This document shows positions 1 to 64,000 of a stretch of DNA of 64,000 bases, one piece after another (positions within the stretch are counted from its first letter, which is position 1; each line of letters begins with the position of its first letter). The position numbers and the translations under genes were made by a program. The notes below the pieces were generated by a model, which made no database searches, was not told the origin of the DNA, and saw nothing but the letters and a program-made list of their open reading frames with translations. The DNA is from a virus, in the IMG/VR virus record IMGVR_UViG_3300048625_000299, positions 170,865 through 234,864 of that record. The stretch is one strand, 5' to 3'.

Positions 1-1
1 G

Positions 2-451
2 ACACGCCATTTCCGTACAGGAAATTCAAGTGTAAACTATATCGTGGGTGCAAATTCTGGAATATCTGCCGAGGTTGTTGCTGTAAGAAACAACAACAGC
101 GCAAACTTAACTGCAAACGTTAGTTATGCCTGCCAGCTTACTAAGTTGAACATATCATCGTTGTCAGGCTCATTCGTATCAAACGAAACGGTGACTATGA
201 CCGGCAACACTGCAACATCTAACGCGATAGTGTACTTTGCAAACACATCGCAAGTATGGCTGACTCACGTAAAGGGTGCTGTAGGAACTGATGTGATGAG
301 CCCAACTACAGGATCGACTGCTCCGATTGATAGCGTAGTATATCCAGATATTATCTACGGTTCTGGTGATATTATGTACATGGAGAATTTTTCGCCGATA
401 AATAAAGCACAAGGTCAAACAGAATCAATCAAAGCTATTATAGAATTCTAA
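2..451 (+). CDS. Baseplate wedge protein, gp8-like, C-terminal fragment (partial)
   Basis: The frame is open from the left edge of the window, so this is the last ~149 residues of a gene that starts upstream. The end reads as a short beta-rich segment closing with a GDIMYMEN...ESIKAIIEF motif. From memory, that resembles the end of gp8-like baseplate wedge proteins of T4-like cyanophages. It lies 11 bases before the DUF4815-like structural gene on the same strand, which fits a baseplate operon. The gp8 assignment is inference from this tail and position; any other baseplate structural protein remains possible. Confidence 0.55.
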   Translation, partial: TRHFRTGNSSVNYIVGANSGISAEVVAVRNNNSANLTANVSYACQLTKLNISSLSGSFVSNETVTMTGNTATSNAIVYFANTSQVWLTHVKGAVGTDVMSPTTGSTAPIDSVVYPDIIYGSGDIMYMENFSPINKAQGQTESIKAIIEF

Positions 452-462
452 GGAAAAGCTAA

Positions 463-3400
463 ATGCCATTAGACAAACAGTCAACGACGCTAAGACAGTC
501 TCCATACTTCGACGACTATGCCGAAGAGAGCAACTATCACAGAGTCCTGTTTAAGCCATCCGTGGCTGTGCAAGCGCGCGAACTGACGCAATTACAGACA
601 ATCTTGCAGAACCAAATCGAGCGATTTGGCGATAACATTTACCAAACGGGTACAATTATCAAGGGTTGTTCCTTGATTACGGATTCAGAATATCACTACG
701 TCAAATTGTTCGACTTGCAACCAAGTGGCGATAACTATTCGATTTCTGCACTCGTAAACACGTTCGTCGTTGAATCGACCAGCAACCTGCATGCTCTCAC
801 AGTCAACTATGCGCAAGGCGGTCAACAGCTTGATCCTGATCTAAACACATTGTACCTGAAGTATTTGAACACAGGCACAAATGGTGAGAAGACCTATAGC
901 AACAACTCTGTTTTGACGTCATATCATCGCGACTACCGTGTGGAGTCGATTCGTGTTGTTGATGGCGGTACGCTATACTCTAACAGCGATGTTGTTGGGT
1001 TCGTGAGCAACACTGGATCTGGTGCAAGTGCACAAATTATTACATACGCTAACGGAACAATCCGTAGTGTGAATGTGGTCGAACGTGGATCTGGATATGT
1101 AACAGTACCTGATATCACCATTACATCCACTAATGGATCTGGTGCATCATTGAACATCATTAACTACCTTGCTCAGGTGCAGGTAGCTAATAGCGTGTAC
1201 ACATCTCCAGTTGGCCGTGGTACAGCTATCAAAACATCTGATGGCGTTATCTACCAAAAAGGCCATTTCATCCGTGTTGCCGCGCATGAAACCATCCTTT
1301 CAAAATACAATATTACACCTAGCAACGTTGCAGTAGGTTTCGTTACTAGCGAAGCCGTTGTTAATAGCAACTCAGACCAAACGTTACTCGATAATGCAGG
1401 CGGTACGACCAACTTTACAGCTCCAGGTGCAGACCGCCTCAAGCTGACTGCTAACCTCGTTGCACTATCTACAGCAAACGCTGCAAGCAACAACGAATTC
1501 TTGTCGTTGTATGAATATCAAGATGGGCGTGTCGTTAAAGACCGCACATTCACCCAGTACAATTCTATCAATAAAGAATTGGCACGCCGTACGTACGAAG
1601 AATCTGGTAACTATGTTGTCAACCCATTCACGCTATATTCAGAAGGTATTGTAGGTAACACCTCTCATCTGAGCATGGTCGTTGGTGCTGGCGTCGGGTA
1701 TGTTGAAGGTGGCCGTGTTGAGATTATGAACAACACCCGCTATCCAATCCGCAAGGCTACAGATACAGCTACAGACACAACACAAACAATCGCAACCAAT
1801 TATGGTGGATATGTGATGATCAAAGAGTACATGGGTACCTTCGATGTCAAGAATGCGACCACTATAGCGTTGTACAATGATACAACCGCTTCGCCTTATG
1901 GCCGTGCTGCTATTAGCACTGGTGCTGGCATTGGCGCCCCATCTGGTGGTGTTCAGATTGGTACTGCTCGCGTTCGTTCAGTTGCTTATGATTCGGGTGT
2001 TCCTGGGTCTGCTGAGTGTACATATCGTATGTACTTGTTCGACGTCCAAATGTCTCCTGGTTATGCGTTCAGAGACGTCCGCACCGCGGTCGCTAACAGC
2101 TCAGGCGTTGCAGATATTATCTGGGACAGCGCTCTAGGATATGCTGTACAATATGATACAGATTTCGACCGCCTTGTATTTGAGACTGGCACGTTCGCTG
2201 TACAACAACTCGACAATGAAGTTGTAATTGCTCGCACATCCAACAACACAGGTTCGTTTACGTTGTCTGGTGACTTGAGTATTTCGTTGGGTAGTGGTGT
2301 CCAATTCCCATACGAAGCAAGCTCTACGCTTAACACAGTTCAAGAACGAGACTTCATTGTTGTGCCAAGCAGCGCGATGACTAAGTCGTCCAATAACAGT
2401 GGCACAATTACTGTATCGTCTGGTGCTAATACCGTCACTGGTACTGGTACATTATTTACGACTGAGTATACAGTCGGTCAATACATTAAGGTCGGCAACA
2501 CAAGTATCTCAGGCAACACTGCTCTGATTACTCGTATCATTTCGAATACGTCTTTGCAAGTTGCTACTAACTGGGGCGCGACGTGGTCTGGTAATGCTCA
2601 CCATACAACATACCCAGCAAACGTGCCAATCGATTTTGCTCCTGCGGGCCGCAGCATCACTACAGATTCTACACGTAGTGCTATTACCGTTTCATTGGGT
2701 CACCCAATTACAGCAACAGCTGGCGCTACAATCTACCACGATGCAGAGTATGATTCTCCTGCTGTTCGTGTTAAGTCTGCCAACACATATTACGTAAAAG
2801 TTTCCAATACAGCAACAAATACATCATCAAGAGGTCCATGGTGTTTGGGCATTCCAGACGTCGTCGATCTGATTGGCGTATATGTGGGGACTGGTACCAC
2901 ATACGCCAACACGTCTAGCACAAACTATCGCGACAGTTTTGTCATTGATAGTGGTCAGACTGATAACTTCTATGGCCTCGCTTCACTGAAGATTAAGCCA
3001 GGTGCATCTGTCTCGCTCACCAATAAGAACTTGTTGGTGGTCGTTAAGGCAATGACGCACGGCGTCGGATCATACATCTCGACTGAATCGTATAGTGGCG
3101 CTATCGATGATGTGAGCGAGCCATTGCCAGCTAATAAGATCCGCACACAGGATATTCCTGTATTCGTTTCGCCAAAGACTGGTAAGGCATATGATTTGCG
3201 TAATGTGATTGATTTCCGTCCAATCTGCTCTAATACAGCAGTACTGGCAGCGAATACTTCAACAGCAACCATCGATCCAAGCAGCACGGTATCTTTTGCT
3301 GCTACGGATAAAAAGTTTCCATCGCCAACAAGATCCTTCACGGGTTCCGTGACGTCATATTTGGCACGTCGTGATAGAATCATCATCGATAAAGTCGGCT

Positions 3401-6400
3401 CCATCCGTATTGTTGAAGGTACTCCATCCAACTCACCATCCGTCCCTGTTGAGCCAGAAGGATGTATGACTATCGGCGTGGTCAATGTTCCATCATATCC
3501 AAGTTTATCTGCTAAAGAAGCTGCTGATAGCGGCCGTCCAGATTTGGGTGTGTATGTGCTTCCACAACAAAACCGTAGATACACGATGAAGGATATTTCC
3601 GACATTGAAGGCCGTATCAGCCGTTTGGAATACTACACACTATTGAATACCCTGGAAACAAGCACCAAACAAATGGTATTGCCTGGAGAAGCTAACTCAT
3701 CGATTGAGCGCTTCAAGAACGGATTCTTCGTAGACCCAATGACGGACTATAATGTATCTAATTTGCAAGATCCAGAATACAAAGTATTGATCGATACGGT
3801 TAGCGGCATTGCACGTCCATACTTCTCCGACGCACGCGTCGATCTGAAGTTCAATCCATCTACAAGCACGAACGTCAGCAAGCATGGTGATCATGTATTG
3901 ATCAACTACAGCAATACGACAGTAATGTTGAGCCAGCCTACTGCTACTAAGGACCGCACTTTGGTAGACCAATACTGGAGATATGTTGGTAACCTGACCA
4001 CCGTTCCATCATTCGATAGCTACTACGACATCGCAAACACGTCCGTGTCTGTTGTTATTGATTTGGCATCACCACTCAATAACCTAGCGCAAGCTACATC
4101 GGCCGCATTGTCGCAACTCAAGGTCAACACGAACGTCCTTGGATCTGTCAATGCCGGAAGCTCATACCTGATCAGCCAATCTGGATTGACCCAGACATGG
4201 AGACAGAACGTCAATACTGCTCTTGCAGATACTAAAGTGACATTGGCTGGCGGCGGTGCTACTACTTCCAACGCAACGACCGTCGATATATTGAGTAGCC
4301 TAGAACTGCAACAATATATTCGCGATCAACGCGTCCACTTCGTCAGCACTGGTTTGCGTCCTGGCGCACGCCATTACGTGTATTTCGATGGCGTTCACAT
4401 TTCAGACAGAGCAGCTCCTGCCACTGTAGACTTGTCGTTGACGTCGCTATTGCCAACATCTTTCGTTGCTACTGGTGCGATCGGTTCTCCGCTCGTTGCT
4501 AACAGCATGGGTGTAGTGGCAGGGTTTATCGACATTCCTAAATCGACATATTTCGTCGGTGAGCGTTCCGTCGTGTTGATGGACGTCGACAACGTTGAGT
4601 CTGAGGCTTCTGCTACATCACGCGGTTTTGGTAAGTTCACAGCATACGCATTCTCTGGCAACAGAACTAACTTATCGATTTCGACAAAGACTATCGATGT
4701 TGCTGGTGGTAGCGGATTCTCCGCGACAAATTACCTGTCAGCCACATACTACCGCAACGACCACACAGATTTCAACGTTCAGTTGCCTAATCCAGACCCA
4801 CTTGCACAAACATTTAAAGTGCAATCAACGGGCGATCAGACCGACGGCGTGTTTATCACCGGTCTAGACGTATACTTCAAGGCAAAGGATGCCACACAAG
4901 GTGTCACTATCGAGATTCGTGAAACTAATAATGGCGTGCCTGCATCCGTTATTGTTCCATTCTCACGAGTATACAAAACAAGCAGTCAAGTGTCCATCAG
5001 TAACAATGCGTCCGTTGCTACTACGTTCAACTTTGAGACGCCTGTATATTTGAGAGCTGGTAACGACTATGCTATTGTATTGTATCCAGACGCTAATACG
5101 CCCGAATATCGTGTATTCACAGCACGTGTCGGCTATAAAGATCTGACCAACGCAAACCTGACAGTCAATCAAAACTGGGGCCTTGGTACGTTGTTCTACT
5201 CTACATCGGGATCGGTGTGGACGCCTGTTCAGGACGAAGACTTGAAGTTCACCATCAGACGCGCTAAGTTTGAAGCTACTTCTGGTACTGCTGTTCTAAA
5301 CAACAGTGATTATGAGTTCCTGACAATCACAAATGCGTCTGGCGCTGTGCGTGGTGGCGAAGCGATTGCTCAGCTCCACCCAAACAACTACCTGAATACT
5401 GTGCTAACATCAGCTACAGATAACAACATTATCAGCACAAGTACCAATATGACCTCTTCGTTGGCTGCTGGTGACGATGTATTGATCATCTATGGCACAA
5501 GCCCAACAGTAAGCTCTGGCAATGTAACGATTAGCTCGACTACAGTAACCAATGCTGCTGGCCAGTCTACGTCATTCACAACAGACTATAGTAACGGCAG
5601 CTTCATCAAGCTTGGTAGCTCATCGAATGGCGAAATCCGTCAAATCGTGTCTGTAACCAACAACACATTGATGACGATCGACGCGCCAATCGTAGGCAAT
5701 ACAACAAGTACACAACAGTTCCGCATTTCGCCACTGTTCCAAGTTGCAAAGGTACTATCGGCCAACTCTTCAACAATTACGTTGAATAAGGCTGCCGCAG
5801 CAAATACCACATCGACCGTGCAAGCTACTATCCAAAAGGCAGTTGCAGGTACAGTTGACACGTACGACTATGGCAATAACATCATCTATATCAACAACTC
5901 TTCGTCAGCTAACGACACATTCAAGTTCTTTGCATCGAATAGCACATACCGTGCTACGATCATAGGAGACACTACACAAGCCAAGGCAGAGGTGTCTAGC
6001 ATCGATAACGTCAGCGTCAACTTTTTCAAGCCGTTCTTCAGCACAATCGTGACTCCAGGAACATCGTTGTCATTGACATCGACCTTCACGCTCCAAAATA
6101 CTGGAACAACGGACACGAAGTTGTATGAGTTGGGTATGTTGAATAAGCTGTCCTTCAACGATAATGCTGTGATCAAGAGCCGTAGTAATGAGATTGTTGG
6201 ATCTGTCGTGACTAAGTCGTTTGCTGTGTCGATGAGCTTCAGTTCATCGTCTACAGACACGTCGCCTGTTCTCGATGTGAACCCAGTCAGCGTCATTACG
6301 ACTCGCAACCTGATCAACAACGATACGACCAACGAAACAACTCGCTACGGCAATGCTGTAAGTAAGTATATTTCTAAGCGTCTATCATTGACAGAAGGAA

Positions 6401-7023
6401 TGGATGCTGAGGACGTTAAGGTATTCTTGACAGCATACAAACCAACCGGCACTAACGTCGACGTATATGCTAAGGTGCTTAACTTTAGCGATGGTGAGTT
6501 GTTCGAAGATAAAGACTGGACATTGTTGGACTTGTCTACGTCCCCATATGTGTACAGTGATTCGTTGAACGATCAAGACTACCGTGAATACGAGTACACA
6601 TTCCCAGCTACACCGCCATCTTTACAGCTCGGCGGTGTAGGCCAGACGTACAGCAATACTACGATCACAGGATCTAGCACCGCGTTCGATACATACTTGG
6701 CTGCTGGCGATTTCATTAAAGTAGTTAAGTCGAACACTTTGACTGATTATGACGTGCTGCGTGTAGCATCTGCCAATAGCAGCACGATCACTACAACAAC
6801 CGATGTATCGTTTACGTCTACTGGATGTACCATCGAAAAGGTTACACAACCTAAGGCCGCGTTCAAGTATTGCCGCAACAATAACATTGTTCGTTACCAT
6901 GGTATAACTGGCGCCGCGTATGATACGTACAAGTATATGGCAATCAAGATCGTATTGAGATCGCCATACAACTACTTGGTACCAACAGTCAATGACGTAC
7001 GTGCATTAGCAGTATCGGTATGA
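463..7023 (+). CDS. Very large virion structural protein with DUF4815-like N-terminus
   Basis: This 2186-residue protein begins with a segment (residues ~1-80, including YFDDYAEESNYHRVLFKP and VQARELTQLQTILQ) that I recognise as the DUF4815 type found in T4-like phages of aquatic bacteria, next to the baseplate wedge genes. The middle and C-terminus are threonine/serine/asparagine-rich beta structure. About three divergent copies of one beta unit are visible, with GTGTLFTTEY, STSFTTDYSNGSFIKLG and GSSTAFDTYLAAGDFIKV (about 2380-2600, 5500-5720 and 6635-6850). A short stretch with two GSGASxxII motifs lies near residues 180-230. An AAGGA ribosome binding site precedes the ATG. Likely role: baseplate-attached fibre or peripheral baseplate component. 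The exact function is unknown. Confidence 0.8.
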   Translation: MPLDKQSTTLRQSPYFDDYAEESNYHRVLFKPSVAVQARELTQLQTILQNQIERFGDNIYQTGTIIKGCSLITDSEYHYVKLFDLQPSGDNYSISALVNTFVVESTSNLHALTVNYAQGGQQLDPDLNTLYLKYLNTGTNGEKTYSNNSVLTSYHRDYRVESIRVVDGGTLYSNSDVVGFVSNTGSGASAQIITYANGTIRSVNVVERGSGYVTVPDITITSTNGSGASLNIINYLAQVQVANSVYTSPVGRGTAIKTSDGVIYQKGHFIRVAAHETILSKYNITPSNVAVGFVTSEAVVNSNSDQTLLDNAGGTTNFTAPGADRLKLTANLVALSTANAASNNEFLSLYEYQDGRVVKDRTFTQYNSINKELARRTYEESGNYVVNPFTLYSEGIVGNTSHLSMVVGAGVGYVEGGRVEIMNNTRYPIRKATDTATDTTQTIATNYGGYVMIKEYMGTFDVKNATTIALYNDTTASPYGRAAISTGAGIGAPSGGVQIGTARVRSVAYDSGVPGSAECTYRMYLFDVQMSPGYAFRDVRTAVANSSGVADIIWDSALGYAVQYDTDFDRLVFETGTFAVQQLDNEVVIARTSNNTGSFTLSGDLSISLGSGVQFPYEASSTLNTVQERDFIVVPSSAMTKSSNNSGTITVSSGANTVTGTGTLFTTEYTVGQYIKVGNTSISGNTALITRIISNTSLQVATNWGATWSGNAHHTTYPANVPIDFAPAGRSITTDSTRSAITVSLGHPITATAGATIYHDAEYDSPAVRVKSANTYYVKVSNTATNTSSRGPWCLGIPDVVDLIGVYVGTGTTYANTSSTNYRDSFVIDSGQTDNFYGLASLKIKPGASVSLTNKNLLVVVKAMTHGVGSYISTESYSGAIDDVSEPLPANKIRTQDIPVFVSPKTGKAYDLRNVIDFRPICSNTAVLAANTSTATIDPSSTVSFAATDKKFPSPTRSFTGSVTSYLARRDRIIIDKVGSIRIVEGTPSNSPSVPVEPEGCMTIGVVNVPSYPSLSAKEAADSGRPDLGVYVLPQQNRRYTMKDISDIEGRISRLEYYTLLNTLETSTKQMVLPGEANSSIERFKNGFFVDPMTDYNVSNLQDPEYKVLIDTVSGIARPYFSDARVDLKFNPSTSTNVSKHGDHVLINYSNTTVMLSQPTATKDRTLVDQYWRYVGNLTTVPSFDSYYDIANTSVSVVIDLASPLNNLAQATSAALSQLKVNTNVLGSVNAGSSYLISQSGLTQTWRQNVNTALADTKVTLAGGGATTSNATTVDILSSLELQQYIRDQRVHFVSTGLRPGARHYVYFDGVHISDRAAPATVDLSLTSLLPTSFVATGAIGSPLVANSMGVVAGFIDIPKSTYFVGERSVVLMDVDNVESEASATSRGFGKFTAYAFSGNRTNLSISTKTIDVAGGSGFSATNYLSATYYRNDHTDFNVQLPNPDPLAQTFKVQSTGDQTDGVFITGLDVYFKAKDATQGVTIEIRETNNGVPASVIVPFSRVYKTSSQVSISNNASVATTFNFETPVYLRAGNDYAIVLYPDANTPEYRVFTARVGYKDLTNANLTVNQNWGLGTLFYSTSGSVWTPVQDEDLKFTIRRAKFEATSGTAVLNNSDYEFLTITNASGAVRGGEAIAQLHPNNYLNTVLTSATDNNIISTSTNMTSSLAAGDDVLIIYGTSPTVSSGNVTISSTTVTNAAGQSTSFTTDYSNGSFIKLGSSSNGEIRQIVSVTNNTLMTIDAPIVGNTTSTQQFRISPLFQVAKVLSANSSTITLNKAAAANTTSTVQATIQKAVAGTVDTYDYGNNIIYINNSSSANDTFKFFASNSTYRATIIGDTTQAKAEVSSIDNVSVNFFKPFFSTIVTPGTSLSLTSTFTLQNTGTTDTKLYELGMLNKLSFNDNAVIKSRSNEIVGSVVTKSFAVSMSFSSSSTDTSPVLDVNPVSVITTRNLINNDTTNETTRYGNAVSKYISKRLSLTEGMDAEDVKVFLTAYKPTGTNVDVYAKVLNFSDGELFEDKDWTLLDLSTSPYVYSDSLNDQDYREYEYTFPATPPSLQLGGVGQTYSNTTITGSSTAFDTYLAAGDFIKVVKSNTLTDYDVLRVASANSSTITTTTDVSFTSTGCTIEKVTQPKAAFKYCRNNNIVRYHGITGAAYDTYKYMAIKIVLRSPYNYLVPTVNDVRALAVSV

Positions 7024-7238
7024 TTGTGCAGACCACGGACGCCAATTTTGCGCGTGATACAGAGAATCACGCGGTAATAAATACCAATACTACCGCGTTC
7101 ATGCTATACAAACAGCAGCGAGACAAGTCACGTACAGTGGACGCACTCGCTGCTGAAGTCAACGATTTGAAGAGTGATATCAGCGAAATCAAACAATTAT
7201 TAGGACAATTGATTAAAAATGCCTCTACTAATAGCTAA
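7020..7238 (+). CDS. Small coiled-coil virion-associated protein
   Basis: This 72-residue protein starts at an ATGA overlap with the preceding stop codon, so it is translationally coupled to the giant structural gene. The C-terminal half (VDALAAEVNDLKSDISEIKQ) has clear heptad spacing of Val/Leu/Ile and is expected to form a coiled coil. Small coiled-coil proteins at this place occur in related T4-like phages, but I know no assigned function. It could be a trimeric connector or an assembly factor for the adjoining fibre genes. Confidence 0.7.
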   Translation: MIVQTTDANFARDTENHAVINTNTTAFMLYKQQRDKSRTVDALAAEVNDLKSDISEIKQLLGQLIKNASTNS

Positions 7239-8022
7239 TGTAAACCCAACGTCCGACACGTTTCAGTCGTGGGTCGATAAGACGAATCAGATCGCAGATG
7301 CCATGTCGACTGTCGTTCTTACAACGGCCGCTAATACCATTGGTGGACAAAATAGCGCTAACGCATTTGTGAATGGTATCTTTGCTGCTCAAACAATGGT
7401 GGCTGTCAGCGAGCTTCGTGGTGGGGGAGTCACTTCATCTGCTAACTTGTATGTTACCTCTAATGCTCATTTTACGGGCGCTAACCTAAGTGCAGCTACG
7501 ACGTATCTAAATCTTCAAGCAACGTCTGCTCTCGCTAACGCTACGATATTGACGATAACTGGTACTACTGCCAACGTGACGTCCAATTTGTACGTTAAGG
7601 GAAGCTCCTTGACAGTAGTTGCTGCTGGTAGAGTTGGTATCAATACGACATCCGCCGATGCTGCACTGACCGTAGTTGGTGGTGCGAACGTATCTGCGGC
7701 GCTGTATGTTGGCACCACAACTACATTGAATGGTAACGTCGTTGCTACTGCCAACGTCACGTTGTACTCGGCAGGCGACAATTCGGTAGGAACGTTGTAT
7801 TTGGGCAATACAGCAACTCGGTATCTGAAGTATGATGGCACAAAGTTTATACTAGCCACAGCTAACCTACAAGTTAATGGTTACATCACAGCAAGCGGCA
7901 TTACTACTGTCAGCAACACAGGAATCGACGGAGTTGATGTCGCAGCATTTAAGGCTGCTTACGATAACCGCAACATACTAAGAGTATACGACGTCAACGG
8001 CACGCAGCTATTCTCTATGTGA
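7219..8022 (+). CDS. Short tail fibre / structural protein with beta repeats
   Basis: The 267-residue product overlaps the previous gene by 20 bases. Its first ~30 residues (NPTSDTFQSWVDKTNQIADAM) form a helical head of a type common at the N-terminus of fibres in T4-like aquatic phages. The rest is a Thr/Ala/Asn-rich beta-repeat shaft, followed by a GTLYLGNTATRYLKYDG motif typical of fibre knobs. No enzyme motif is seen. I infer a baseplate-proximal fibre protein that works with the giant upstream protein. Confidence 0.7.
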   Translation: MPLLIANVNPTSDTFQSWVDKTNQIADAMSTVVLTTAANTIGGQNSANAFVNGIFAAQTMVAVSELRGGGVTSSANLYVTSNAHFTGANLSAATTYLNLQATSALANATILTITGTTANVTSNLYVKGSSLTVVAAGRVGINTTSADAALTVVGGANVSAALYVGTTTTLNGNVVATANVTLYSAGDNSVGTLYLGNTATRYLKYDGTKFILATANLQVNGYITASGITTVSNTGIDGVDVAAFKAAYDNRNILRVYDVNGTQLFSM

Positions 8023-8032
8023 TTGGTGATCC

Positions 8033-9043
8033 ATGGGAAGACCTCTTAAAATATTATCTTCATCGGGCTCAGCTATTTCCTTCAAGGAAATGTCCGATGC
8101 TGAAATCTACAACACATTTTCATATCCCATACTACAGCAGTTTGCCAGCAATTACGATTCAGGCAACTTGACTAGTAGTGGAGGATCTGGAACGCTATCG
8201 TCCGTCGGTAGCATAATTGATTATTATACCGTAGGTACGGTAGGCGCTCATCCAACATCGGCAGTAGCTTACGATACAGACTCTGTATACTATAAGACCG
8301 ATACAGTCACTGAAAGCATCACTCGTCCGCTCACGTGGGCTAATGGCGCAATCAGGGAAATGTCCGATGCTGAAATCAACACATACATTATCGATCCAAC
8401 ACTTGCCAACATGGCGAATGGTGGATTGGGGTCATATTATTTGACATCCGGTAGTGCTCCGTCGCACGTAGGTGGCGGGACATGGACATCGAGGTATGGC
8501 AATGCGGATATAATCGACTCCGGTTCGTATGGCAGTCAGTCCATCACGGTCTGGCAATTGACTAGCATATCAGCTCCTTCTAGCACCGCACTGCCCGTTC
8601 GCTGGACAAACAACAACATATACCAATACCAAGGTTCGCTGATCAACAGCCTCACAGCACGATTCCGTAACAGAATGAAGACGACTGGAATCGGCCTCCA
8701 CAGTATCGGAGCATCGGCTCCTGGAACTGGCACTTGGGCGTCCCGTGGATCATACCAAGACACAAAGCGTATAATATCGAATCTCGGATACACAGGATAT
8801 TACACTGGATCGTATACTGGAACGTATGCGGGAGCATACGCAGGTGACTATGCTGGTAGCTACATATTGTGGTACGGCGGAAGTATCGGCGCTTACTATA
8901 CAGGTTACTACACTGGATATTACACTGGGTACTATACGGGATACTATACTGGTTCGTATGCTGGAACGTATGCGGGTGATACTGTTACTGCTGGTACAGA
9001 ATGGATCGGTAGTGCATATTATTTGTGGGTACGCAGAAGCTAA
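8033..9043 (+). CDS. Tyrosine-rich repeat structural protein, (YTGY)n C-terminus
   Basis: This is a 336-residue protein. A segment with KEMSDAEI occurs near residue 18, and a near copy with REMSDAEI lies near residue 108, suggesting an internal duplication. The two copies share a perfect 22-base DNA match (about 8087 and 8356). From residue ~250 the protein is an almost pure run of Y-T-G-Y and Y-A-G tetrapeptide-like units, encoded by DNA of 12-base periodicity. Similar repeat tails occur in structural proteins of T4-like phages of aquatic bacteria. The role is unknown; a fibrous hinge or adhesive tip is plausible. Confidence 0.65.
   Translation: MGRPLKILSSSGSAISFKEMSDAEIYNTFSYPILQQFASNYDSGNLTSSGGSGTLSSVGSIIDYYTVGTVGAHPTSAVAYDTDSVYYKTDTVTESITRPLTWANGAIREMSDAEINTYIIDPTLANMANGGLGSYYLTSGSAPSHVGGGTWTSRYGNADIIDSGSYGSQSITVWQLTSISAPSSTALPVRWTNNNIYQYQGSLINSLTARFRNRMKTTGIGLHSIGASAPGTGTWASRGSYQDTKRIISNLGYTGYYTGSYTGTYAGAYAGDYAGSYILWYGGSIGAYYTGYYTGYYTGYYTGYYTGSYAGTYAGDTVTAGTEWIGSAYYLWVRRS
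8766..8975 (+). repeat. 12-base-period tandem repeat coding (YTGY/YAG)n
   Basis: Within the preceding gene the DNA is a series of degenerate 12-base units (tac act gga tat type) encoding Y-T-G-Y or Y-A-G-x. The most regular part is about 8894-8950, where about five units follow each other. Third positions vary while the amino acids are kept, so selection acts on the peptide and the repeat is not a very recent slippage product. Confidence 0.75.
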
Positions 9044-9058
9044 TAAATGGAGTTAAAA

Positions 9059-9490
9059 ATGAAATTCGAATTTCCTATCTGGGAAAACTTAGACACTAAA
9101 AATCGTATCCGCGTGAAAGCCACACAAGAGGATGGTACATCCTCTGTTATGCTTATCCCAGTCGACGACACTAATGAACATTATCAGAGCTTACTTGAAC
9201 AGGTGAGTATGGATGAGGTAGACACCAACTCTGAACAACTCCGTCAAGCTGGAGCTGAAGGTCGCGAAAAGAGTGCCGCTCAGCAAGCCGAAAAGGCAGA
9301 ACAGAAACGCGCCAATACGCTGTTCAACGCAAAGATCGAAGCGTTTGAGATGCCAATCGTCCAGTCTGCTAGCAAAGCATGGAAGGCAAAGATTCGCAAG
9401 GCGACAACTTCTGTTGAGGTCGTAGCTATTGTGGCCGCATTGATTATTAAAGCAGGTGAACCAGTTGAAGAAAGTGCCGAAGCCAAATAA
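9059..9490 (+). CDS. Conserved small phage protein, Ala/Glu/Lys-rich helical centre
   Basis: The product is 143 residues from the ATG at 9059, beginning MKFEFPIWEN. An ATG at 9047 is in frame, but the GGAG at 9049-9052 lies inside that extension, 6 bases before 9059, so I prefer 9059. The protein has a beta-like N-terminus, a charged helical centre rich in Ala, Glu, Gln and Lys (residues ~65-95), and an Ala/Ile-rich end. No known domain was recognised. Its place between fibre genes and the glycosyltransferase suggests a fibre chaperone or small virion protein, but this is a guess. Confidence 0.6.
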   Translation: MKFEFPIWENLDTKNRIRVKATQEDGTSSVMLIPVDDTNEHYQSLLEQVSMDEVDTNSEQLRQAGAEGREKSAAQQAEKAEQKRANTLFNAKIEAFEMPIVQSASKAWKAKIRKATTSVEVVAIVAALIIKAGEPVEESAEAK

Positions 9491-10166
9491 TGGCTTTGTA
9501 ATTATTGCAACTTCCAAGAGGAAGTATTTGATCTCGGCAATTAATACTGCCGAGTCAATCAAAGATTATTATCCCGAAGCATCAGTAACATTATACACAA
9601 CGCCAGACATACTTGCCGACAATGATGTCAGTATGTTCGACGAAGTGATCACTGATGGAGTGCCACGCGACCGCCGTGCAAAGCTATGGGCACTTAGTAG
9701 AACGCCATATGACACGACGGCATACTTAGATGCAGATACGGTCGTCGTGTCATATGAGATAACCGATATCTTCGATCAGCTTGGTGATAGCGATATCATC
9801 TTTACCAAAATTAGACAGTACAACTCCAACCCAAAAGGGTACCTCGAAGACCCTGAGTATATCCGACATGGTGGGGTGTTTGTGTATAATAATAAACCAG
9901 ACACACTGAAATTCATGGAGAACTGGTGGACGTTGTGGTTGACTACTAGATCGATTGAAGATTACAAACTTGCATATCCTGAGTACCCAGCACGCATGAA
10001 AGAGTGGGACCAATTCTACTTGTTCTATTTGGCTAAGCATACAAACCACAACCTCAAGTTAGGTTTCTTCGAAGATGATGCTCGCTGGAATTTCGTTAGT
10101 GGTTATTTACGCAGCGAGCTGAATGGTAAGCAACCAATCATCGAACACTATACCATTAAAGATTAA
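9456..10166 (+). CDS. Glycosyltransferase-like protein (nucleotide-sugar transferase fold)
   Basis: The protein has a GT-A type layout. A first strand FVIIATSKRKYL near residue 15 is followed by a LDADTVV motif (D92-A93-D94), the DxD signature that binds the divalent metal and nucleotide sugar. A GGVFVYNN segment and a distal EWDQFYLFYL segment follow, as in glycosyltransferase-8-like and phage nucleotide-diphospho-sugar transferases. It overlaps the previous gene by 35 bases. The start is uncertain: GTG at 9456, TTG at 9465 and GTG at 9474 are all possible. Likely substrate: a surface glycan of the host or a glycan on a virion protein; neither donor nor acceptor can be told. Confidence 0.7.
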   Translation: MNQLKKVPKPNNGFVIIATSKRKYLISAINTAESIKDYYPEASVTLYTTPDILADNDVSMFDEVITDGVPRDRRAKLWALSRTPYDTTAYLDADTVVVSYEITDIFDQLGDSDIIFTKIRQYNSNPKGYLEDPEYIRHGGVFVYNNKPDTLKFMENWWTLWLTTRSIEDYKLAYPEYPARMKEWDQFYLFYLAKHTNHNLKLGFFEDDARWNFVSGYLRSELNGKQPIIEHYTIKD

Positions 10167-10170
10167 TATT

Positions 10171-10860
10171 ATGATTTTCGCGAATAGATTACCATCCGAC
10201 CTTGTCGCTGACCTATACAAATTCAGCGACTGGTTCTTCAGTCAGCAGCTAGAGGATAGCGTCAAAATGACGCCTAAGAACCTCGATACTCAGTATGCTG
10301 TTAGTACTGAGTATCTCGAACTGATGAAATCGAGACCAGATAATGTCGGGTATCCAGAAGAGGCACATGGGGCCGACTTCAGACATGTTGGCGCATATGA
10401 TACAAATTTGTACTTCGATCGTGTGCAAGAGATCGACCGCAAACTAATGAGTTTTACTGGCAGCCACAACAACGCTCTTAAAATGTATTACCCGCCAGGT
10501 GGATATATTGGATGGCATAACAATGCCAATGCGCCTGGATATAATATCTTGTTTACATATAGCGAAACAGGCGAAGGCGACTTCCGATACATCCATCCAC
10601 AAACAGGCGAGTTGGTGATTATGCCCGATCGCAAGGGGTGGAGCTGTAAGGTTGGATATTATGATATCGTAGATGGCAACCCATTGTGGCATGCTGCATG
10701 GACAGGTTGTAATAGATTAAATTGGGCGTATATCATTCATCCTGCTCTTTGGGCAAGCTTAGCCGAAGAGTTGGAAATTGATATCGACGCTATAACAAAC
10801 ATATTCGGACGCGATCCTACAAATGATGAAGCTGCATCAAAGCTGGTTAGAAGAGGTTGA
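10171..10860 (+). CDS. 2OG-Fe(II) oxygenase-like protein
   Basis: I place the start at the ATG at 10171 (MIFANRLP), just after the upstream stop. The 229-residue product contains MYYPPGGYIGWHNNANAPGY followed by a FTYSETGEGDFRY segment and a distal LWHAAWTGCNRLNWAY segment. This order (first His, later His, then Arg after a jelly-roll strand) matches a family common in T4-like cyanophages and usually labelled 2OG-Fe(II) oxygenase. The first metal motif is H-x-N rather than H-x-D, so activity is not certain. It probably hydroxylates a protein or small molecule. The next gene starts inside its 3' end. Confidence 0.6.
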   Translation: MIFANRLPSDLVADLYKFSDWFFSQQLEDSVKMTPKNLDTQYAVSTEYLELMKSRPDNVGYPEEAHGADFRHVGAYDTNLYFDRVQEIDRKLMSFTGSHNNALKMYYPPGGYIGWHNNANAPGYNILFTYSETGEGDFRYIHPQTGELVIMPDRKGWSCKVGYYDIVDGNPLWHAAWTGCNRLNWAYIIHPALWASLAEELEIDIDAITNIFGRDPTNDEAASKLVRRG

Positions 10861-11449
10861 TGGCGATGTCGGTGTGTTCTGGTCCTCTGGGCTAGAGTCA
10901 ACGTTGTTGCTGCTCATGTGCATAGAGAAGTATGGTAAGGATAGAGTACATACCTTCACACAAAAGTTTCCACATGATGATCCCTTTGACCGAGCAGTCA
11001 AGCACTACCACTACTTTGCAGACGCACTTGCAGATGAGATGGGGCTGTGCAACCATCATACAGTAGAGGTTGGTTCGGGGGGATTGAATAGCAACGAAGT
11101 CCGAATCGATTTATACAACGCTGCTATCAAACTTGTTCCGAATATCGAGGCGATATATGTTGGGGTTAATACTACACAAGTTGGGCGTCTCATAGACCCA
11201 ACACAACGTCAAATCGTAGCGGACGCATGGGATACCGCAACCCTAATAAAAACACCTTTCATGGACATCAAAAAATACGAAGCGATTAAGATGTTTTATG
11301 AATATGGATACAGTCAGTGGATTACTAGCACGCGATCGTGTGCTAGGTCTACAGTATATCATTGCGGTAGATGCTCCAATTGTACAGAGCGGAAGATGGG
11401 GTTCGATCAGGCCGGCATACAAGACCCAACGACTTACATGATCGATTGA
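10823..11449 (+). CDS. PP-loop ATPase, QueC-like (7-cyano-7-deazaguanine synthase family)
   Basis: A P-loop of the PP-ATPase type is present as SSGLEST (residues 21-27; the family norm is SGGxDS/T). The C-terminus carries C173 and the cluster C181-x2-C184-x2-C187 in HCGRCSNCTERKMGF, which corresponds to the zinc site of QueC. QueC converts 7-carboxy-7-deazaguanine to preQ0 with ATP and ammonia; in phages this can feed deazaguanine DNA modification. No queD, queE, folE or dpdA/tgt-like partner is seen in this window, so a different ATP-dependent adenylation role is possible. The gene overlaps its upstream neighbour by 38 bases. Confidence 0.65.
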   Translation: MMKLHQSWLEEVDGDVGVFWSSGLESTLLLLMCIEKYGKDRVHTFTQKFPHDDPFDRAVKHYHYFADALADEMGLCNHHTVEVGSGGLNSNEVRIDLYNAAIKLVPNIEAIYVGVNTTQVGRLIDPTQRQIVADAWDTATLIKTPFMDIKKYEAIKMFYEYGYSQWITSTRSCARSTVYHCGRCSNCTERKMGFDQAGIQDPTTYMID

Positions 11450-12135
11450 ATCATTCTAACATTTGGGTTAAATTCATCTCCCAACCATAACCAATCTTCT
11501 TGGAATTCTGATAGATAGAGCTCATTGTATTCTACAGCATGGTCTCTATCTTTTGGTTTACGTGCAAAAGAATTACGCGGCTCAAAGTGTGATAATTTGC
11601 CACCACGTTGGCGTATAATCTCATCAACGAAGTTTTGCTCCCCATTGATTGGTGGGAGTGCCACCATTAAGTCGATAATGTAGCGCTGCATCCAATAGCG
11701 CGGCGATGTATGAAATGTTTCGGGGATGCATTTGAAGTCTCCGCCATTGAACTTATACAGCCCACCGTTGATAGTAAACCCTTCGCCCTTCCATCTAGTC
11801 CACCATCTGTATGGGGCAACCAATTCGTTAGGCGAAACGTGTTGGTTGAATATATCAGTGACATCGTCCACAAACGTCCAATCGAGATCAGACACGAAAC
11901 AAACCTGACCTTCCGGAGCCATGTTAAAGAAATCAACTTTGTGCCATTGTCGTCTCCCATCGTCATTTTCGATCGGAATCACCTCTATGTGTTTGCCAAA
12001 TTCAGACTTATCGTAAGTGGTGTAGCAGTGCAGTTGTAGCGGCAGATTTACATGATCTTTTAGCTGTCTGTAAAATCTTTCCACATGATTGGGCGTGTAG
12101 TTGGGCCCAGTGCAAACTGTATAAATCGGTATCAT
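11434..12135 (-). CDS. Glycosyltransferase-like protein
   Basis: This 233-residue protein starts with a Rossmann-like strand (IPIYTVCTGPNYTP) and has a DxD motif, D83-L84-D85, in FVSDLDWTFVD. A GEGFTINGGLYKF segment follows, typical of acceptor regions in phage GT-A enzymes. It is the last gene of a three-gene minus-strand operon and its start overlaps the methyltransferase stop by 4 bases. It converges with the QueC-like gene, overlapping 16 bases. Likely transfers a sugar to an unknown acceptor. Confidence 0.65.
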   Translation of the reverse strand: MIPIYTVCTGPNYTPNHVERFYRQLKDHVNLPLQLHCYTTYDKSEFGKHIEVIPIENDDGRRQWHKVDFFNMAPEGQVCFVSDLDWTFVDDVTDIFNQHVSPNELVAPYRWWTRWKGEGFTINGGLYKFNGGDFKCIPETFHTSPRYWMQRYIIDLMVALPPINGEQNFVDEIIRQRGGKLSHFEPRNSFARKPKDRDHAVEYNELYLSEFQEDWLWLGDEFNPNVRMIQSIM

Positions 12136-12734
12136 AACTTCTGGATTGCTACTTGCGATGAGTCAGGAATGTCCAATACCTCGATTCTATTCCAGTTGCA
12201 GTGTATGAAGGAATCTATCGCCAGTCTAGGAGATAGAGATGGATCGCCCGACTTTTCTTTTGCTGAGTGTTTAGTGTATTTCCAACGGGTTGCGTCGTCT
12301 AGTAGTATAACGCCCCCTTGCCGTATTAATTGGAAGCAACGAACAAGATCTTCAAGTACAGTTGCTGCAGTGTGATCGCCATCGATATAAATGAAGTCAA
12401 TTCCTGAACCGATTCTGTGGATCACGTCCGATGATGGGATGTTATAAAAAGTAATCTTATCTCTATGAGTGCATTGGTTCATGTTGTCCACGAAGCGATC
12501 TTTTACAATATCCAGTACTGTCTCATCAACTTCGTAGTTTCCTTTAAACGGATCGATCGCTACGTGATTGACGATCGATGGATAATTGTCTACCATCCAA
12601 AACGTAGTGCGGCCTTCGAATACGCCAATCTCCATCGTATAAGATGGGTTGATAATATGCTTGTCAAATATGTGCTTAATATTCTTGGTACTGGCTTTTG
12701 CCCAATCTACGATATAATTGTAGCTCACTTCCAA
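12132..12734 (-). CDS. Class I SAM-dependent methyltransferase (Methyltransf_24 type)
   Basis: A 200-residue protein with motif I as MEIGVFEGRTTFW (residues ~34-46) for SAM binding. The post-II/III region is FIYIDGDHTAATVLEDL (about 115-130), then GGVILLDDATRW. The IDGDH motif is characteristic of methyltransferases that act on sugars or polyketide/glycan scaffolds, and of cephalosporin hydroxylase-like relatives. It sits between two glycosyltransferase-like genes with short overlaps on both sides, so glycan O-methylation is a reasonable inference. Confidence 0.75.
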   Translation of the reverse strand: MEVSYNYIVDWAKASTKNIKHIFDKHIINPSYTMEIGVFEGRTTFWMVDNYPSIVNHVAIDPFKGNYEVDETVLDIVKDRFVDNMNQCTHRDKITFYNIPSSDVIHRIGSGIDFIYIDGDHTAATVLEDLVRCFQLIRQGGVILLDDATRWKYTKHSAKEKSGDPSLSPRLAIDSFIHCNWNRIEVLDIPDSSQVAIQKL

Positions 12735-13402
12735 TACTCCTTCACGATCGGGTCATCTAATACGTCTGTTGGCTTAGGGTGGCCATGAAATATACACACA
12801 GCGTACGATGGACGATATTTAAATTTAGCGCCGTCGCATAGATCAGCGCCACGGCGATAAGAGTAAACCTCTCCTCGAGGAATAGTAGCGACTGGCAGCT
12901 TCTCGTGCCACAGGAAGCGATCGACCCCTTTGTACGTCGCCATATGTCTTTCTGGGTCTTGCATGAAGTGCTCGTATATTGACGATGCGTCCTTCCATAT
13001 CATTATGCTGGAATTATACATCGTATTGCGTTCCATCCAATCCGAGAGAATGATTGGATCTTTCCAATAAGCCATGCATACAGTCAAGCTGTCGGAGGCT
13101 AGTTCAAATAGGTGGTCGATGTTTCCATGAATGACTACGTCTAGGTCAAACAGCATCTTAACGTCATACTGCTCTAACTTAGGATGAACAAGAATGGGAA
13201 GCTTAAACCACCACGTCTCGAAGTCATGCTTGGATTCGATTGGCAGTATGTGGATCGATTGATCGATCCCAGTAGGATCATCGGTGTAGCAATAAATAGG
13301 GGTGAGTGGATCACCCCAACGCCGAAGCATCGATGCTAGATTGTTAACATATTCGGCCGAGTATTTTTGGCCCCACTTCAGACAGACATAACAAGTTTTC
13401 AT
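12725..13402 (-). CDS. Glycosyltransferase-like protein
   Basis: The first gene of the minus-strand GT-methyltransferase-GT operon, 225 residues. It shows an N-terminal beta strand (KTCYVCLKWGQKYS), a DxD motif at D86-L87-D88 in MLFDLDVVIHGN, a YNSSIMIWK acceptor segment and a C-terminal CIFHGHPKP motif. This His-containing end is common to a group of bacterial and phage transferases in which it lines the metal site. A GATAAATA late-promoter-like octamer lies 27 bases upstream on this strand. Confidence 0.7.
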   Translation of the reverse strand: MKTCYVCLKWGQKYSAEYVNNLASMLRRWGDPLTPIYCYTDDPTGIDQSIHILPIESKHDFETWWFKLPILVHPKLEQYDVKMLFDLDVVIHGNIDHLFELASDSLTVCMAYWKDPIILSDWMERNTMYNSSIMIWKDASSIYEHFMQDPERHMATYKGVDRFLWHEKLPVATIPRGEVYSYRRGADLCDGAKFKYRPSYAVCIFHGHPKPTDVLDDPIVKEYWK

Positions 13403-13424
13403 ATTATAATGTGTTGAGGAACGT

Positions 13425-14462
13425 ATGTATATTTATCGTGATGGAATAGAATCTTTGCACATCGAGCTTACAAATAAATGTAACGCTCGATGTCCCCAGT
13501 GCTCGAGAACGAATAATGTAGAGATTGAAAATAGCCAAGTAGAGATCACAATACAACAGTTCAAGTCTTTTTTTGATGTTGGGTTCATCCAAAAACTGAA
13601 GAAGGTTAAGTTTTGTGGGAATTTTGGCGATCCTGCGATGGCTAAAGACTGCATCGCTATACACGAATACATTACTGATTGCAATCCTAACATTAACCTA
13701 TCATTCGATACCAATGGCGGCATCCGCACGACTACGTTTTGGAAACAACTAGGTAGATTCTACATTGACAAGCCAGAGAGCCATATAATATTTCATATCG
13801 ATGGTTTGGAGGATACCAATCACATATACAGAGCAGATGTCAGCTTCTCCAATGTAATGAAGAACGCAAGGGCGGCGATTTCGACTGGTGCGAATGTGGT
13901 TTGGGCATTTATTCCATTCATGCACAATGAGCATCAAGTAGAGGAGGCTGAGCAAATATCAAAGCAAATGGGATTCACTACGTTTGCTGTTAAGATAAGC
14001 TCGAGGTTTGAACATAAGCTCAAACCATTTCCATACCGCGATTCTAAAACAGGAATCACCAAGCACATATATCCAGCAACCTCTTCTGAGTTCAACGTGA
14101 ATGCATTATTAGCCAACCTTGATGAGCCGGTATGTGCTGCAGAAAAAAGGAAAGAAGTATACGTAGATGCTAGAGGCAGAGTCCACCCATGCTGTTGGTA
14201 TGGGTCGGGGTATGAGACTAATCAAGATTTTAGACAAGCCGTCGATGCTCAACATAATCCTCACCTGAACGCCACGCCAATATGCGATGCTACTAATACA
14301 CAACTATTCCACAACATCAAACAAGCATGGACGGTAGCAGACAACATACTAGCCAAACCTTGCCACAAGAAGTGTAGTGGTAGAGTGATGAATTTCTGGA
14401 TGATAGATGGCGAAATTACACCACAGAAGAACTACGCTGAATGGCTAAGGGAAGACCTATGA
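13425..14462 (+). CDS. Radical SAM protein with C-terminal cysteine-rich (SPASM-like) region
   Basis: The canonical CxxxCxxC motif is present as C19-NAR-C23-PQ-C26 for the SAM-binding [4Fe-4S] cluster, followed by KFCGNFGDP (equivalent to the GGEP motif) and LSFDTNGG. The C-terminal third has further cysteines in VCAAEKRK, VHPCCWYG and PCHKKCSG, suggesting an auxiliary iron-sulfur cluster. The GAGG ribosome binding site lies 6 bases before the ATG. Related proteins occur in T4-like aquatic phages without a known substrate. The gene is transcribed divergently from the glycosyltransferase operon and couples to the next gene. Confidence 0.8.
   Translation: MYIYRDGIESLHIELTNKCNARCPQCSRTNNVEIENSQVEITIQQFKSFFDVGFIQKLKKVKFCGNFGDPAMAKDCIAIHEYITDCNPNINLSFDTNGGIRTTTFWKQLGRFYIDKPESHIIFHIDGLEDTNHIYRADVSFSNVMKNARAAISTGANVVWAFIPFMHNEHQVEEAEQISKQMGFTTFAVKISSRFEHKLKPFPYRDSKTGITKHIYPATSSEFNVNALLANLDEPVCAAEKRKEVYVDARGRVHPCCWYGSGYETNQDFRQAVDAQHNPHLNATPICDATNTQLFHNIKQAWTVADNILAKPCHKKCSGRVMNFWMIDGEITPQKNYAEWLREDL
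13430..13437 (-). promoter_or_regulatory. Late-promoter-like octamer (GATAAATA), glycosyltransferase operon
   Basis: Read on the minus strand, GATAAATA lies 27 bases before the ATG at 13402. It sits inside the first codons of the divergent radical SAM gene. Confidence 0.5.
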
Positions 14463-15046
14463 TATTCACAACCGATGTTGGTAATATAAATGTCACAATT
14501 GCTGACGTTATCACGGATGATTTTCAGTTCTTGATGGATGGTGCAGCGGCAGAGCGGGCCATTGATTATGCACGACTCGAGTTAGGAAAGAAGTATGAAT
14601 ATAGCGTCGTACTTTCATACAATAGCATACCATATGGTTTCTTCTTGATGTGTAATGGAGGCAGATATGCACCCAACGTGCTACGCGTATACACCAAGCT
14701 GTATACTATACCTCAGTTCAGATCCGCAGCTAATATAGATAAATTCCTGCTGCCAGGAGACACTGCTGGCAGAGTGATGTATCAATCGCATAGTATAATC
14801 GCCAACTTCGTTGAGGATATACTACCGACAACAGAAATCAAACCATACGATTTATACTTCTACTCGCGCGCTCCTGGAGACACTCTGATAGTATCGCTGA
14901 TGAATAAATTCGCAAGAGTCAAATGGACTGCCGTCGACGACATAGTGTTCCTTACAGGGCGGAAAGAATCAGATCCGCACTGTTGGAAGCATATTGTATA
15001 TAAAGGCGACTTGGCGGCATTCACTCAACCATCAAGACCTATTTAA
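14459..15046 (+). CDS. Hypothetical protein coupled to the radical SAM gene
   Basis: The ATG at 14459 overlaps the radical SAM stop (ATGA), giving a 195-residue product starting MIFTTDVGNINVT. It has mixed alpha/beta content, with Y-rich segments (YEYSVVLSYNSIPYGFF, VLRVYTKLYTIPQF) and no cysteine cluster. The central part loosely recalls acyl- or acetyltransferase folds, but I see no diagnostic GNAT motif. The coupling suggests it works with the radical SAM protein. It converges with the desaturase gene, overlapping 15 bases. Confidence 0.6.
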   Translation: MIFTTDVGNINVTIADVITDDFQFLMDGAAAERAIDYARLELGKKYEYSVVLSYNSIPYGFFLMCNGGRYAPNVLRVYTKLYTIPQFRSAANIDKFLLPGDTAGRVMYQSHSIIANFVEDILPTTEIKPYDLYFYSRAPGDTLIVSLMNKFARVKWTAVDDIVFLTGRKESDPHCWKHIVYKGDLAAFTQPSRPI

Positions 15047-15730
15047 TATCCGAACGATCGCAGCACCCAAATCCCATTTGCCGAATACTGGATCACGTGG
15101 ATGTTGGTGGTGGTGGTCGTGGTAAGTTTCGCCAGCTAGTAGCCAAGCGAGATATGGCCTGCTGATTGCTTTGCCGTCCTTATGTCCGAGGTAGTTCACT
15201 GAAGCCTGTCCTAAGAACCCATATGTATTGATAATGGTCCACGATATAGGACCAAAGAGTATGCTCATCACTACAAACCCAAGTATTGCGACCGGTAGGT
15301 AGTACTTCATTTGAGCTTGGTACAGTGGATTGCGTAAATTTGTTTTATTGGCGTATGCCATATTAAAATCATAATATGCAATCATCAAGTTAGCCCAAAG
15401 CCCCTTATGTGGACCGTGTGGATCTCTGTCGGTGTCGACGTATCTGTGGTGCTTATTGTGTGTCGCTGCCCACGACAGTACTTGCGTAAACGCAAAAGCC
15501 GCACCGAGCACCAAAAACATTACTTCTGCCCATCTAGGACATTCCCAAGCATAGTGCGTGACGTACCTGTGGTAATATGCCGACACTACGCCAGCCACAA
15601 TTACCATACCTGCTATGAACCAAAGAATATACACCCATTGTGGGTCAGTTATCAGTGTGTATAGTGTAAAGGCCGTACTAGCGAAGAATATTGTTTGTTG
15701 GATTATCTTTTGCATCCATGTTGGAATCAT
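15032..15730 (-). CDS. Fatty acid desaturase, acyl-CoA/delta-9 type
   Basis: This 232-residue membrane protein has all three histidine boxes of the SCD/DesC-type desaturase family: HRYVTH (54-59), HNKHH (91-95) and HDHHH inside ETYHDHHHQH (204-208). The additional NYLGH (~179-183) matches the asparagine/histidine di-iron ligand site. Hydrophobic segments lie at ~14-50, 70-88 and 144-170. It would insert a double bond in a fatty acyl chain using a di-iron centre and O2. It is the last gene of the ketosynthase operon and its start overlaps the previous stop (ATGA). The protein looks intact and catalytically complete, though shorter than most bacterial homologues. Confidence 0.9.
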   Translation of the reverse strand: MIPTWMQKIIQQTIFFASTAFTLYTLITDPQWVYILWFIAGMVIVAGVVSAYYHRYVTHYAWECPRWAEVMFLVLGAAFAFTQVLSWAATHNKHHRYVDTDRDPHGPHKGLWANLMIAYYDFNMAYANKTNLRNPLYQAQMKYYLPVAILGFVVMSILFGPISWTIINTYGFLGQASVNYLGHKDGKAISRPYLAWLLAGETYHDHHHQHPRDPVFGKWDLGAAIVRILNRS

Positions 15731-16536
15731 GGGGTCACCTCATACGTCAGATCTATGTTGAATTCTTTTAGGCTTTCTTTTGCCTTCCAGTAGTTATCTC
15801 CCTCTACTGCAGACATCATCGCATCTTTATCGGTCCACATGAATTCATATATGCGACTGGTTGGCGTATTGCTGCCCTTGCACCCATACACCTTTTTAGT
15901 TTTGTAAAACGACTCATTCATAAATGGCATCATAAAGTTTTGCTCGATTGTGGACCGAATGTCTTGAATGCCGTCGAACATACCAATCATATCGCTGTTG
16001 GTATAATCATACTCGACTCGTAGGCCATATGTTTGCTTTGGTGACGTATCGTCACATGCATACTCAGTCATAATAAAATGTGTGCGAGGCATTACGCCAC
16101 CGTTGACTGCTGTGTGATGAGCCTCAGCTGAATTGATCTGGCGGATACGACCGTCCGCTGGTAGATGATAACCTCGTTGCTTATCATAATCATAATAAAA
16201 GCTGCCACGATTCTCGATTACAGACAAGTGGTATTTGTTATCAGGGTCATTGTGGTGACGCAAACAGAATCCAGCTGGCAGAATAATGAACACCGATCTG
16301 TTCATTTTGAATGGCATGTCGGCAATCACACGTTCGAATATTGTATCCTTGAGGACGGGATTGATAATCGGTCTATGGAAATATGTGTAGTCTTCAAACT
16401 CTGGATCTTCTGCGAAGCATGCCTGCAATATACCATTGCGCGCAACGTTGGGGAGGATCTTCGTCTCCCAATCATGTTTGACTTCTGCTGGATCGTATAG
16501 GAAATCACCAAACAACTGTACTGATTCATGCATCAT
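15727..16536 (-). CDS. 2OG-Fe(II) dioxygenase, aspartyl/asparaginyl beta-hydroxylase (AspH/LpxO)-like
   Basis: A 269-residue product with the AspH-type core: H95-N96-D97 in CLRHHNDPDN (first metal motif), KYHLSVIEN, then ADGRIRQINSAEAHHT with a second histidine (~140/141) in a H-x-x-x-N context, and PRTHFIM with R151. The fold of this family (PF05118-like) includes LpxO, which hydroxylates lipid A acyl chains, and enzymes that hydroxylate protein Asp/Asn. The start is ATG-ATG, overlapping the small upstream gene. Placement between a ketosynthase and a desaturase makes a lipid substrate attractive, but that is inference. Confidence 0.75.
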   Translation of the reverse strand: MMHESVQLFGDFLYDPAEVKHDWETKILPNVARNGILQACFAEDPEFEDYTYFHRPIINPVLKDTIFERVIADMPFKMNRSVFIILPAGFCLRHHNDPDNKYHLSVIENRGSFYYDYDKQRGYHLPADGRIRQINSAEAHHTAVNGGVMPRTHFIMTEYACDDTSPKQTYGLRVEYDYTNSDMIGMFDGIQDIRSTIEQNFMMPFMNESFYKTKKVYGCKGSNTPTSRIYEFMWTDKDAMMSAVEGDNYWKAKESLKEFNIDLTYEVTP

Positions 16537-16730
16537 ACTCTTGTCCTTACTGATGAATTGTGTGCCGATGTTGGTAGGGAGAAGTCGTATGCTGCGAATT
16601 TGTTTTGATTGATTTGCTTGATCAAATCTTCATATGCTAGTGTGGCTGTCATCCCAATTCCCATATACACTCTCTCATCGACACGTAGCAGTGCCATGGT
16701 TTTTCCAGCTTGTGTTGAATACCTTATCAC
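16533..16730 (-). CDS. Small protein of unknown function in the ketosynthase operon
   Basis: The frame gives 65 residues from a GTG at 16730, one base after the ketosynthase stop, or 54 residues from an ATG at 16697 with a TGGA-like Shine-Dalgarno. Its stop overlaps the next start. It contains YMGIGMTATLAYEDLIKQ and no DSL phosphopantetheine motif, so it is not a recognisable acyl carrier protein. Tight spacing on both sides supports it as a real gene. No function is recognised. Confidence 0.5.
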   Translation of the reverse strand: MIRYSTQAGKTMALLRVDERVYMGIGMTATLAYEDLIKQINQNKFAAYDFSLPTSAHNSSVRTRV

Positions 16731-16731
16731 A

Positions 16732-17856
16732 TCAACCTCTCTCTATAATCATACTTGCACACTTGCCGCCAAATCCAAATGAATTATTCAACGTCTTAGT
16801 AATTGCGCGTTTTGTTGGATGCATGACGACTCCTGCGTGCTTAGTGACCACACATCCTTGTGTATGTGGTACGATTCCACGGTTCATGGATATGATGCTG
16901 TAGATTGTCTCTAATACACCAGCGGCCGCAAACGTGTGTCCTATCTTACCTTTGTTCGAATACACAGGCAGCAACCCACAAACATCGATGATCGCATCAT
17001 ACTCTACTTCATCGCCACCCGGTGTAGAAGTTCCATGTGCATTGACTACGTCCGGACTGCCGCCGTATTTGATAGCTTGCTCCATTGCGGTCCTAGCACC
17101 CTCGCCACTAGGCAATGTGCGGTTAAATGCATCCGATGCGTGCCCAGCCGGATACAAATACCCATAAATCGTAGCACCACGGGCCTTGGCTTTTTCCTCA
17201 GATTCTAAAATAACGATACCAGCACCCTCTCCCATTACGAATCCGTTTCTAGACACATCAAATGGCATAGATTTATTTGACAATGCTTTGAATGATGAGA
17301 ATAGAGACATATCGATGTAGTTGACTCCAGCATCCGAACCACCAGCAACGACGTAATCATACTGGTCCACATATCGCATCGCGAAATCTAGTGTGACTAA
17401 TCCCGTCGCGCACGCGGAATAGATGCTGGTGTTGATGCCTCTAAACCCGTAGTATTGAGATACGAAGCCGCATAAAGCATCGACGGTGCTATTGATTCCC
17501 TTTTTAGGGCTAATCCTGTCCTTTACGATCATGTCGTATGTGTATTCATTGCCACCAGTCAACGATGATATGAATACGCCTACATTGTCTGATTTGGGAA
17601 CATTTGCATGTTTGAGTGCTCGGTCCACTGCATGCATTCCATATCGCATAGTTCTAGGTAGGAATCTCTGATCAAACCCTTCTGGAAAAACCTCAGATCC
17701 TTGCTCTGGAAAAAGCGACGTTTGGATATCGGTATTTGATACCAGGACGGAAGTATCGCGATAATATGAGTTGGAGTCGACCATTCTGTCGAAATTTTGC
17801 TCAGCATCATTCCCTAATGCATCGATTAATCCATATCCAGTCACGCAAACTCTCAT
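16732..17856 (-). CDS. Beta-ketoacyl-ACP synthase, FabF/KAS II-like
   Basis: This 374-residue protein carries the full condensing-enzyme signature. The nucleophile cysteine lies in YSACATG (C149). PFDVSRNGFVMGEGAG is the typical KAS II loop. The first catalytic histidine is in VNAHGTSTPGGD (H274), and the lysine and second histidine are in NKGKIGHTFAAAG (K302, H307). The glycine-rich end is NNSFGFGGKCAS. It is shorter than bacterial FabF (~413) but lacks no motif. It would extend acyl-ACP with malonyl-ACP in the host fatty acid pathway. I chose the ATG at 17856 because GGAG ends 5 bases before it; a GTG at 17859 is less well placed. First gene of a four-gene minus-strand operon. Confidence 0.9.
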   Translation of the reverse strand: MRVCVTGYGLIDALGNDAEQNFDRMVDSNSYYRDTSVLVSNTDIQTSLFPEQGSEVFPEGFDQRFLPRTMRYGMHAVDRALKHANVPKSDNVGVFISSLTGGNEYTYDMIVKDRISPKKGINSTVDALCGFVSQYYGFRGINTSIYSACATGLVTLDFAMRYVDQYDYVVAGGSDAGVNYIDMSLFSSFKALSNKSMPFDVSRNGFVMGEGAGIVILESEEKAKARGATIYGYLYPAGHASDAFNRTLPSGEGARTAMEQAIKYGGSPDVVNAHGTSTPGGDEVEYDAIIDVCGLLPVYSNKGKIGHTFAAAGVLETIYSIISMNRGIVPHTQGCVVTKHAGVVMHPTKRAITKTLNNSFGFGGKCASMIIERG

Positions 17857-17903
17857 CACAACTCCAATAATTTAATAATAGTATCTAGGCGATCTTGACA
17901 TCT

Positions 17904-17911
17904 TATAAATA
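17904..17911 (+). promoter_or_regulatory. T4-type late promoter (TATAAATA)
   Basis: A perfect TATAAATA octamer, the -10 element of T4 late promoters, lies 30 bases before the ATG at 17942 in the short divergent region between the ketosynthase operon and the tail fibre operon. Confidence 0.75.
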
Positions 17912-17941
17912 AAGAAGACACTTCAAACTGCGAAAAAAACC

Positions 17942-18271
17942 ATGGCAATAAAAGCAAATTTGATCATTGATCAAGGGACCACATACTCGACGACTATCGA
18001 CATCATCGATGATAATGATATGCCTATCGATTTGACTGGGTACACAGGGTCTGCTCAGTTAAGAAAACACTATTCATCGTCAAACTCAACCTCATTTGCA
18101 GTATCAGTAGATGCCTCAAGTGGCATCCTTGCGTTGAGTTTGACAGCCGCACAGACTGGGGCTTTGGCTGCTGGTCGTTATGTATATGATGTAGAGCTGA
18201 CTAACGCATCGAATGTCGTTTCTCGGATTGTGGAAGGAATAGTCACGGTTACCCCACAAGTTACGAGATAA
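17942..18271 (+). CDS. Virion structural protein, BppU-like N-terminal domain type
   Basis: This 109-residue all-beta protein begins with NLIIDQGTTYSTTIDI, followed by PIDLTGYTGSAQLRK and ends GRYVYDVELTNAS...VEGIVTVTP. This pattern is common in T4-like cyanophage structural genes and in the N-terminal baseplate-binding domain of fibre proteins. It is the first gene after a strong late promoter and lies 3 bases before the giant fibre gene, so it likely serves as an adapter between the baseplate and that fibre. Confidence 0.7.
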   Translation: MAIKANLIIDQGTTYSTTIDIIDDNDMPIDLTGYTGSAQLRKHYSSSNSTSFAVSVDASSGILALSLTAAQTGALAAGRYVYDVELTNASNVVSRIVEGIVTVTPQVTR

Positions 18272-18274
18272 AAA

Positions 18275-21200
18275 ATGGCAAATACTGTTTTCCAATCACC
18301 AAAAATCAGAGTACGCGTAAAAAATGACGGCGCGATTGCGCCTACACAGCCATTAACGCTAAAAAATGCTATCGGAACGGGCCGTAGGATCGATGAATTA
18401 ACAGACGTCGCTTTATCCAACGTCGGCAATGCCCATGTGTTGGCATACAATTCAGAATCTAGTAGTTGGGTAAACCACCCTGCAACTACGTTGACAGGCA
18501 ACACGTTCCAAATTGCGGTTGCAAATGCAACCAACGATTTCGATTGGAGGATCTCGCTTCCAAACAACGTCATTATTGCCAATAGCCTCAACGTTGGCGA
18601 TGGCTTCGTGGTTGGTGGAAATATTGTATCCAACGGCAATTTATTTGTTACAGGGTTTGCAAACATTGCTGGCCCGATCAACAGAAACCCAACAATTGCT
18701 ATTAACCTGACTGGTGATGTCATTGGTACAGGCAACACTACGTTGATTGACCTGTCGAACGGCGTAATCAACATCGTTACGTCCAATCAACCAAACAGTA
18801 TTGAACTGGGTGTGGATACGTCTGGGGCATATGTTGGCAATGTGTTCGCTGGAACTGGTATGCATATTGATGCGGCTGGCGGCGAAAACAGCAACCCAAC
18901 ATTCTACATCGGTCAGCCAGTAGAGACCACATCCGATGTTGTGTTTAATAGCGTAACGGCTAATGCTTTTGCTAATGTCGCCGGATCGCTTCGGGTGACT
19001 GGCAACTCCGACTTCTCCGATGCTGGATTTAGTGGGTCGATCCGCGTTGGCACGAATGCAACCATCGTCGGTCATGCATCTGTGAATGGCACTGCCACAT
19101 TCAACGGAGCAACCACGATTGCAAATACGTTGGCTGTCGGTAATGTTTCCATTACGGGGTTTGTGCATGCTACCTCTGATGCATTTATCCACGGTCAGCT
19201 CACTGCTAACGGGTCAGCGTTCTTCGCCAATACCGTCAGCGTCACAGGCGTTGTAGATCTTGCAAATACCTTAATCACCAGAGATGTCGTTCCGTTTGCG
19301 AACAACCAGTACTCTCTTGGAACATCTTCGATGCGGTTCACTGAGCTGTATCTTAGTGGCAATACACTTGTCGTCGGCAACGCAGTCATAACTGATACTG
19401 GTACCTCATTAAGTGCGCAGACACCAACTGGCGATCCTATCACAGTCGATGTTGGTAATACTACCATCCAAGGTACCCTGTCTGTCGTTCAGACAATAAC
19501 CTCCAACAACCTTGTTGCTAATACACTCAATGTAGGTGAAGCTGCAGACTTGTATGGTGATATAAGAATTCACGGAACGACAGTCGCCAATGGATCCGTT
19601 AGCGTCGCTAATACTATTGCCACCGGCAACGCGACGGTCGTCGGATTTATCAACGTATCATCTACTGCCAATATCGGCGGCAACATCACTGCACGTGGCC
19701 AGATTGTTGCTAATGGTAGCGTAACAATAGCCAACACACTTGCAGCTGGCAATACGACGATCGTCGGGTTCGTTGAAATAACATCGACTGCTAATATTGG
19801 TGGCAACGTAGCGGCGCATGGCAGTCTGATTGTAGATGGCCCAACAAACATCACAAACACTCTTGCTGTCGGCAACACGACCATTACAGGCACTGCTAAT
19901 GTACAGGGCAATGTTGTTGTCACAGACACGATCACAGGTAACAACCTGACGCTGTCTGGAAACCTAAATGTTTCCGGCACGACCACGTATATCAATACAA
20001 CACAGTTGAACGTCGGCGACAACATCATATCTCTCAATGCAGATATGTCCGGCGCGCCTACCGAGAATGCTGGTATTGATATCAACCGCGGAACTGGTGC
20101 CAATGTACAGTTCATGTGGGATGAATCGAATGATAGATGGTCTACCAATGGTAGCAACCTTGCTGTCGGTGCAAATGTTGTTATCAATACAACAGATATC
20201 ACTGTTGGCAACTCAACAGTCAATACGTTTGCAAACTCGACCACAATCGTCGCCAATAATATCAACGTTGCAACGATTAACAGAAATCCAAACATCACTG
20301 TCACTTTGACTGGCGATGTTATTGGTACAGCAAATACAACGCTCACAAACCTAGCGAATGGTAGCATTACTCTATCGACAACAATTCAGCCAAATGCTGT
20401 TGAGCTTGGCGTCGATACTTCAGGATCATATGTTGGTAACGTCGTACCGGGAACTGGTGTCTATGTAACGAATGCCGGTGGTGAGAATAGTACACCAACA
20501 ATTGCAATTGGTCAGCCAGTCGATACTACATCTGCTGTTACTTTCGGTAACACAACGCTTAACGGTTTTGCTAATGTATCAGGCAAGGTAACTGCTGGTA
20601 CTATCGATTCAGGAAATGTATCGGTAACTGGTTATATCAATGTATCGTCGACTGCTAACATCGGTGGCAATATCACTGCACGCGGTAGTGTGACTGTCAA
20701 TGGATCCGTCCTAGTCGCCAACTCGATGAGTGCAGGCAATACGACGGTGGATGGCTTTGCCAACGTTATTGGCAACTTGAATGCGATCACTGCTACTGTA
20801 GGTAATACTGCTGTGGCAGGTACATTGAGTGCCGGCAATACTACAGTATCTGGGTATACATATGTAACTGGATATATCAACGTAGCATCGACTGCTAATG
20901 TTGGCGGAGCTGTGACTCTAAGAGACAGCTTGACCGTTAATGGGGCTGTCTTAATATCCAATACATTGAGCAGCGGCAATACGACTATAGCCGGTTTTGC
21001 CAATGTGGTCAACAGTTTGAACGTAGTTGGTGGAACAACTTTAGCGAATACCGTAACGATCGATGGCAACACGACCATTACTGCGGGTGAGTTTGTCCTT
21101 TCTAATACGGTAAGCAAGTGGATTAACTTCCAAGCAGCCGGCATTGGCGCTCCTACTACAACGACAAGAAGCGTCGGTACGAAGGCTGTGTTGTGGAACA

Positions 21201-23914
21201 CCGTTGCTCCTACTGCAGTCGATTATGCGATCGGTATCGAATCCCAAGCAATGTGGTTCAGTACTGCTACGCTTGCTGATAGCAATTTCAAGTTCTACGC
21301 AAACACGACATTAATCCTTCAAGCCAATAATACAGGATTGAGCCTGTTCGATCGTACGTTGTCTGGTGTTACGACGCTTGCTGCTGGTAATACAACGATC
21401 TCTGGCTATGCAAACGTCGCAGGCAATATCCAAGCTACAACGCTACTGGCTGGCAATACTACGATCGCTGGTACGTTGGGTAGTGGCAATACAACGATCT
21501 CTGGTTATGCAAACGTCACGACCAACCTACAGACTTCAACATTCGTTGCTGGTAACAGCACGATCACTGGATTCGCTAATGTAATTGGTAACATCCAAAC
21601 GACAACTCTTGCTTCTGGTAATGCTACTGTTACAGGTTTTGCTAACGTTGTAGGAAGCTTACAAACTACGACTCTTGCTTCTGGTAATGCAGTCGTGGCT
21701 GGTACGCTAACTAGCGGCAACAGCACGATTACTGGTTTTGCTAATGTCGTGGGAAGTTTGCAGTCGTCTGCATTCACGTCAGGCAACACAACCATTAATG
21801 GAACAGTTGCGGCTGGTAATACGACAATCGATGGGACGGTTGCGGCCGGCGACACGACGATTACAGGTTTTGCTAACGTAGTTGGTACTCTTCAGGCAAC
21901 GACGCTAACGGTCGGCAACACTACGATTGCAGGGACGGTCGCAGCTGGCAATACATCTATTACCGGCTCCATCGATGTGTCGTCGACAGCTAATGTTGGT
22001 GGAAATGTTGACGTGCATGGAGGTCTTACGGTCAATGGTGCAGCCGTTGTCGCTAATACTCTATCGACAGGCAACACCACAATCACTGGGTTTGCCAACG
22101 TCACTGGAAGTATCGCGGCAAATACAATTGCTGTTGCTAACTACATCGATTTCAGCAACACTGCACCCGTTCCTTCCAAGAAGGAAGGACGTTTGTATTA
22201 TGATGCTCCTACTAAGACTCTAGCATACCATGTAGCAGAGCCTGATGTTACTATGAACATCGGTCAGGAGTTATGGACATACGTCTATAACAACTCTGGC
22301 GCCTTGCTCGATGAAGGTAGGGTAGTTTATCAGACTGGTGCTTTAGATGGTGTTCCGACGGCTGCGTATGCGGACGCATCTGACCCTAGCAAGCTCGACG
22401 TGATCGGCGTAACTACACATCCGATCGAAGATGGATCTTATGGATATGCTACATCGTTTGGTAGAGTTACGCCTGTCAATACAGCTGCATTCTCTATCAA
22501 CGACAAGCTGTATCTCGATTACGCATCTCCAGGCGGTCTCACTCTAACACCACCAACATATCCGAACTATGCTGTACATGTCGGACACGTGGCTGTTGTT
22601 GGCAATTCGTCTGTTGGTTCGCTAAGAGTTGACATTGACTCTCAGGCGTTCCCTACGCTACGTACGGAAGGCGATGCTCGTATTGGTGGCGACTTGATCG
22701 TCGAAGGCAACTTCACTATCACCGGTAACGTCACATCTACTGCTGTTAATAACCTATCTGTAGAAGATAACTTCATCTACATCGGTGCTGGCGATACCAT
22801 ATCCAACACCAACTTCACAGGCATAGGTCTAAATGATGCTTTGTTCCATGGTGTTTTTGAGGGATCCGCTACCACCCACTACTATGTAAAAATTACAGCA
22901 GTAGGAGCTACCGATAAGTTTAGTTGGTCTAAGGACAACTTTGCTACCACCGAAGCGACGGATGTGCTCATTACAGGCGCACCACAGGCTCTAGACAATG
23001 GCATAACAATCGAATTCCAAGCAACGACGGGACACATGCTGTTGGACGTTTGGGATGGCGTAGCAGCACCAGTCAACGTCGATTTGGGTATCGTCGGCAA
23101 TTACAATACTGGAACGTACGCTCATACTGGTCTATTCCGCGATGCGACAGATGGTGCATATAAGTTCTTTGAAGGTTATACGCCAGAGCCAACATCTAAT
23201 GTCAACATCGACACTGCGCATGCGTCGTTCGCTTTGGCCAACGTTGTTGCCAACACGTTCTTCGGTAACCTGACGGGCACTGCTGCTAACGCTACGTTGT
23301 TTAATGGACAGTCGGCAGGATTCTACACATCGAATGCCTATGCAAATGCTACATTTGCTCAGTTGGCAGGAGCTACGTTCGTTGGTGCGGTTATTGTCGG
23401 AAACACGTTATCATCTGGCAACACAACAATTACTGGATTCGCTAACGTAGTTGGATCGCTTCAATCCACAACGCTATCGGTAGGCAACACTACTATCATC
23501 GGTACGCTTGCTTCTGGCAACACAACAGTTGCCGGCACGCTCGGTGCAGGAAATACTACGATCGTAGGTTTCGCTAATGTTTCTAGCACTCTGGCGGCTG
23601 GAAATACAACGATCACGGGATTTGCTAATGTAAGTGGCACGCTCGGTGCAGGAAACACTACGATCACGGGATTTGCTAATGTAAGTGGCGATGTTGTTGT
23701 GTCTGGTAATATTACTACAACTGCAATAACATTAACGAACGATTTAACGGTCCCTAATGGTGGTACTGGCAGATCGACATTCACACTCAATGGCGTACTT
23801 TACGGCAATGATGCAGATGGGCTGTTGGTAACTGCAGCTGGTGTAGAAGGCGAAGTACTGCAGATTATTGGAGGCGTTCCGACATTTGGATCAATTGATT
23901 GTGGTACATTCTGA
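18275..23914 (+). CDS. Very long tail fibre protein with GNTTI/ITGFANV beta repeats
   Basis: The 1879-residue protein is built of short beta repeats of the form GNTTI-x-GFANV-x-G. They are densest at residues ~1030-1285 and 1705-1810, and suggest a trimeric beta-helical shaft. A module with TTYINTTQLNVGDNII and ENAGIDINRG (about 19978-20140) recurs in two other fibre genes here. A conserved domain with APVPSKKEGRLYYD (about residues 1288-1450) interrupts the repeats. The tip ends VPNGGTGRSTFTLNGVLYG...FGSIDCGTF, a typical fibre end. Likely the main proximal long tail fibre. The start follows the previous stop by 3 bases. Confidence 0.85.
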   Translation: MANTVFQSPKIRVRVKNDGAIAPTQPLTLKNAIGTGRRIDELTDVALSNVGNAHVLAYNSESSSWVNHPATTLTGNTFQIAVANATNDFDWRISLPNNVIIANSLNVGDGFVVGGNIVSNGNLFVTGFANIAGPINRNPTIAINLTGDVIGTGNTTLIDLSNGVINIVTSNQPNSIELGVDTSGAYVGNVFAGTGMHIDAAGGENSNPTFYIGQPVETTSDVVFNSVTANAFANVAGSLRVTGNSDFSDAGFSGSIRVGTNATIVGHASVNGTATFNGATTIANTLAVGNVSITGFVHATSDAFIHGQLTANGSAFFANTVSVTGVVDLANTLITRDVVPFANNQYSLGTSSMRFTELYLSGNTLVVGNAVITDTGTSLSAQTPTGDPITVDVGNTTIQGTLSVVQTITSNNLVANTLNVGEAADLYGDIRIHGTTVANGSVSVANTIATGNATVVGFINVSSTANIGGNITARGQIVANGSVTIANTLAAGNTTIVGFVEITSTANIGGNVAAHGSLIVDGPTNITNTLAVGNTTITGTANVQGNVVVTDTITGNNLTLSGNLNVSGTTTYINTTQLNVGDNIISLNADMSGAPTENAGIDINRGTGANVQFMWDESNDRWSTNGSNLAVGANVVINTTDITVGNSTVNTFANSTTIVANNINVATINRNPNITVTLTGDVIGTANTTLTNLANGSITLSTTIQPNAVELGVDTSGSYVGNVVPGTGVYVTNAGGENSTPTIAIGQPVDTTSAVTFGNTTLNGFANVSGKVTAGTIDSGNVSVTGYINVSSTANIGGNITARGSVTVNGSVLVANSMSAGNTTVDGFANVIGNLNAITATVGNTAVAGTLSAGNTTVSGYTYVTGYINVASTANVGGAVTLRDSLTVNGAVLISNTLSSGNTTIAGFANVVNSLNVVGGTTLANTVTIDGNTTITAGEFVLSNTVSKWINFQAAGIGAPTTTTRSVGTKAVLWNTVAPTAVDYAIGIESQAMWFSTATLADSNFKFYANTTLILQANNTGLSLFDRTLSGVTTLAAGNTTISGYANVAGNIQATTLLAGNTTIAGTLGSGNTTISGYANVTTNLQTSTFVAGNSTITGFANVIGNIQTTTLASGNATVTGFANVVGSLQTTTLASGNAVVAGTLTSGNSTITGFANVVGSLQSSAFTSGNTTINGTVAAGNTTIDGTVAAGDTTITGFANVVGTLQATTLTVGNTTIAGTVAAGNTSITGSIDVSSTANVGGNVDVHGGLTVNGAAVVANTLSTGNTTITGFANVTGSIAANTIAVANYIDFSNTAPVPSKKEGRLYYDAPTKTLAYHVAEPDVTMNIGQELWTYVYNNSGALLDEGRVVYQTGALDGVPTAAYADASDPSKLDVIGVTTHPIEDGSYGYATSFGRVTPVNTAAFSINDKLYLDYASPGGLTLTPPTYPNYAVHVGHVAVVGNSSVGSLRVDIDSQAFPTLRTEGDARIGGDLIVEGNFTITGNVTSTAVNNLSVEDNFIYIGAGDTISNTNFTGIGLNDALFHGVFEGSATTHYYVKITAVGATDKFSWSKDNFATTEATDVLITGAPQALDNGITIEFQATTGHMLLDVWDGVAAPVNVDLGIVGNYNTGTYAHTGLFRDATDGAYKFFEGYTPEPTSNVNIDTAHASFALANVVANTFFGNLTGTAANATLFNGQSAGFYTSNAYANATFAQLAGATFVGAVIVGNTLSSGNTTITGFANVVGSLQSTTLSVGNTTIIGTLASGNTTVAGTLGAGNTTIVGFANVSSTLAAGNTTITGFANVSGTLGAGNTTITGFANVSGDVVVSGNITTTAITLTNDLTVPNGGTGRSTFTLNGVLYGNDADGLLVTAAGVEGEVLQIIGGVPTFGSIDCGTF
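23609..23689 (+). repeat. Exact 30-base direct repeat, 51-base period, in fibre shaft
   Basis: A 30-base stretch ending in ...gctaatgtaagtggc is identical at 23609-23638 and 23660-23689. The 51-base offset equals a 17-residue protein unit. Most other repeat units in the gene have diverged, so this copy is a recent duplication. Confidence 0.85.
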
Positions 23915-23928
23915 TGGATTTGTGACGA

Positions 23929-23936
23929 CCTAAATA
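23929..23936 (+). promoter_or_regulatory. Late-promoter-like octamer (CCTAAATA)
   Basis: CCTAAATA lies 52 bases before the ATG at 23989, in a 74-base gap. It differs from TATAAATA at the first two bases; the same variant occurs before gp13 (56684). Confidence 0.4.
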
Positions 23937-23988
23937 ATACATCAATATACGGGCTGCTTTATAGTGGCCCTTAACTCTAGATAGAGAC

Positions 23989-26900
23989 ATGGCTGGAACA
24001 AAAGTACAAATCAAACGCAGTAGCGTGGCAGGACGCGTCCCAACAGCATCGGATATCGATGTTGGACAGTTAGCCGTCAACTTTACAGACAAGAGGTTCT
24101 TTACCAAGGACGGATCCAATACGGTTATCGATGTCTTTGGTCAGAGCCTCAACACGACAGCCAACGTCTCGTTTAGGGATGGTGCCTTCGCCAATATTAC
24201 AGCGACCACTCTTGTGGGCAACTTAGAGTGGAGCTATATTACATCGAAACCAGATCTCCAAATCAATATCACTGGAGATGCTACTGGTTCCAATACATTT
24301 GTTGATTTGGCCAATGGTTCCATCAACGTCACTCTCGCCAACACCACCGTAACGCCAGGCACGTATGGAAATAGCTCCGCTATCCCTGTGCTCACAATCG
24401 ACAGCAAGGGTCGCGTTACGGTTGCGACTACAAACACCGTCGCTGGCATCACTGGCTTTTCATATGCATCGACCAACAATACGCTGTCCATTACGGCAGG
24501 CGATGGATCGACATATAAGGCCACAGTCAACACAGTCAATACTTTCGCGGTGTCAAACACACTGCTCGTTACTGGCGTTGGTACGTTTTCTAATGATGTC
24601 ATTGTGTCTGGCAATCTTATCGTTTCTGGCACAACGACATACATCAACACGACAGAGTTAAATATTGGCGATAATATCATATCGCTCAATGCCGATCTAG
24701 TAGGCACACCATCTGAAAATGCTGGCGTCAGCGTCAATCGTGGGACGTCTGCAAACGTATCACTATTATGGGACGAACCATCGGATGCGTGGACTTTCAC
24801 GAATGATGGGTCGACCTATTTAAAGATTGCAAGTAATACCGATGTAGATGCGGCATACTCTAACGCAGCTTCATACGCCGATACAAAAGCGGCGGTGGCA
24901 TACTCTAACGCAACAGTATATGCCGATACGAAGGCAGCTACAGCATACTCCAACGCCGTATCTTATGCGGATATAAAGGCAGCGGCCGCATATACGAACG
25001 CGGCGGCGTACGCAGATACAAAGGCGGCCGCAGCATATTCAAATGCGGTTTCGTATACGGACACCTCAGTTGCTACAACATATGCAAATGCGACATCATA
25101 TGCTGATACAAAGGCAGCTACTGCATATTCGAATGCCGTAAGCCACGCCGACACAGCAGCAGATACTGCGTACTCGAATGCTGTGTTGACCGCATCAGCC
25201 GACGCATCTGGTAAAGCAGCTACAGCATATACGAACGCAACGTCATATGCTGACGTAGTAGCGGCCACGTCTTATTCGAACGCAGTATCGACCGCATCGA
25301 CGGACGCATCCAGCAAGGCTGCCATCGCATACTCGAACGCTGTATCTACAGCAGCGACGGATGCTACCAATAAAGCAGATACAGCATATTCGAATGCTAT
25401 AAGTTATGCTGACGTAGTTGCAACTGCATCTTATTCGAATGCGACCTCGTATGCCGATACGAAAGCAGCAACTGCATATTCTAATGCAGCATCATATGCC
25501 GATACCAAGGCCGGTGGTGCGTATGCGAACGCAATTTTATACGCAGCATCAAACACCTACGTCAATGACCAACTAGGCACTAAAGCTGACGTAAGCAGTC
25601 CGTCGATCACCAGTCCAACAATTACATTGGGCGCATCGATCGATGGTAACGTCGTTCTTACGAGCACGCGTCTATCTGTAAACGGTAGCGTTGGTGATAT
25701 AGGCAACGTTCTAATGTCTGGTGGAGCTGGTAGCAACGCATACTGGTCAACGATTTCTCTTCCAGACCTCAACACAACATATGCGCTATCGACCAGCGCA
25801 AACGCATCGTCGGCCAATTTGTCGCTGGCTGGTTCCGATTCAACAACCAACAACGTCAAATTTGTTGGTGCAGGAAGTGTCGTCGTCGCATCAAATGGAT
25901 CGACCGTTACTGTTACTGGGGGCGGCGGGAATGGTTTCGGTACGGTGGCGGTCGTTGGACAATCTAGCGTCGTTGCGAATCAGTCGAATGCTACATTAAC
26001 ACTTGTTGCTGGTAGCAACATGACGATTACTACCAATGCTAACACTGGAACAGTCACGCTGGCTTCGTCCGGTGGTGGCGGGGGCGGTGGTGGATCGACG
26101 ACAACTGCCGGTGGCAATGCGTTTATCGCGGGCAGAGACAACTTTACCGCGAATGGTTCGCAGACGGTATTCACGCTATCACAATATGCTACTGCCAACA
26201 GTATATTGGTGCTCGTTGAGGGATTGGTACAATTCCATACAGAAGACTATGATGTTTCTGGAACATCGCTGACGTTCTCTACTGCACCGGCCAATAATGA
26301 AGTGATCGAAATCCTCCATCTAGCTGGCGCGTCGACATATCACTTCATGCAATATGGTGCGATCGACTCGTTCACTGGTAATGGAAGTACATCGGCGTTC
26401 ACGTTATCAAGATCGTCCAATACAAGCCTAGCGACCGTATACATCGATGGTTTGCTGCAGTCACCATCAACTGACTTCACAATTAACGCAACTACGTTGA
26501 CGTTTGCGGCCGCGCCTCTATCAGGCGAAGCGGTGTTGGTATACCACAATGAGAGCGCTGTAAGCTCGATACCGTCAACTTCGATTGCAAGCACCGACGT
26601 CTTTGTCGGTAACGGCACCACCACTAATTTTACACTGACTGGTACCGCCAATAGCAGCACCAGTATGGTGACGATTAACGGCCTTGTGCAAGGATATGCT
26701 GTCGACTATACCGTAACCGGAACCACACTTACATTTGTAGATGCGCCTCCAACTGGCTCCACTATACAGGCGATGAGGTTGGCAGGGTCAGTTGGATCTG
26801 CGTTCAGCTCTATAATGGTGGGTTCGACGACGCTTACTGCCGCATCGGCAGCGAGCTTACTGAACATTACTAACGGTTCGGGCGTCGCGCTGTCGACTAC

Positions 26901-27144
26901 AAGCAATAATACCATTAACGTCGGGCTCACGAATATCGCTAAACAGAGTTTAGCTGGCAATGGTACTACGACGGTGTTTACCCTGACATACCCATCAACG
27001 TCAGATAATATATTAGTGCACGTCAATGGCATATACTTCCACCCCGACGAAGACTATACTGTATCGAATACGACGCTAACGTTCGTGGACGCCCCGTCGG
27101 CTGCAGCCGAAATCCGCATTCGATTTATGCGTGCTCCGGTGTGA
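23989..27144 (+). CDS. Long tail fibre protein with YxNAxSYADTKA repeats and GNGS-type domains
   Basis: This is a 1051-residue protein. The head (KVQIKRSSVAGRVPTASDIDVGQLAVN) is a common fibre N-terminus in T4-like phages. The TTYINTTELNIGDNII module lies at about 24610-24800. Residues ~285-520 are about twenty units of YSNAxSYADTKAA type, a predicted helical or coiled-coil shaft. The C-terminal third holds four copies of a beta domain (FTANGSQTVFTLSQY, FTGNGSTSAFTLSR, FVGNGTTTNFTLTG, LAGNGTTTVFTLTY), each followed by DYxVxxTTLTFxxAP. The same domain opens several genes in the three downstream cassettes. Confidence 0.85.
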   Translation: MAGTKVQIKRSSVAGRVPTASDIDVGQLAVNFTDKRFFTKDGSNTVIDVFGQSLNTTANVSFRDGAFANITATTLVGNLEWSYITSKPDLQINITGDATGSNTFVDLANGSINVTLANTTVTPGTYGNSSAIPVLTIDSKGRVTVATTNTVAGITGFSYASTNNTLSITAGDGSTYKATVNTVNTFAVSNTLLVTGVGTFSNDVIVSGNLIVSGTTTYINTTELNIGDNIISLNADLVGTPSENAGVSVNRGTSANVSLLWDEPSDAWTFTNDGSTYLKIASNTDVDAAYSNAASYADTKAAVAYSNATVYADTKAATAYSNAVSYADIKAAAAYTNAAAYADTKAAAAYSNAVSYTDTSVATTYANATSYADTKAATAYSNAVSHADTAADTAYSNAVLTASADASGKAATAYTNATSYADVVAATSYSNAVSTASTDASSKAAIAYSNAVSTAATDATNKADTAYSNAISYADVVATASYSNATSYADTKAATAYSNAASYADTKAGGAYANAILYAASNTYVNDQLGTKADVSSPSITSPTITLGASIDGNVVLTSTRLSVNGSVGDIGNVLMSGGAGSNAYWSTISLPDLNTTYALSTSANASSANLSLAGSDSTTNNVKFVGAGSVVVASNGSTVTVTGGGGNGFGTVAVVGQSSVVANQSNATLTLVAGSNMTITTNANTGTVTLASSGGGGGGGGSTTTAGGNAFIAGRDNFTANGSQTVFTLSQYATANSILVLVEGLVQFHTEDYDVSGTSLTFSTAPANNEVIEILHLAGASTYHFMQYGAIDSFTGNGSTSAFTLSRSSNTSLATVYIDGLLQSPSTDFTINATTLTFAAAPLSGEAVLVYHNESAVSSIPSTSIASTDVFVGNGTTTNFTLTGTANSSTSMVTINGLVQGYAVDYTVTGTTLTFVDAPPTGSTIQAMRLAGSVGSAFSSIMVGSTTLTAASAASLLNITNGSGVALSTTSNNTINVGLTNIAKQSLAGNGTTTVFTLTYPSTSDNILVHVNGIYFHPDEDYTVSNTTLTFVDAPSAAAEIRIRFMRAPV
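24840..25560 (+). repeat. Tandem 36-base-like repeat coding YSNAxSYADTKA
   Basis: About twenty degenerate units of roughly 36 bases encode alternating Y-(S/T)-N-A and (Y/S)-A-D-(T/V) motifs. Third positions vary strongly, so the array is kept at the protein level. It probably forms a long rod. Confidence 0.8.
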
Positions 27145-27147
27145 TAT

Positions 27148-27155
27148 AATAAATA
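27148..27155 (+). promoter_or_regulatory. Late-promoter-like octamer (AATAAATA)
   Basis: AATAAATA within TATAATAAATA sits 33 bases before the ATG at 27189, in the 44-base gap after the previous fibre gene. Confidence 0.5.
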
Positions 27156-27188
27156 CTTCAAAAATAATTTTTAGAATTCCAAAGTACA

Positions 27189-28106
27189 ATGTCAAAAGCA
27201 TCACGACTTTCTGTTTTTATCACGACTGCGAACACAGCAGCGGTAGCTAGCACGTCGAGTGGTGTGTTCGCGGGCTCGGTCAGCGTATCAAATACGCTCA
27301 CTGCCAGTGACGTGACGGCCAATGGTAACCTAACAGTCTCGGGTACATCCACGTTCACAGGACTAATTACAGGCAATATTACGAGTGCAAATAATGCAGA
27401 CTATTTGGACGGCCAACATGGTTCGTATTATGCCGTCAATACCGCCCCAGGCGTAGCATATGCTAATGCTGTGTCATATGCCAATAGTACATTCACCAAA
27501 CTAACAGACGTTTATGTTCGTTCTGGAGCAGTTGGTAGTGTAGCAGCAGGGTGGTTGATCGACTCGTTCTACAACGGAGCTGCTACAACTACCCCGCACA
27601 TCTATATGTCTCATGGTAGTGGGTATGGCATGCACATTAATACGTACAATGCCAATGCGAGCTTGTATGCTTTGCAATTACATAATAACACCAAGGAATT
27701 GCTTGGTGTGTATAATGATGGCCACGCAGCACTTGGCGGCGATTTCACTGCAACAGGCAACATCACAGCATATTATTCCGACGCGCGTCTGAAGAATTTT
27801 GAAGGCAAGATAGACAACGCTCTTGGCCGGGTTCACAAACTCAACGGATACTATTACAAAGGCAATGCTGTTGCTGGCGCATTGGGGTATGATACAGAAA
27901 AGCTACAAGTCGGCGTATCCGCTCAAGAAGCACAAGACGCGTTGCCTGAGGTTGTTGCTCCAGCACCGATCGATAATCAATACCTGACGGTCCACTACGA
28001 TAAGTTTGCTCCGCTATTGATCGAAGCAATCAAAGAACTAGACGACAAGTATCAAACATATATCGGTAAATTGGAAGCTAGGATAGCGCAGCTGGAAGGG
28101 AAGTAA
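27189..28106 (+). CDS. Tail fibre/spike tip with S74 intramolecular chaperone (endosialidase type)
   Basis: The 305-residue protein has a short repeat shaft (residues 1-100), a knob, and from residue ~190 a complete S74-type C-terminus: YYSDARLKNFEGKIDNAL with the catalytic Ser197 and Lys202, then KLNGYYYKGN, VGVSAQEAQDALPEVV, YDKFAPLLIEAIKEL and a C-terminal coiled coil. S74 domains trimerise the fibre and then cleave themselves off before the serine, so the mature tip should end near residue 196. Lies between the long fibre and the glycine-rich adhesin. Confidence 0.9.
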   Translation: MSKASRLSVFITTANTAAVASTSSGVFAGSVSVSNTLTASDVTANGNLTVSGTSTFTGLITGNITSANNADYLDGQHGSYYAVNTAPGVAYANAVSYANSTFTKLTDVYVRSGAVGSVAAGWLIDSFYNGAATTTPHIYMSHGSGYGMHINTYNANASLYALQLHNNTKELLGVYNDGHAALGGDFTATGNITAYYSDARLKNFEGKIDNALGRVHKLNGYYYKGNAVAGALGYDTEKLQVGVSAQEAQDALPEVVAPAPIDNQYLTVHYDKFAPLLIEAIKELDDKYQTYIGKLEARIAQLEGK

Positions 28107-28109
28107 TAA

Positions 28110-28652
28110 GTGGCTTTACCATCCTCCGGGTCGATTTCATTTTCGCAAATTAATACCGAGTTGGGTCGGAGTTCTACCGCCCAATTGAGCATGAACGATA
28201 GCGGTCTGCGGACGCTGTTTGGTATTTCGTCGGGCCAAATATCGATGAATAGTGGTTATGGTAAGGCTAATGCTTTCGTCCATACAGCTACGATTGCTGG
28301 TAATATAGCTAACTATGATCAGCGCGCCGCCGCAGTTGCGGCTGGTTGGGACCAAGTCAAACCGTTGAAATCGACGGTTACAATCGACGCTGGTGTGTAT
28401 GTTTATTCGGGCGGCACTGGATCTTATGCATACTCTACTGGATCTACCTTCCCAGCTGGCAGTCAATTGTACTTGATAAATAACGGTACAATTATCGGTT
28501 GTGGTGGTAATGGTGGTAGTGGTGGTGACCAGGCTGTTGGTAATGGTGGCGCTGGCGGCGGCCCTGCCTTATATGCAGGCTATGCTATCAGCGTGACGAA
28601 CAACGGCACTATCGCAGGTGGTGGCGGCGGCGGAGGCGGCGGCGGCAGTTAA
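28110..28652 (+). CDS. Glycine-rich tail adhesin, N-terminal half (split gene)
   Basis: The 180-residue product starts at GTG, 9 bases after GGAAGGG. It opens with a recognisable tail-protein head (MALPSSGSISFSQINTELG, then LFGISSGQISMNSGYGKAN). A middle domain contains YDQRAAAVAAGWDQVKP and STVTIDAGVYVYSGG, followed by LINNGTIIGCGGNGG and SVTNNGTIAGG plus ten further glycines and a serine. Intact homologues I recall continue through a long polyglycine domain and finish with a GNxNITWxxxGTR end. That missing end is encoded at 30930-31337. The stop here is TAA-TAA inside the glycine tract region, so the gene looks broken by an insertion. Confidence 0.75.
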   Translation: MALPSSGSISFSQINTELGRSSTAQLSMNDSGLRTLFGISSGQISMNSGYGKANAFVHTATIAGNIANYDQRAAAVAAGWDQVKPLKSTVTIDAGVYVYSGGTGSYAYSTGSTFPAGSQLYLINNGTIIGCGGNGGSGGDQAVGNGGAGGGPALYAGYAISVTNNGTIAGGGGGGGGGGS

Positions 28653-28670
28653 TAATATTTTGAGGTTGTG

Positions 28671-29525
28671 ATGGTTATATTTCGTTATTCTAAACTTGAT
28701 TTCTTTTTGGTGTTGTATGCGGTTGCTGCTTGTATACTTCCATTCATCATATCTCAATATAGCGTGTGGGTGTGGTTGCTAGCGGCCCCACTGCAGGCAA
28801 TTTTCAACGTGGTGGTTATGAACACTTGTATGCATCACCACGTACATACGCCTTTATTTCGATACCAGTTCCTCAATAGGGCATATGAGCTACTTACTAC
28901 AGTGGCCGTTGGTATTCCATTTCAGTCATGGAAATGGTTTCATCTTACACACCACAAATACAACAACGACGCTAAGAAGAATGGTATCGTAAACGATCCA
29001 GTGACATTTTATCGATTCAGTGAACCAGGCGTTCGCGAGAATGTGTGGATGTATTGTGTGTATGGCGTGTGGAGAGATCTGACTGGTATTACAGCAAACG
29101 ATGCAAGCTGCACAAATCGCATACAAATAAATCATCCAGACCGCCTGCGTACAGAGGTGTGGGCGTTCGGTTTGTGGTTCCTAGCGCTGTTTGTATGCAA
29201 CGTGTGGTATGGGGCGTTTTATATTGCAGTATACTTACTGAGCTTGGTTCTCAATCAGGCCAACAGCTATGGTGAACATTACTTAGCAACTGATCCCGCG
29301 AATTTCAGATCCGACTCGGTAGGAAGCTACTCTTGGTGGTTCAATACATTTTGTTTCAACTCTGGTTATCACCAAGAGCACCATGTACGCCCGGGCGTAC
29401 ATTGGACTAAGTTACCAGAACTTACATTCAGTTTGCCTAGCAACAGACATACCATAAACGGGATGTATATGTTCAATATTCCATGGTATAATGATCTAAA
29501 GAGTTTGATTCGAGGCAATAAATGA
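28671..29525 (+). CDS. Fatty acid desaturase (PF00487-like), second in window
   Basis: This 284-residue membrane protein starts at the ATG at 28671, 5 bases after GAGG (GTG at 28668 is too close). Histidine clusters are HHHVH (55-59), HLTHH (91-95) and YHQEHH (H234, H237, H238), followed by VHWTKLP, matching the HxxxH/HxxHH/HxxHH pattern of membrane di-iron desaturases and hydroxylases. Hydrophobic segments lie at residues ~10-50 and 165-195. It belongs to a different subfamily from the delta-9-type enzyme at 15032. Acyl substrate and regiospecificity are unknown; a hydroxylase or carotenoid-type activity is possible. Its stop overlaps the start of the radical SAM gene. Confidence 0.85.
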   Translation: MVIFRYSKLDFFLVLYAVAACILPFIISQYSVWVWLLAAPLQAIFNVVVMNTCMHHHVHTPLFRYQFLNRAYELLTTVAVGIPFQSWKWFHLTHHKYNNDAKKNGIVNDPVTFYRFSEPGVRENVWMYCVYGVWRDLTGITANDASCTNRIQINHPDRLRTEVWAFGLWFLALFVCNVWYGAFYIAVYLLSLVLNQANSYGEHYLATDPANFRSDSVGSYSWWFNTFCFNSGYHQEHHVRPGVHWTKLPELTFSLPSNRHTINGMYMFNIPWYNDLKSLIRGNK

Positions 29526-30916
29526 GTTACAGTAAATTTGAGACGGATGGTGGTATCGTATTCTACTACGATAACCAGACAAATAACATATTAGAGGCTG
29601 ATGGCACACCGTTGTTCGTCTCTACGAGGGATGAGCAATATGAAGAGTTTGCGGCAGCGAACTACTCAACACGAAAGAAGAATAGAGCCCCTACAGCAAT
29701 ACGTTTGTTGATGGGCCATGCGTGTAACTTTTCGTGTACATATTGCATGCAGAAGGATATTGGTAACCCAGATGAATTACCAAAGAATAAGGGCCTTCAG
29801 TCGTTATTCGATTCGGTATCGTCGAATTTAGATCTCTCTAACCTACAACGATTGGAGTTATGGGGCGGCGAGCCTTTTTTATATTGGAATGATATGGTCG
29901 AGATTATGTCGTTCTTTGATTCCAAGAAGATGACATTCGGCATCACGACTAATGGGTCAGCGTTGTCGTTGAAACATGCTGAGTTTTTCAGCCAACTGAA
30001 CGCCCATGTGATTGTCACCATTTCCCATGATGCTGAAAAGCAACAAGCGTTGAGAGGTGAAGATCCGCTGTCTCGTTCGCGCGTTATACAGACGCTCAAG
30101 CAATTTGATCGTGTGGATAATGTCACGTATGGGTTCCTATGTTCAATCACGAATACTAACTTTGACCTGTTTGAGATTAACGACTTCTTCCGTGGAAAGA
30201 TTATTGAACATGGATTGAATACTAACAGCTTATCGTTTTCGCTCGGTAGAACTTATAATGAGAATGAGGGATACAATCCTTCGTCGGCTCTCGGTTGCAA
30301 CATCATCGAGGACATACCACAAGAAAGTAGCTTTACGCACGTCATTAGTGGCGACAACTTAGAAAAGTTTCGTACTATACTATCAGAGTTTCTCGAACAA
30401 CATTATGTACAATTAACGAACTCTATTGTGGATGGGCAACCGACGATCTTTGGTAAGTCTGCATCTGAAACGCCGTTACTATTATGTGACATATACGAAT
30501 CAATATTACCATACTCAGTGGTTGAGTATGCGCGCAAAATAATTGGTGGTGAGCAAATTTTAGAGAGTTCTAATTGCGGTGCTGATATGGCCGATGTATT
30601 GTCGATCGATATCGACGGGTCGATCCGCACCTGTCCTCATGCTGGCAAGGACCATATTATGGGCAATATAACCAGCATTGCATCATCGCGCATCATCCCT
30701 ATTACGCTCGGCCGAAAGACGACACATTGTACTGATTGTGTTGTGAATAAGCTGTGTCGATCATCGTGTCCAATAAATCTACCAACCGAAACCTTTCTTA
30801 CAAACTGCCGCGTAGAAAAGATCTGGTATGGGGAAATTCAAAAAGCGGCGTTACGTCTAATTATGGACGATTGTGTGAAGATGGTGTCAACTGGCATCCA
30901 AAACATAAATAGCTGA
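29522..30916 (+). CDS. Radical SAM/SPASM domain protein
   Basis: This 464-residue protein has the radical SAM motif C68-NFS-C72-TY-C75, a WGGEPFLYW motif (SAM amino group) and FGITTNGS. The SPASM region has CGADMADVLSIDIDGSIR, TCPHAGKDHIMGNI, then CTDCVVNKLCRSSCP and a final NCRVEK cysteine, enough for two auxiliary [4Fe-4S] clusters. SPASM proteins modify peptides or proteins (sulfatase maturases, RiPP maturases such as sactipeptide and cyclophane enzymes). It is coupled by ATGA to the desaturase, and a glycine-rich protein is encoded immediately on each side, either of which could be its substrate. This is inference. Confidence 0.88.
   Translation: MSYSKFETDGGIVFYYDNQTNNILEADGTPLFVSTRDEQYEEFAAANYSTRKKNRAPTAIRLLMGHACNFSCTYCMQKDIGNPDELPKNKGLQSLFDSVSSNLDLSNLQRLELWGGEPFLYWNDMVEIMSFFDSKKMTFGITTNGSALSLKHAEFFSQLNAHVIVTISHDAEKQQALRGEDPLSRSRVIQTLKQFDRVDNVTYGFLCSITNTNFDLFEINDFFRGKIIEHGLNTNSLSFSLGRTYNENEGYNPSSALGCNIIEDIPQESSFTHVISGDNLEKFRTILSEFLEQHYVQLTNSIVDGQPTIFGKSASETPLLLCDIYESILPYSVVEYARKIIGGEQILESSNCGADMADVLSIDIDGSIRTCPHAGKDHIMGNITSIASSRIIPITLGRKTTHCTDCVVNKLCRSSCPINLPTETFLTNCRVEKIWYGEIQKAALRLIMDDCVKMVSTGIQNINS
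30903..30910 (+). promoter_or_regulatory. Late-promoter-like octamer (CATAAATA)
   Basis: CATAAATA overlaps the last codons of the radical SAM gene and lies 19 bases before the GTG at 30930. With the GGAGG that follows, it could give the downstream adhesin half its own late expression. Confidence 0.45.
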
Positions 30917-30929
30917 TTGGAGGTCCAAC

Positions 30930-31337
30930 GTGGATAAAGATTACATTCTTAGAAAAAGACTCGTAGCGTGTGGTGCGTGTGCTAGCGTATCTGCCGGCGG
31001 TGGTGGCGGTGGTGGCGGAATTGGTGGAAGTTCGGGTGGCGCAGGCGCAGCTGGACAGTATGGCGCGGCTGGTGGTAGTAACCCCGCGGGTGGCGCGGGT
31101 GGTGGTGGCAGCTTAACGGGTGCGGGCGGTGGCGGTGCTGGTGGTCCAGCATACCAATATCGCTACGCTGGTGGTGCAGGTGCGTCTGGTGGTGGTCAAG
31201 GATCCGCCGGTGGCACTGGCGCGACGAGTGGAGCTGGAAGAGGCGGTGGCGGTGGTGGTGCAGCGGGTGCAGCTGTAGCAGGTAATGCAAATATTACGTG
31301 GTTAGCCGTTGGTACGCGAAATGGGAGCGTCGGCTAA
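30930..31337 (+). CDS. Glycine-rich protein, C-terminal half of split adhesin
   Basis: The 135-residue product begins at GTG, 7 bases after a strong GGAGG. The first ~22 residues (MDKDYILRKRLVACGACASV) are charged, contain two cysteines and do not look like adhesin. From residue ~23 the protein is a polyglycine domain (GGGGGGGG, then GGxGGxxG runs) and closes with GNANITWLAVGTRNGSVG. That end is typical of glycine-rich phage tail adhesins whose head is encoded at 28110-28652. Polyglycine-II bundles with variable loops bind receptors in T4-like gp38-type adhesins. It may act as a separate subunit, a remnant, or a radical SAM substrate. Confidence 0.7.
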   Translation: MDKDYILRKRLVACGACASVSAGGGGGGGGIGGSSGGAGAAGQYGAAGGSNPAGGAGGGGSLTGAGGGGAGGPAYQYRYAGGAGASGGGQGSAGGTGATSGAGRGGGGGGAAGAAVAGNANITWLAVGTRNGSVG

Positions 31338-31819
31338 TGTACAAGCTAATAAAATTCGATGAAAAGGCTGGCCAGCTATACGTATTGTTTACTGCTACAG
31401 GAGGAACGATCACCATCGATCTGCCTGTAGAGAATGGGCTGTATATAATCGGTGACGCTCTAGACTCATATATCAAGGGATTTATACCCGATTGGGTTCT
31501 TCAGCGCAAACAGCTGATCGATAGCGGGATTCCAAACTCAGACGCGATTGCAAGTCTCATATACACTCCTACAGAAGAAGAGCAACTGCTCGAGATGGCA
31601 ATCGCTGCTCGTAAGAGACGCGACAAGGCTCTCAACGATTGTGACTGGTGCCTACTCCCAGACTCTGGGTTCAATAAAGAAGTTATTGATGACCTGCTAG
31701 TATACAGACAAAAGCTAAGAGATGTACCACAGCAACCAAAGTTTCCGCACGAGATAGATTGGCCGACGAGCAATACGTGGGAACTTTGGGAGAAACAAAA
31801 ACGAATGCAAGGCGCATAA
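31337..31819 (+). CDS. Tail fibre assembly chaperone-like protein (PF16778 type)
   Basis: I place the start at the ATG at 31337, overlapping the previous stop (TAATG), giving 160 residues (MYKLIKFDEKAGQLY). The C-terminal half has ARKRRDKALNDCDWCLLPDSG and VYRQKLRDVPQQPKFPHEIDWP, the pattern of phage tail fibre assembly chaperones (AxRxxxLxxxDWxxLPD ... YRQxLRDxPxQPxFP). It probably helps fold or attach the glycine-rich adhesin encoded just upstream, as chaperones of this class normally follow the protein they serve. Confidence 0.8.
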   Translation: MYKLIKFDEKAGQLYVLFTATGGTITIDLPVENGLYIIGDALDSYIKGFIPDWVLQRKQLIDSGIPNSDAIASLIYTPTEEEQLLEMAIAARKRRDKALNDCDWCLLPDSGFNKEVIDDLLVYRQKLRDVPQQPKFPHEIDWPTSNTWELWEKQKRMQGA

Positions 31820-32625
31820 TGATTAATCCAGCCATCAACATATTCATACCAGATTATCTCCAGCAAGATGTCCTAATGCAGGAAGTACATTCGCTAGTCG
31901 ATGCGGGTAAAGTTGTAATTGGCAACCAGCAAGATGCTGAGTATGTAATGAGAAGCGACTATCATAATGATATTGACATACAGCAGGCGATCACATCTCC
32001 TAATGCCGACAACTATATTTACTTAGAAAACCGTCTGTTATTCCTACGACACTTGGATGCGTTTGCTGGTAAGTTCCACCCATACATCGCTCAGGCGTTG
32101 ACTGGGGTGTCGATGTACGACCTCGTTCCACCTTCATACTTTGTCCCTACGGCAGCAGCCGATATTACTAACAATATAGATGCATCTAAGCAGTATGCCA
32201 TTACACATAGTGTAACAGGAGAGCGCTTTGTAAGTAGTGATGTGTTAAGTATGTTTACTGAGGAAATGTATCAGACGAATATGCAAAATGCAAACTTCAT
32301 TTCTACAGATCCGGCGCGAGGATCGTGGGTCGTTGAAGAGTTGCATGATCATGCTACACCAACAATTATCAAGGGCATTGCATGTCGCCCGAAAGATCTT
32401 GCCACGACAGCATCGATGTTAGGTGTGTTGGTGGAATATGATACACCCATCGAAGATGAAGCGCTTGCCCGCACAATAACTTTATTTGTTCAGCATACGT
32501 TCTACTACTATGGCACACACTTCGAGCTTAGTGTGGCTATGAAAGATGGGCGTCTATGTATCGATGGATTGAGGACGTTCGTTGATTTGCAAAATCCTCG
32601 TATTGAGAAGGTTTATTGTAATTGA
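31819..32625 (+). CDS. Hypothetical protein
   Basis: The start is the ATG at 31819, overlapping the chaperone stop (TAATG), giving 268 residues starting MINPAINIFIPDYLQQ. It is an alpha/beta protein with no cysteine cluster. A SWVVEELHDHATPTIIKGI segment and an HFELSVAMKDGRLCIDGLR segment hint at an enzyme, possibly ATP-grasp-like, but no nucleotide-binding motif is clear. It converges with the Dph6-like gene, overlapping 13 bases. Function unknown. Confidence 0.6.
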   Translation: MINPAINIFIPDYLQQDVLMQEVHSLVDAGKVVIGNQQDAEYVMRSDYHNDIDIQQAITSPNADNYIYLENRLLFLRHLDAFAGKFHPYIAQALTGVSMYDLVPPSYFVPTAAADITNNIDASKQYAITHSVTGERFVSSDVLSMFTEEMYQTNMQNANFISTDPARGSWVVEELHDHATPTIIKGIACRPKDLATTASMLGVLVEYDTPIEDEALARTITLFVQHTFYYYGTHFELSVAMKDGRLCIDGLRTFVDLQNPRIEKVYCN

Positions 32626-33266
32626 ATACGGCCGCTGATATCAACAACGGTTAATACTGGTGCATTGAAGCAGTTGCCATTGGTGACTATCGTCTGCATA
32701 GTTGAGTAGATGTTCAGAGCATCGGTATTTAAAGCATCGATAATATCCTGGATAGGAACAACCCCATTGATATCATATGGCGGTTTTGGTTGGCTCTTGG
32801 AGTAATTGTACATCCGTATTTCGAGGTCTTGCTCAACCAAATCAGCAACAAAACCAGCTTTATAGTCGCTTAGGTAGGGCACGTATATCGACATGCCCAC
32901 CGATTGTGCTAGCCTTGTGTAGAATAACTGCATATTTGCAATTTGGCTGCCATCGGCCGACACTATCAATACATCAGCGTCAGGATGTCTTGCTCTAAGA
33001 GCAGCAAGTCCCTCGGCCCATGCCAAATTAGTTGCCTCTCTCACCATATCAGCTGGGTCGACCGATCGGAACTCTACATCGGATATTCCGACAGCATTCG
33101 CTATAGCGTGAACCACATCTGGATGTACATCATTAACGACACCATCGCTGCTGCTGTTGAAGTTGATGTGGAACGCAGCAACAATGTCAACTCCATTTCT
33201 TCTTGCCTTTTCGATTGATAGGATGGTATCTTTGCCACCGGAAAATAGTGCTATAGCTTTTTTCAT
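32613..33266 (-). CDS. PP-loop ATPase, diphthamide synthase (Dph6)-like
   Basis: A 217-residue protein with the PP-loop FSGGKDTILS (S9-T14) near the N-terminus, typical of adenylating enzymes of the Dph6/MJ0570 branch. A VLIVSADGSQIANMQ segment and a VPYLSDYKAGFVADL segment follow. These enzymes activate a carbonyl with ATP for amide or thio transfer; Dph6 amidates diphthine in archaea and eukaryotes, and bacterial members have other or unknown roles. It follows the 2OG oxygenase gene by one base on the minus strand, so the two likely form an operon. Confidence 0.75.
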   Translation of the reverse strand: MKKAIALFSGGKDTILSIEKARRNGVDIVAAFHINFNSSSDGVVNDVHPDVVHAIANAVGISDVEFRSVDPADMVREATNLAWAEGLAALRARHPDADVLIVSADGSQIANMQLFYTRLAQSVGMSIYVPYLSDYKAGFVADLVEQDLEIRMYNYSKSQPKPPYDINGVVPIQDIIDALNTDALNIYSTMQTIVTNGNCFNAPVLTVVDISGRIQLQ

Positions 33267-33267
33267 A

Positions 33268-33909
33268 TTATTGAATCTTTAGGTTGCTTCCATACCCGCC
33301 AGCAGTCTCGGCGGTCTTGTTATATCTAGCCCACGTATTAGTTGCCTTGCTGAAGTCCCCATACACGAAGGCGCTGAAACCGATTACTTCGCGGTGATCA
33401 TCATTCTCTACGTAGTGATATAAATTGCCGGGGAAAATGACAACATCCCCTACACTACAGTCCAAAGTAACCATTCCTTGATTGTATGGAGTCTCTTTAT
33501 CGTATGGAAATTGAAAATCAAACGATTTGAAATATGGGCCATCGCAAATGATTTTAATTGGCGATTTTGGTGATTTCGTTAAGTACATACATCCTGCCAC
33601 CAGCGCATTGTGGTGTAGATGTACACCCTGCGACATTCCAGGATCGCTCATCGCATGGATGGATGTTGTAATTTTCATGTATACATCTGTCGTTGTACCA
33701 TATACTTCCTGAAGATATTTGTTACATATCGCCTCTAAATTGAGCTTAATATCTTGCAAATCCGGATGTTCGAGTATGTTGGATCCTATGGTATTTCGGG
33801 TTCCGTTCATCGGAATATGGTCCATCTCCCTCATTAGACGTAGCTGTGGCTCTGTAGGCATTGCGCAAGGCTCTACCATGATGGCGGTGGGTTTGATGTT
33901 CAGGATCAT
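33268..33909 (-). CDS. Putative 2OG-Fe(II) oxygenase (PF13759-like)
   Basis: I choose the ATG at 33909 (MILNIKPTAIMVEP), 213 residues, because a longer frame would run into the divergent gene and a late-promoter octamer sits 26 bases upstream. The core reads GVHLHHNALVAGCMYL (metal site), KIICDGPYFKSF, then GDVVIFPGNLYHYVENDDHREVIGFSAFVYG with the distal histidine and the 2OG-binding arginine. This is the layout of phage and cyanobacterial oxygenases that hydroxylate unknown targets. Confidence 0.75.
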   Translation of the reverse strand: MILNIKPTAIMVEPCAMPTEPQLRLMREMDHIPMNGTRNTIGSNILEHPDLQDIKLNLEAICNKYLQEVYGTTTDVYMKITTSIHAMSDPGMSQGVHLHHNALVAGCMYLTKSPKSPIKIICDGPYFKSFDFQFPYDKETPYNQGMVTLDCSVGDVVIFPGNLYHYVENDDHREVIGFSAFVYGDFSKATNTWARYNKTAETAGGYGSNLKIQ

Positions 33910-33914
33910 AAATA
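33907..33914 (+). promoter_or_regulatory. Late-promoter-like octamer (CATAAATA), plus strand
   Basis: CATAAATA lies 43 bases before the prolyl-hydroxylase-like gene at 33958. It overlaps the start codon of the minus-strand gene. Confidence 0.4.
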
Positions 33915-33935
33915 GCGAGGTGGATTGTTTTAGTG

Positions 33936-33943
33936 TATTTATT
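33936..33943 (-). promoter_or_regulatory. Late-promoter-like octamer (AATAAATA), minus strand
   Basis: Read on the minus strand, AATAAATA lies 26 bases before the ATG at 33909, so both divergent genes have a late-type element within the same 50 bases. Confidence 0.5.
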
Positions 33944-33957
33944 ATTCGAGGCATGTT

Positions 33958-34521
33958 ATGTATGATGTGGATATCAGTCGAGCGTGGACACGACACGAGT
34001 GTGACGAATTGATCGATTGGTTCGACAATTGTGAGCAAAAAAAGCACGTGAGTGTGGACAGCGACGTCATATATTCCCGGCACGGCACTGGTACTGAGAG
34101 CAAGATCGATGCTGGCCGATATGAGTGTGAATATGTAATGACATACTCGCTCGATGAAGAGCAAACGCCTTTTATAAGAGCAATTAGATCCACAATTGCC
34201 CAATGTCTGCGCCCCGACGTCACGTTCGATTGGGCATCGATTGTCAAAACATATCCAGGGTGTGGAATGGCGACGCACATCGACCGTGCTACAATCGATA
34301 CGGATAATAAATTAGCAACCAAGCGAGTATACACTTGCATACTATATTTGAACGATGAATATGATGGTGGGCGGTTGGTCGTTCCGCCATCATTGCGGTA
34401 TAAACCGGTCGCTGGATCGCTATTACAGATGGTCGGTTCTGACCATTTACATGGCGTCGAAAACATAGAGAAGGCATTCCGTTACACTATGAGTGTATGG
34501 TTTACAATAAATGATATTTAA
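33958..34521 (+). CDS. Prolyl 4-hydroxylase-like 2OG-Fe(II) oxygenase
   Basis: This 187-residue protein has a KTYPGCGMATHIDRA segment with the H-x-D metal motif, then TCILYLNDEYDGGRLVVPP, and the distal SDHLHGVENIEKAFRYTMSVWF with the second histidine and the 2OG-binding arginine. Spacing matches the P4Hc fold common in T4-like phages. It would hydroxylate a protein side chain or small molecule with 2-oxoglutarate and O2. It overlaps the radical SAM gene downstream by 11 bases. Confidence 0.85.
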   Translation: MYDVDISRAWTRHECDELIDWFDNCEQKKHVSVDSDVIYSRHGTGTESKIDAGRYECEYVMTYSLDEEQTPFIRAIRSTIAQCLRPDVTFDWASIVKTYPGCGMATHIDRATIDTDNKLATKRVYTCILYLNDEYDGGRLVVPPSLRYKPVAGSLLQMVGSDHLHGVENIEKAFRYTMSVWFTINDI

Positions 34522-35953
34522 AAAAGCAGCAATAATTAGCTTTGGTGTAATTGCAGAAGAGAAGCTGCCGATATCTCTTGCGTGGCTATCAGGCGTATTT
34601 GAAAAGCAGGACATAGATTACGAAGCATACGATTTCAATCACGAGCTGTATGTGTCTATGAGTCTGGATCAGTATAGATCACTACGGCATAATATGCTGA
34701 AGGATCCGCAGCAGGAAATCGTCGACGTCATCGATGATATAATTGGCCGCATTAAAGCCCATAATATAGATCTATTATCGGTGTCTGTATTTTCATATAG
34801 ACAATTTGATATTGCTCGTGTGTTTTTAGAAAGATTCGCTGCGCTCGGTGGATCAGAAGTACGCATCATAGGAGGCCCTGGCGTTTGGTATATGCCTCCT
34901 GGTACGGGCAAGACTTGTGGATATGAGCTCGTTGTAGATGGATTGATAGATTATTATGCACTCGGCAACGGTGAAGAAGTTATTGTGGATTTTCTGCGCG
35001 GAGTGGACGCATCTAAGCTCGTAGGAATGAACAGCCTAGCAAAACTAAAAACTAGCGACCATCAAGAAGAGTGGACTGAGTTAGTTAGGAAGATACAAGA
35101 GAAGTACATCGAGCCAAGCTACCGCAAGATTCCAATTCTTAACCATCTCAAGGAAAAGAAAGAGATCCTCATCACCGGCGCAAATGGTTGTCCTGGCCGA
35201 TGTGCATTTTGCTCGATAAGACAATACATTCCATTTCCATCATATCGAGAGGGAGTGGACGTTGCCAATGAATGTTATCGTCTTTTCCAGCAAACAGGTG
35301 TGACTAAGTTCAGACGGACCGACGCCCTTGCTAACGGACATACAAAGCATTTCCGAGCATTCAATGAACGGATAATCGAGCTCAAGAAGCAAGATCCTGC
35401 GTTTACGTTCCAGTATAATGCTATGTTCTTGCCTAAGAGTCCGACCATACAAAACGACGATTACTACCGCACAATGGCTGAGGCTGGATGCTCGTCGTTA
35501 GATCTCGGGATCGAGTCTGGATCGGAGAGATTGCGTATACAGATGCACAAACCATATACCGATAAAGAGCTCGACTGGCATTTTGCTATGTGTCAGAAAT
35601 ACGGCATCAAGAATAACATTTCGATTTTTGTCGGATTCCCGACTGAAACGGAAGAAGACTTCCAACAAAACATAAAGATGTTGGAGCGGTATCAAAAATA
35701 CATAGCTGATGGCACGTTTAACGAGATTCAGCATTGTGGTAAGTTTGTACTTTATACGAAAACATATATTTACGAGAATTTGGAAGAATTCGACGTTATG
35801 ATTATGGACGAAACCTCTGATCCAATCCAGTGGATATGCACAACAAATCAAACCAATACTCCAGATGAGCGCTTACGTAGGGAGCATGTATTTTTACAAA
35901 AAGCGCGTGAGCTAGGGTATAGGGTGGATGTGTATGATTCGGCCGATAAGTAG
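34511..35953 (+). CDS. Radical SAM protein, B12-binding-type architecture
   Basis: A 480-residue protein whose N-terminal ~200 residues resemble a cobalamin-binding-like Rossmann domain (AIISFGVIAEEKLPISLAW, DLLSVSVFSYRQF, VRIIGGPGVW). It lacks an obvious DxHxxG cobalamin ligand. The radical SAM core has C227-PGR-C231-AF-C234, a DLGIESGSERLR motif and SIFVGFPTETEEDF, as in Elp3/MiaB-type radical SAM sequences. Possible chemistry includes methylation or methylthiolation. It overlaps the prolyl-hydroxylase-like gene by 11 bases. Confidence 0.8.
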   Translation: MIFKKAAIISFGVIAEEKLPISLAWLSGVFEKQDIDYEAYDFNHELYVSMSLDQYRSLRHNMLKDPQQEIVDVIDDIIGRIKAHNIDLLSVSVFSYRQFDIARVFLERFAALGGSEVRIIGGPGVWYMPPGTGKTCGYELVVDGLIDYYALGNGEEVIVDFLRGVDASKLVGMNSLAKLKTSDHQEEWTELVRKIQEKYIEPSYRKIPILNHLKEKKEILITGANGCPGRCAFCSIRQYIPFPSYREGVDVANECYRLFQQTGVTKFRRTDALANGHTKHFRAFNERIIELKKQDPAFTFQYNAMFLPKSPTIQNDDYYRTMAEAGCSSLDLGIESGSERLRIQMHKPYTDKELDWHFAMCQKYGIKNNISIFVGFPTETEEDFQQNIKMLERYQKYIADGTFNEIQHCGKFVLYTKTYIYENLEEFDVMIMDETSDPIQWICTTNQTNTPDERLRREHVFLQKARELGYRVDVYDSADK

Positions 35954-35986
35954 CAGTCCAGGCCGACTATAGTGTATTCCTAGAAT

Positions 35987-35994
35987 GATAAATA
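35987..35994 (+). promoter_or_regulatory. Late-promoter-like octamer (GATAAATA), cassette A
   Basis: GATAAATA lies 30 bases before the first gene of fibre cassette A (36025), the same spacing as the TATAAATA before 17942. Confidence 0.6.
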
Positions 35995-36024
35995 TGGTGT
36001 GCCCAGGCTAAAAATACAACAAGT

Positions 36025-36216
36025 ATGACACTCCAAATAAACCTAAAACAAATAAAGCCAGATAGCGCAGCTAATAATCAGCCGCTAGCGTGGAGTAATA
36101 CCGCAAACAGCTGGATAGCTTCATCCAATGTTGCTGTATCTGCTGTCACATATGCTGATGGCTCACGGCAGACGAATTACGTAGATCCGATTGCAATGGC
36201 TATTGCACTCGGGTAA
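36025..36216 (+). CDS. Small adapter protein, cassette A (paralogue of 42343 and 50148)
   Basis: A 63-residue protein with KQIKPDSAANNQPLAWSNTA and an end reading QTNYVDPIAMAIALG. The genes at 42343 and 50148 begin with related KLK or RLKPD motifs and end with TNLQVDPAG...AIxxG, so this is a paralogous family that opens each of three cassettes. It is the shortest copy, apparently lacking the middle of the 152-residue version. Likely a small connector of the fibre to the virion; inference. Confidence 0.7.
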   Translation: MTLQINLKQIKPDSAANNQPLAWSNTANSWIASSNVAVSAVTYADGSRQTNYVDPIAMAIALG

Positions 36217-36237
36217 TATACGAAGGATAAATAAAAC

Positions 36238-36564
36238 ATGGCTTCTATATTCAAATCATCCGTCGCAAAATCGGTAGGCACTAGCGCAAACTCGGTGTAC
36301 ACTGTTCCAGCTAATACAACTACAACTGTGATCGGTTGGAATCTGTGTAACATCACGGCGAGTCCTGTTACAGTCGATCTATACTTTACACGCAGCTCTG
36401 TGGACTACTACATCCTCAAGGGCACTACTGTTCCACAAGGCGGGGCTTTGGTCCCTGTGGGTGGAGATCAAAAATTAGTGCTTCAAGCTGCTGATATTGT
36501 AAAGGTAGTATCTGGAGCAGCTTCCTCAATCGACGCAACAGTTTCATATCTCGAGATTACATAA
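36238..36564 (+). CDS. Small beta-sandwich structural protein, cassette A
   Basis: This 108-residue protein shows SVYTVPANTTTTVIGWNLCNIT, then VDLYFTRSSVDYYILKGTTVPQGGALV and an end with ADIVKVVSGAASSIDATVSYLEI. Paralogues follow the adapter gene at 42619 and 50610. The pattern is common in fibre operons of T4-like phages. GAAGGA stands before its ATG, and its stop overlaps the next start (TAATG). Confidence 0.7.
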   Translation: MASIFKSSVAKSVGTSANSVYTVPANTTTTVIGWNLCNITASPVTVDLYFTRSSVDYYILKGTTVPQGGALVPVGGDQKLVLQAADIVKVVSGAASSIDATVSYLEIT

Positions 36565-37967
36565 TGTCATATATCGGAAACAGCTTAACTCAGCAGTCGT
36601 TCACTGGAGGCATGGACCAATTCAACGGTAATGCATCTAACACTGCGTTTGGATTGTCGAGAACAATCAATACTGCTTTCGATGTTGAAGTGTATGTTGA
36701 GAGTGTATTCCAGCGCCCTGGTATAGCATATAACGTATCTGCAAACACAATTACATTTACTTCCGCTCCGTCTGCTGGATCTAATAACGTCGTTGTGGTC
36801 TATAAGAATTTTACTGCGACGACTGTCGTTCCTGCTCCAGGATCCGTCACTCCATCATCGATTGCTGCTAATACAGTTCAGGCTAGTTTAGGGTATATTC
36901 CTGCTAATAGAGCAGGAGATACGTTTACAGGTGCAACTGCATTCAGTAACACTGTAACCGTAGCTAGCTCTGGCATCACATTTAACGATAACACCCAATT
37001 CAATACTGCTGTATCGTTCGGTATGCGCAATAAGATCATCAACGGTGGGCTTGATGTTTGGCAGCGTGCCACAAGTTTCACCGATTGGGGCAGCTTTGCG
37101 TACCTAGTCGACCGTATGCGCATCGGATATGATGGATCTCCTGCGTCTGGACGTACACTTACACGCCAGACATTTGACCCAGGCCAAACAGGCGTTCCGG
37201 AAGGCGATCCAAAGTACTACATGCAGTATGCATTCCCTTCATGTGGCACGCCAACGAACTACCTCCGCTGGGATATAGAAAGCGTTCGTACGCTTGCTGG
37301 TAAGCAGGCTACCTTCTCGTTTTGGGCAAGAGTTCCATCTGGAACAATGACCATTGGTGTAGCTATTTGCCAAGAATTTGGTAGCGGTGGTTCGCCGAGT
37401 AGTGGTGTGTATCCTACTGCTACAAACTATACAGTCACCACAACTTGGCAGAAGTTTGTATATACGACGACTGTTGCGTCTATTACTGGTAAGACTATCG
37501 GAACTAATAATGATGATAGAATTTGGCCAGCAGTGTGGTTCCCTCCTGCAGCAGCAGGCACAATACATATGGCCAACTTCCAACTAGAAGAAGGAACGGT
37601 AGCGACTCCGTTCGAGAAGCGCCCATATGGTTTGGAACTAGCGTTGTGTCAAAGATACTACTGTAAGATAACACCATCGACGAACTATGCACCGTATGCA
37701 ATGGGCCATGCATTCAACACCACGCAGTTCAGAACAATGATTAAGTTTCCACAAACTATGCGAGCCACACCAACGCTAGGATTTAGTGCAGCCAGCACAT
37801 TTCAGGTTGGTTGGTTGAACGTGTGTTCGGCTATTGCTCAGGCTGAGCGTGGAACTGATTATTGCTCTATCGACGCAACGACAACGGGATTAACATCGTT
37901 TGGGGCATACATGCTAACCAGTGCTGCAACAACAGCATCGTACATAACTGCAGATGCGGAGCTATAA
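36564..37967 (+). CDS. Tail fibre protein with GNGS and FKNRIING-type domains
   Basis: The 467-residue protein begins with a [12 protein letters not shown] domain (residues ~20-95), followed by the [17 protein letters not shown] motif of fibre shafts. The distal domain begins [17 protein letters not shown] and ends with [27 protein letters not shown] before a variable tip. The same distal domain appears in five other genes here; this is the most divergent copy. Likely a receptor-binding fibre. Confidence 0.8.
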
Positions 37968-37968
37968 A

Positions 37969-38127
37969 ATGTACAAGACATATCTCGTTCCAGGAAGAAC
38001 AGAACCAATAAATGTTATTCGACTATCTGACGGAGCATTCGTTCCTTTTGATCTTGCTAACGCGGATTATCGAGCATACCTTGAGTGGGTTGCTGAAGGC
38101 AACCAACCATTACCAGCGGACGAATAA
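37969..38127 (+). CDS. Tiny fibre-associated protein, YLEWLAEGN family
   Basis: Translation gives 52 residues ([16 protein letters not shown]..., ending [14 protein letters not shown]). It starts one base after the previous stop. Three paralogues lie at 40234, 46039 and 55391, each right after a fibre gene with the FKNRIING domain. The motif (D/N)YxxYLxWLAEGNxPxPA is found in proteins near fibre genes in many phages. Probably a fibre chaperone or capping peptide. Confidence 0.75.
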
Positions 38128-38130
38128 TAC

Positions 38131-38976
38131 ATGGCGATCGATAAACTAGGCGGCAATTCATTCAGCACTGGAGCTATTGCAAATAGCTTGGGATACACAC
38201 CAGCTAATAAGGCAGGCGATACATTTACTGGTGCAGTCACAGTCGGCAACACTACTATTAATGGAACATTGACTACCAATGGTGGAAACACTTCAATCAC
38301 CTATAATGGAAATTCTTCAACAAACTTTCCGACGATATTAAAATCGAGCGCACCCGACACGACTAGAGCAGCAGCGTTTGCTGGAGTAGGGCAACCATCG
38401 ACATGGTGGGTCGACACCACCAGCGGCCAAATAGCTGTGGGGGCGGTCGATGGCGTGTCGGCAGCGAGTGGTGGTGGCCTCACGATGTGGGTGAATAATG
38501 GCGTCGGGTGGATACAAGGGATGTTATTAGTTGGCGGCACGTCCGCGCCTGGTGCTGTATCGCTACCAAATCAGCCAATTATATCTGGACAAATTGGATC
38601 AGCATTAACCAACCCAGCGGCACCTCAGAAGCTAGCATTTGATGAGTTTTGGGTATCGAGGGGAATCACATACAGCACCTCAACACGTAGGTTCACTGTC
38701 CTCGTGGGAGGCACATACAGAATAACATTGAATCCTTTCTTTGCGTCTGGAGTATCAGCATGTCGTGTGCTTATAGGTATCAATACAGATACACCATCAG
38801 CATCAGCTCACTACGGTCATGCATATCGTGAAAGTGCTACGTATGATACAGGTTGTTTAGACACAGTAGTTACGTTGGCAGCTGGCGACTTCGTCACGTT
38901 CTACCTTTCACAAGGAACTCTGTATAACCAAACGACAGACAGATTCAATCAATTCTCAATAGCAAAAATTGCCTAA
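38131..38976 (+). CDS. Tail fibre-type receptor-binding protein with C1q-like C-terminus
   Basis: The 281-residue protein has the [17 protein letters not shown] shaft motif at residues ~23-40 and a beta-rich middle. The C-terminal domain (RRFTVLVGGTYRITLNPFF ... LAAGDFVTFYLSQGT) resembles the C1q/TNF-like trimeric fold that tips many phage fibres. Genes at 49088, 52332 and 53065 share the head and overall plan. Confidence 0.75.
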   Translation: MAIDKLGGNSFSTGAIANSLGYTPANKAGDTFTGAVTVGNTTINGTLTTNGGNTSITYNGNSSTNFPTILKSSAPDTTRAAAFAGVGQPSTWWVDTTSGQIAVGAVDGVSAASGGGLTMWVNNGVGWIQGMLLVGGTSAPGAVSLPNQPIISGQIGSALTNPAAPQKLAFDEFWVSRGITYSTSTRRFTVLVGGTYRITLNPFFASGVSACRVLIGINTDTPSASAHYGHAYRESATYDTGCLDTVVTLAAGDFVTFYLSQGTLYNQTTDRFNQFSIAKIA

Positions 38977-38992
38977 TGGTGGATATTAGTAT

Positions 38993-40234
38993 ATGGCATT
39001 AACAAAATTAGACCCGAGCGTAATTGGACAAGACTCAACTGGTGCAGGTAAGATTACATCTGCAGGGGGATCTTTGTCTATCGACTCTGCTGGCAATGTA
39101 AAGATTGCAAACAACACCGCCAACACTATTGCGATTACGTCTACTGGCGTGCTAACATTTAGCGATGCCAGCACACAGACAACAGCTGCCTCTGGGTTTG
39201 GCTTTAAGAATCGGATCATTAATGGGGCAATGGTGATCGACCAGCGTAATGCTGGTGCTGCTGTCGCGTATGGGTCTACTACGGTCGCTGGCAACTACTA
39301 TGGGTATAACATAGACCGTTGGTGGGCGCAGAGTTATTCTACCGCCGCTGGCAATGGTGCAGCGTTCACCATTCAACAATCGAGCGTTGCTCCTGCCGGA
39401 TTTGCCTCCTCTATGGCAGCCACAGTCACTAGTGCTCAAGCTACTCTTCAAAACGACAGCCTCTATCGAATACAACAGATAATTGAGGGATATAATGTGG
39501 CCGATTTAGGCTGGGGCACTTCTAGTGCATCATCGGCGACCTTATCATTTTGGGTGCGATCCAGCCTCACTGGCACATTCACTGGTGTTGTTAGTAATGA
39601 TGTGGATTATAGCTACTCGTTCACATACACGATCACGTCATCCAACGTATGGCAATATGTGTCGGTTACGATTCCTGGAGCTACTGCAGGGACATGGCCA
39701 AAGACAACCGGTAAAGGAATGCTATTGGTTTGGTGTCTAGGAGCATATTCAACTAGGCTCAACACTGCTAATACATGGACAGCAAGTGCTAGTTATCAAG
39801 GTGCGGTAGGACAGACCAATCTCATGGCGACTGTTGGATCTACCTTTTACATTACGGGCGTTCAGTTAGAAAAAGGATCGACGGCTACCAGCTTCGACTA
39901 CCGCCCATATGGACAAGAGTTGAATCTGTGTATGAGATACTATCAAATTGCTTCTTCTAGCGGAGCGATGGTAGGGACTCATGGGTATGTGCCAAGTAGT
40001 GGTGTCGTATATCGGCTCGGTTACGAATTCCCAGTGTACATGAGAGCGACCCCCACAGTAACTCTTGGCGTATATGTATGGGACGGATCTGCTGTGGTAG
40101 GGTCACTTGCGTTCAGCTCAAACTACACGAACTATCAAAGAATGGACGGAGACTATACCTGCGCGGCGGGATTGACTACTGGTCGGTATGCGAAAATGTA
40201 TAACGGAAATCTAACATTTAATGCGGAAATGTGA
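38993..40234 (+). CDS. Tail fibre protein with FKNRIING distal domain
   Basis: This 413-residue protein has a short head (MALTKLDPSVIGQDSTGAGK), a FSDASTQTTAASGFGFKNRIING junction (~residues 55-80) and the GA-x-VIDQRN domain. It ends with QLEKGSTATSFDYRPYGQELNLCMRYY and a variable ~90-residue tip. The two conserved borders around a variable core are typical of exchangeable receptor-binding domains. Its stop overlaps the next small gene. Confidence 0.8.
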   Translation: MALTKLDPSVIGQDSTGAGKITSAGGSLSIDSAGNVKIANNTANTIAITSTGVLTFSDASTQTTAASGFGFKNRIINGAMVIDQRNAGAAVAYGSTTVAGNYYGYNIDRWWAQSYSTAAGNGAAFTIQQSSVAPAGFASSMAATVTSAQATLQNDSLYRIQQIIEGYNVADLGWGTSSASSATLSFWVRSSLTGTFTGVVSNDVDYSYSFTYTITSSNVWQYVSVTIPGATAGTWPKTTGKGMLLVWCLGAYSTRLNTANTWTASASYQGAVGQTNLMATVGSTFYITGVQLEKGSTATSFDYRPYGQELNLCMRYYQIASSSGAMVGTHGYVPSSGVVYRLGYEFPVYMRATPTVTLGVYVWDGSAVVGSLAFSSNYTNYQRMDGDYTCAAGLTTGRYAKMYNGNLTFNAEM

Positions 40235-40404
40235 TGTATCAGATATTAAATAAAAACATAAGTTCTATTGGAGGTTCTGTCATCGACACGGTAAAGCGTG
40301 TAGTAGACAATGCCTTTATCCCATTTGATCCAGCCAACTCAGATTACCAAGAATATCTAAAATGGTTGGCAGAAGGCAATCAACCATTACCAGCGGACGA
40401 ATAA
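40234..40404 (+). CDS. Tiny fibre-associated protein, YLEWLAEGN family
   Basis: Encodes 56 residues starting MYQILNKNISSIGG and ending [15 protein letters not shown]. The start overlaps the previous stop (TGATG) and the stop is flush with the next start. The last ~20 codons are near-identical at the DNA level to those of the copy at 37969, suggesting recent duplication or gene conversion. Confidence 0.75.
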   Translation: MYQILNKNISSIGGSVIDTVKRVVDNAFIPFDPANSDYQEYLKWLAEGNQPLPADE

Positions 40405-41976
40405 ATGTCATTAATCGGAAACCCATTAGTATCGACCAACTATCAAACTGACACGTTCAGTGGTAATGGCTCGACAGTAGCATACACTCTATCCGTTGCT
40501 CCTGCATCAGCTGCATCCATTGCTGTATACATCAGCGGTCTATATCAGACTCCTGGTTCAGCATACACAATTACAGGCACGACACTGACATTCACTGGTG
40601 CTCCTCCTACAGGTACCGGCAACATTCTTGTTCTTCATCTTGGCATCAAGAGTTCCACTCTAGTTCCTGTTGATCAGTCGATTGCTCCGAGCATGTTGAA
40701 TAATGCAAACGTTATTTACTGGAGTGTGGCAAATACAAACGTTGGTATCGGCAACACTGCTCCTGGAGCTCCATTAACGATTGGTTCTGCTAGTGGCACA
40801 TTTACTAACCCGTTGTTCCAAGCTGCTGGTAGCGCAAATAGCTGGATTCAGTTGAATGCACAGAATTTAAATAACGGCAATAATGCTTCTACTGACCTGA
40901 TCCTCGCACGTAGCGATGGCAATGATACTGCTGGTTATATCGATATGGGCATCAACAGTAATACTTACAGCCAAGCTGGATATAGTATTATGACGCCAAA
41001 CAGTGGCTACTTGTTTACAAACGGTGGCGACTTGGTTATGGGCACACAGACTGCTCACAACATCCTGTTCCATACTGGCAACACTACTAACACATCGGAA
41101 CGTCTACGTATCGACACTAGTGGTAATATGGCCCTTGGTTCAAGATTTGCTACTGGCGTAGGGGCATATGGTCGTGGCATTCACATTGGTAATGGATCAG
41201 ATGACCTAGCAGCATTGTGGTCACAACCAATCAACGTGAACGATCACCGCGTAACGCTGACCAATAACTTGTACAATGCAGGCGTTGGTGTATTCAAATA
41301 CTACGCTAACAACCAGAGCGCGTCGATGTATCAGCAAATTGCAGGGCGACATGAGTTTTATGTTGCTGGCACAGGTACACCAGACTCAGTCGTGTCGTTC
41401 GGTAATGCTGCACTTACACTACAATCAGACAGAGCAGTATATTCGCCAGCAAACTACTATACAGCAGCAGACGGTATTGTTTCGATGGCTTCTGCGTGGA
41501 CACATTCGAATGGTGGTTATACGAATGCGGGAAATGCGATAAACTTCAGAAAATTTTATTCACACGGAACAGCAAATAGTGCTGAATATAACTTCACCAT
41601 TGATATTGGTACGGATGGAGTGAGCACACCTACACAGTATTGGTACTTGTCCTTGCCGACTGGAGTTACTACGTATATGGGACTGTTTAACGTAGAGCTG
41701 TGGGTTGGTGGTTGGAACTGGGGGCAATCGGTAGGTTATAAGCGCTGGATCGTCGGGTCGACTGCAAACGTATGGTCGGTGATAGCAGCAGAAACCCAGG
41801 ATAAAACAAACATGGCTTCGATTAGCTGCTTTGCCACCCCAGTGGGATCAACTAGCTGCAAGATAGGGTTCCAGAACTCTGCGGGGCGAAATGGAATGGC
41901 GGTCAGAATCACTACAATGGGCGACCCACTATCGACTGTTACAAATACATACCAAACAAATACTAACCCGTTCTAA
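40405..41976 (+). CDS. Tail fibre protein with GNGS head and NNGNNASTD module
   Basis: A 523-residue protein whose head has FSGNGSTVAYTLSVAP, followed by DxYxxSGxTLTF-type beta structure. Residues ~110-240 carry NVGIGNTAPGAPLTIGSA, NLNNGNNASTDLILARSD and HNILFHTGNTT. This module is shared with the gene at 46206. The distal half is unique. It would be a trimeric fibre with a receptor-binding end. The start directly follows the previous stop. Confidence 0.75.
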   Translation: MSLIGNPLVSTNYQTDTFSGNGSTVAYTLSVAPASAASIAVYISGLYQTPGSAYTITGTTLTFTGAPPTGTGNILVLHLGIKSSTLVPVDQSIAPSMLNNANVIYWSVANTNVGIGNTAPGAPLTIGSASGTFTNPLFQAAGSANSWIQLNAQNLNNGNNASTDLILARSDGNDTAGYIDMGINSNTYSQAGYSIMTPNSGYLFTNGGDLVMGTQTAHNILFHTGNTTNTSERLRIDTSGNMALGSRFATGVGAYGRGIHIGNGSDDLAALWSQPINVNDHRVTLTNNLYNAGVGVFKYYANNQSASMYQQIAGRHEFYVAGTGTPDSVVSFGNAALTLQSDRAVYSPANYYTAADGIVSMASAWTHSNGGYTNAGNAINFRKFYSHGTANSAEYNFTIDIGTDGVSTPTQYWYLSLPTGVTTYMGLFNVELWVGGWNWGQSVGYKRWIVGSTANVWSVIAAETQDKTNMASISCFATPVGSTSCKIGFQNSAGRNGMAVRITTMGDPLSTVTNTYQTNTNPF

Positions 41977-41980
41977 TAAA

Positions 41981-42286
41981 ATGAGATTACGCATTCACTA
42001 TACACCACTCGTGCTGGAAACCGTTATTGCTGAAGGTAAGACTGAGCAGGATTATTATGCAGCAGTCGATACCATACGATGTTCCATACTGAACTCTATT
42101 CGTGCAGAAAGAACGCTACTATTGGCCGAATCGGACTGGACTCAATTCAATGATTCACCACTAACGCCTGAGAAAAAGGTTGAGTGGGCTACGTATAGAC
42201 AGCAATTGAGAGATATTACCGATTCGATTGACTTGTCGAATCCATGCATCATCGATGATGATTTCTTTCCGACTAAACCTGTTTGA
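41981..42286 (+). CDS. Tail fibre assembly chaperone-like protein (PF16778 type)
   Basis: I place the start at the ATG at 41981, just after the previous stop; 101 residues starting MRLRIHYTPLVL. It contains SIRAERTLLLAESDWTQFNDSPLT and ATYRQQLRDITDSID, the chaperone pattern also present at 31337. It closes cassette A and likely helps fold the 523-residue fibre just upstream. Confidence 0.75.
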   Translation: MRLRIHYTPLVLETVIAEGKTEQDYYAAVDTIRCSILNSIRAERTLLLAESDWTQFNDSPLTPEKKVEWATYRQQLRDITDSIDLSNPCIIDDDFFPTKPV

Positions 42287-42292
42287 GCGGTT

Positions 42293-42300
42293 GATAAATA
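42293..42300 (+). promoter_or_regulatory. Late-promoter-like octamer (GATAAATA), cassette B
   Basis: GATAAATA lies 42 bases before the first gene of cassette B (42343), identical to the octamer before cassette A. Confidence 0.55.
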
Positions 42301-42342
42301 TATTCAATACCGATTAACAATTACACACCAGAAGCATAACAA

Positions 42343-42615
42343 ATGTCAAAGTTGCGGATAGAAAAACTCAAGCAAGGAACGTCATCTAATAATGATGTCC
42401 TGGTCTATAGAAATGATATTGGCACCTATCAGGGCCAGTCTAATCTTACGCTGACTGCTGTTACAGTGTCTGCCAATGCAACAGTCGGCAATCTAAATAC
42501 CACAGGAACTGTTACTGCAAACGTTCTTTCCGTTTCAAACGTAGCTCAAACACAAACAAACCTGCAAGTCGATCCTGCAGGTTCTGCGTTCTTAAACGCA
42601 ATCATATACGGGTAA
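42343..42615 (+). CDS. Small adapter protein, cassette B
   Basis: The product has 90 residues, beginning SKLRIEKLKQGTSSNNDVLVYRN and ending TQTNLQVDPAGSAFLNAIIYG. The same C-terminal motif ends the paralogue at 50148, and a reduced version ends the copy at 36025. First gene after a late-promoter octamer and 3 bases before the small beta protein, as in the other cassettes. Confidence 0.7.
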   Translation: MSKLRIEKLKQGTSSNNDVLVYRNDIGTYQGQSNLTLTAVTVSANATVGNLNTTGTVTANVLSVSNVAQTQTNLQVDPAGSAFLNAIIYG

Positions 42616-42618
42616 GCC

Positions 42619-42939
42619 ATGGCTTCTACACAAACCAGTTATCTCAATTCAGCAGTTGGCACAACGCCAGCTACTATTTTTACCGCTACGGCCACGACTG
42701 CTTTGGTAGGATGTCAGGTCGCCAACATTTCTGGCGCTGCTATTACTATCGATGTTTATATTACTCGCAGCGCAACCAATTACTACCTAATCAAGGGCGC
42801 AGTGATACCTGTCGGAGGTGCGCTTGCTCTGATCGGCGGTGATGTAAAACATTTCGTGCTGAACGGGGATGTGTTGAAGTGCGTCTCCAGCACAGCATCG
42901 AGTGCTGACTTTGTCACTAGCGCAGCGGTAGGTGTCTAA
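42619..42939 (+). CDS. Small beta-sandwich structural protein, cassette B
   Basis: A 106-residue paralogue of the products of 36238 and 50610. It shares VDVYITRSATNYYLIKGAVIP-type strands (here I-D-V-Y-I-T-R) and GGALALIGGDVK. Stop and next start overlap (TAATG). Likely an adapter between the small N-terminal protein and the fibre that follows. Confidence 0.7.
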   Translation: MASTQTSYLNSAVGTTPATIFTATATTALVGCQVANISGAAITIDVYITRSATNYYLIKGAVIPVGGALALIGGDVKHFVLNGDVLKCVSSTASSADFVTSAAVGV

Positions 42940-43532
42940 TGGCATACATAGGCGCTAGTGGCGCATTAACCAACCAGGCAACAGTAACTGACGTCTTTAA
43001 CGGCAACGGCTCCAACACTCAGTTCACTCTATCCCGCACAGTATATAATACTCGTGATATCGAAGTCGTTGTTAACAACGTCCAACAAAGCCCATTCGAT
43101 GGTAGTTATTCTGTTAGTGGCCAGACCCTAACATTCTCTGGCGCTCCAACAGCTGGTGCAAATAACATTTACGTCATCTACCAGGCTGGCGTGATTGGCG
43201 TAGTGTCGCCGACTGATAACTCAGTTACAGCTAACTCAATCCAGTCCAACGCAGTAACAACAGCTAAGCTATCTGATAGTGGTGTGACGGCTGGTACGTA
43301 TGGTAATACAACCGTTATACCTGTAATTACAGTAGATGCAAAGGGACGTACGACTAGCGTAACGACTGCTCCTGTAAACCAAGCAAATGGCGTTATTCAC
43401 GAATTCAGTACAACAGTAACTTCTAGCTATACATTATCGACAGGTAAGAATGCTATGTCGGTAGGTCCTGTTACTGTAGCAAACGGATCAGCAGTTACTG
43501 TTCCACCAGGTCAAAGATGGGTGATCTTGTAA
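42939..43532 (+). CDS. Short fibre protein with GNGS head
   Basis: The 197-residue protein has FNGNGSNTQFTLSRTVYNTRD, then VVVNNVQQSP and SGQTLTFSGAP, the same head domain as in 36564, 40405 and 50947. It then has VTAGTYGNTTVIPVITVDAKGR and ends NAMSVGPVTVANGSAVTVPPGQRWVIL, a common phage tail-tip ending. It contains no large receptor-binding domain. One base separates it from the next gene. Confidence 0.75.
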   Translation: MAYIGASGALTNQATVTDVFNGNGSNTQFTLSRTVYNTRDIEVVVNNVQQSPFDGSYSVSGQTLTFSGAPTAGANNIYVIYQAGVIGVVSPTDNSVTANSIQSNAVTTAKLSDSGVTAGTYGNTTVIPVITVDAKGRTTSVTTAPVNQANGVIHEFSTTVTSSYTLSTGKNAMSVGPVTVANGSAVTVPPGQRWVIL

Positions 43533-43533
43533 T

Positions 43534-44049
43534 ATGGCACTAATCAACACAACTACAACTGGCAACTATGGCACAGCATATGCTGGCGATAGCTCTGGTG
43601 CTCTAACAATACAGCAAGACGGCGTACAAATAACTAAGCTGACAAAGAACCCAATTGTCCATGCCAAGTTAGCAGCTTTGTATAATATCACTAGCGCAAC
43701 GTTCACTAAAATAAAATTAGACGCCAAGGTGATCGATACACAAAATTGCTTCGATACCACAAACTATAGATTCACACCCAACGTTCCTGGATATTATAAC
43801 GTCACTACTACATTAGCGAACAACGGCGCAACTTCACCATCGCGGTTAATTAATCTTTTGTATAAAAACGGTACCGCAAATAGTTGGTTGTTTATGCAAG
43901 ACCAGACTACAGGATACACAGCAACCGGTAGCAAGCTCGTTTATATGAACGGCACGACAGATTATCTTGAATTGTATGGTTATATGGTTGCAACGACAGC
44001 GGAAGTTTCTGGCGCCGAATTCTTTGCCCATCTTGTGGAGGCGGTATGA
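43534..44049 (+). CDS. C1q-like tail fibre tip protein
   Basis: A 171-residue protein whose C-terminal ~115 residues have the C1q/TNF-like signature: KIKLDAKVIDTQNCFDTTNYRFTPNVPGYYNV, strands around LLYKNGTAN, and YMNGTTDYLELYGYM. This fold forms trimers. The gene at 44206 is a paralogue. A tiny XkdW-like gene overlaps its stop. Confidence 0.75.
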   Translation: MALINTTTTGNYGTAYAGDSSGALTIQQDGVQITKLTKNPIVHAKLAALYNITSATFTKIKLDAKVIDTQNCFDTTNYRFTPNVPGYYNVTTTLANNGATSPSRLINLLYKNGTANSWLFMQDQTTGYTATGSKLVYMNGTTDYLELYGYMVATTAEVSGAEFFAHLVEAV

Positions 44050-44222
44050 CGTTATTTGAAAAAATCATTTCCTTATATCCAGAGCTTGAGACATATGATT
44101 TCGTTTACGGCAATATCAAACTGCAAAACGATAGCGACGGTCGAGGCGACTACATCGCTAAATGGGATCACCCAACACTTCCACGCCCAACACAGGAGCA
44201 GTTAGATGGCATTAGTTCTTGA
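44046..44222 (+). CDS. Tiny XkdW-like fibre-associated protein
   Basis: Encodes 58 residues (MTLFEKIISLYPELE ... GDYIAKWDHPTLPRPTQEQL). The start overlaps the previous stop (ATGA) and the end overlaps the next gene by 17 bases. The LYPEL ... GDYIxKWxHPTLxxPTxEQL pattern matches XkdW-type proteins that sit beside fibre genes. A paralogue lies at 44724, also after a C1q-like gene. Confidence 0.7.
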   Translation: MTLFEKIISLYPELETYDFVYGNIKLQNDSDGRGDYIAKWDHPTLPRPTQEQLDGISS

Positions 44223-44727
44223 TGGCGGTGGCACGATAACTGGATTGACAGTTGGTGGCCTAACAGATGCAAGTATACAGCAAGCAGATCTAGCTCCTAA
44301 CGTAGCTGGCAATGGCCCTGCGTTTTGTGCGTATCTATCAACTAACCAATCAATCAGCACAAATACTTGGACCAAGATTGCTTGGAATGCTGAAGAATTC
44401 GATACGCATAATGCATTCGATTCTACGACCAATTATAGATTCCAACCGCAAGTAGCTGGGTACTATCAGATTCAAGGTATGTGGGAATGCAATTCGTCTG
44501 CAACTTATACGTATGCTGACATCCGAAAGAACAACGGTTCCCACAGGGTTATATTGGCCAGCCAAGGCTCTGGGGTGTCGAACCCATTTTTCGGATTGGT
44601 ATACTTAAACGGATCGACGGACTATGTTGATGTCTGGGCATATGTGGTCGGCGGCACAAGTCCAAATACCATCTATGGAAGTCAAATTTACACCTCTTTA
44701 CAGGGGTTCATGGTTAGGGCAGCATGA
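44206..44727 (+). CDS. C1q-like tail fibre tip protein
   Basis: This 173-residue paralogue of the product of 43534 has a short glycine-rich head (LVLDGGGTITGLTVGG), then TWTKIAWNAEEFDTHNAFD and VYLNGSTDYVDVWAYVVGG. The two differ most in the loops, as expected for receptor-binding paralogues. It overlaps the tiny genes on both sides. Confidence 0.75.
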   Translation: MALVLDGGGTITGLTVGGLTDASIQQADLAPNVAGNGPAFCAYLSTNQSISTNTWTKIAWNAEEFDTHNAFDSTTNYRFQPQVAGYYQIQGMWECNSSATYTYADIRKNNGSHRVILASQGSGVSNPFFGLVYLNGSTDYVDVWAYVVGGTSPNTIYGSQIYTSLQGFMVRAA

Positions 44728-44903
44728 TGTCTTTATACGAAAAAATCAAAACAATCTACCCAGAACTAATAGACGCAGAATTTGCACCACGCGGTACTAT
44801 AACATTAGAGAATGCTAGTGATGGGCAAGGCGACTACATTGCTAAATGGGAACATCCAACTCTAGCTAGACCTACCGAAGAGCAGCTAGCTGCGATCGAA
44901 TAA
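44724..44903 (+). CDS. Tiny XkdW-like fibre-associated protein
   Basis: Encodes 59 residues starting MMSLYEKIKTIYPEL, with GTITLENASDGQGDYIAKWE and HPTLARPTEEQLAAIE. The start could be either of two adjacent ATG codons. Paralogous to 44046. The gene-pair order (C1q-like, XkdW-like) occurs twice in tandem, pointing to a duplication of the pair. Confidence 0.7.
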   Translation: MMSLYEKIKTIYPELIDAEFAPRGTITLENASDGQGDYIAKWEHPTLARPTEEQLAAIE

Positions 44904-44906
44904 ATA
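44899..44906 (+). promoter_or_regulatory. Late-promoter-like octamer (AATAAATA)
   Basis: AATAAATA overlaps the stop of the previous gene and lies 23 bases before the ATG at 44930. It is weaker evidence than intergenic copies because a GAATAA stop context creates part of it. Confidence 0.35.
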
Positions 44907-44929
44907 ATACAAAAACAAAGAGCTAACAA

Positions 44930-46036
44930 ATGAGCGTAGTAGTCGACGGAACCAACGGTTTAGTATTCAATGATGGAACAGCGCAGGTCACTGCGGCGTC
45001 TGGCTTCGGCTTTAAGAATCGTATCATCAATGGCGATATGAGAATCGATCAGCGTTGGGGCGGAGCAGCTTTATCGAATGCTGGATTTTATATCGTAGAC
45101 CGTTGGGCTGACTATTATGCAGGTAATGGTCGATATACTGCGCAACGCTCTACGGTTGCGCCTTCAAGATTCTCAAATAGCTTGCAACATACAGTCACGA
45201 CCGCGGTGTCGCCAGCTGCTGGCGACGTCTATCAGATTTTTCAGATGATCGAAGGAAATAATACGGTAGACTTAGCATTCGGAACATCATCAGCGCAGGC
45301 CGTTACTATCTCCTTTTGGGTAAGGTCTAGTGTTGTAGGTCTTTATGGGTTCCGCTTACAAAATAGCAACGCATCCAGAACTTATGTAGCTACGTATACA
45401 ATTAATTCTGCAGACACATGGGAATACAAATCAGTAACAGTTCCTGGCGATACTGCTGGCACTTGGTTGACTGATACTGGAATCGGAATTGGTATCAATT
45501 TTGATATTGGCTCAGGTAGTAACCAAAATGGAACTGCTGGTTCGTGGTCATCTGCGGACGTACGTCGGACCTCAGCTTGTGTGAATTGGATCTCGACTGC
45601 AGGAGCTACGTTCTACCTGACGGGCGTTCAGTTAGAAAAAGGCCCAACAGCAACGAGCTTTGACTATCGCCCATATGGATTAGAGCTGTCTTTGTGTCAG
45701 AGATACTTTCAGTACGTATCATCTATCAGTGCGGCGGGTAGTTTTTCTAACCTCATTTTTGCTCGCAATAGATCTGCTGCTAACGAGTATGACGTAGTGT
45801 ATAATTTTATAGTTTCTATGAGAGCCTCGCCAACCACTACGATCGAGAGTGGCGCTCGGGCTCATTTGCCGGGAGTTGTGATACTCGCGGTAACGATCAC
45901 GGCAAATGCCGCCACTACAGAACGTATTGCGTTGAGGGCTGTCCCCGCATCCGATCAAGGAACCGGCGCATATCAATGTTGGTTGGATGGTGATGGCACA
46001 ACAGCAAAACGTATTTTATTTTCAGCGGAACTTTAA
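44930..46036 (+). CDS. Tail fibre protein with FKNRIING distal domain
   Basis: The 368-residue protein starts directly with a GTNGLVFNDGTAQVTAASGFG segment leading to FKNRIINGDMRIDQRWGG near residue 28, so it lacks a long shaft. It ends with QLEKGPTATSFDYRPYGLELSLCQRYF and a variable tip ending FSAEL. One of six paralogues with this domain. Confidence 0.8.
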   Translation: MSVVVDGTNGLVFNDGTAQVTAASGFGFKNRIINGDMRIDQRWGGAALSNAGFYIVDRWADYYAGNGRYTAQRSTVAPSRFSNSLQHTVTTAVSPAAGDVYQIFQMIEGNNTVDLAFGTSSAQAVTISFWVRSSVVGLYGFRLQNSNASRTYVATYTINSADTWEYKSVTVPGDTAGTWLTDTGIGIGINFDIGSGSNQNGTAGSWSSADVRRTSACVNWISTAGATFYLTGVQLEKGPTATSFDYRPYGLELSLCQRYFQYVSSISAAGSFSNLIFARNRSAANEYDVVYNFIVSMRASPTTTIESGARAHLPGVVILAVTITANAATTERIALRAVPASDQGTGAYQCWLDGDGTTAKRILFSAEL

Positions 46037-46038
46037 GC

Positions 46039-46206
46039 ATGTATCAATTAACTAAACCATTATTCGAAGGACAAGATCCTACTTGCATAGTGCGGATATC
46101 TGATCGTGCTTTTATTCCACTTGATGTGATGAATGCTGATTATCAAGAATACTTAAAATGGCTTGCCGAAGGCAACGAACCATTACCAGCTGAGGAACAA
46201 CAGTAA
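46039..46206 (+). CDS. Tiny fibre-associated protein, YLEWLAEGN family
   Basis: Encodes 55 residues (MYQLTKPLFEGQDPTCIVRI ... [17 protein letters not shown]). It begins two bases after the fibre stop and its stop overlaps the next start (TAATG). Confidence 0.75.
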   Translation: MYQLTKPLFEGQDPTCIVRISDRAFIPLDVMNADYQEYLKWLAEGNEPLPAEEQQ

Positions 46207-47429
46207 TGTCGTACATCGGGGTGCCGCCATTCGGCCAAACTGTCAGAACAGTTACGACAATAATCGCAACTGCCGATCAGACAACATTTACACCCAACGG
46301 CGGATATACCGCCGGGTATATCGACGTATATTACAACGGGGTCAAGCTGGTAGCAGGTACAGACTTTACTGCAAGCAATGGACTAACAATCACACTAACA
46401 ACTGGCGCCACATCGAACGCTGTTATCGAAACGGTGACATATGGATCCGTTCAAATGACGGACGCTGTAAGAAGAAGTGGCGATACGTTTGCAGGCGCAG
46501 TATTCTTTCCAAACAACGTAATCCATGCAGCGAACGGCAACCTCGGTATCGGAAATACTGTCCCCGCAGCTCCGTTGGTAATTGGGGCAGCAAGCGGTTC
46601 ATTCACCAACCCACTCGTGCAGGCTGCTAGTAATGCTAATAGTTGGATTCAAATTAATGCACAAAATTTGAATAATGGCAACAATGCTTCCACTGATTTA
46701 GTACTAGCTAGAAGCGACAGTACAGATACGACCAATTTTATTGATGTCGGTATCAACAGCAATGCATATAGCCAGGCCGCATTTAGCATCATGCAACCAG
46801 GAAGTGGTTATGTGTTTGTTAATGGTGGCGATCTGAGCATCGGCACTCAGACAAACAATAACATTATTTTCCATACTGGCAATACTACTGCAGCATCAGA
46901 AAAGTTGCGTATTAATACTACTGGTGCAATCATTCTTGCAGGCGGCAATGTGGCTGCTAATGGTGTTGGTATTGCGTTCCCGAACACACAAGTAACAACA
47001 ACTGATCCGAATACCCTAGATGATTATGAAAAGGGAACATGGTCGCCATATGCGTATGGGTCAACCGCTGCTGGAACCGGAACATATAGCGCAACCAATA
47101 ACAAAGGCGCGTATGTGAAGATAGGCTCGCTGGTTACTGCATATTTTTCACTAAATTGCACATCCACACACAATGGTACTGGATTATTATTCATAGGCGG
47201 CCTTCCGTTTAGTAATTATGGATATACGTGGGTAAGTGGTTCTGTGGGGTATTGGGCTAGCCTGCTTACCACTACAGCAACGTATGTGGGTTGTTATATA
47301 GATCCTGGATCGTCGGGTGTGGTAGTCACATATACAAATTCTGCCACAGCAGGCGTGTCCTACTTGAGCCCAGCAGCAATACAAAGCGGGACGCACATTA
47401 TAGGCTCTGTGACGTATAGAGTTGCTTGA
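46206..47429 (+). CDS. Tail fibre protein with NNGNNASTD module
   Basis: A 407-residue protein. The head contains TADQTTFTPNGGYTAGYIDVYYNG, also seen in the 53726 gene. Next comes RRSGDTFAGAVFF, then the module NLGIGNTVPAAPLVIGAA, NLNNGNNASTDLVLARSD and NNIIFHTGNTT shared with the 40405 gene. The C-terminal ~130 residues (DDYEKGTWSPYAYGSTAAGT ...) are a beta knob common at fibre ends. Confidence 0.75.
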   Translation: MSYIGVPPFGQTVRTVTTIIATADQTTFTPNGGYTAGYIDVYYNGVKLVAGTDFTASNGLTITLTTGATSNAVIETVTYGSVQMTDAVRRSGDTFAGAVFFPNNVIHAANGNLGIGNTVPAAPLVIGAASGSFTNPLVQAASNANSWIQINAQNLNNGNNASTDLVLARSDSTDTTNFIDVGINSNAYSQAAFSIMQPGSGYVFVNGGDLSIGTQTNNNIIFHTGNTTAASEKLRINTTGAIILAGGNVAANGVGIAFPNTQVTTTDPNTLDDYEKGTWSPYAYGSTAAGTGTYSATNNKGAYVKIGSLVTAYFSLNCTSTHNGTGLLFIGGLPFSNYGYTWVSGSVGYWASLLTTTATYVGCYIDPGSSGVVVTYTNSATAGVSYLSPAAIQSGTHIIGSVTYRVA

Positions 47430-47434
47430 CATTC

Positions 47435-47480
47435 AAATTACCTAGTATGGAGTTACTAGGCGGACACTAAAAAGGGAAAA
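47435..47480 (+). other. Short inverted repeat in intergenic gap
   Basis: CCTAGTA and TACTAGG (about 47441-47460) can form a 7-base stem with a 6-base loop in the 55-base gap after the fibre gene. No T-run follows, so a processing site or weak terminator is possible but not shown. Confidence 0.3.
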
Positions 47481-47484
47481 CAAA

Positions 47485-47739
47485 ATGGCACTAGAAGAAG
47501 TAAAAGTAATAGACAAAATTGAAGTAGTAGAGAACGGCACATTGCAAGTTCGTGAAGCTACTCGTATTTTAAAAGACGGCGAACAGATCGCTCAAACATA
47601 CCATCGGTGGTCATTCGCACCTGGTTCTGATGTATCGGAAATGCCTACCAACGTGCAAGCAATTGCATCAGCAGCATGGACACCAGAAATTGTAGCAGCA
47701 TATCAATCACAACAAGCAGAGATTGCTAACAGAGGTTAA
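47485..47739 (+). CDS. Small conserved fibre-operon protein
   Basis: This 84-residue protein (MALEEVKVIDKIEVVENGTL ... QIAQTYHRWSFAPGSDVSE) belongs to a family frequent beside fibre genes in T4-like and other aquatic phages. It has a beta-rich N-terminus and a helical end (AYQSQQAEIAN). AAGGGA precedes the ATG. No function is known; a virion or chaperone role is likely from context. Confidence 0.7.
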   Translation: MALEEVKVIDKIEVVENGTLQVREATRILKDGEQIAQTYHRWSFAPGSDVSEMPTNVQAIASAAWTPEIVAAYQSQQAEIANRG

Positions 47740-47741
47740 TT

Positions 47742-48737
47742 GTGAGCAATTCAAGAACACTGTCTGATTTCATCGGCTCGTCTGGCAAACCAACTTTTGC
47801 GAGTAATACTACATTCGCAGCTAACGTTGCTGTGACCGGCGTGACGTCCCTAACAGGTGGTGCCATTTTGCCAGTTGGCAATACAAGCAACCGACCGCCA
47901 GCGAACACAGGGGGCGTAAGATTCAACTCTCAGCGGAGTCTGGTAGAGTATGCCGACGGTTCTAATTGGTATGGTATCGGCGAGTTCGTAGCCACTGGGG
48001 GTACCATGACCACGAATGGTCCAAACACAGTCCATACGTTCACAACCAGTGGTACGTTTACTGTTCAGACAGGATCAAAGCTAGTTAGCTTGCTGATTGT
48101 GGGTGGCGGCGGCGCTGGTGGTTGGGATGTTGGCGGTGGTGGTGGCGCCGGTGGATTAATTCAACAGTCTGCAATTCTGTCGCCTGGTACATATAATATC
48201 ACAATTGGTGCTGGCGCCACATCATCGATTAGCGGTGGTGGACAGGCTCCGAGCGGATCAAATACGACAGCGTTCGGCTACACTGCTTTAGGTGGCGGCG
48301 GGGGTGGCAATTATAGCGGTGGATCTGGCGCAAGTGGTGGATCTGGTGGCGGCGGATCTGGATATACAGCCGGTCCATTGTATGGAGGGTCTGGAACAGC
48401 TGGTCAAGGATATGCAGGTGGGGCTGGGCGTTCTGATTTGTATGGAACTGCTGCAACAGGTGGCGGCGGTGGTGGTGCTACTGCCATCGGTGCTGACAGT
48501 ACAAACGGCATAGCAAGCTTTGCACAAGGCGGTGCTGGCGTAACTAGCTCCATCAGCGGAGCGTCCACAGTATATGCACAAGGCGGTAGGGGTGGTGGCG
48601 ATTCGTGGACAGGTGCATTCGATGGAGCGACTAATAGAGGCGGTGGCGGAGATGGTGCTGGTCTTAGTACCTCACATGGCAACAACATCGGCGGATATGG
48701 TGGATCAGGTGTTGTTATTATTACATACACTACATAA
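47742..48737 (+). CDS. Glycine-rich tail adhesin
   Basis: The 331-residue protein starts at GTG, two bases after the previous stop. The head (SRTLSDFIGSSGKPTFAS) and a knob with RPPANTGGVRFNSQRS precede TFTTSGTFTV. From residue ~120 the sequence is a polyglycine domain with many GGGGGAGG runs and variable loops rich in Tyr, Ser and Thr, ending GGSGVVIITYTT. Such domains form polyglycine-II bundles whose loops bind receptors. Unlike the split adhesin at 28110, this one is intact. Confidence 0.8.
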   Translation: MSNSRTLSDFIGSSGKPTFASNTTFAANVAVTGVTSLTGGAILPVGNTSNRPPANTGGVRFNSQRSLVEYADGSNWYGIGEFVATGGTMTTNGPNTVHTFTTSGTFTVQTGSKLVSLLIVGGGGAGGWDVGGGGGAGGLIQQSAILSPGTYNITIGAGATSSISGGGQAPSGSNTTAFGYTALGGGGGGNYSGGSGASGGSGGGGSGYTAGPLYGGSGTAGQGYAGGAGRSDLYGTAATGGGGGGATAIGADSTNGIASFAQGGAGVTSSISGASTVYAQGGRGGGDSWTGAFDGATNRGGGGDGAGLSTSHGNNIGGYGGSGVVIITYTT

Positions 48738-48743
48738 AATAAC

Positions 48744-49088
48744 ATGGCACATTTTGCAAAAGTATTAGACGGCAAAGTCACACAAGTGATTGTTGCTGAA
48801 CCAGAGTTCTTTGATACATTCGTAGACTCAAGTCCTGGTGAATGGATTCAAACTAGCTACAACACGAGAGGCGGAGTACACATACTTGGCGGGACCCCAC
48901 TACGTATGAATTTTGCTGGAGTTGGTTTCGTATATGACAAAGCGAAGGATGCATTTATTCCACCACAACCCTATGGCAGCTGGACGCTCGATGAAAGTAC
49001 ATGCACATGGGCCCCTCCGGTCACATACCCAGACGGCGGCAAGAAGCATGCCTGGAGCGAGACTGAACAACAATGGGTTGAAGTATAA
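48744..49088 (+). CDS. Conserved small phage protein (MAHFAKVLDG family)
   Basis: A 114-residue protein with SYNTRGGVHILGGTPLRMNF, GFVYDKAKDAFIPPQPYGSW and a C-terminal WSETEQQWVEV. It is widespread in T4-like phages of aquatic bacteria, usually next to fibre genes, with no proven role. It follows the glycine-rich adhesin and may serve it. Its stop overlaps the next start (TAATG). Confidence 0.8.
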   Translation: MAHFAKVLDGKVTQVIVAEPEFFDTFVDSSPGEWIQTSYNTRGGVHILGGTPLRMNFAGVGFVYDKAKDAFIPPQPYGSWTLDESTCTWAPPVTYPDGGKKHAWSETEQQWVEV

Positions 49089-49822
49089 TGGCACTAAGTA
49101 AAATCACAGCAGATTCGATTGCAGCAAATGCAGTCAATGCCAACTCAATAGGGTACACACCAGCAAACAAAGCAGGCGACACGTTCACTGGCGACGTAGC
49201 TGTCTCTGGCTCTGGCTTAAGATCCAGAATTACCGATGGCACTAACTATCTAACAATGGGCCAATGGGACGCGGCGACGAATCGCATCGAGTCATCTGGT
49301 GGCCGCGACATGCTTATCGTTGCGTATGGTGCTACTCAGCAATTACGGCTACAACATGCAACTACTGGAGATGCGCTACGAATAAATGCAAATAGCCATG
49401 TGACTAAACCATACCAGCCATCATTTTATGCATACCACAGCACCAGCCCGACTCCGACCAACGGTTCATTATTTGTATTTGATAGCACCAACTACAACAG
49501 CGGCATGTATAGCACTAGCACTGGGCGAATGACAGCACCAGTTGCAGGTAGATATTTTGTGTCGGCGGCGTTTAGAGTCAACAATCAGAATGCTGGGTAT
49601 TATGCGCAGACATTGCTGTTTGTGAACGGGGCATCAACATGGCAAGGATCATACCACAATAGCACAATGAGCTCGGGCAGTGCAGGATATATGACAGTAG
49701 TATACACAGGTATTTTATCTTTGGGCCAAGGCGACTACGTTCAGCCATACTGGACTGTACAAGGCGGCACAACTGTGTTTTCAGGAACAGAGTCCTGGTT
49801 TTCTGGGCACTTGCTGGGATGA
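49088..49822 (+). CDS. Tail fibre-type protein with C1q-like C-terminus
   Basis: The 244-residue protein has the head MALSKITADSIAANAV and IGYTPANKAGDTFTGDV. The C-terminal half carries GRYFVSAAFRVNNQNAG, LLFVNGAST and LGQGDYVQPYWTVQGGTTV, ending SWFSGHLLG, the pattern of C1q-like trimeric tips. Paralogue of 38131, 52332 and 53065. It is the last gene of cassette B. Confidence 0.75.
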   Translation: MALSKITADSIAANAVNANSIGYTPANKAGDTFTGDVAVSGSGLRSRITDGTNYLTMGQWDAATNRIESSGGRDMLIVAYGATQQLRLQHATTGDALRINANSHVTKPYQPSFYAYHSTSPTPTNGSLFVFDSTNYNSGMYSTSTGRMTAPVAGRYFVSAAFRVNNQNAGYYAQTLLFVNGASTWQGSYHNSTMSSGSAGYMTVVYTGILSLGQGDYVQPYWTVQGGTTVFSGTESWFSGHLLG

Positions 49823-49837
49823 GCTATTTTCATCAAT

Positions 49838-49845
49838 CATAAATA
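49838..49845 (+). promoter_or_regulatory. Late-promoter-like octamer (CATAAATA)
   Basis: CATAAATA lies in the 44-base gap before the ATG at 49867, 21 bases upstream. An AAGGA follows as ribosome binding site. Confidence 0.5.
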
Positions 49846-49866
49846 ATCTCTTTATAAGGAATCATT

Positions 49867-50136
49867 ATGTCGCAAACATACACAATTACTCTTTCTGCAG
49901 CAGAAGACAAGGCACTTGGCTATGTCGCGTTCTCCCAACAAGACTGGATCGACAACGCAATCCACGAACGTTGCCGTATTGCTATCGAAGAAATCGTAGC
50001 AGCAGAAGTACAACGCAAGCTTGCAGCTGGCGAAACAATCTCTGGATCTAAGGAAGATATTGTTGTTGCAGCTCCAATCAAGTCTGCAGCTGAACGTCAA
50101 GCTGAGGCTGAAGCAGCACAACCTAACGCCCAATAA
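49867..50136 (+). CDS. Small conserved helical phage protein
   Basis: An 89-residue protein with YTITLSAAEDKALGYVAFSQ, WIDNAIHERCRIAIEEIVAA and a charged Ala/Glu-rich tail. It belongs to a family commonly found in tail fibre regions of aquatic phages. It is mostly helical and probably a small virion or chaperone protein. AAGGA stands 6-7 bases before the ATG. Confidence 0.7.
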   Translation: MSQTYTITLSAAEDKALGYVAFSQQDWIDNAIHERCRIAIEEIVAAEVQRKLAAGETISGSKEDIVVAAPIKSAAERQAEAEAAQPNAQ

Positions 50137-50147
50137 AACAATAGCCC

Positions 50148-50606
50148 ATGCGTAAACTAGACCTCACCAGATTAAAACCAGATGGCGTTGCAAACAATGC
50201 CATGCTGTCGTTTTCTAATACAGCAAACGCATGGGTTGCTACCAACACTCTCCGTGTAGTCGATGCGACGATCACTGGTAACCTAACAGTAACTGGTACC
50301 ACGACATACATCAACACTACTAATCTGGATGTTGGTGACAACATCATTACATTGAACGCAGATGTTGGATCTGGCGTATCGCCTACTGAGAATGCTGGCA
50401 TTAGCATCAACCGCGGATCTTCAGCAAACGTTGCGTTGCTGTGGGACGAATCGGTTGATCAATTTACGGCTTCTGCTAACCTAAATACAGTAGGTACTTT
50501 ATCAGCTAACGTCTTGACTGTTTCTAATGTTAGCGTGACTCAAACAAACTTACAAGTCGACCCTGCTGGCATGGCGACTGCAATGGCGATCGTCTTTGGC
50601 GGATAA
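50148..50606 (+). CDS. Adapter/fibre-base protein, cassette C
   Basis: This 152-residue protein is the longest member of the cassette-opening family. It begins RKLDLTRLKPDGVANNAMLSF, has a TTYINTTNLDVGDNIITL ... ENAGISINRG module, and ends TQTNLQVDPAGMATAMAIVFGG. The middle module is shared with the two giant fibre genes at 18275 and 23989, linking the three cassettes to the main fibre. Confidence 0.7.
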   Translation: MRKLDLTRLKPDGVANNAMLSFSNTANAWVATNTLRVVDATITGNLTVTGTTTYINTTNLDVGDNIITLNADVGSGVSPTENAGISINRGSSANVALLWDESVDQFTASANLNTVGTLSANVLTVSNVSVTQTNLQVDPAGMATAMAIVFGG

Positions 50607-50609
50607 ACA

Positions 50610-50936
50610 ATGGCAAATACATTCAAAAATAAAGGCTTAGCTCTTTCATCGACTTCTAGAACGGACTTATACACTTGTCCAGTATCTACCGCTGCCGTTG
50701 TTCATACGCTCAATATCGCCAACGTCAATGGAACATCGTCGGCAAGCATTACGATTGAATTGTATGATGCTTCTGCATTGACATACTATAAGATAGGATA
50801 TCTAATTCCTGTTCCTGGCGGATCGTCATACTACTTTGACAAACCGCTCAACTTAGAAGCTGGCGATAAGATAGTATTGACTGCTTCTATAGCCAATTAT
50901 TTGGATGCTGTAGCGTCTATTCTAGAAATTTCCTAA
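50610..50936 (+). CDS. Small beta-sandwich structural protein, cassette C
   Basis: The 108-residue protein is the third paralogue of the family at 36238 and 42619: ITIELYDASALTYYKIGYLIPVPGG and LEAGDKIVLTASIANYLDAVASILEI. It is more divergent in the strands but has the same length and position. Confidence 0.7.
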   Translation: MANTFKNKGLALSSTSRTDLYTCPVSTAAVVHTLNIANVNGTSSASITIELYDASALTYYKIGYLIPVPGGSSYYFDKPLNLEAGDKIVLTASIANYLDAVASILEIS

Positions 50937-50946
50937 GGAGCACTAA

Positions 50947-52323
50947 ATGGGCTACGGCGGAAAACAAGCAGCCAGATCTGGCGACGTTCGCAGATTCAAT
51001 TTTATAGGCAACGGATCGAATACAGCTTTCGATCTAGGATTCTCGCCTGCAACACAAAACCAATTAGTCGTAACGATCAACGGCTTGGTTCAACACTATG
51101 ATGCGTTTAACGTATCCGGCTCGACCCTAACATTTACAGGTACTCCTGCATCCGGTGATTACATCCAAGTGACCGCAATCGTAGATGCTGTTGGCATTGC
51201 AGCGATTCCGGACGGCGCTATTGCAAACGTCAGCACATTAGCCGTCAGCAGCACCGCTACATTCGCAAACACAACCACACATGCTGGCTTGGCAACATTT
51301 GCCAATACTACGCACACTGGCGCTGCTGTGTTTGCGAATACCGTTACCGTTGCCAACTCTGGTGTCACGTTTGGGGATGCTAGCATTCAAACAACTGCGG
51401 CCTCTGGGTTCGGGTTTAAGAATCGTATCATCAATGGTCTTTTTGATTTTTGGCAACGTGGTACGAGCGGCACTGGTGCTGTTTATGTCGCTGACCGTTG
51501 GACGACTGACCAAGTAAATACGACACAAGCACGTTCGACAGACGTTCCTAGCGGCATTGGTGTAGACTACTCCTTGCAGGTGTCGGGTTCATCGGGAACA
51601 GTTGCCACTGCACAAAAGATCGAGTCGAAGAACGTACGTGACTTGGCAGGTCAGCAAGTCACCGTGTCGTTCTATGCAAAAGCCGCGAGTGGTTCGCCGA
51701 CATTAAATTTCGATGTGCGGTACGCAACGGCATTGGATAACTTTGCAGGCATGACTATCATGCAAGGTTCTACTGTAGCGCTCTCGACTACATGGACAAG
51801 ATACAGCTTTACGTTTAGTGCACTCAGCACGAACGTAGTGAACGGTCTAGCGTTGTTTTTTTACAACACATCCACACAGACCTTCCTACTGTCACAGGTC
51901 CAGCTAGAAAAAGGCTCAACAGCAACGAGCTTTGACTACCGCCCGTATGGGACTGAGTTGGCATTGTGTCAGAGATACTATGAGAAGTCTTTTGACGATG
52001 GTGTTGCTCCTGCAGATGGAGCAACAGGCGATCGTAGAGCAGGTCCTGGCGCAGTATACAATGGTACTAATTGGGATGGAGCATTCGTGTCTTATAAAGC
52101 ATCGAAGCGGGTGATTCCAACTGTTACGTTTTATCGTCCAAACTTCGGCACAGGTACAGGTGTATGGTTATTATATGAAAGCGGCACCACCTGGACGGCA
52201 CACACAATGATAGCGGCGAGTAGTGGCGTATCGGGGTTCGTTCCTGGATGTACACTCACCACTGGTAGTAATGGTCAGGCTGTTATGTCGTCTGGACATT
52301 GGGCGGCTGCGGCTGAACTGTAA
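50947..52323 (+). CDS. Tail fibre protein with GNGS head and FKNRIING distal domain
   Basis: A 458-residue protein. AAGGAG precedes the ATG. The head has FIGNGSNTAFDLGFSP and SGSTLTFTGTPASGDYI, then a FANTTTHAGLATFANTT repeat shaft, and from residue ~158 FGFKNRIINGLFDFWQRG. The border motif [27 protein letters not shown] precedes a variable ~110-residue tip. Together with 36564 it links the GNGS head and the FKNRIING domain in one chain. Confidence 0.8.
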   Translation: MGYGGKQAARSGDVRRFNFIGNGSNTAFDLGFSPATQNQLVVTINGLVQHYDAFNVSGSTLTFTGTPASGDYIQVTAIVDAVGIAAIPDGAIANVSTLAVSSTATFANTTTHAGLATFANTTHTGAAVFANTVTVANSGVTFGDASIQTTAASGFGFKNRIINGLFDFWQRGTSGTGAVYVADRWTTDQVNTTQARSTDVPSGIGVDYSLQVSGSSGTVATAQKIESKNVRDLAGQQVTVSFYAKAASGSPTLNFDVRYATALDNFAGMTIMQGSTVALSTTWTRYSFTFSALSTNVVNGLALFFYNTSTQTFLLSQVQLEKGSTATSFDYRPYGTELALCQRYYEKSFDDGVAPADGATGDRRAGPGAVYNGTNWDGAFVSYKASKRVIPTVTFYRPNFGTGTGVWLLYESGTTWTAHTMIAASSGVSGFVPGCTLTTGSNGQAVMSSGHWAAAAEL

Positions 52324-52331
52324 GGATCATA

Positions 52332-53063
52332 ATGGCACTAACTAAAATTACATCCAAGGTATTGCCCAACACCGCTATTACTGGCGCATTGGGATATACG
52401 CCTGTCAACAAGGCTGGTGATAATATTACTGGAAAGTTGCTTGTTAATGACAGCAACTCATCGTATACAAGTGGCGACGCTAACGGATATCCGAGATTCA
52501 CTGGTACGTCTAGTAGTGCGCAAGTCGGATTGTTCCGCGGCGGCGATTCTGGTGCTGGTGGAATGTATGTGGGTGCTGACAATGTATCTTTCTCAGTGTG
52601 GGATAATACATTCACCCGCCGACTAACAGTCACTCAGGGGGGTGCGGTCACCATGCCAACTCAGCCGTTCGTTAGATTGGTTGGAGCAGGAAACTCAACA
52701 AAAACCGCTGCGAACGCTGTAGTTAACACATTTATTGTAGCCGAGTATTCAGGCACCGCATCTAATTGGACAGCATCTACAGGTCGCTATACAGCACCTG
52801 TAGCTGGCAGATACCAGATATCGATGATCGGTAACATGAATACAGACTCATCAACATTATCATTGCAAGTACGTAAGAACAGCGCCGCCACTGTAGCGTA
52901 TGTGTATCAACAAAACTACACAACTTCTGCGTGGGTATCACCAGGAGGGACGGTAATTACTACGCTCGCGCAAAACGACTATATTGATTTTGTCAATCTG
53001 TCTGGTAATATCGGGTTCGATAGCAGTAGCTGGTTTAACCTCAGCATAACATTGGTAGGCTAA
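52332..53063 (+). CDS. Tail fibre-type protein with C1q-like C-terminus
   Basis: The 243-residue protein has the head MALTKITSKVLPNTAITG with LGYTPVNKAGDNITGKL. A middle beta domain (SVWDNTFTRRLTVTQGG) leads to a C-terminal tip with GRYQISMIGNMNTDSSTL, SLQVRKNSAATV and LAQNDYIDFVNLSGNIG. Paralogue of the genes at 49088 and 53065. Confidence 0.75.
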   Translation: MALTKITSKVLPNTAITGALGYTPVNKAGDNITGKLLVNDSNSSYTSGDANGYPRFTGTSSSAQVGLFRGGDSGAGGMYVGADNVSFSVWDNTFTRRLTVTQGGAVTMPTQPFVRLVGAGNSTKTAANAVVNTFIVAEYSGTASNWTASTGRYTAPVAGRYQISMIGNMNTDSSTLSLQVRKNSAATVAYVYQQNYTTSAWVSPGGTVITTLAQNDYIDFVNLSGNIGFDSSSWFNLSITLVG

Positions 53064-53064
53064 T

Positions 53065-53721
53065 ATGGCACTAACTAAAATCACAGCAACTAATATCGGA
53101 TACACGCCAGTCAATAAGGCTGGCGACGTTATGTCCGGAGCTCTTACCGTGCCAAACCTTGGCGTTGGTACTACATCAGACGCATCGAATGCCAATAAGA
53201 CAATCACATACCAGAACTCAGGAAAGAATTGGTATGTGGGGTTACGCGGAGATACGTCCAATGCATGGAGTATTGCCGACGATTCAGCGCATCGAATGAT
53301 GGTCGATACCAATGGTCGCATCACGATGCCATATCAGCCAAGTTGGTGTGTTGAGTACTACGGCATGACTGTTTCAGCAAACACAACATACAATTACACC
53401 GGCGGTACTGTATTCACTAATAATGGTTCCTACTACTCAACGAGCACTGGCAGGTTCACTGCTCCTGTTGCAGGATATTACTTAGTGAGTGCATCGATCG
53501 AACAAAGCACTTCGTCAGGCACTACTGGGTCGGTGGTGGTAAATAAGAATGGGAGTAGCCAGTTCCAAGCTCTTGCGTACAGCGCTATATACAACAGTGG
53601 TTCTTTGACTGGCATAGTATACTGTGCGGTAAATGACTACCTTACATTATCATCAAATGGCAACAATGGCCTTTCATATAATGTGTACACGACGCGCTTT
53701 ACGGGCCATTTAATAGGATAA
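53065..53721 (+). CDS. Tail fibre-type protein with C1q-like C-terminus
   Basis: A 218-residue protein whose start follows the previous stop by one base, with the head MALTKITATNIGYTPVNKAGD. The middle reads NSGKNWYVGLRGDTSNAW, a domain for which cyanophage relatives exist. The tip has GYYLVSASIEQSTSSG and VNDYLTLSSNGNNG and ends TRFTGHLIG. Confidence 0.75.
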   Translation: MALTKITATNIGYTPVNKAGDVMSGALTVPNLGVGTTSDASNANKTITYQNSGKNWYVGLRGDTSNAWSIADDSAHRMMVDTNGRITMPYQPSWCVEYYGMTVSANTTYNYTGGTVFTNNGSYYSTSTGRFTAPVAGYYLVSASIEQSTSSGTTGSVVVNKNGSSQFQALAYSAIYNSGSLTGIVYCAVNDYLTLSSNGNNGLSYNVYTTRFTGHLIG

Positions 53722-53725
53722 TATA

Positions 53726-55390
53726 ATGAGCTACTCAGGCGTACAACCAACATATGGGACGTTTCCAAGTGATATGTTCACTGCGAACGGTTCCAACACA
53801 GTTTTCACATTATCATCTGTTCCAGGAAACAAGGCAGCGTTGCTCGTTTCTATTGACGGCGTTCGCCAACAAACAGATGCATATTCATACTCAGCAAACA
53901 CACTAACCTTCAGTGAAGCGCCGGCAAGTGGCGCAGTTATTGAAGCTGTTAACATGGGCTCTCGTGCCGATGTCATCATTACGGACGGCGTATATCGCAA
54001 GTCACAGTTTACAGCAACAGCTGGACAGACGACATTTAACATCTCTACTGGATACACGGTTGGTTTCGTTGATGTATACCTGAACGGCATTCGCTTGGTC
54101 GTTGCTGATGACTTCGTTGCAACAGACGGATCCAACATCGTGTTAGCACTAGCTGCCGCACTAGGCGATTCAGTCGAGGTTGTGGCATATGGAACATTCA
54201 ACGTTGCTAATGCATTGCAGAAGTCTGGCGATACTATGTCAGGCAACTTGGTAATATCTGGCACAACAAGCCATGTTGGTACTGCATCGTTTTCAAATAC
54301 AGTCACTGTTGCTAACTCTGGCGTCACGTTCGCGGACGCATCTGTTCAGACGACTGCTGCTTCTGGTTTTGGATTTAAGAACCGCATTATTAACGGCGCG
54401 ATGATGATTGACCAGAGGTACAGCGGAGGTGGACCGAATTCGATTACTGGAGGAAGTTACAGCGTCGATAGATGGCACCACTATTATTCTGGACCGAGCT
54501 ACTCGACACGCCAATCCTCAACTGCACCTGCAGGTTTCAGTAATAGTTTGTTGATGACGAATACGGGTGCATCTTCTACTCCAACTTATTGCTTCTTCGG
54601 ACAGAAGATCGAAGGTCTGAATGTTGCTGACTTGAATTGGGGGTCAGCCGATGCTGCAACAGTAACGGTGTCTTTCTGGACACGCTCAAGTATTGCAGGG
54701 ATATATTCAATATCTGTGACGAACAATGCAGGCGATAGATCATATCCTATACAGTACACAATCAACGCTCCCAATACATGGGAATATAAAACAATCACCG
54801 TCCCTGGCGATACAACTGGTACATGGACAAAGGACAACACAGCTGGCATCCATCTAAGATTCAATCTGGGTTCTGGTCCATCTAGATTGGCACCGAGCGG
54901 ATCGTGGCAGGCTGGAAATTATGATGGCGCAACGACGTCCACTGGTTCATCATCGTGGGCTAATGCACTAGGTGCGACGTTCTATATCACTGGCGTCCAG
55001 GTGGAAAGGGGGTCGACGGCAACTGGATTCGACTATCGTCCATACGGTACTGAGTTGGCTTTGTGCCAGCGATATACAGTTGGCTACAGTGGCGGCGCAG
55101 GTTATCGTATTGGTTGGGGGTTTTCATATAGTGCCACCGCAGGATATTGTTTATTCAATCTTCCTGCAACTATGCGCACCGCTCCTTCTATTGAAGGCAC
55201 AGCATCCTTGCTGGCGTTTAATGATGCAATCGCTCAATACATAACAACAGTTGCACCGACAATCAATTCAGCACAAGAAAACTTCGTTAGCATAACTGCC
55301 ACAGGGGCTTCTGGAATGACAGCATTCAGACCAGCTCAGGTATATTTTGCGAACGCATCTAGCAAGCTGATTCTTTCTTCGGAGCTGTAA
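53726..55390 (+). CDS. Tail fibre protein with GNGS head and FKNRIING distal domain
   Basis: At 554 residues this is the longest member of the FKNRIING family. The head has FTANGSNTVFTLSSVPGN; a second domain contains FTATAGQTTFNISTGYTVGF, as in 46206. The shaft motif is QKSGDTMSGNLV. FGFKNRIINGAMMIDQRYSGG begins the distal domain (residue ~213), bordered by [26 protein letters not shown], then a ~110-residue tip. Confidence 0.8.
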   Translation: MSYSGVQPTYGTFPSDMFTANGSNTVFTLSSVPGNKAALLVSIDGVRQQTDAYSYSANTLTFSEAPASGAVIEAVNMGSRADVIITDGVYRKSQFTATAGQTTFNISTGYTVGFVDVYLNGIRLVVADDFVATDGSNIVLALAAALGDSVEVVAYGTFNVANALQKSGDTMSGNLVISGTTSHVGTASFSNTVTVANSGVTFADASVQTTAASGFGFKNRIINGAMMIDQRYSGGGPNSITGGSYSVDRWHHYYSGPSYSTRQSSTAPAGFSNSLLMTNTGASSTPTYCFFGQKIEGLNVADLNWGSADAATVTVSFWTRSSIAGIYSISVTNNAGDRSYPIQYTINAPNTWEYKTITVPGDTTGTWTKDNTAGIHLRFNLGSGPSRLAPSGSWQAGNYDGATTSTGSSSWANALGATFYITGVQVERGSTATGFDYRPYGTELALCQRYTVGYSGGAGYRIGWGFSYSATAGYCLFNLPATMRTAPSIEGTASLLAFNDAIAQYITTVAPTINSAQENFVSITATGASGMTAFRPAQVYFANASSKLILSSEL

Positions 55391-55549
55391 ATGTATAAGT
55401 TAACACAACCAATAGTAGGACTGCCTGTGTCCGCGGCAATTCGACTTGATGATGGAACCTGCTTCCCCTTCGATTCTGCCAACAGAGATTACCAACAATA
55501 TCTAGAATGGTTAGCCGAAGGCAACGAACCACTACCAGCGGACGAATAA
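55391..55549 (+). CDS. Tiny fibre-associated protein, YLEWLAEGN family
   Basis: Encodes 52 residues ([19 protein letters not shown] ... [15 protein letters not shown]). It starts flush after the previous stop, and one base separates its stop from the next start. Fourth member of the family. Confidence 0.75.
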
Positions 55550-55550
55550 T

Positions 55551-56666
55551 ATGTCAAGAGCAAGACAAGTATCAAAATTAATCGGTACATCTAATACCGC
55601 AACAGTCGCTAATACAGGAATTGTGTTTAGCGACACGAGCGTACAGACTACTGCACCATCAAGCTTTGGCTTTAAGAATCGCGTCATTAATGGGGCGTTT
55701 GCGATCGATCAACGCAACAGCGGTGCTGCTAAAACTAACCAAGACAACAGCACGAGTCCGTTTATTGTTGATAGATTCCGGTTTGGGGGTAGTGGTACTA
55801 CATTCAAAGCAACTATCCAGCAGGTGGTAGATGCTCCTCCAGGGTTTGTTAATTCTGGCAAAGTCACCATCACAACAAGTGAAACTCTATCTGCTGGAAA
55901 AGTAAACGTATTATCGCACATCATCGAGGGACTGAATGTTGTCGATTTTGCGTGGGGGACTTCGTCGGCCGCTCCTGCTACACTATCATTCTGGGTGAAG
56001 ACTAGCTTAACTGGCACACATGCTGTGGCGATTCGGTCGGATGGAGGAGGTACTGCATACAGTTATGTTGCATCTTATACCGTATCTCAAGCAAACACCT
56101 GGGAGTATAAAACAATCACCGTTCCAGGTCCCACTACAGGCACGTGGGGCGGTTTGACTGGCTCCAATTTGTATGGGATTAGATTGGATTGGAACCTTGG
56201 CTCCTATACAGACGTCCAAGCTACAGCCAACACTTGGACCAGTGGTGGATACTTTACGGTGGCTGGAGCAGTCCAATTAATCACCAATGTGGGTGCCACA
56301 TTCCAAATCACAGGTGTTCAGTTAGAAAAGGGGTCGACGGCCACTGCTTTTGACTACCGCCCATATGGAGACGAGATTCGCCTTTGTCAGAGATATTTTG
56401 AGATAATGCCAGGTGTAGCTGATGTATACACAGGAGTATCAGCTAGTATATCACAATATCAGATGTTTTATATGGTCGAAAAAAGAGCGAATGCTACTGT
56501 ACAGATATATGGGGTTGGAGGGTACCCCAATTCAGCTGGGTATTATGATAAGGATGGTGTTGGCAATACTGCAGCCAATATCTCATCGACGAGTCGATTT
56601 GGATTTCGTGTATACAATATGTCGGGTTCTGGGCAGTTTGCATACACAGCATCCGCCGAACTATAA
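55551..56666 (+). CDS. Tail fibre protein with FKNRIING distal domain
   Basis: This 371-residue protein has a short head (RARQVSKLIGTSNTATVAN) and FSDTSVQTTAPSSFGFKNRVING, so the shaft is minimal as in the 44930 gene. The border motif QLEKGSTATAFDYRPYGDEIRLCQRYF is followed by a short tip. Last gene before the neck operon. Confidence 0.8.
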   Translation: MSRARQVSKLIGTSNTATVANTGIVFSDTSVQTTAPSSFGFKNRVINGAFAIDQRNSGAAKTNQDNSTSPFIVDRFRFGGSGTTFKATIQQVVDAPPGFVNSGKVTITTSETLSAGKVNVLSHIIEGLNVVDFAWGTSSAAPATLSFWVKTSLTGTHAVAIRSDGGGTAYSYVASYTVSQANTWEYKTITVPGPTTGTWGGLTGSNLYGIRLDWNLGSYTDVQATANTWTSGGYFTVAGAVQLITNVGATFQITGVQLEKGSTATAFDYRPYGDEIRLCQRYFEIMPGVADVYTGVSASISQYQMFYMVEKRANATVQIYGVGGYPNSAGYYDKDGVGNTAANISSTSRFGFRVYNMSGSGQFAYTASAEL

Positions 56667-56683
56667 TCTTTAAATTGGGCAAG

Positions 56684-56691
56684 CCTAAATA
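56684..56691 (+). promoter_or_regulatory. Late-promoter-like octamer (CCTAAATA) before gp13
   Basis: CCTAAATA lies 21 bases before the gp13 ATG. CAGGAGATACT supplies the ribosome binding site. Confidence 0.45.
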
Positions 56692-56712
56692 CCTCCATCC
56701 TCAGGAGATACT

Positions 56713-57456
56713 ATGGCCGTCCCAGCATCAAGACAACAATTTAAAGATTACTGCCTCCGTAAATTAGGCTTCCCAGTAATTGAAATCAACGTAGATGACG
56801 ATCAAATCGAAGATCGTATCGATGAAGCGTTGAGCTATTTCTGGGATTACCACTTCGATGGTAATGAAAAGATTTACTACAAGCACCAAATCACCGCTCA
56901 GGATAGAGCAAACAAATACATCACATTGCCTGATAACATCATTGGTGCAGTGAGTGTGTTTTCGATCGGCGACCCATCTGTTCGTGCCGACGATCTATTC
57001 AATATCCGCTACCAAATTGCACTCAACGACCTTTACACTCTAACCTCAGTTTCACTGGTCCCATACTATATGGCAATGCAACACTTGTCTGTTATCAGTG
57101 AAATGCTCGTAGGCAAACAACCAATTCGATACAACAGATTGAGAAACCAGCTATGGGTGGATATGGATTGGAACACTCTGCATGATGGTGAATTCTTGCT
57201 TGTGGAAGCATACCAGGTAGTTAATCCGAACGAATTCACAGATGCATATGGCGAGCGTTGGTTGCAGAACTATGCAACTGCTCTGATCAAGAAGCAATGG
57301 GGTACCAACCTCAAGAAGTTCACTGGTATGCAACTTCCAGGCGGCATTCAATTCAACGGCCAACAGATCTACGACGAAGCGGATAATGAAATCAAAGAGA
57401 TGGAGCGCGACATGGTTACTAACCTATCGTTGCCTGCTCTAGACATGATAGGATAA
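56713..57456 (+). CDS. gp13: Neck protein gp13-like
   Basis: A 247-residue protein (T4 gp13 has 309) with SRQQFKDYCLRKLGFPVIEI, QIEDRIDEALSYFWDYHFDG and AYQVVNPNEFTDAYGERWLQNYA, recognisable as the T4-like head-completion/neck protein. It forms the collar that seals filled heads and accepts the tail, together with gp14. First gene of the conserved gp13-gp20 block. Confidence 0.92.
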   Translation: MAVPASRQQFKDYCLRKLGFPVIEINVDDDQIEDRIDEALSYFWDYHFDGNEKIYYKHQITAQDRANKYITLPDNIIGAVSVFSIGDPSVRADDLFNIRYQIALNDLYTLTSVSLVPYYMAMQHLSVISEMLVGKQPIRYNRLRNQLWVDMDWNTLHDGEFLLVEAYQVVNPNEFTDAYGERWLQNYATALIKKQWGTNLKKFTGMQLPGGIQFNGQQIYDEADNEIKEMERDMVTNLSLPALDMIG

Positions 57457-57462
57457 CTCGCT

Positions 57463-58185
57463 TTGGCTACGAATTTCTACTTCAATAATTTTCAAGCTAG
57501 TGGTGAGCAAGAGCTGCTCACCAACTTGGTCATGGAATCGATAAAGATATATGGTAATGATACCTACTATCTTCCGTTTTCCGATCCTCAAATGGATACG
57601 ATCTATGGCGAAGACGTTAACCGCGAATATAACAACAACGCTATGCTTGAGATGTACATCAAGAACGTTGATGGGTTTGGTGGTGATGGTCAGTTCTTGT
57701 CTAAGTTTAACCTAGAAGTTCGTGATACTATTACATTCAGCTTGTCCATCCGTGCTTTCCAGAATGAAGTAGGCCAAGTATTCAACATCGAACGTCCACG
57801 CGAAGGCGACCTTATCTGGTTCGTACCATCTCAACGGATGTTTAAAATTACGTATGTTGAAAAGTATCCAGTATTCCTACAACTAGGCACCGTCGCGTTT
57901 TATGACGTCAAGTGCGAGATGTATGAGTATAGTGGCGAAAGATTCAATACTGGTATCGATCAAATTGACTTGGCGATGAATAGAGTGTCTCCAGCGATGA
58001 ACATCGAATCGCTCAATACGGAAGATGGTCTCGAATTGGTCGATCAATCTGGATATACACTATTGTTGGATTCGTGGGATATCAATAATGCTGTTGCATC
58101 TGCTGATAACGACACAATACAAACAGAAGCAACAGCGTTTATTAACTTCACCGAAATAGACCCCTTCAGCGAAGGAAATTACTGA
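57463..58185 (+). CDS. gp14: Neck protein gp14-like
   Basis: The 240-residue product (T4 gp14 has 256) appears to start at TTG 57463 (ATNFYFNNF). Motifs ELLTNLVMESIKIYGNDTYYLP, IYGEDVNREYNNNAMLEMYI and FNIERPREGDLIWFVP match gp14 of T4-like phages. The TTG start is supported by the length and by the first residues; no better ATG exists nearby. Its stop overlaps the gp15 start (ATG at 58184-58186 region). Confidence 0.9.
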   Translation: MATNFYFNNFQASGEQELLTNLVMESIKIYGNDTYYLPFSDPQMDTIYGEDVNREYNNNAMLEMYIKNVDGFGGDGQFLSKFNLEVRDTITFSLSIRAFQNEVGQVFNIERPREGDLIWFVPSQRMFKITYVEKYPVFLQLGTVAFYDVKCEMYEYSGERFNTGIDQIDLAMNRVSPAMNIESLNTEDGLELVDQSGYTLLLDSWDINNAVASADNDTIQTEATAFINFTEIDPFSEGNY

Positions 58186-59006
58186 TGTTCTCAGATACAT
58201 TCTATCACGGAACGCTCCGCAAATACGTCACTTTGTTCGGTACACTATTTAATGATGTGTATGTCAATAGAGCAGATGCTGCAGGTGGCGTAATCAATAC
58301 AATCAAGGTGCCATTAGCATATGGACCTAAGGAAAAGGCGCAAGCGCGCCTAGTAGCAAACCCCGATCTCGATCTACCAGTAGCGACTGCCGTGCCGCGC
58401 ATGGGGTTTGAGATCACGACGCTGTCATATTCACCTTCCCGTAAATTGTCGACGATAGGAAAGAATAGAAGAATCGATCCTAATGATCCTTCGTCGATGA
58501 TGTATAACTACAATCCAGTACCATATGACATCTCATTCTCGTTACATATAGTATCGAAGTATCAGGATGATGGTGCGCAGATTCTAGAGCAAATCCTACC
58601 ATATTTCACGCCCGAGCGTACAACGACAGTCAACTTGATTCCAGAGATGAACTACATCGTGGATATCCCTCTGACATTAATCAACGTTACGCCATCAGAT
58701 ACATATGAGGGTGGGTTTGAAGAACGTAGAGCAATTACGTGGACTCTAGACTTCTTAATGAAGGTTTACTTCTACGGACCTGTTAAGTCTTCGAAGGTCA
58801 TCACGTTGGCAAATACTAACTTCTTCGATGCTTCAGGATACGATACCGTCGAAGCGGCAGTCGGAGTTGCCAACCCACCAGACAGAATTTCTATTAGTCC
58901 AGGTCTAGATGCTAATGGAAATCCTACAAGCAATGCTTCTATTGCGATTGATCGAAACTTAGTACCTGCAAACTCTAATTATGGATACATTACAACCAAA
59001 GGATAA
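58185..59006 (+). CDS. gp15: Tail sheath stabiliser / tail terminator gp15-like
   Basis: At 273 residues it matches T4 gp15 (272). The head FSDTFYHGTLRKYVTLFGTL and MMYNYNPVPYDISFSLHIVS are typical, as is EERRAITWTLDFLMKVYFYGP. It caps the tail tube and sheath as a hexamer and joins the tail to the neck. It overlaps gp16 by 26 bases. Confidence 0.93.
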   Translation: MFSDTFYHGTLRKYVTLFGTLFNDVYVNRADAAGGVINTIKVPLAYGPKEKAQARLVANPDLDLPVATAVPRMGFEITTLSYSPSRKLSTIGKNRRIDPNDPSSMMYNYNPVPYDISFSLHIVSKYQDDGAQILEQILPYFTPERTTTVNLIPEMNYIVDIPLTLINVTPSDTYEGGFEERRAITWTLDFLMKVYFYGPVKSSKVITLANTNFFDASGYDTVEAAVGVANPPDRISISPGLDANGNPTSNASIAIDRNLVPANSNYGYITTKG

Positions 59007-59415
59007 GATTGGCGATTCGCTAAATCTAAGTCCGTTGCCATCGCAAGTCGTTACCGGCAGGGACGTCCTGCCCCCTGCCGACGTCGTCCTCACATCGTCG
59101 ATCAATCAGATCGATAATGACTTTGAGTATGCTCGCGGCAACATGATCAACGCGATCGAAAAGGGACAAGAAGCCTTGAATGGAATTCTCGAGGTTGCTG
59201 GGATGAGTCAACATCCCCGGGCATATGAAGTTGCTGCTACATTGGTAAAGGCTACTGTGGATGCAAGCAAGGACCTAATGGAGCTGTCGAAGCGCAAGAA
59301 AGACCTCGATAAACCAGTCGAAGGTCAGGCAGGCGGCGGTCCTAATAGAGTGACAAATAATATGTTTGTCGGTACGACTGCTGACCTGCTTAAAATGCTC
59401 AAGCAGAATCAATAA
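58981..59415 (+). CDS. gp16: Small terminase subunit gp16-like
   Basis: A 144-residue protein (T4 gp16 has 164) with ALNGILEVAGMSQHPRAYEV and VKATVDASKDLMELSKRKKD, the conserved helical core that forms the oligomeric ring regulating packaging. It begins within gp15 and its stop overlaps the gp17 start (TAATG). Inverted GGCAGG/CCTGCC at 59056-59072 lies near its start but inside coding sequence. Confidence 0.88.
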   Translation: MDTLQPKDKIGDSLNLSPLPSQVVTGRDVLPPADVVLTSSINQIDNDFEYARGNMINAIEKGQEALNGILEVAGMSQHPRAYEVAATLVKATVDASKDLMELSKRKKDLDKPVEGQAGGGPNRVTNNMFVGTTADLLKMLKQNQ

Positions 59416-61028
59416 TGTCATATAACGGGAATCAAAATTTATCTGGAGCTCGTGAACAGGTCGAAATGACCCCTGAGCAGGTAGCTGAGTTTGGCAAATG
59501 CGCGGCCGATCCGCTATACTTCATCGAGACATACGTTCAAATTGTTAACGTCGATAGAGGATTGATCCCATTTGAAATGTGGGACTTCCAGCGGGACATC
59601 GTCGATCTCGTTACGTCCGAAAACAGATACACAATATGTAAGATGCCTCGTCAGGTCGGTAAGACGACGACTGTCGCTGCCATCTTGCTTCACTTTGCGC
59701 TGTTCAATGAGAACTTCTCTACAGCTATCTTGGCTAACAAGTTATCACAAGCTCGTGAAATCTTGGGTCGTATTCAGATGGCTTTCGAACATCTACCTAA
59801 ATGGCTACAACAAGGTGTTATTGAGTGGAACAAAGGTTACATCGAATTAGCGAACGGATCAAAGATCCTAGCATCTGCCACATCAAGTTCTGCCATTCGT
59901 GGTACGTCTCAAAACCTGATCTATCTTGACGAATTTGCATTCGTTCCAAACCACTTACAAGAAGAATTCTTCCAATCTGTTTATCCAACGATTTCGTCTG
60001 GTAAGTCTTCCAAAGTCGTTATCACATCAACGCCAAATGGCTTGAATATGTTCTACAAGCTGTGGAAAGACAGCGAAGAAGCTAGAAACGATTATAAGAG
60101 AGTGGACGTTCACTGGTCTCAAGTGCCAGGAAGAGATGAAGAGTGGAAGGAAATGATCATCCGGAATACATCCGTTGAACAGTTCCGACAAGAATATGAG
60201 TGTGAATTCTTAGGCTCATCCAGTACATTGATTGATGGTTCAATCCTTAGAACGCTGGTGTACGAGACGCCAATTAAGCAAACTGAGCATGTTAAGCTAT
60301 ACTCAGAACCGGCACAAGGCCGATCATACATTATTGTCGCGGATACGTCAAGGGGTATCGGCGAAGATTATTGTGCTTTTGTGGTATACGATGTAACAGA
60401 ACTACCTTATAAAGTAGCAGCGAGGTACAGAAACAATAAGATTTCCACTCTTTTGTATCCTAATTACATCTATCAATTCGCAAAACTATATAATAATGCA
60501 TATGTGCTTGTCGAATCCAATGACGTCGGCAAGCAAGTAGCAGACATTCTTTACTATGATCTTGAATATGAATTCATGTTCTTTACAGCAAATGACCCGA
60601 AAACTGGCCAGCACATATCCGCAGGCTATAAGGGAAATGCTGTATTGGGGGTCAAGACTTCGAAGACGGTAAAGCGTGTTGGCTGCAGTAATTTCAAGAC
60701 GATGGTGGAATCTAGTAAATTCATTGTCGTCGATGAAGACCTTCTGAACGAATTATTCCGGTTCTCCGCTAAAGGAGATTCGTTTGAAGCTGAAGAAGGC
60801 AATGATGACTTAGTAATGTGTAGTGTGTTGTTCTCATGGTTGATCCAACAGCCATACGTTAAAGAACTAACAAGCACGGATATACGATCGAGTTTACATG
60901 CAGATAATGAGAGTGCGATTGAAGAATCGCTGCTCCCTTTTGGTGTTGTAGATGATGGAATGGACGTACATGAGGAACAACCAATGGTAGCCGTCGCGCA
61001 CGATGACGGGAATTGGCTATGGAATTGA
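59415..61028 (+). CDS. gp17: Large terminase subunit gp17-like (ATPase and nuclease)
   Basis: The 537-residue packaging motor (T4 gp17 has 610) has a Walker A as MPRQVGKTT (K83), Walker B LIYLDEFAF (D172, E173), and the coupling motif VVITSTPNG. The C-terminal nuclease has D310 in IIVADTSRG, E367 in YVLVESND, and an acidic NDDLVM near residue 470. All catalytic residues appear present. It cleaves concatemeric DNA and drives packaging through the portal. Confidence 0.96.
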   Translation: MSYNGNQNLSGAREQVEMTPEQVAEFGKCAADPLYFIETYVQIVNVDRGLIPFEMWDFQRDIVDLVTSENRYTICKMPRQVGKTTTVAAILLHFALFNENFSTAILANKLSQAREILGRIQMAFEHLPKWLQQGVIEWNKGYIELANGSKILASATSSSAIRGTSQNLIYLDEFAFVPNHLQEEFFQSVYPTISSGKSSKVVITSTPNGLNMFYKLWKDSEEARNDYKRVDVHWSQVPGRDEEWKEMIIRNTSVEQFRQEYECEFLGSSSTLIDGSILRTLVYETPIKQTEHVKLYSEPAQGRSYIIVADTSRGIGEDYCAFVVYDVTELPYKVAARYRNNKISTLLYPNYIYQFAKLYNNAYVLVESNDVGKQVADILYYDLEYEFMFFTANDPKTGQHISAGYKGNAVLGVKTSKTVKRVGCSNFKTMVESSKFIVVDEDLLNELFRFSAKGDSFEAEEGNDDLVMCSVLFSWLIQQPYVKELTSTDIRSSLHADNESAIEESLLPFGVVDDGMDVHEEQPMVAVAHDDGNWLWN

Positions 61029-61034
61029 CGAAAT

Positions 61035-61042
61035 TATAAATA
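61035..61042 (+). promoter_or_regulatory. T4-type late promoter (TATAAATA) before gp18
   Basis: A perfect TATAAATA lies in the 55-base gap, 41 bases before the gp18 ATG; GGGGAGAT precedes the start codon. Confidence 0.75.
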
Positions 61043-61083
61043 ACAAAGAAGTCTAAATTATAACCTAAATTGGGGAGATCCAC

Positions 61084-63165
61084 ATGCCATTTCAAGTTAG
61101 TCCAGGCGTAAACGTTTCAGAGATCGACTTAACTACCGTTACCCCAGCAGTTTCTTCAACCGAAGGCGCTATTGCTGGTGTGTTTAAATGGGGTCCAGTT
61201 GATACAAAGATTCTGATCGATAGCGAATCGACACTCGTTCGTCGCTTCGGCAAGCCTACAAACCACAACGCAGAAACATTCTTTTCTGCAGCAAACTTTT
61301 TAGCGTATGGCAATAAGCTATACGTCGTTCGTGCCGCAAACACTTCTGCAGCTAACAGCTCAGATGGTGCATGGAACGCTATCGCTAATACTAGCTCAGT
61401 CACGAGCCGTACTACATTCAACATTAGCAATCAAGACGACTTCGAAAACAAGTCCGATACGTTCACATCTACAGATGCAGACGTATTATTTGCTGCTAAA
61501 TGGCCAGGTGCTGTCGGTAACTCGTTGAAGATTTCCGTTTGCGATACCGCCGACGCATATACTTCTACGATCAACTTGCTAGCATCCAACACAATTAGCA
61601 CTAATACGACGCTGACAAACGTTACTATTAACGTCGGTTCTAATACTGCGTTGGTTAAGATGGCCAATGCCGTTGGTTCTAACACATCAGATGCTAACAC
61701 AGCCGCAGCTGCAATCGTCACAACGCTGACTGTTGGAGATGTTATCGAATTGGGTAACACTACAATTGGTAAGCAATATGCTAAGATCACTTCCGTCGGT
61801 GCTCCATCGACTAACGCGACTCATGCATATTTCAGCATCACGTTGGACAGCACATATAACCTATCTGCTAACCTGTCTTCCTCGTCATTCACACGTTTCT
61901 GGGAATACTACAACAGCGTAGATCGCGCTCCAACAGTATCCGCATACCAACGCTCGTTCGGTGGCAATACATCTGCTGTTGATGAAGTTCATATTGCAGT
62001 TGTCGACCAAGATGGTGAATTTACTGGCGTTCCAGGAACTGTTCTCGAAATGTACCAAGGTCTGTCTCGTGCTTCCGATGCTAAGACAGTTGATGGTGCA
62101 ACAAACTTCTACAGAACAGTTATCAACGACGGTTCGCAATACATCTGGGCATTGAGCGATCGCGCTAACGCTGCGTCGAACACTGCATCTAATGTTGCAT
62201 CTTCCACAAATACGAAGCCATTGTCATTATCGTTTGTCGATGGTTCTGATGGTCCAGACGAATCTGCAATTTCCTTTGGTGAAGTTACACGTGCATATGA
62301 CCAATTCGCTTCTGCTGAATCGGTCGATATCTCGTTGCTATTGACAGGTAAGTCGCGTGGCGGCACAGTTGGCGAACAACTCGCTAACTACTTGATCGAT
62401 AACATCGCTGATGTTCGTCGTGATTGTGTTGTGTTCGTGTCGCCAGATAGAGCTGATGTTGTCCGCGCAAACGGTTCAGAAGCGACAAACGTTGTTGCGT
62501 TCCGCAATGCCGTTCGTTCTTCTTCATATGCTGTTCTCGATTCTGGTTACAAATATCAGTACGACAAGTACAATGATGTATACCGCTACGTTCCATTGAA
62601 CGGCGATACTGCAGGCTTGTGTGTTCGTACAGACGATACACGCGATCCATGGTTCTCACCAGCTGGTTTCAGCCGCGGTCAGATCAAAAACATCGTCAAG
62701 TTGGCATATAACCCAGGTAAGGCAGATAGAGACATCCTCTACAAGGCTGGCGTAAACCCAGTTGTTACATTCCCAGGTCAAGGCACAATCTTGTTTGGCG
62801 ATAAGACATTGTTGGCTAACGCTAGCGCATTCGATCGTATTAACGTTCGTCGCTTGTTCATTGTATTGGAAAAGGCAATTGCTAAGGCTGCTAAGTCTCT
62901 ATTGTTCGAATTCAACGACGACTTCACTCGCGCTCAATTCAAGAACATCGTTGAACCATTCTTGCGTGACGTACAAGGCCGTCGTGGTATTACAGCGTTC
63001 AAGGTTGTTTGCGATGATTCTAACAACACTAGCCAAGTTATCGACAGCAACCAATTCGTTGGCGATATCTACGTCAAGCCAGCTAAGTCTATCAACTTCA
63101 TCCAGTTGAACTTTGTTGCAGTTAGAACAGGCGTTGAGTTCTCAGAGATCGTAGGATCATTCTAA
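61084..63165 (+). CDS. gp18: Tail sheath protein gp18-like
   Basis: The 693-residue protein (T4 gp18 has 659) starts with SPGVNVSEIDLTTVTPAVSS and has GVFKWGPV. The C-terminal half contains YPLNGDTAGL-like WFSPAGFSRGQIKN and the end FIQLNFVAVRTGVEFSEIVG, the conserved contractile core. Residues ~120-290 are a Thr/Asn-rich insertion that should face outward on the sheath. It forms the contractile sheath. Confidence 0.95.
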   Translation: MPFQVSPGVNVSEIDLTTVTPAVSSTEGAIAGVFKWGPVDTKILIDSESTLVRRFGKPTNHNAETFFSAANFLAYGNKLYVVRAANTSAANSSDGAWNAIANTSSVTSRTTFNISNQDDFENKSDTFTSTDADVLFAAKWPGAVGNSLKISVCDTADAYTSTINLLASNTISTNTTLTNVTINVGSNTALVKMANAVGSNTSDANTAAAAIVTTLTVGDVIELGNTTIGKQYAKITSVGAPSTNATHAYFSITLDSTYNLSANLSSSSFTRFWEYYNSVDRAPTVSAYQRSFGGNTSAVDEVHIAVVDQDGEFTGVPGTVLEMYQGLSRASDAKTVDGATNFYRTVINDGSQYIWALSDRANAASNTASNVASSTNTKPLSLSFVDGSDGPDESAISFGEVTRAYDQFASAESVDISLLLTGKSRGGTVGEQLANYLIDNIADVRRDCVVFVSPDRADVVRANGSEATNVVAFRNAVRSSSYAVLDSGYKYQYDKYNDVYRYVPLNGDTAGLCVRTDDTRDPWFSPAGFSRGQIKNIVKLAYNPGKADRDILYKAGVNPVVTFPGQGTILFGDKTLLANASAFDRINVRRLFIVLEKAIAKAAKSLLFEFNDDFTRAQFKNIVEPFLRDVQGRRGITAFKVVCDDSNNTSQVIDSNQFVGDIYVKPAKSINFIQLNFVAVRTGVEFSEIVGSF

Positions 63166-63171
63166 TAAATA
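63164..63171 (+). promoter_or_regulatory. Late-promoter-like octamer (AATAAATA) before gp19
   Basis: AATAAATA overlaps the gp18 stop and lies 19 bases before the gp19 ATG; AAGGAG follows as ribosome binding site. It would let the abundant tube protein be expressed separately. Confidence 0.45.
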
Positions 63172-63190
63172 AAGACAAGGAGAACAAGAC

Positions 63191-63742
63191 ATGGCATTTA
63201 ATGTAAATGAAATTAGAAGTCAACTGACATTGGGCGGCGCACGCAGCTCTTTGTTCCAAGTTACACTTTCTAATCCTGCTAACAGCATCGGCGATATCAA
63301 GATCCCGTTCATGGTACGTGCTTCTTCAATCCCAGCGGCAACGCTGGGCGTTATTGAAGTTCCATACTTTGGCCGTAAGGTCCGTCTCGCTGGCGATCGC
63401 ACTTTCGGTGAGTGGTCTGTGGTCGTGATGAACGACGAAGACTTCTTGGTCCGTAATGCGATGGAAGAGTGGTCTAACCAAATCAACACGTTCCAGGGCA
63501 ACTTGCGTGGATTTGGCGCAGCTAGCCCCCTCCTATATAAATCAACTGCGAACGTAACGCAGTTCTCGAAGACTGGTGTACCTATCCGCGAATATACATT
63601 CAACGGTATTTTCCCAGTCGAAGTATCGCCTATTGATTTAGATTGGAATAGTACCGATTCGATTCAAGAGTTCCAAGTAACATTCGCCTACGATTGGTGG
63701 GAAGTTACAGGTGGAACTACAGGCGACGCAGGCGGCGCTTAA
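63191..63742 (+). CDS. gp19: Tail tube protein gp19-like
   Basis: A 183-residue protein (T4 gp19 has 163). ARSSLFQVTLSNP, VRASSIPAATLGVIEVPYFGRKVRLAGDR and EWSVVVMNDEDF identify the T4-like tube fold. It stacks as hexamers inside the sheath. Strong AAGGAG ribosome binding site. Confidence 0.95.
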   Translation: MAFNVNEIRSQLTLGGARSSLFQVTLSNPANSIGDIKIPFMVRASSIPAATLGVIEVPYFGRKVRLAGDRTFGEWSVVVMNDEDFLVRNAMEEWSNQINTFQGNLRGFGAASPLLYKSTANVTQFSKTGVPIREYTFNGIFPVEVSPIDLDWNSTDSIQEFQVTFAYDWWEVTGGTTGDAGGA

Positions 63743-63749
63743 TAGTATG

Positions 63750-63771
63750 GAGGCCGGCTTAGTCCGGCCTC
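63750..63771 (+). terminator. Perfect 8-base stem-loop between gp19 and gp20
   Basis: GAGGCCGG and CCGGCCTC flank a 6-base loop (cttagt) right after the gp19 stop. The stem is GC-rich and sits between an abundantly needed gene and portal. The following bases (attaattgg) hold few T residues, so it may be a weak terminator or an mRNA stabiliser. Confidence 0.6.
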
Positions 63772-63791
63772 ATTAATTGGAGATATAATCA

Positions 63792-64000
63792 ATGGCAGAG
63801 TTCCTAGGGTTCGAGTTCCGTCGTAAGGCACCTGATGTAAAGCAGGACTTAGACGAATTCATACCAAAACAAAACGACGATGGCGCAGTTGTAGTAGCTG
63901 CGGGTGGCTCCTATGGGACAGTTGTTGATCTAGAGGGTGCAGCGAAAAACGAAGGCGAGCTTGTTACCAAGTATCGTGAGATGGTTTTGCACCCGGAAGT
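63792..64000 (+). CDS. gp20: Portal protein gp20-like, N-terminal fragment (partial)
   Basis: The frame from ATG 63792 runs off the window end; 69 codons are visible. AEFLGFEFRRKAPD, a GSYGTVVDLEG segment and YREMVLHPEV match the N-terminus of T4-like gp20. The portal forms the dodecameric DNA entry channel. GGAG lies 10 bases upstream. Order after gp19 supports the call. Confidence 0.92.
   Translation, partial: MAEFLGFEFRRKAPDVKQDLDEFIPKQNDDGAVVVAAGGSYGTVVDLEGAAKNEGELVTKYREMVLHPE

Follow-up and report, generated by a model that had tools for sequence, protein, structure and literature searches.

What does a phage do with a ketosynthase (KS), a 2OG-Fe(II) oxygenase and a fatty acid desaturase encoded in a single operon? 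These genes occur together in a window of 64,000 nucleotides, the whole stretch of DNA analyzed here, which is part of a 235 kb viral record (IMGVR_UViG_3300048625_000299). An initial annotation, made from the sequence alone, proposed that the operon elongates, hydroxylates and desaturates acyl chains.

Operon organization and recurrence

Four minus-strand genes follow one another with junctions of +1, –4 and –4 bases, and the operon described in the initial annotation exists as stated. It begins with a 374-aa FabF-type β-ketoacyl synthase (16732–17856), for which ATG 17856, preceded by GGAG, is the probable start, GTG 17859 also being possible. The KS stop codon (16734–16732) is separated by 1 base from the GTG (16730) of a 65-aa small protein (16533–16730). 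The small-protein gene overlaps a 269-aa Cpz10/AspH-like 2OG-Fe(II) oxygenase gene (15727–16536) by 4 bases (ATGA, 16536–16533), and the latter overlaps the gene for a 232-aa membrane fatty acid desaturase (15032–15730), again by 4 bases (15730–15727).

The operon is flanked by a divergent plus-strand tail-fibre assembly gene (17942–18271; phrog_1084/3304), which marks a cassette site. The motif TATAAATA at 17904–17911 points toward this gene and away from the KS, and promoter and terminator scans gave no matches above chance. On the other side lies a convergent plus-strand gene (14441–15046) encoding 201 aa with no assigned function, which is found at this same position in the related L002 and L087 and had no match in the phage collection or in NCBIfam. 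An ORF resembling it, belonging to a separate similarity cluster, follows the KS genes of L092, L129 and L169. Beyond it, the tail-fibre cassette contains a radical SAM protein (13425–14462, plus strand) and glycosyltransferase-like, methyltransferase and glycosyltransferase-like genes (11434–13402, minus strand).

A search for the same gene order, recommended with the initial annotation, recovered it in two further phage lineages, with KS identities of 79% and 53–55%. Across the four proteins, identity was 73–87% in one of these contigs and 40–55% in the other, and this recurrence argues that the order is not due to chance. Comparison of the window with L002 gave a dN/dS of 0.09 for the small protein, the only gene for which it could be estimated, synonymous sites being saturated in the other three. 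Annotated phages yielded no distant DNA match to the cassette. The belief that the combination had not been described as one phage operon agrees with our literature search, which found no description of it in the papers searched.

A divergent family of phage ketosynthases

Both KS domains score above their cut-offs (PF00109, 97 bits; PF02801, 71.5 bits). The Cys-His-His and Lys residues noted earlier are indeed intact: Cys150, His275, Lys303 and His308 (numbered from GTG 17859) do not vary in any of 55 viral relatives, bar one truncated at the Cys. Residue comparison with Escherichia coli FabF shows that Thr270, Phe202 and Phe400 are preserved in nearly all phage KSs, and that the Ile108 position is occupied by Thr, Ala, Ser or Cys in most of them. 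In the window KS, FabF Lys65 and Lys69 are not retained and Arg127 is replaced by Asp; we take these three to be ACP-docking residues. The best NCBIfam profile is FabF, at 241.4 bits, which is below the TIGR03150 equivalog cut-off of 493.75. In the KS tree, a branch with 98/90 support separates 11 bacterial KSs from all phage KSs, none of which group with bacterial FabF. Judged by sequence, the window KS is a member of a divergent phage KS family.

This family was confirmed in at least 109 uncultured viral contigs in one scan, and a single copy was found outside viruses, in a bacterial MAG. Isolated phages contained no KS near that of the window. The INPHARED records with KS matches that we inspected were mostly unverified clones or stretches of bacterial chromosome (for example, fabB beside mnmC), and these matches were used as bacterial references. 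Only in ctpbd312 (MW202545) do phage structural genes surround a KS-like gene, a divergent one that sits on a very long tree branch.

Association with desaturases

The window desaturase matches PF00487 (50.1 bits vs. a cut-off of 29.7) and has the three full histidine boxes that had been recognized earlier (H54xxxxH59, H91xxHH95 and H204xxHH208), which are also preserved in pelagiphage Mosig. Of 31 non-redundant KS loci, 13 encode a fatty acid desaturase 1–3 genes downstream of the KS and on its strand, mostly in overlap with the KS gene. Desaturases account for 15 of the 89 genes close to the KS vs. 5 of 203 farther off (Fisher p = 2.7e-5, the loci not being independent). Whenever the desaturase gene directly follows that of the KS, the two overlap or abut in all cases observed; the pairs of L182 and L189, for example, overlap. 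These data support KS and desaturase as a recurrent phage gene pair. The KS-linked desaturases come from at least two lineages, a main clade of 11 (support 100/99) and a second in L188 and L195, which is joined to the KS separately; the operon coupling arose at least twice.

Not every KS has such a partner. For a large group of KS genes (e.g., L094, L112 and L125), the stretch inspected contains no lipid enzyme, apart from a GDSL-like hydrolase in some that scores below the Pfam cut-off. KS function therefore does not depend on such partners.

The oxygenase and the small protein

The initial annotation placed the oxygenase in the family that includes LpxO, and this assignment did not hold. The protein has no Pfam or NCBIfam match and none to PF05118 or NF033391 at E 0.1, and PF05118 is absent from the whole record by profile search. 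Its HxD...H...R motif (H95xD97...H141...R151) is invariant among relatives. Its nearest solved enzyme is the AspH-like hydroxylase Cpz10, by both profile (3e-22) and fold (E 1.8e-9; TM 0.73 on target), and it is built of a double-stranded β-helix followed by an uncharacterized C-terminal α/β domain (about residues 165–269). Cpz10 is the caprazamycin β-hydroxylase (PDB 7v4f/7v4m) and acts on an amino-acid moiety (PMC9814697), which weakens the case for acyl hydroxylation by the window enzyme. Elsewhere in the KS family, one locus (L170) combines the KS with a MaoC-type dehydratase, an LpxO/OlsC-like hydroxylase and a desaturase, and another (L171) combines it with two LpxO/OlsC-like hydroxylases. 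The best NCBIfam matches of these Asp_Arg_Hydrox neighbours are LpxO/OlsC (E 3e-8 to 1e-10), with every score well short of the equivalog cut-off.

The small protein, earlier given as 54–65 residues, measures 65 aa from its GTG and 54 aa from an internal ATG, and is conserved in four lineages. It is predicted to comprise a β-β-β-α domain (residues 1–42) and a disordered tail ending in HNSSVRTRV. The folded part is variable and the tail is conserved (HNS[SA][VI][RK]TR[VA]), with H57, N58, S59, T63 and R64 invariant. In all four lineages it is located solely between the KS and a window-type oxygenase, with which it travels, and a protein-alignment scan returned the known loci only. As an alternative to an acyl chain, the small protein may be the substrate or partner of the window oxygenase. 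A fold search gave dsRNA-binding-domain-like folds as the best matches, none significant (E 0.06 or worse), and a role as ACP was rejected, there being no PF00550 in the record.

Proposed function and alternatives

In the 235 kb record, possibly not a complete one, profile searches found no ACP (PF00550), SDR reductase (PF00106) or MaoC (PF01575) gene and thus no complete phage FAS II set; the KS would therefore need host partners. TerL is nearest to that of cyanophage S-SSM7 (53.5%); no psbA/psbD-type gene was found despite this, and a cyanobacterial host was not adopted.

The explanation we favour, and hold to be somewhat probable, is that a T4-like phage modifies acyl chains with this operon. 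Acyl and malonyl groups would be drawn from the host's acyl carrier protein and condensed by the KS, with host enzymes finishing the reduction and dehydration cycle. The membrane desaturase would then add a double bond to the chain, or to the lipid receiving it. The oxygenase and small protein would form a sub-module of some KS loci, in which the oxygenase may hydroxylate the acyl product or an amino-acid or peptide partner, for example the tail of the small protein. The product would most likely be an altered membrane or envelope lipid favourable to infection. Acyl-chain modification is well supported as a probable role for the KS family: the KS adjoins desaturases, LpxO/OlsC-like hydroxylases and a MaoC-type dehydratase, which makes elongation with desaturation or hydroxylation the best family reading. 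We infer the condensing activity, host ACP use, lipid target, product and phage benefit. Of the original proposal, elongation and desaturation are supported at the level of the family, and acyl hydroxylation by the window's own oxygenase is weakened. The lone KS genes, the unretained ACP-docking residues and the Cpz10-like window oxygenase were counted against acyl-chain modification.

The confinement of the small protein to the space between KS and oxygenase, its invariant tail residues beside a variable fold, and the resemblance of the oxygenase to Cpz10, proline hydroxylases and AspH, which act on amino-acid moieties (PMC9814697), would also suit a peptide or amino-acid pathway. The small protein would serve as carrier or substrate, its HNSSVRTRV tail would be hydroxylated by the Cpz10-like oxygenase, and the KS and desaturase would supply or alter an attached acyl group, yielding a modified (lipo)peptide and not bulk lipid. 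We regard this as unlikely, though worth weighing: the operon has no evident peptidase, transporter or ligase, the small protein is missing from most KS–desaturase loci, and a short conserved tail could equally be a docking peptide. Its fullest form, with the small protein as a carrier, its HNSSVRTR tail hydroxylated by the Cpz10-like enzyme and the KS and desaturase shaping the acyl group of an acylated, hydroxylated peptide, is doubtful indeed; if true, it would be a phage-borne natural-product-like pathway, going beyond simple membrane remodelling.

Genomic location could suggest instead that the operon is among the cassettes occupying a variable site next to the tail-fibre genes, and that it makes an acyl group for the tail fibre or for a surface glycan that the neighbouring transferases build. 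The operons of the window, L002 and L087 lie between the tail-fibre assembly gene and the glycosyltransferase and radical SAM genes, the KS of L092 and L169 adjoins the same kind of tail gene, and the matching site in L071 holds a different cassette of glycosyltransferase-like genes and a desaturase. In other lineages, however, the KS–desaturase pair is found in replication regions, beside thyX-like, sliding clamp and clamp-loader-like genes. The function is therefore not tied to a tail location, and we judge such decoration quite improbable. It is very improbable, in our estimate, that the KS has departed from fatty acid synthesis (e.g., for decarboxylation, acyl transfer, or ACP binding that blocks host FAS) with the desaturases as separate membrane-fluidity genes. 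The many solitary KS genes, the substitutions at Ile108 and in the ACP patch, and the score far under the FabF equivalog cut-off would fit; the retention of all catalytic and gating residues and the at least twofold origin of the desaturase coupling speak against it.

Acyl-chain modification remains our preferred reading, and points to several T4-like phage lineages rewriting host acyl chains in a coordinated manner. It suggests that phages use their own gene set to redirect the fatty-acid chemistry of the host, and makes phage use of host lipids directly testable through two to four small genes, the compact KS–desaturase pair being a target for enzymology.

Comparison with known systems

Single lipid genes, namely desaturases, are already known in phages, including cyanophages (Roitman et al. 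2018, as cited in PMC8224337 and PMC11480375), and desaturases occur in Arctic brine viruses (PMC7300359). The present case is a divergent KS family coupled repeatedly to desaturases and 2OG hydroxylases, oxygen-using enzymes to which it is often joined through overlapping genes. Like known viral desaturases, the window enzyme is a phage-borne membrane protein with three His boxes and a weak match to stearoyl-CoA desaturases (4zyo/4ymk). It differs in lying in an operon with a KS, and the KS-linked desaturases form their own clade; tblastn found no match to it in any annotated cyanophage at E 0.01. Pelagibacter phage Mosig EXVC030M likewise has an Asp_Arg_Hydrox gene immediately before a desaturase, beside tail-fibre genes, but its desaturase is of another clade and its cluster has no KS, carrying instead, among others, aminotransferase, TauD-like, flavin reductase and peroxiredoxin genes.

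Rhodobacteraceae prophages have been reported to carry fabG-acpP-fabF, and viromes to contain fabF reads (PMC8224337, PMC10653327). The prophage genes keep the bacterial fab order, whereas the phage KS family is a divergent one coupled to enzymes that use oxygen. The phage KS shares with FabF/KAS II the ketoacyl-synthase fold, the Cys-His-Lys-His residues and the Phe gate, yet it falls ~40 residues short of bacterial FabF in length, shares about 28–35% identity with bacterial enzymes in tblastn alignments, and lies outside any fab operon. Compared with Cpz10, the phage oxygenase has an extra C-terminal domain of ~100 residues and sits in a phage operon. The acyl 2-hydroxylases LpxO and OlsC resemble the KS neighbours in L170 and L171, whereas the window oxygenase matches neither.

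Organization and recurrence of the operon

The virus record comprises 234,864 bases, the window being its final 64 kb, and T4-type genes in the window encode tail sheath, terminase (closest to that of cyanophage S-SSM7, 53.5%) and tail fibres. As the initial annotation had proposed, four minus-strand genes form an operon, encoding a FabF-type ketosynthase (KS, 17856-16732), a small protein (16730-16533), a 2OG oxygenase (16536-15727) and a desaturase (15730-15032), with junctions read from the sequence of +1, -4 and -4 bases. At 44.6%, the G+C content of the operon matches the 43.8-46.0% of the record and thus gives no sign of recent import. A search for the same gene order elsewhere recovered the entire operon with its flanks in IMGVR_UViG_3300012933_000388 (most genes 69-87% identity), and in 3300022746_000020 and 3300022744_000040 (KS 53-55%, oxygenase 49-50%, desaturase 40%).

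The same variable region of the window holds a QueC-like PP-loop protein (10823-11449) and a 2OG oxygenase-like gene (10123-10860); locus L092, too, has QueC-like and radical SAM genes around its KS. Elsewhere in the phage record (G000:C1), 40 tRNA genes covering most amino acids lie within 13 kb (about 24,900-37,650; L132 5122-17841), and a permuted tmRNA gene lies at about 149,850-150,280 (L138 11252-11683). The tmRNA (RF04321, 146 bits; RF01850 betaproteobacterial tmRNA, 144 bits; tag ANDEAFLMAA) is suggestive of a host, or an ancestry, among the Betaproteobacteria.

A phage ketosynthase family

Both ketoacyl-synthase domains were matched in the window KS, and FabF gave the best profiles, yet at half of the equivalog cut-off. 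Members of the phage family retain Cys, His, Lys and His at the active site, together with the FabF gate residues Phe400, Phe202 (31/32) and Thr270 (30/32); at the FabF Ile108 position most of them have Thr, Ala, Ser or Cys. With a small bacterial reference set (11 sequences), the branch separating phage from bacterial KSs was supported at 98/90. A very divergent KS-like gene of about 315 aa lies within the structural gene module of siphophage ctpbd312 (MW202545, L006 5779-6723); a phage KS clade apart from it was weakly supported (67/57).

Two alignment-based scans confirmed 55 and then 109 KS relatives in viral contigs (viral status as assigned by IMG/VR), of which at most 80 loci, with mechanical gene calls, were retained. 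Across about 85,000 genomes of bacteria and archaea, a motif search, which can miss divergent copies, found one copy, in a contig of a Deinococcales MAG (JAAFJQ010000230.1, L140 2606-3865). There the KS of phage type is surrounded by genes resembling bacterial housekeeping genes (superoxide dismutase-like, YggS-like, DivIVA-like), and the same MAG has an ordinary FabF; apparently either a bacterium has captured a phage KS or the contig is mis-binned.

Desaturase and hydroxylase partners

The window desaturase scored above the PF00487 cut-off with all three His boxes, as annotated. Among the matches listed, a desaturase lies 1-3 genes downstream of KS on the same strand in 13 of 31 non-redundant loci, and desaturases make up 15/89 genes near KS vs 5/203 farther away (p 2.7e-5, the loci not being independent). 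In all cases seen, a desaturase gene directly following KS overlaps it or has the final KS base in common with it. One clade of the desaturase tree (100/99) holds 11 KS-linked sequences; because the KS-joined desaturases of L188 and L195 belong to a different lineage outside it, the association is, judging from the tree, one that arose at least twice.

The window oxygenase contains the HxD...H...R motif and had no Pfam or NCBIfam match. A profile from five relatives matched only Cpz10 significantly (3e-22), the caprazamycin beta-hydroxylase (PMC9814697), and the AlphaFold model (pLDDT 75.6) likewise found Cpz10 as best fold match (E 1.8e-9), followed by proline hydroxylases and, more weakly, AspH. 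From these matches it is an AspH-superfamily enzyme, as first suggested, but its sequence does not resemble LpxO. Four lineages have the small protein, each time between KS and an oxygenase of this type. Its model is confident for residues 1-42 (beta-beta-beta-alpha); the disordered tail, ending HNS[SA][VI][RK]TR[VA], is its most conserved portion and could serve the neighbouring Cpz10-like hydroxylase as substrate or for docking.

In five other KS loci the gene immediately after KS encodes a 2OG oxygenase of another type, weakly similar to PF13640. L171 has KS and then two Asp_Arg_Hydrox proteins (best NCBIfam matches OlsC and LpxO), and L170 combines the KS-small protein-oxygenase set with a desaturase, a dehydratase of the MaoC type and a protein resembling LpxO/OlsC. 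Since LpxO and OlsC hydroxylate acyl chains, these neighbours fit acyl chemistry. A further large KS group has no desaturase- or hydroxylase-type neighbour within the stretch examined; downstream of KS in this group (L093-L130 set, e.g. L102 9873-10289), at a distance of a few genes, lies one for a GDSL-like hydrolase (PF13472 28.1 bits, under cut-off).

Likely role

The best reading of the window operon, from gene content, is a putative phage acyl-chain-modifying operon. KS would use host ACP and malonyl-ACP, with reductase and dehydratase steps by the host, since the phage record yielded no gene for ACP, SDR reductase or MaoC; the desaturase would then introduce a double bond. The surroundings of KS differ between loci: tail-fibre genes in the window and in L002, L087, L092 and L169, and thyX-like, clamp or clamp-loader-like genes in others. 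Such variation argues that the operon probably acts on the infected cell and not on the virion. A TATAAATA box, seen in L087 as well as at the window site, points toward the tail-fibre gene, away from the KS operon, and such boxes were no more frequent than chance.

Comparison with known viral lipid genes

The combination had been proposed as new for a phage operon, and neither a KS-desaturase nor a KS-hydroxylase pair was described in the open-licence papers searched. Earlier reports place viral desaturases in cyanophages (Roitman et al. 2018, as cited in PMC8224337 and PMC11480375) and Arctic brine viruses (PMC7300359), and fabF in prophages as well as in the reads of viromes (PMC8224337, PMC10653327). 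A cluster of pelagiphage type recurs close to tail-fibre genes, at L004 6698-13785 and in dozens of IMG/VR loci within the L010-L077 range; it encodes a desaturase, Asp_Arg_Hydrox proteins, an aminotransferase, a TauD-like dioxygenase, a methylase, a flavin reductase, a peroxiredoxin and an N-acetyltransferase. Pelagibacter phage Mosig (EXVC030M), whose type of cluster is common to dozens of IMG/VR contigs, has a hydroxylase-desaturase pair without KS.

Follow-up and report, generated by a model that had tools for sequence, protein, structure and literature searches.

A split gp38-like adhesin and an associated radical SAM/SPASM enzyme in a phage genome: a candidate tail-tip maturation system

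The stretch of DNA analysed here (the window) covers the final 64 kb of a virus record 234,864 bases long. The features of the locus under study are listed in Table 1. The product of the first gene is the N-terminus of an adhesin and terminates inside a polyglycine tract (...NNGTIAGGGGGGGGGGS), while that of the last adhesin gene begins with MDKDYILRKRLVACGACASVSA, continues as polyglycine and ends with GNANITWLAVGTRNGSVG; we refer to these as the N-half and the C-half. Both open reading frames were found with the coordinates and ends given in an earlier note on this DNA, and exactly two coupled genes lie between them, as the note had claimed: those of a desaturase and a radical SAM enzyme, which share 4 bp (ATGA). 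The spare bases number 15 at the junction of the N-half and desaturase genes (28653–28667) and 13 at the junction of the radical SAM and C-half genes (30917–30929). The stop codon of the C-half overlaps the start of the tail assembly chaperone gene as TAATG, and a chaperone gene is also found directly 3' of the C-half in most relatives. The note had further proposed two expression signals for the C-half. The ribosome-binding site is present, but the late-promoter-like octamer does not hold up: CATAAATA differs from TATAAATA at one base, and perfect matches to the latter, at 17904 and 61035 alone, are no more frequent than chance, and a late promoter at this position was rejected. Another desaturase and a ketoacyl synthase are encoded at 15–18 kb in this phage.

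Table 1. Features of the split-adhesin locus, in window coordinates
Feature	Position	Strand	Remarks
N-half of adhesin	28110..28652	+	180 aa, starting with GTG; comprises the attachment domain and the first part of the beta-helix, and ends in the long polyglycine helix
Polyglycine tract and stop	28618..28652	+	Aligned to S16 gp38 helix 3 (residues 151-158)
Fatty-acid-desaturase-family protein	28668..29525	+	PF00487, 6.5e-28; possible optional partner
Radical SAM/SPASM enzyme, proposed maturase	29522..30916	+	464 aa; PF04055, 2e-8
CNFSCTYC, the CxxxCxxC radical SAM cluster motif	29723..29746	+	
Seven-cysteine SPASM region, C352 to C429	30575..30808	+	All seven invariant in 18 aligned relatives
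GGAGG, ribosome-binding site of C-half	30919..30923	+	
C-half of adhesin	30930..31337	+	135 aa; leader, polyglycine helices, last beta-strand
Conserved C-half leader, MDKDYILRKRLVACGACASVSA	30930..30995	+	22 residues
CGAC motif	30969..30980	+	Invariant in 11 aligned C-halves; proposed target of the radical SAM enzyme
GNANITWLAVGTR, C-terminal strand typical of the family	31281..31319	+	
Phage tail assembly chaperone, PF16778 (Phage_tail_APC)	31337..31819	+	Start codon overlaps C-half stop

Relatives were gathered by searches with the N-half, the radical SAM enzyme and the leader codons; the contigs recovered are mostly metagenomic fragments. The C-half is a separate gene in the window and in 12 other viral contigs (L009, L010, L011, L016, L018, L022, L023, L025, L027, L028, L029 and L030), some of which carry more than one locus id. 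In all 12 it starts with [KRS]-R-L-[IV]-[AG]-C-G-A-C followed by glycines, and an alignment of 11 C-halves shows no change at residues R10, L11, C14, G15, A16 and C17, although their codons vary. The leader of about 22 residues that the earlier note had described as foreign is not so: it contains the most conserved stretch of the C-half, R-L-x-x-C-G-A-C. Seven contigs (L010, L022, L023, L025, L028, L029 and L030) encode the halves as neighbouring but distinct genes; in L009 and L011 the radical SAM gene intervenes, and in the window and the sister phage, represented by contigs L014 and L018 of a single sample, both the desaturase and the radical SAM genes do. The sister phage repeats the window arrangement at 74–82% identity, and the dN/dS values between the two phages (0.12 for the N-half and 0.14 for the C-half) indicate purifying selection. 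Both halves are therefore working genes, in keeping with the note's suggestion that the C-half is probably still made, and a layout that recurs with such low dN/dS is more than chance.

Wherever both halves are readable in a relative linked to the radical SAM enzyme, they are two genes and not one polypeptide. The enzyme is encoded on every C-half contig of sufficient extent, the single exception being L016, which starts 105 bp before the C-half; in L023 a single radical SAM gene accompanies two N/C pairs. We considered stop-codon read-through or frameshifting as a means of joining the halves. In L010, L022, L023 and L025 the starts of the N-half and the C-half are separated by distances not divisible by three, and this inconsistency of frame among adjacent pairs argues against read-through as the rule; both mechanisms were rejected. 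No intein domain was found in the N-half or the C-half that would suggest a split intein, and a reading of LVAC as a lipobox or lipoprotein signal was rejected as the leader is without a hydrophobic stretch. A scan for the GCGAC pattern gave only chance matches apart from the split-adhesin contigs, and a pattern scan of genome contigs likewise returned nothing beyond chance.

Uninterrupted relatives of the adhesin were found in L012 (two) and in the isolate Limnohabitans phage YIMV22061 (one). They match the joined halves end to end, which, together with the fold described below, bears out the proposal that the two products are parts of one adhesin. A search with an uninterrupted L012 adhesin recovered no more relatives from viral contigs or phages. 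Against the gp38 profile (PF05268; cutoff 25 bits) the YIMV22061 protein scores 25.2 bits, which exceeds the cutoff, and the joined halves of L028 score 23.2 bits. The L028 halves are in frame and were therefore modelled as a single polypeptide in which, as a modelling device only, Q replaced the stop. The mean pLDDT of this model is 64; values are about 85–97 for the N-half domain and low for the polyglycine and the C-half. The sole convincing matches to it in the PDB, using Foldseek, are the gp38 structures of phages PP01 and S16 (9v85_C, E = 5e-4, and 6f45_D, E = 0.025). As modelled, with low confidence in the C-half, the joined halves have the gp38 fold.

The adhesin shares with gp38 of T2/S16/PP01-type phages its polyglycine helices, beta-helix, C-terminal strand and order of glycine helices, whereas its N-terminal attachment part looks unlike gp38 in sequence. 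The long helix of S16 gp38, helix 3, comprises 151-GGGGGGGG-158 (PMC6851490). Our alignment places the end of the N-half within this helix and the C-half leader at the loop formed by S16 residues 159–166, which precedes the next glycine helix; the assignment of helix order rests on the alignment of low-complexity glycine tracts. In PP01 gp38 the helix is followed by loop B (residues 161–170) at the distal tip, and residues 158–170 are essential for adsorption (PMC12892980). The cut is thus most likely located in the loop that connects polyglycine helix 3 to helix 4, at the position of loop B. Judging from the alignment, the cut most likely places two free ends at the receptor-facing tip, one of them bearing the cysteine motif. 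T-even gp38, in contrast, is a single chain, and the window adhesin differs from it further in having a conserved cysteine leader and a radical SAM partner.

The earlier note interpreted the locus as the insertion of a desaturase and radical SAM cargo pair into an intact adhesin gene, which was thereby broken in two. These genes do sit between the halves in the window lineage, but the seven contigs with adjacent yet separate halves, the same conserved leader and inconsistent frames indicate that the split came first and that no intact gene was broken by cargo. The maximum-likelihood tree of the radical SAM enzymes also makes adjacency the simpler ancestral state. In this tree the split-adhesin enzymes form one group (99/97), and their sisters are enzymes that adjoin CECQC-type proteins. 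L023, where the gene order is N-C-desaturase-rSAM, groups with the window (81/89), and L009 and L011 group with L022 (99/100), where it is rSAM-N-C. Since the window is sister to a phage with adjacent halves, the intervening genes are later than the split. In the simplest history the ancestral state would have been two adjacent genes, which later became separated by other genes twice, once in the window lineage and once in that of L009 and L011. We consider insertion into an intact gene to be extremely improbable, and the radical SAM enzyme is the constant partner of the split adhesin, not cargo.

The CxxxCxxC motif and the seven-cysteine SPASM signature are present in all 17 members of the radical SAM family that were tested. 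The AlphaFold model of the window enzyme (pLDDT 83) has CteB, a thioether-forming peptide maturase, as its nearest fold, followed by anSME, ChlB, TigE and SkfB; a profile search against the PDB agrees with these neighbours. The enzyme thus shares both cysteine signatures and the fold with CteB (SCIFF), TigE, ChlB, SkfB and PapB, and here, as in other radical SAM/SPASM maturase systems, a candidate substrate that has cysteines and a conserved leader is encoded nearby, namely the C-half with its R-L-x-x-C-G-A-C. There are differences from the known maturases. The window enzyme falls far below every specific maturase cutoff in NCBIfam, its best such match being PapB/ranthipeptide (NF047865; 68.9 bits, cutoff 340). 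The known enzymes act on small secreted peptides, whereas the proposed substrate here is a full virion adhesin, and unlike in the known systems no transporter or peptidase was seen near the gene. No RRE-type leader-binding domain was identified in the enzyme, the model of which has N-terminal strands at residues 3–24 and which has a conserved FYYDN region. In glycine-rich repeat modification (GRRM) systems a radical SAM enzyme adjoins a glycine-rich protein, as it does in the window. However, the GRRM model is absent from the best 25 NCBIfam matches of the window enzyme, the conserved residues of the proposed target are cysteines, and more distant members of the enzyme family adjoin proteins which are not glycine-rich. 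The enzyme matches PHROG 1802 (9.6e-41), a phage radical SAM protein with no function given, and a plasmid search found no relative of it.

These distant members (about 23–45% identity) adjoin tail proteins with terminal cysteine repeats. Such proteins are found in L003–L007, some of them containing as many as about 20 cysteines and the N-terminal domain of the adhesin, and CECQCQC proteins adjoin the enzyme in L033–L040. The Achromobacter phages JWF and 2-1 encode the same enzyme family as the window; two genes upstream of the enzyme is a fibre in which NCNCDCNC precedes a Hint-like segment, with no split-adhesin leader. No function is proposed in the records of PHROG 1802, JWF or 2-1. A protein with a cysteine motif is encoded at 24 of the 24 radical SAM family loci checked, and a terminal C.C.C or CGAC was found in one of 497 background viral ORFs; a distant radical SAM locus, L041 (29% identity), is without a cysteine-motif protein. 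Codons for CNCNCNC were also sought in viral contigs by a scan blind to the enzyme, the figures for which come from the 120 stretches listed. Among these matches the enzyme is encoded at 44 of 67 in-frame loci, whereas none of the 53 controls with the codons out of frame has it (Fisher p = 4e-16, all in-frame loci compared with these controls). When the listed matches are confined to C-terminal motifs with at least 3.5 kb downstream, the proportion is 32/32. The 57 fibres among the matches listed fall into 15 clusters at 50% identity, and a same-strand radical SAM gene accompanies each of the eight clusters that could be evaluated. We note that the enzyme was recognized with a profile made from members of this family, some cysteine-repeat members among them, while the scan loci were chosen independently of that profile. 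Other CxCxCxC matches elsewhere in the genome of this phage look like chance. A literature search found no description of the pairing of a cysteine-motif tail protein with a radical SAM enzyme; one may still exist.

Recurrence of the same pairing in many unrelated tail fibres suggests that phages probably modify their receptor-binding tips chemically. In previous work, viral radical SAM/SPASM genes were classed as ahbD auxiliary genes (PMC9301287). On this precedent, and given the second desaturase and the ketoacyl synthase of this phage, the two intervening genes could serve host lipid or heme metabolism and lie among tail genes by chance; the near-perfect association with cysteine-motif tail proteins across unrelated fibre types makes this very unlikely. 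The main chemical rivals of a thioether product are metal binding and formylglycine formation. At the tail tip, the cysteines of CGAC and the CxCxC repeats could serve as ligands for a metal or Fe–S cluster, or pair as disulfides, with the enzyme acting on another target or helping indirectly. Free cysteines could by themselves perform a role such as metal binding, but this leaves the need of the motif for the enzyme unexplained (32/32 versus 0/53 among the matches listed), and we regard it as unlikely. Alternatively, the enzyme could oxidize a tip cysteine to formylglycine in the manner of anSME, giving an aldehyde able to bond covalently to host-surface amines. The sulfatase motif is [CS]-x-[PA]-x-R, and C-G-A fits its first three positions. 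The rank of anSME as the second-best fold neighbour and the annotation of the JWF homologue as an anaerobic sulfatase-maturating enzyme are consistent with such an activity. The arginine of the motif is absent, however, the score against the anaerobic sulfatase maturase family (TIGR03942) is 44.5 bits compared with a cutoff of 349.45, and repeats such as CNCNCNC and CACACAC are unlike single formylglycine sites, so that formylglycine appears quite improbable.

In our view, the locus probably encodes a two-chain gp38-type receptor-binding adhesin together with a dedicated radical SAM/SPASM maturase that modifies the leader cysteines, most likely as thioethers. The cut between helices 3 and 4 would leave the N-terminus of the C-half, bearing R-L-[IV]-[AG]-C-G-A-C, free and exposed at the receptor-contacting tip. 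The enzyme would recognize and bind the leader and would modify its cysteines, most likely, by analogy with CteB, through thioether crosslinks to nearby residues. The modified C-half would then join the N-half on the fibre, probably aided by the downstream chaperone, and the modified tip would contact the receptor. Splitting of the adhesin would leave the cysteine motif at a free terminus, and the CNCNCNC motifs of other fibres are likewise terminal. With somewhat less assurance, we lean towards a broader reading in which this is one instance of a large undescribed class, in which tailed phages use their own radical SAM enzymes to covalently modify terminal cysteine motifs at receptor-contacting fibre tips, the substrates being split gp38 adhesins (N-terminal CGAC) and many unrelated fibres (CNCNCNC-type C-termini).

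If this is correct, enzymatic chemistry at the tail tip would partly determine the host range of such phages, a factor overlooked when receptor binding is predicted from sequence, and their host recognition would depend on post-translational, RiPP-like chemistry. PHROG 1802 would gain a testable job, and some viral radical SAM/SPASM genes regarded as auxiliary metabolic genes may be tail-maturation genes. The conserved pairs of substrate and enzyme would be suited to in vitro enzymology, and a distant form is available in the two Achromobacter isolates.

The desaturase accompanies the radical SAM enzyme in only some phages (the window and its sister, L010, L023, L027 and L030) and is therefore optional or separate. 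It may be an optional partner of the system, or, unlike the radical SAM enzyme, it may have an auxiliary metabolic role. The L023 desaturase is 54% identical to that of the window, and other desaturases are encoded near the system in L010, L027 and L030.

Achromobacter phages JWF and 2-1, whose loci carry a distant form of the radical SAM (rSAM) family, have fibre proteins in which NCNCDCNC-type repeats lie immediately before a Hint-like segment (CFPAGTMVLMADG). Because the repeat directly precedes this segment, self-processing could expose the Cys repeat as a C-terminus. L146 encodes a row of three small proteins that all have an NCNC-type repeat at their end, and after them comes a member of the rSAM family. 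The distant locus L041, on a 543 kb contig classed as viral, has five rSAM genes in tandem (8764-15171), and no protein with a Cys motif was found near them. Among Baltic viruses, 261 rSAM auxiliary genes have been reported as 'ahbD', with speculative function (PMC9301287); part of these may be members of the rSAM family for which we propose a role in tail maturation.

Beside the adhesin, the window holds a group of additional modification-type genes (32613-35953). Several are present again in L018, the contig of the sister phage, and a PP-loop ATPase resembling that of the group also occurs in L023, a split-adhesin contig. Downstream of the split adhesin in L009, L010, L011, L022 and L025, relatives of one ATP-grasp-like protein recur. 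Elsewhere in the window, a second rSAM, a second desaturase/hydroxylase and a β-ketoacyl synthase are encoded (13425-17859).

Coordinates of the features discussed
Feature	Position	Strand	Remark
Second rSAM protein	window 13425-14462		
Second desaturase/hydroxylase	window 15032-15730	-	
β-Ketoacyl synthase	window 16732-17859	-	
Diphthami_syn_2-like ATPase	within window 32613-35953		score below cutoff
2OG-Fe(II) oxygenases	within window 32613-35953		two
Radical SAM protein	within window 32613-35953		nearest to PhpK/B12 types
ATP-grasp-like protein	L009 8136-9446		PF14398 score just under cutoff
Fibre protein, phage JWF	L001 6817-8268		
Fibre protein, phage 2-1	L051 1742-3184		
Three NCNC-ended small proteins, then rSAM	L146 5630-6542 of reverse complement	reverse

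What the first reader, a model, noticed from the sequence alone, without database searches (positions are those of the whole stretch)
36025..56666. Three tandem fibre cassettes with the same three-gene head
Cassettes starting at 36025, 42343 and 50148 each begin with a small KLK/RLKPD adapter, then a ~107-residue beta protein, then a fibre with a GNGS-type head. The first two have identical GATAAATA octamers upstream. Each cassette then carries a different collection of tip proteins. This looks like repeated duplication of a whole adhesin module and could give the phage three physically separate receptor-binding branches besides the long fibre.
Basis: partly seen in the sequence, partly recalled or inferred. 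Interest (0 to 1): 0.78.

Follow-up and report, generated by a model that had tools for sequence, protein, structure and literature searches.

The report
Three phage fibre cassettes, shared connector
A large T4-like phage carries three copies of a fibre-building cassette, each with its own shaft, a small connector protein of a widespread but unstudied family, and a changeable set of cell-binding tips, which may let one virus particle display three kinds of adhesin.

Summary
Cassettes at 36025, 42343 and 50148 each start with a shaft/adapter (a), a ~107-aa beta protein (b) and a fibre (f) whose head resembles the attachment domain of T7 gp17. Each also has a second YIG-headed fibre, C1q-type and carbohydrate-binding tips, and assembly-type small genes. 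GATAAATA is the phage's late promoter. All three b genes are conserved in place in related phages (orthologues 81-93%, paralogues 30-45%). A more distant T4-like relative has one cassette in the same slot, and there 'a' is a 1,935-aa fibre. So the 'adapters' are shortened fibre shafts, and all three are shortened in this phage. b1 and b2 group together, but one origin for b1+b2+b3 is rejected (AU p=0.004), so simple repeated duplication is not supported for cassette 3. b belongs to a large family (PHROG 'unknown function') in myo- and podophages. The gene before b nearly always ends in a short tail (..A.A.AIALG). I read this as a plug fitting a jelly-roll connector (b), used in series in other phages and in parallel here. 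Binding, virion location and host range are untested. New variant of a known kind.

The parts
35987..35994 (+). GATAAATA late-promoter motif, 38 nt before a1
   Evidence: NATAAATA is the published late promoter of S-PM2 (PMC2984593)
36025..36216 (+). a1: shortened fibre shaft, 63 aa; LK head and C-terminal tail DPIAMAIALG
36226..36233 (+). GATAAATA motif 12 nt before b1
36238..36564 (+). b1: 108-aa jelly-roll protein, proposed connector
   Evidence: phrog_1276 1.4e-9; AF2 pLDDT 92.4; family alignment
36564..37967 (+). f1: fibre with T7-gp17-like head (res. 15-86) and CBM-like region (about 150-350)
   Evidence: phrog_4492 5e-62; structural matches 8dsp_C Z 7.8 and 1h6x Z 8.8 (low-confidence model outside the head)
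37954..38127 (+). 57-aa ORF after f1, probable fibre chaperone
   Evidence: phrog_20370 8e-9, unknown function
38131..38976 (+). Tip protein, GYTPANKAGD repeat and C1q-like C-terminus
   Evidence: (PF00386 8e-4, below cut-off)
38993..40234 (+). Tip fibre of the KNRIING/carbohydrate-binding type
   Evidence: 42% to g449 over 382 aa
40231..40404 (+). 57-aa ORF, probable fibre chaperone
40405..41976 (+). g404: second YIG-headed fibre of cassette 1
   Evidence: 39.5% to g462 over 425 aa; phrog_18673 1.8e-10
41978..42286 (+). Tail assembly chaperone
   Evidence: PF16778 4.5e-14, phrog_4912 9e-14
42293..42300 (+). GATAAATA late-promoter motif, 50 nt before a2
42343..42615 (+). a2: shortened shaft, 90 aa, tail DPAGSAFLNAIIYG
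42619..42939 (+). b2: 106-aa connector-family protein
42939..43532 (+). f2: short fibre with GNGS head
43534..44049 (+). C1q-like tip protein
   Evidence: PF00386 5e-4, below cut-off
44046..44222 (+). XkdW-like small protein
   Evidence: PF09636 6.9e-8, above cut-off
44206..44727 (+). C1q-like tip protein, paralogue of 43534-44049
   Evidence: 32%, E 1e-19
44724..44903 (+). XkdW-like small protein
   Evidence: PF09636 1.7e-4, below cut-off; 61% to the previous one
44930..46036 (+). KNRIING/carbohydrate-binding-type tip fibre
46039..46206 (+). 55-aa ORF, probable fibre chaperone
46206..47429 (+). g462: second YIG-headed fibre of cassette 2
47485..47739 (+). 84-aa protein, conserved in relatives including the single-cassette one
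   Evidence: 90-93%, 49-50%
47742..48737 (+). Glycine-rich tip protein
   Evidence: PF21722 8e-14
48744..49088 (+). 114-aa phrog_7759 protein
   Evidence: E 7.7e-30
49088..49822 (+). GYTP plus C1q tip protein
   Evidence: PF00386 1.4e-6, above cut-off
49867..50136 (+). 89-aa protein, 29 nt after CATAAATA at 49838, upstream of a3
50148..50606 (+). a3: shortened shaft, 152 aa, tail DPAGMATAMAIVFGG
50610..50936 (+). b3: 108-aa connector-family protein, separate branch of the family
   Evidence: phrog_26609 7e-7; tree and AU test
50947..52323 (+). f3: fibre with GNGS head and CBM-type C-terminal part
   Evidence: PF02018 3.5e-6, above cut-off; phrog_4492 6e-53
52332..53063 (+). GYTP tip protein
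53065..53721 (+). GYTP plus C1q tip protein
   Evidence: PF00386 2.5e-8
53726..55390 (+). g537: second YIG-headed fibre of cassette 3, T7-tail-like head and KNRIING C-terminus
   Evidence: PF03906 1.7e-5, 25.0 bits against cut-off 25.2
55391..55549 (+). 52-aa ORF, probable fibre chaperone
55551..56666 (+). g555: last tip fibre, KNRIING type, MSRARxVS head
   Evidence: 47% to g537 over 272 aa

Best explanation
Each cassette encodes one fibre assembly built from interchangeable segments. Protein a is a trimeric-type shaft: its LK head attaches to the virion and its short hydrophobic C-terminal tail plugs into b (inferred). Protein b is a small jelly-roll connector, probably a trimer (fold predicted, oligomer inferred). 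YIG-headed fibres (f and a second one per cassette) attach distal to b and end in carbohydrate-binding, C1q-like or glycine-rich tips, with small chaperones encoded beside them. The cassette occupies the tail-fibre slot just before gp13 (shown). In a single-cassette relative its shaft is a full-length long fibre (shown). This phage's lineage has multiplied it to three, with cassette-specific heads and tails that keep the sets apart, so one virion probably carries three kinds of short, branched adhesin besides the long fibre (inferred).
For: Three b genes, each orthologous and in place, in window/G001, G002 and G003/G004. One cassette in the same slot, upstream of gp13, in T4-like relative G012 with a 1,935-aa a protein ending DPAGTAFLNALIYG, then a 69% b2. 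The tail/b link: of 273 ORFs of 100 aa or more ending in the tail, 218 lie directly before b and 53 one gene before, across 32 clusters of b (70% identity) and unrelated N-terminal parts. In the whole 234,864-b genome only the three a genes, of 1,025 ORFs, end this way, and exactly six YIG heads exist, two per cassette. In-series use in G020: long-fibre segment - b - 690-aa segment with tail - b - tip, and in phage Melnitz. b model pLDDT 92.4, jelly-roll, matching a trimeric phage cement protein, Z 10.2. f1 head matches T7 gp17 N-domain, Z 7.2-7.8, and Carin 1 fibre; CBM22/CBM4 matches Z 8 or more. Tips differ between relatives while heads stay.
Against: No interaction, oligomeric state or virion location was measured. 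Tail and b adjacency could reflect an operon habit. Co-divergence of tail and b was no stronger than that of a-head and b. Loci for the tail count were chosen because they hold b. The LK head's docking site was not identified. f1 apart from its head is poorly modelled (mean pLDDT 54). b also resembles nucleoplasmin and spore-appendage subunits at similar Z, so the fold does not name a function.
Confidence: 0.58

Rival explanations
1. The three cassettes are alternatives for the same virion site: the LK-headed shafts compete, so particles carry mixtures of adhesins or one dominant type, as a phenotypic-mixing or reserve device.
For: All three a proteins share one head type and no second docking protein was recognised. 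In relatives the shafts are about 70-76% identical between paralogues and of similar length.
Against: Heads and tails have stayed cassette-specific across phages, which shared docking would not require. All three appear to be under late promoters.
Confidence: 0.25
2. The cassettes join end to end or hang on the long fibre: b proteins act as serial hinges of one composite fibre, like T4 gp34-gp35-gp36-gp37.
For: Serial use of b is encoded in G020 and Melnitz. In G012 the a protein before b is a 1,935-aa fibre.
Against: In the window no protein other than the a proteins carries the tail, and the a proteins have LK heads rather than YIG heads, so no serial chain can be read from the genes.
Confidence: 0.12
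3. b is not a connector but a chaperone or tip/decoration protein made next to each shaft; the tail is a trimerisation or release signal.
For: Genes beside fibres are often chaperones; the jelly-roll fold also occurs in cement and decoration proteins; b is annotated only as structural or hypothetical.
Against: b is present when the shaft and tip have nothing else in common, and a read-through a-b fusion exists in L094. Separate chaperone-type genes are also present.
Confidence: 0.2
4. Simple tandem duplication of one cassette produced all three.
For: b1 and b2 group (93/80), and cassettes 1 and 2 share gene order including g404/g462.
Against: One clade for b1, b2, b3 is rejected, AU p 0.004; b3 sits with L146/L149 sequences (96/92). 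Only about 110 columns, so deep branches are uncertain.
Confidence: 0.15

Closest known systems
Triad 'fibre - ~108-aa structural protein - tail fibre' of Rhizobium RHph_TM30 and I1_18, Ochrobactrum vB_OspM_OC, Delftia PhiW-14, Yersinia YerA41, HMO-2011 and pelagiphages
   Same: Same b family and, in nearly all, the same AIALG-type tail on the preceding protein and a YIG-headed fibre after b
   Different: One b in five and two in three of the eight isolate genomes scanned whole; three in parallel with LK-headed shafts seen only in the window's clade
Branched tailspike complexes of Ackermannviridae (CBA120 TSP1-4)
   Same: Several receptor-binding proteins per virion, modular heads and swappable tips (PMC11414711, PMC8825819)
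   Different: There, N-terminal domains of the spikes hold them together in one branched complex; here a separate small protein and a C-terminal tail are proposed, with three sets
T4 long tail fibre gp34-gp35-gp36-gp37
   Same: Fibre segments joined by smaller connector subunits; same tail-fibre role
   Different: No match to gp35 or gp36 appeared in the Pfam/PHROG scans made here; b is a 108-aa jelly-roll
T7 gp17 N-terminal attachment domain
   Same: Fold of the f1 head, residues 15-86; PF03906 just below cut-off in g537
   Different: In T7 it binds the tail (own knowledge); here it would bind a connector or shaft
Multi-fibre jumbo phages RaK2 and phiKp24
   Same: Large genomes with many fibre genes and branched adsorption apparatus (PMC10253068, PMC9700779)
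   Different: RaK2 fibres carry polysaccharide-degrading domains; here CBM, C1q and glycine-rich tips, with no depolymerase domain among the Pfam hits

Membership tests
b family (phrog_1276 / phrog_26609, 'unknown function') | Full-length profile match of a ~108-aa protein | tested here: met
   b1 1.4e-9 over 1-107, b3 1.6e-7; b2 has no PHROG match but 41% to b1 (E 3e-26)
b family (phrog_1276 / phrog_26609, 'unknown function') | Same predicted fold as other members | tested here: met
   BFVD top hits, many of them ~110-aa phage virion proteins, TM up to 0.96
a-b-f triad of other phages | Gene before b ends in the A.A.AIALG-type tail | tested here: met
   a1, a2, a3 and no other ORF in the genome
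a-b-f triad of other phages | Fibre after b begins M-x-Y-I-G | tested here: met
   f1 MSYIG, f2 MAYIG, f3 MGYGG; 22 of 31 clusters in other phages
T7 gp17-type tail fibre head | N-domain fold | tested here: met
   f1 residues 15-86, Z 7.2-7.8 to 8dsp, 7ey9, 7boz; Z in this range needs caution
T7 gp17-type tail fibre head | Pfam PF03906 above gathering score | tested here: not met
   Only g537, 25.0 against 25.2 bits; other heads no match
T4 hinge connectors gp35/gp36 | Sequence homology to gp35 or gp36 | tested here: inconclusive
   No such family among Pfam or PHROG hits of a and b; gp35/gp36 not compared directly
Ackermannviridae branched tailspike complex | T4 gp10-like XD domains in spike N-termini | tested here: inconclusive
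   Not among Pfam hits, but no dedicated XD profile was run
T4-type late promoter | NATAAATA upstream of late genes | tested here: met
   15 on + strand, 2 on -, about 8 expected per strand; 12-50 nt before a1, b1, a2 and two other genes; also before a1 and cassette 2 in relatives (PMC2984593)
Any | Presence in virions and receptor binding | not testable with these tools
   Uncultured phage

The most novel reading that the evidence does not exclude
The AIALG-type tail and the b jelly-roll are a general plug-and-connector for building phage fibres, shared by myo- and podophages, that lets unrelated shafts and tips be joined in series (G020, Melnitz) or in parallel sets with matched, cassette-specific plugs (this phage).
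Probability: 0.45. Interest if true: 0.7.

Novelty: new variant of a known kind. Interest (0 to 1): 0.55.

Why it matters
If right, one short peptide and one small protein explain how many aquatic phages swap fibre parts across tail types, and give a sequence rule for finding which shaft carries which tip. The three-set arrangement would be a natural case of parallel adhesin sets on one particle, useful for asking how many receptors a large phage can address at once. It also gives a function to a family that databases list as unknown.

Tried and rejected
V22 gp25 (107 aa, same gene position in a published host-recognition module) was tested as a b relative: no match, and by eye it looks like a lipoprotein. 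Nucleotide search of the region in the phages collection: no match. Sequence search of b in the PDB: nothing meaningful. Mantel test of tail against b divergence: rho 0.25, but a-head against b is 0.23, so it does not single out the tail. The idea that the ~55-aa ORFs follow every KNRIING fibre: only four of six in the window, so not a rule. The split a2 in G002 is caused by unknown bases in the contig, not a broken gene. Rfam and tRNA scans: nothing. The three-copy state is not unique: the separate record G020 also has three b copies, at least two of them in series. Paper searches in the library did not turn up a description of the b family or the tail.

Full report
Setting. The window is the last 64 kb of a 234,864-base virus record. 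The genes after the fibre region are a T4-type block: gp13, gp14, gp15, gp17, gp18 and gp19 all match their families, for example TerL 3e-71 and sheath 6e-129. The fibre cassettes lie between a long-fibre region with a run of metabolic genes and gp13.

Observation. The cassettes share more than the triad. Each has exactly two proteins starting M-x-Y/L-x-G (f1 and g404, f2 and g462, f3 and g537), C1q-like or GYTP proteins, at least one KNRIING/carbohydrate-binding-type fibre, and small assembly-type genes: XkdW-like PF09636, Phage_tail_APC PF16778, and four 52-57-aa ORFs of phrog_20370. C1q, CBM_4_9 and glycine-rich matches exceed Pfam cut-offs in several tips.

Promoters. GATAAATA is a form of NATAAATA, the published late promoter of cyanophage S-PM2 (PMC2984593). 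The window has 15 on the + strand and 2 on the - strand, where about 8 per strand are expected; most genes of the window read on the + strand, so the asymmetry is only supporting. Sites lie 38, 12 and 50 nt before a1, b1 and a2, and before g449 and g498. Related contigs have NATAAATA motifs at corresponding places for a1 and for cassette 2.

Conservation. A profile of b finds three copies in G000, G001 (identical to the window), G002, G003 and G004 (the last two alike in this region), each in the same order. Orthologues are 81-93% identical, paralogues 30-45%. Fibre heads are kept while tips change: f1 residues 1-149 are 63-74% identical and the rest has no match; g537 residues 1-215 are 75% identical to G003, with a different tip.

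Origin. A 164-kb T4-like relative, G012 (gp13 69%, TerL 59%, sheath 62%), has one cassette in the same slot: a 1,935-aa a protein ending DPAGTAFLNALIYG, b2 (69%), an f2-like fibre, g474 and g462 homologues, a fibre with a g555-like head (by eye), one more protein, then gp13. So cassette 2 looks ancestral. The tree of b joins b1 with b2 (93/80), whereas b1+b2+b3 as one clade is rejected (AU p=0.004; 110 columns). Cassette 3 therefore probably came from another branch of the family.

The shafts. In relatives a1, a2 and a3 are about 260-350 aa. They carry an alanine-rich ATAYxNA repeat and a beta domain that are 70-76% identical between paralogues of one genome, no less than between orthologues (71-75%), whereas heads are 62-68% between orthologues and 22-41% between paralogues. 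In the window all three shafts have lost most of this part (63, 90, 152 aa). Matched shaft lengths within a genome suggest that the three assemblies must reach a similar distance; this is inference from few genomes.

The plug and the connector. b belongs to a family spread over myo- and podophages. In 32 clusters the gene before b mostly ends in a hydrophobic tail of the type A.A.AIALG although the rest of that gene is unrelated from phage to phage. By a strict pattern 241 of 319 b genes have it directly upstream; of 273 tail-bearing ORFs of 100 aa or more, 218 are adjacent to b and 53 one gene away, where the intervening gene is usually a ~150-aa protein or, in a few, a GIY-YIG endonuclease. 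The loci were selected for b, so the count is of linkage, not of frequency. In the whole window genome the pattern, which was drawn up after seeing these tails, picks out only a1, a2 and a3 among 1,025 ORFs. One contig has a read-through fusion of tail and b (L094). In G020 and Melnitz the order shaft+tail, b, segment with head and tail, b, tip reads as a serial fibre.

Structure. b1 is predicted with high confidence (pLDDT 92.4) as a nine-strand jelly-roll. Closest solved structures are a trimeric phage cement protein (7dou, Z 10.2), plant HDT nucleoplasmin-like domains (Z about 10) and spore-appendage subunits (Z about 9); none names a function. The f1 model is poor except for its head, which matches the T7 gp17 N-domain (Z 7.2-7.8) and the Carin 1 phage fibre; the middle gives CBM22/CBM4 matches at Z 8-9.

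Mechanism. Shown: gene order, conservation, families, predicted fold of b, tail-b linkage, single-cassette relative. Inferred: the tail plugs into b, b is trimeric, YIG heads dock distal to b, LK heads dock on the virion, and three parallel branches form. Rivals are competing alternatives at one site, a serial fibre, or b as chaperone.

Comparison and verdict. Multi-adhesin phages are known (Ackermannviridae PMC11414711, RaK2 PMC10253068, phiKp24 PMC9700779). The parallel use of three sets sharing a small connector was not found in the searched literature, which is not exhaustive. I rate it a new variant of a known kind.

Noticed in passing
L015 9322-9993; L123 and L141 between tail gene and b: GIY-YIG homing endonuclease ORFs sit exactly between the shaft gene and b; the one in L015 itself ends QAAIALG, as if the codons for the tail had been re-created at its end.
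   Followed up: partly
L094 251-1213: Natural read-through fusion of a tail-bearing fibre protein to b (320 aa).
   Followed up: partly
L178, L182, L187-L231 (about 150-aa ORF upstream of b): A ~150-aa family (MADDA..LPDEIAKT..) stands between the tail gene and b in many marine contigs; possibly a second connector.
   Followed up: no
window 7219-8022: An anchor-like protein (DTFQSWVDKTN) follows the 2,186-aa baseplate-type protein; in G006, Melnitz and I1_18 its counterpart carries the AIALG tail and is followed by b, but here the tail is absent.
   Followed up: partly
window 9047-17859 and 31759-35953: Metabolic-type genes, among them a radical-SAM-like protein (34511-35953) and a 2OG-oxygenase-like protein (33958-34521), both named by eye, are set among the fibre genes; a similar mix occurs in Synechococcus phage S-SRM01.
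   Followed up: no
G020 (L341), minus strand: A 180-kb phage contig with three b copies, at least two of them in series along what reads as one long fibre.
   Followed up: partly
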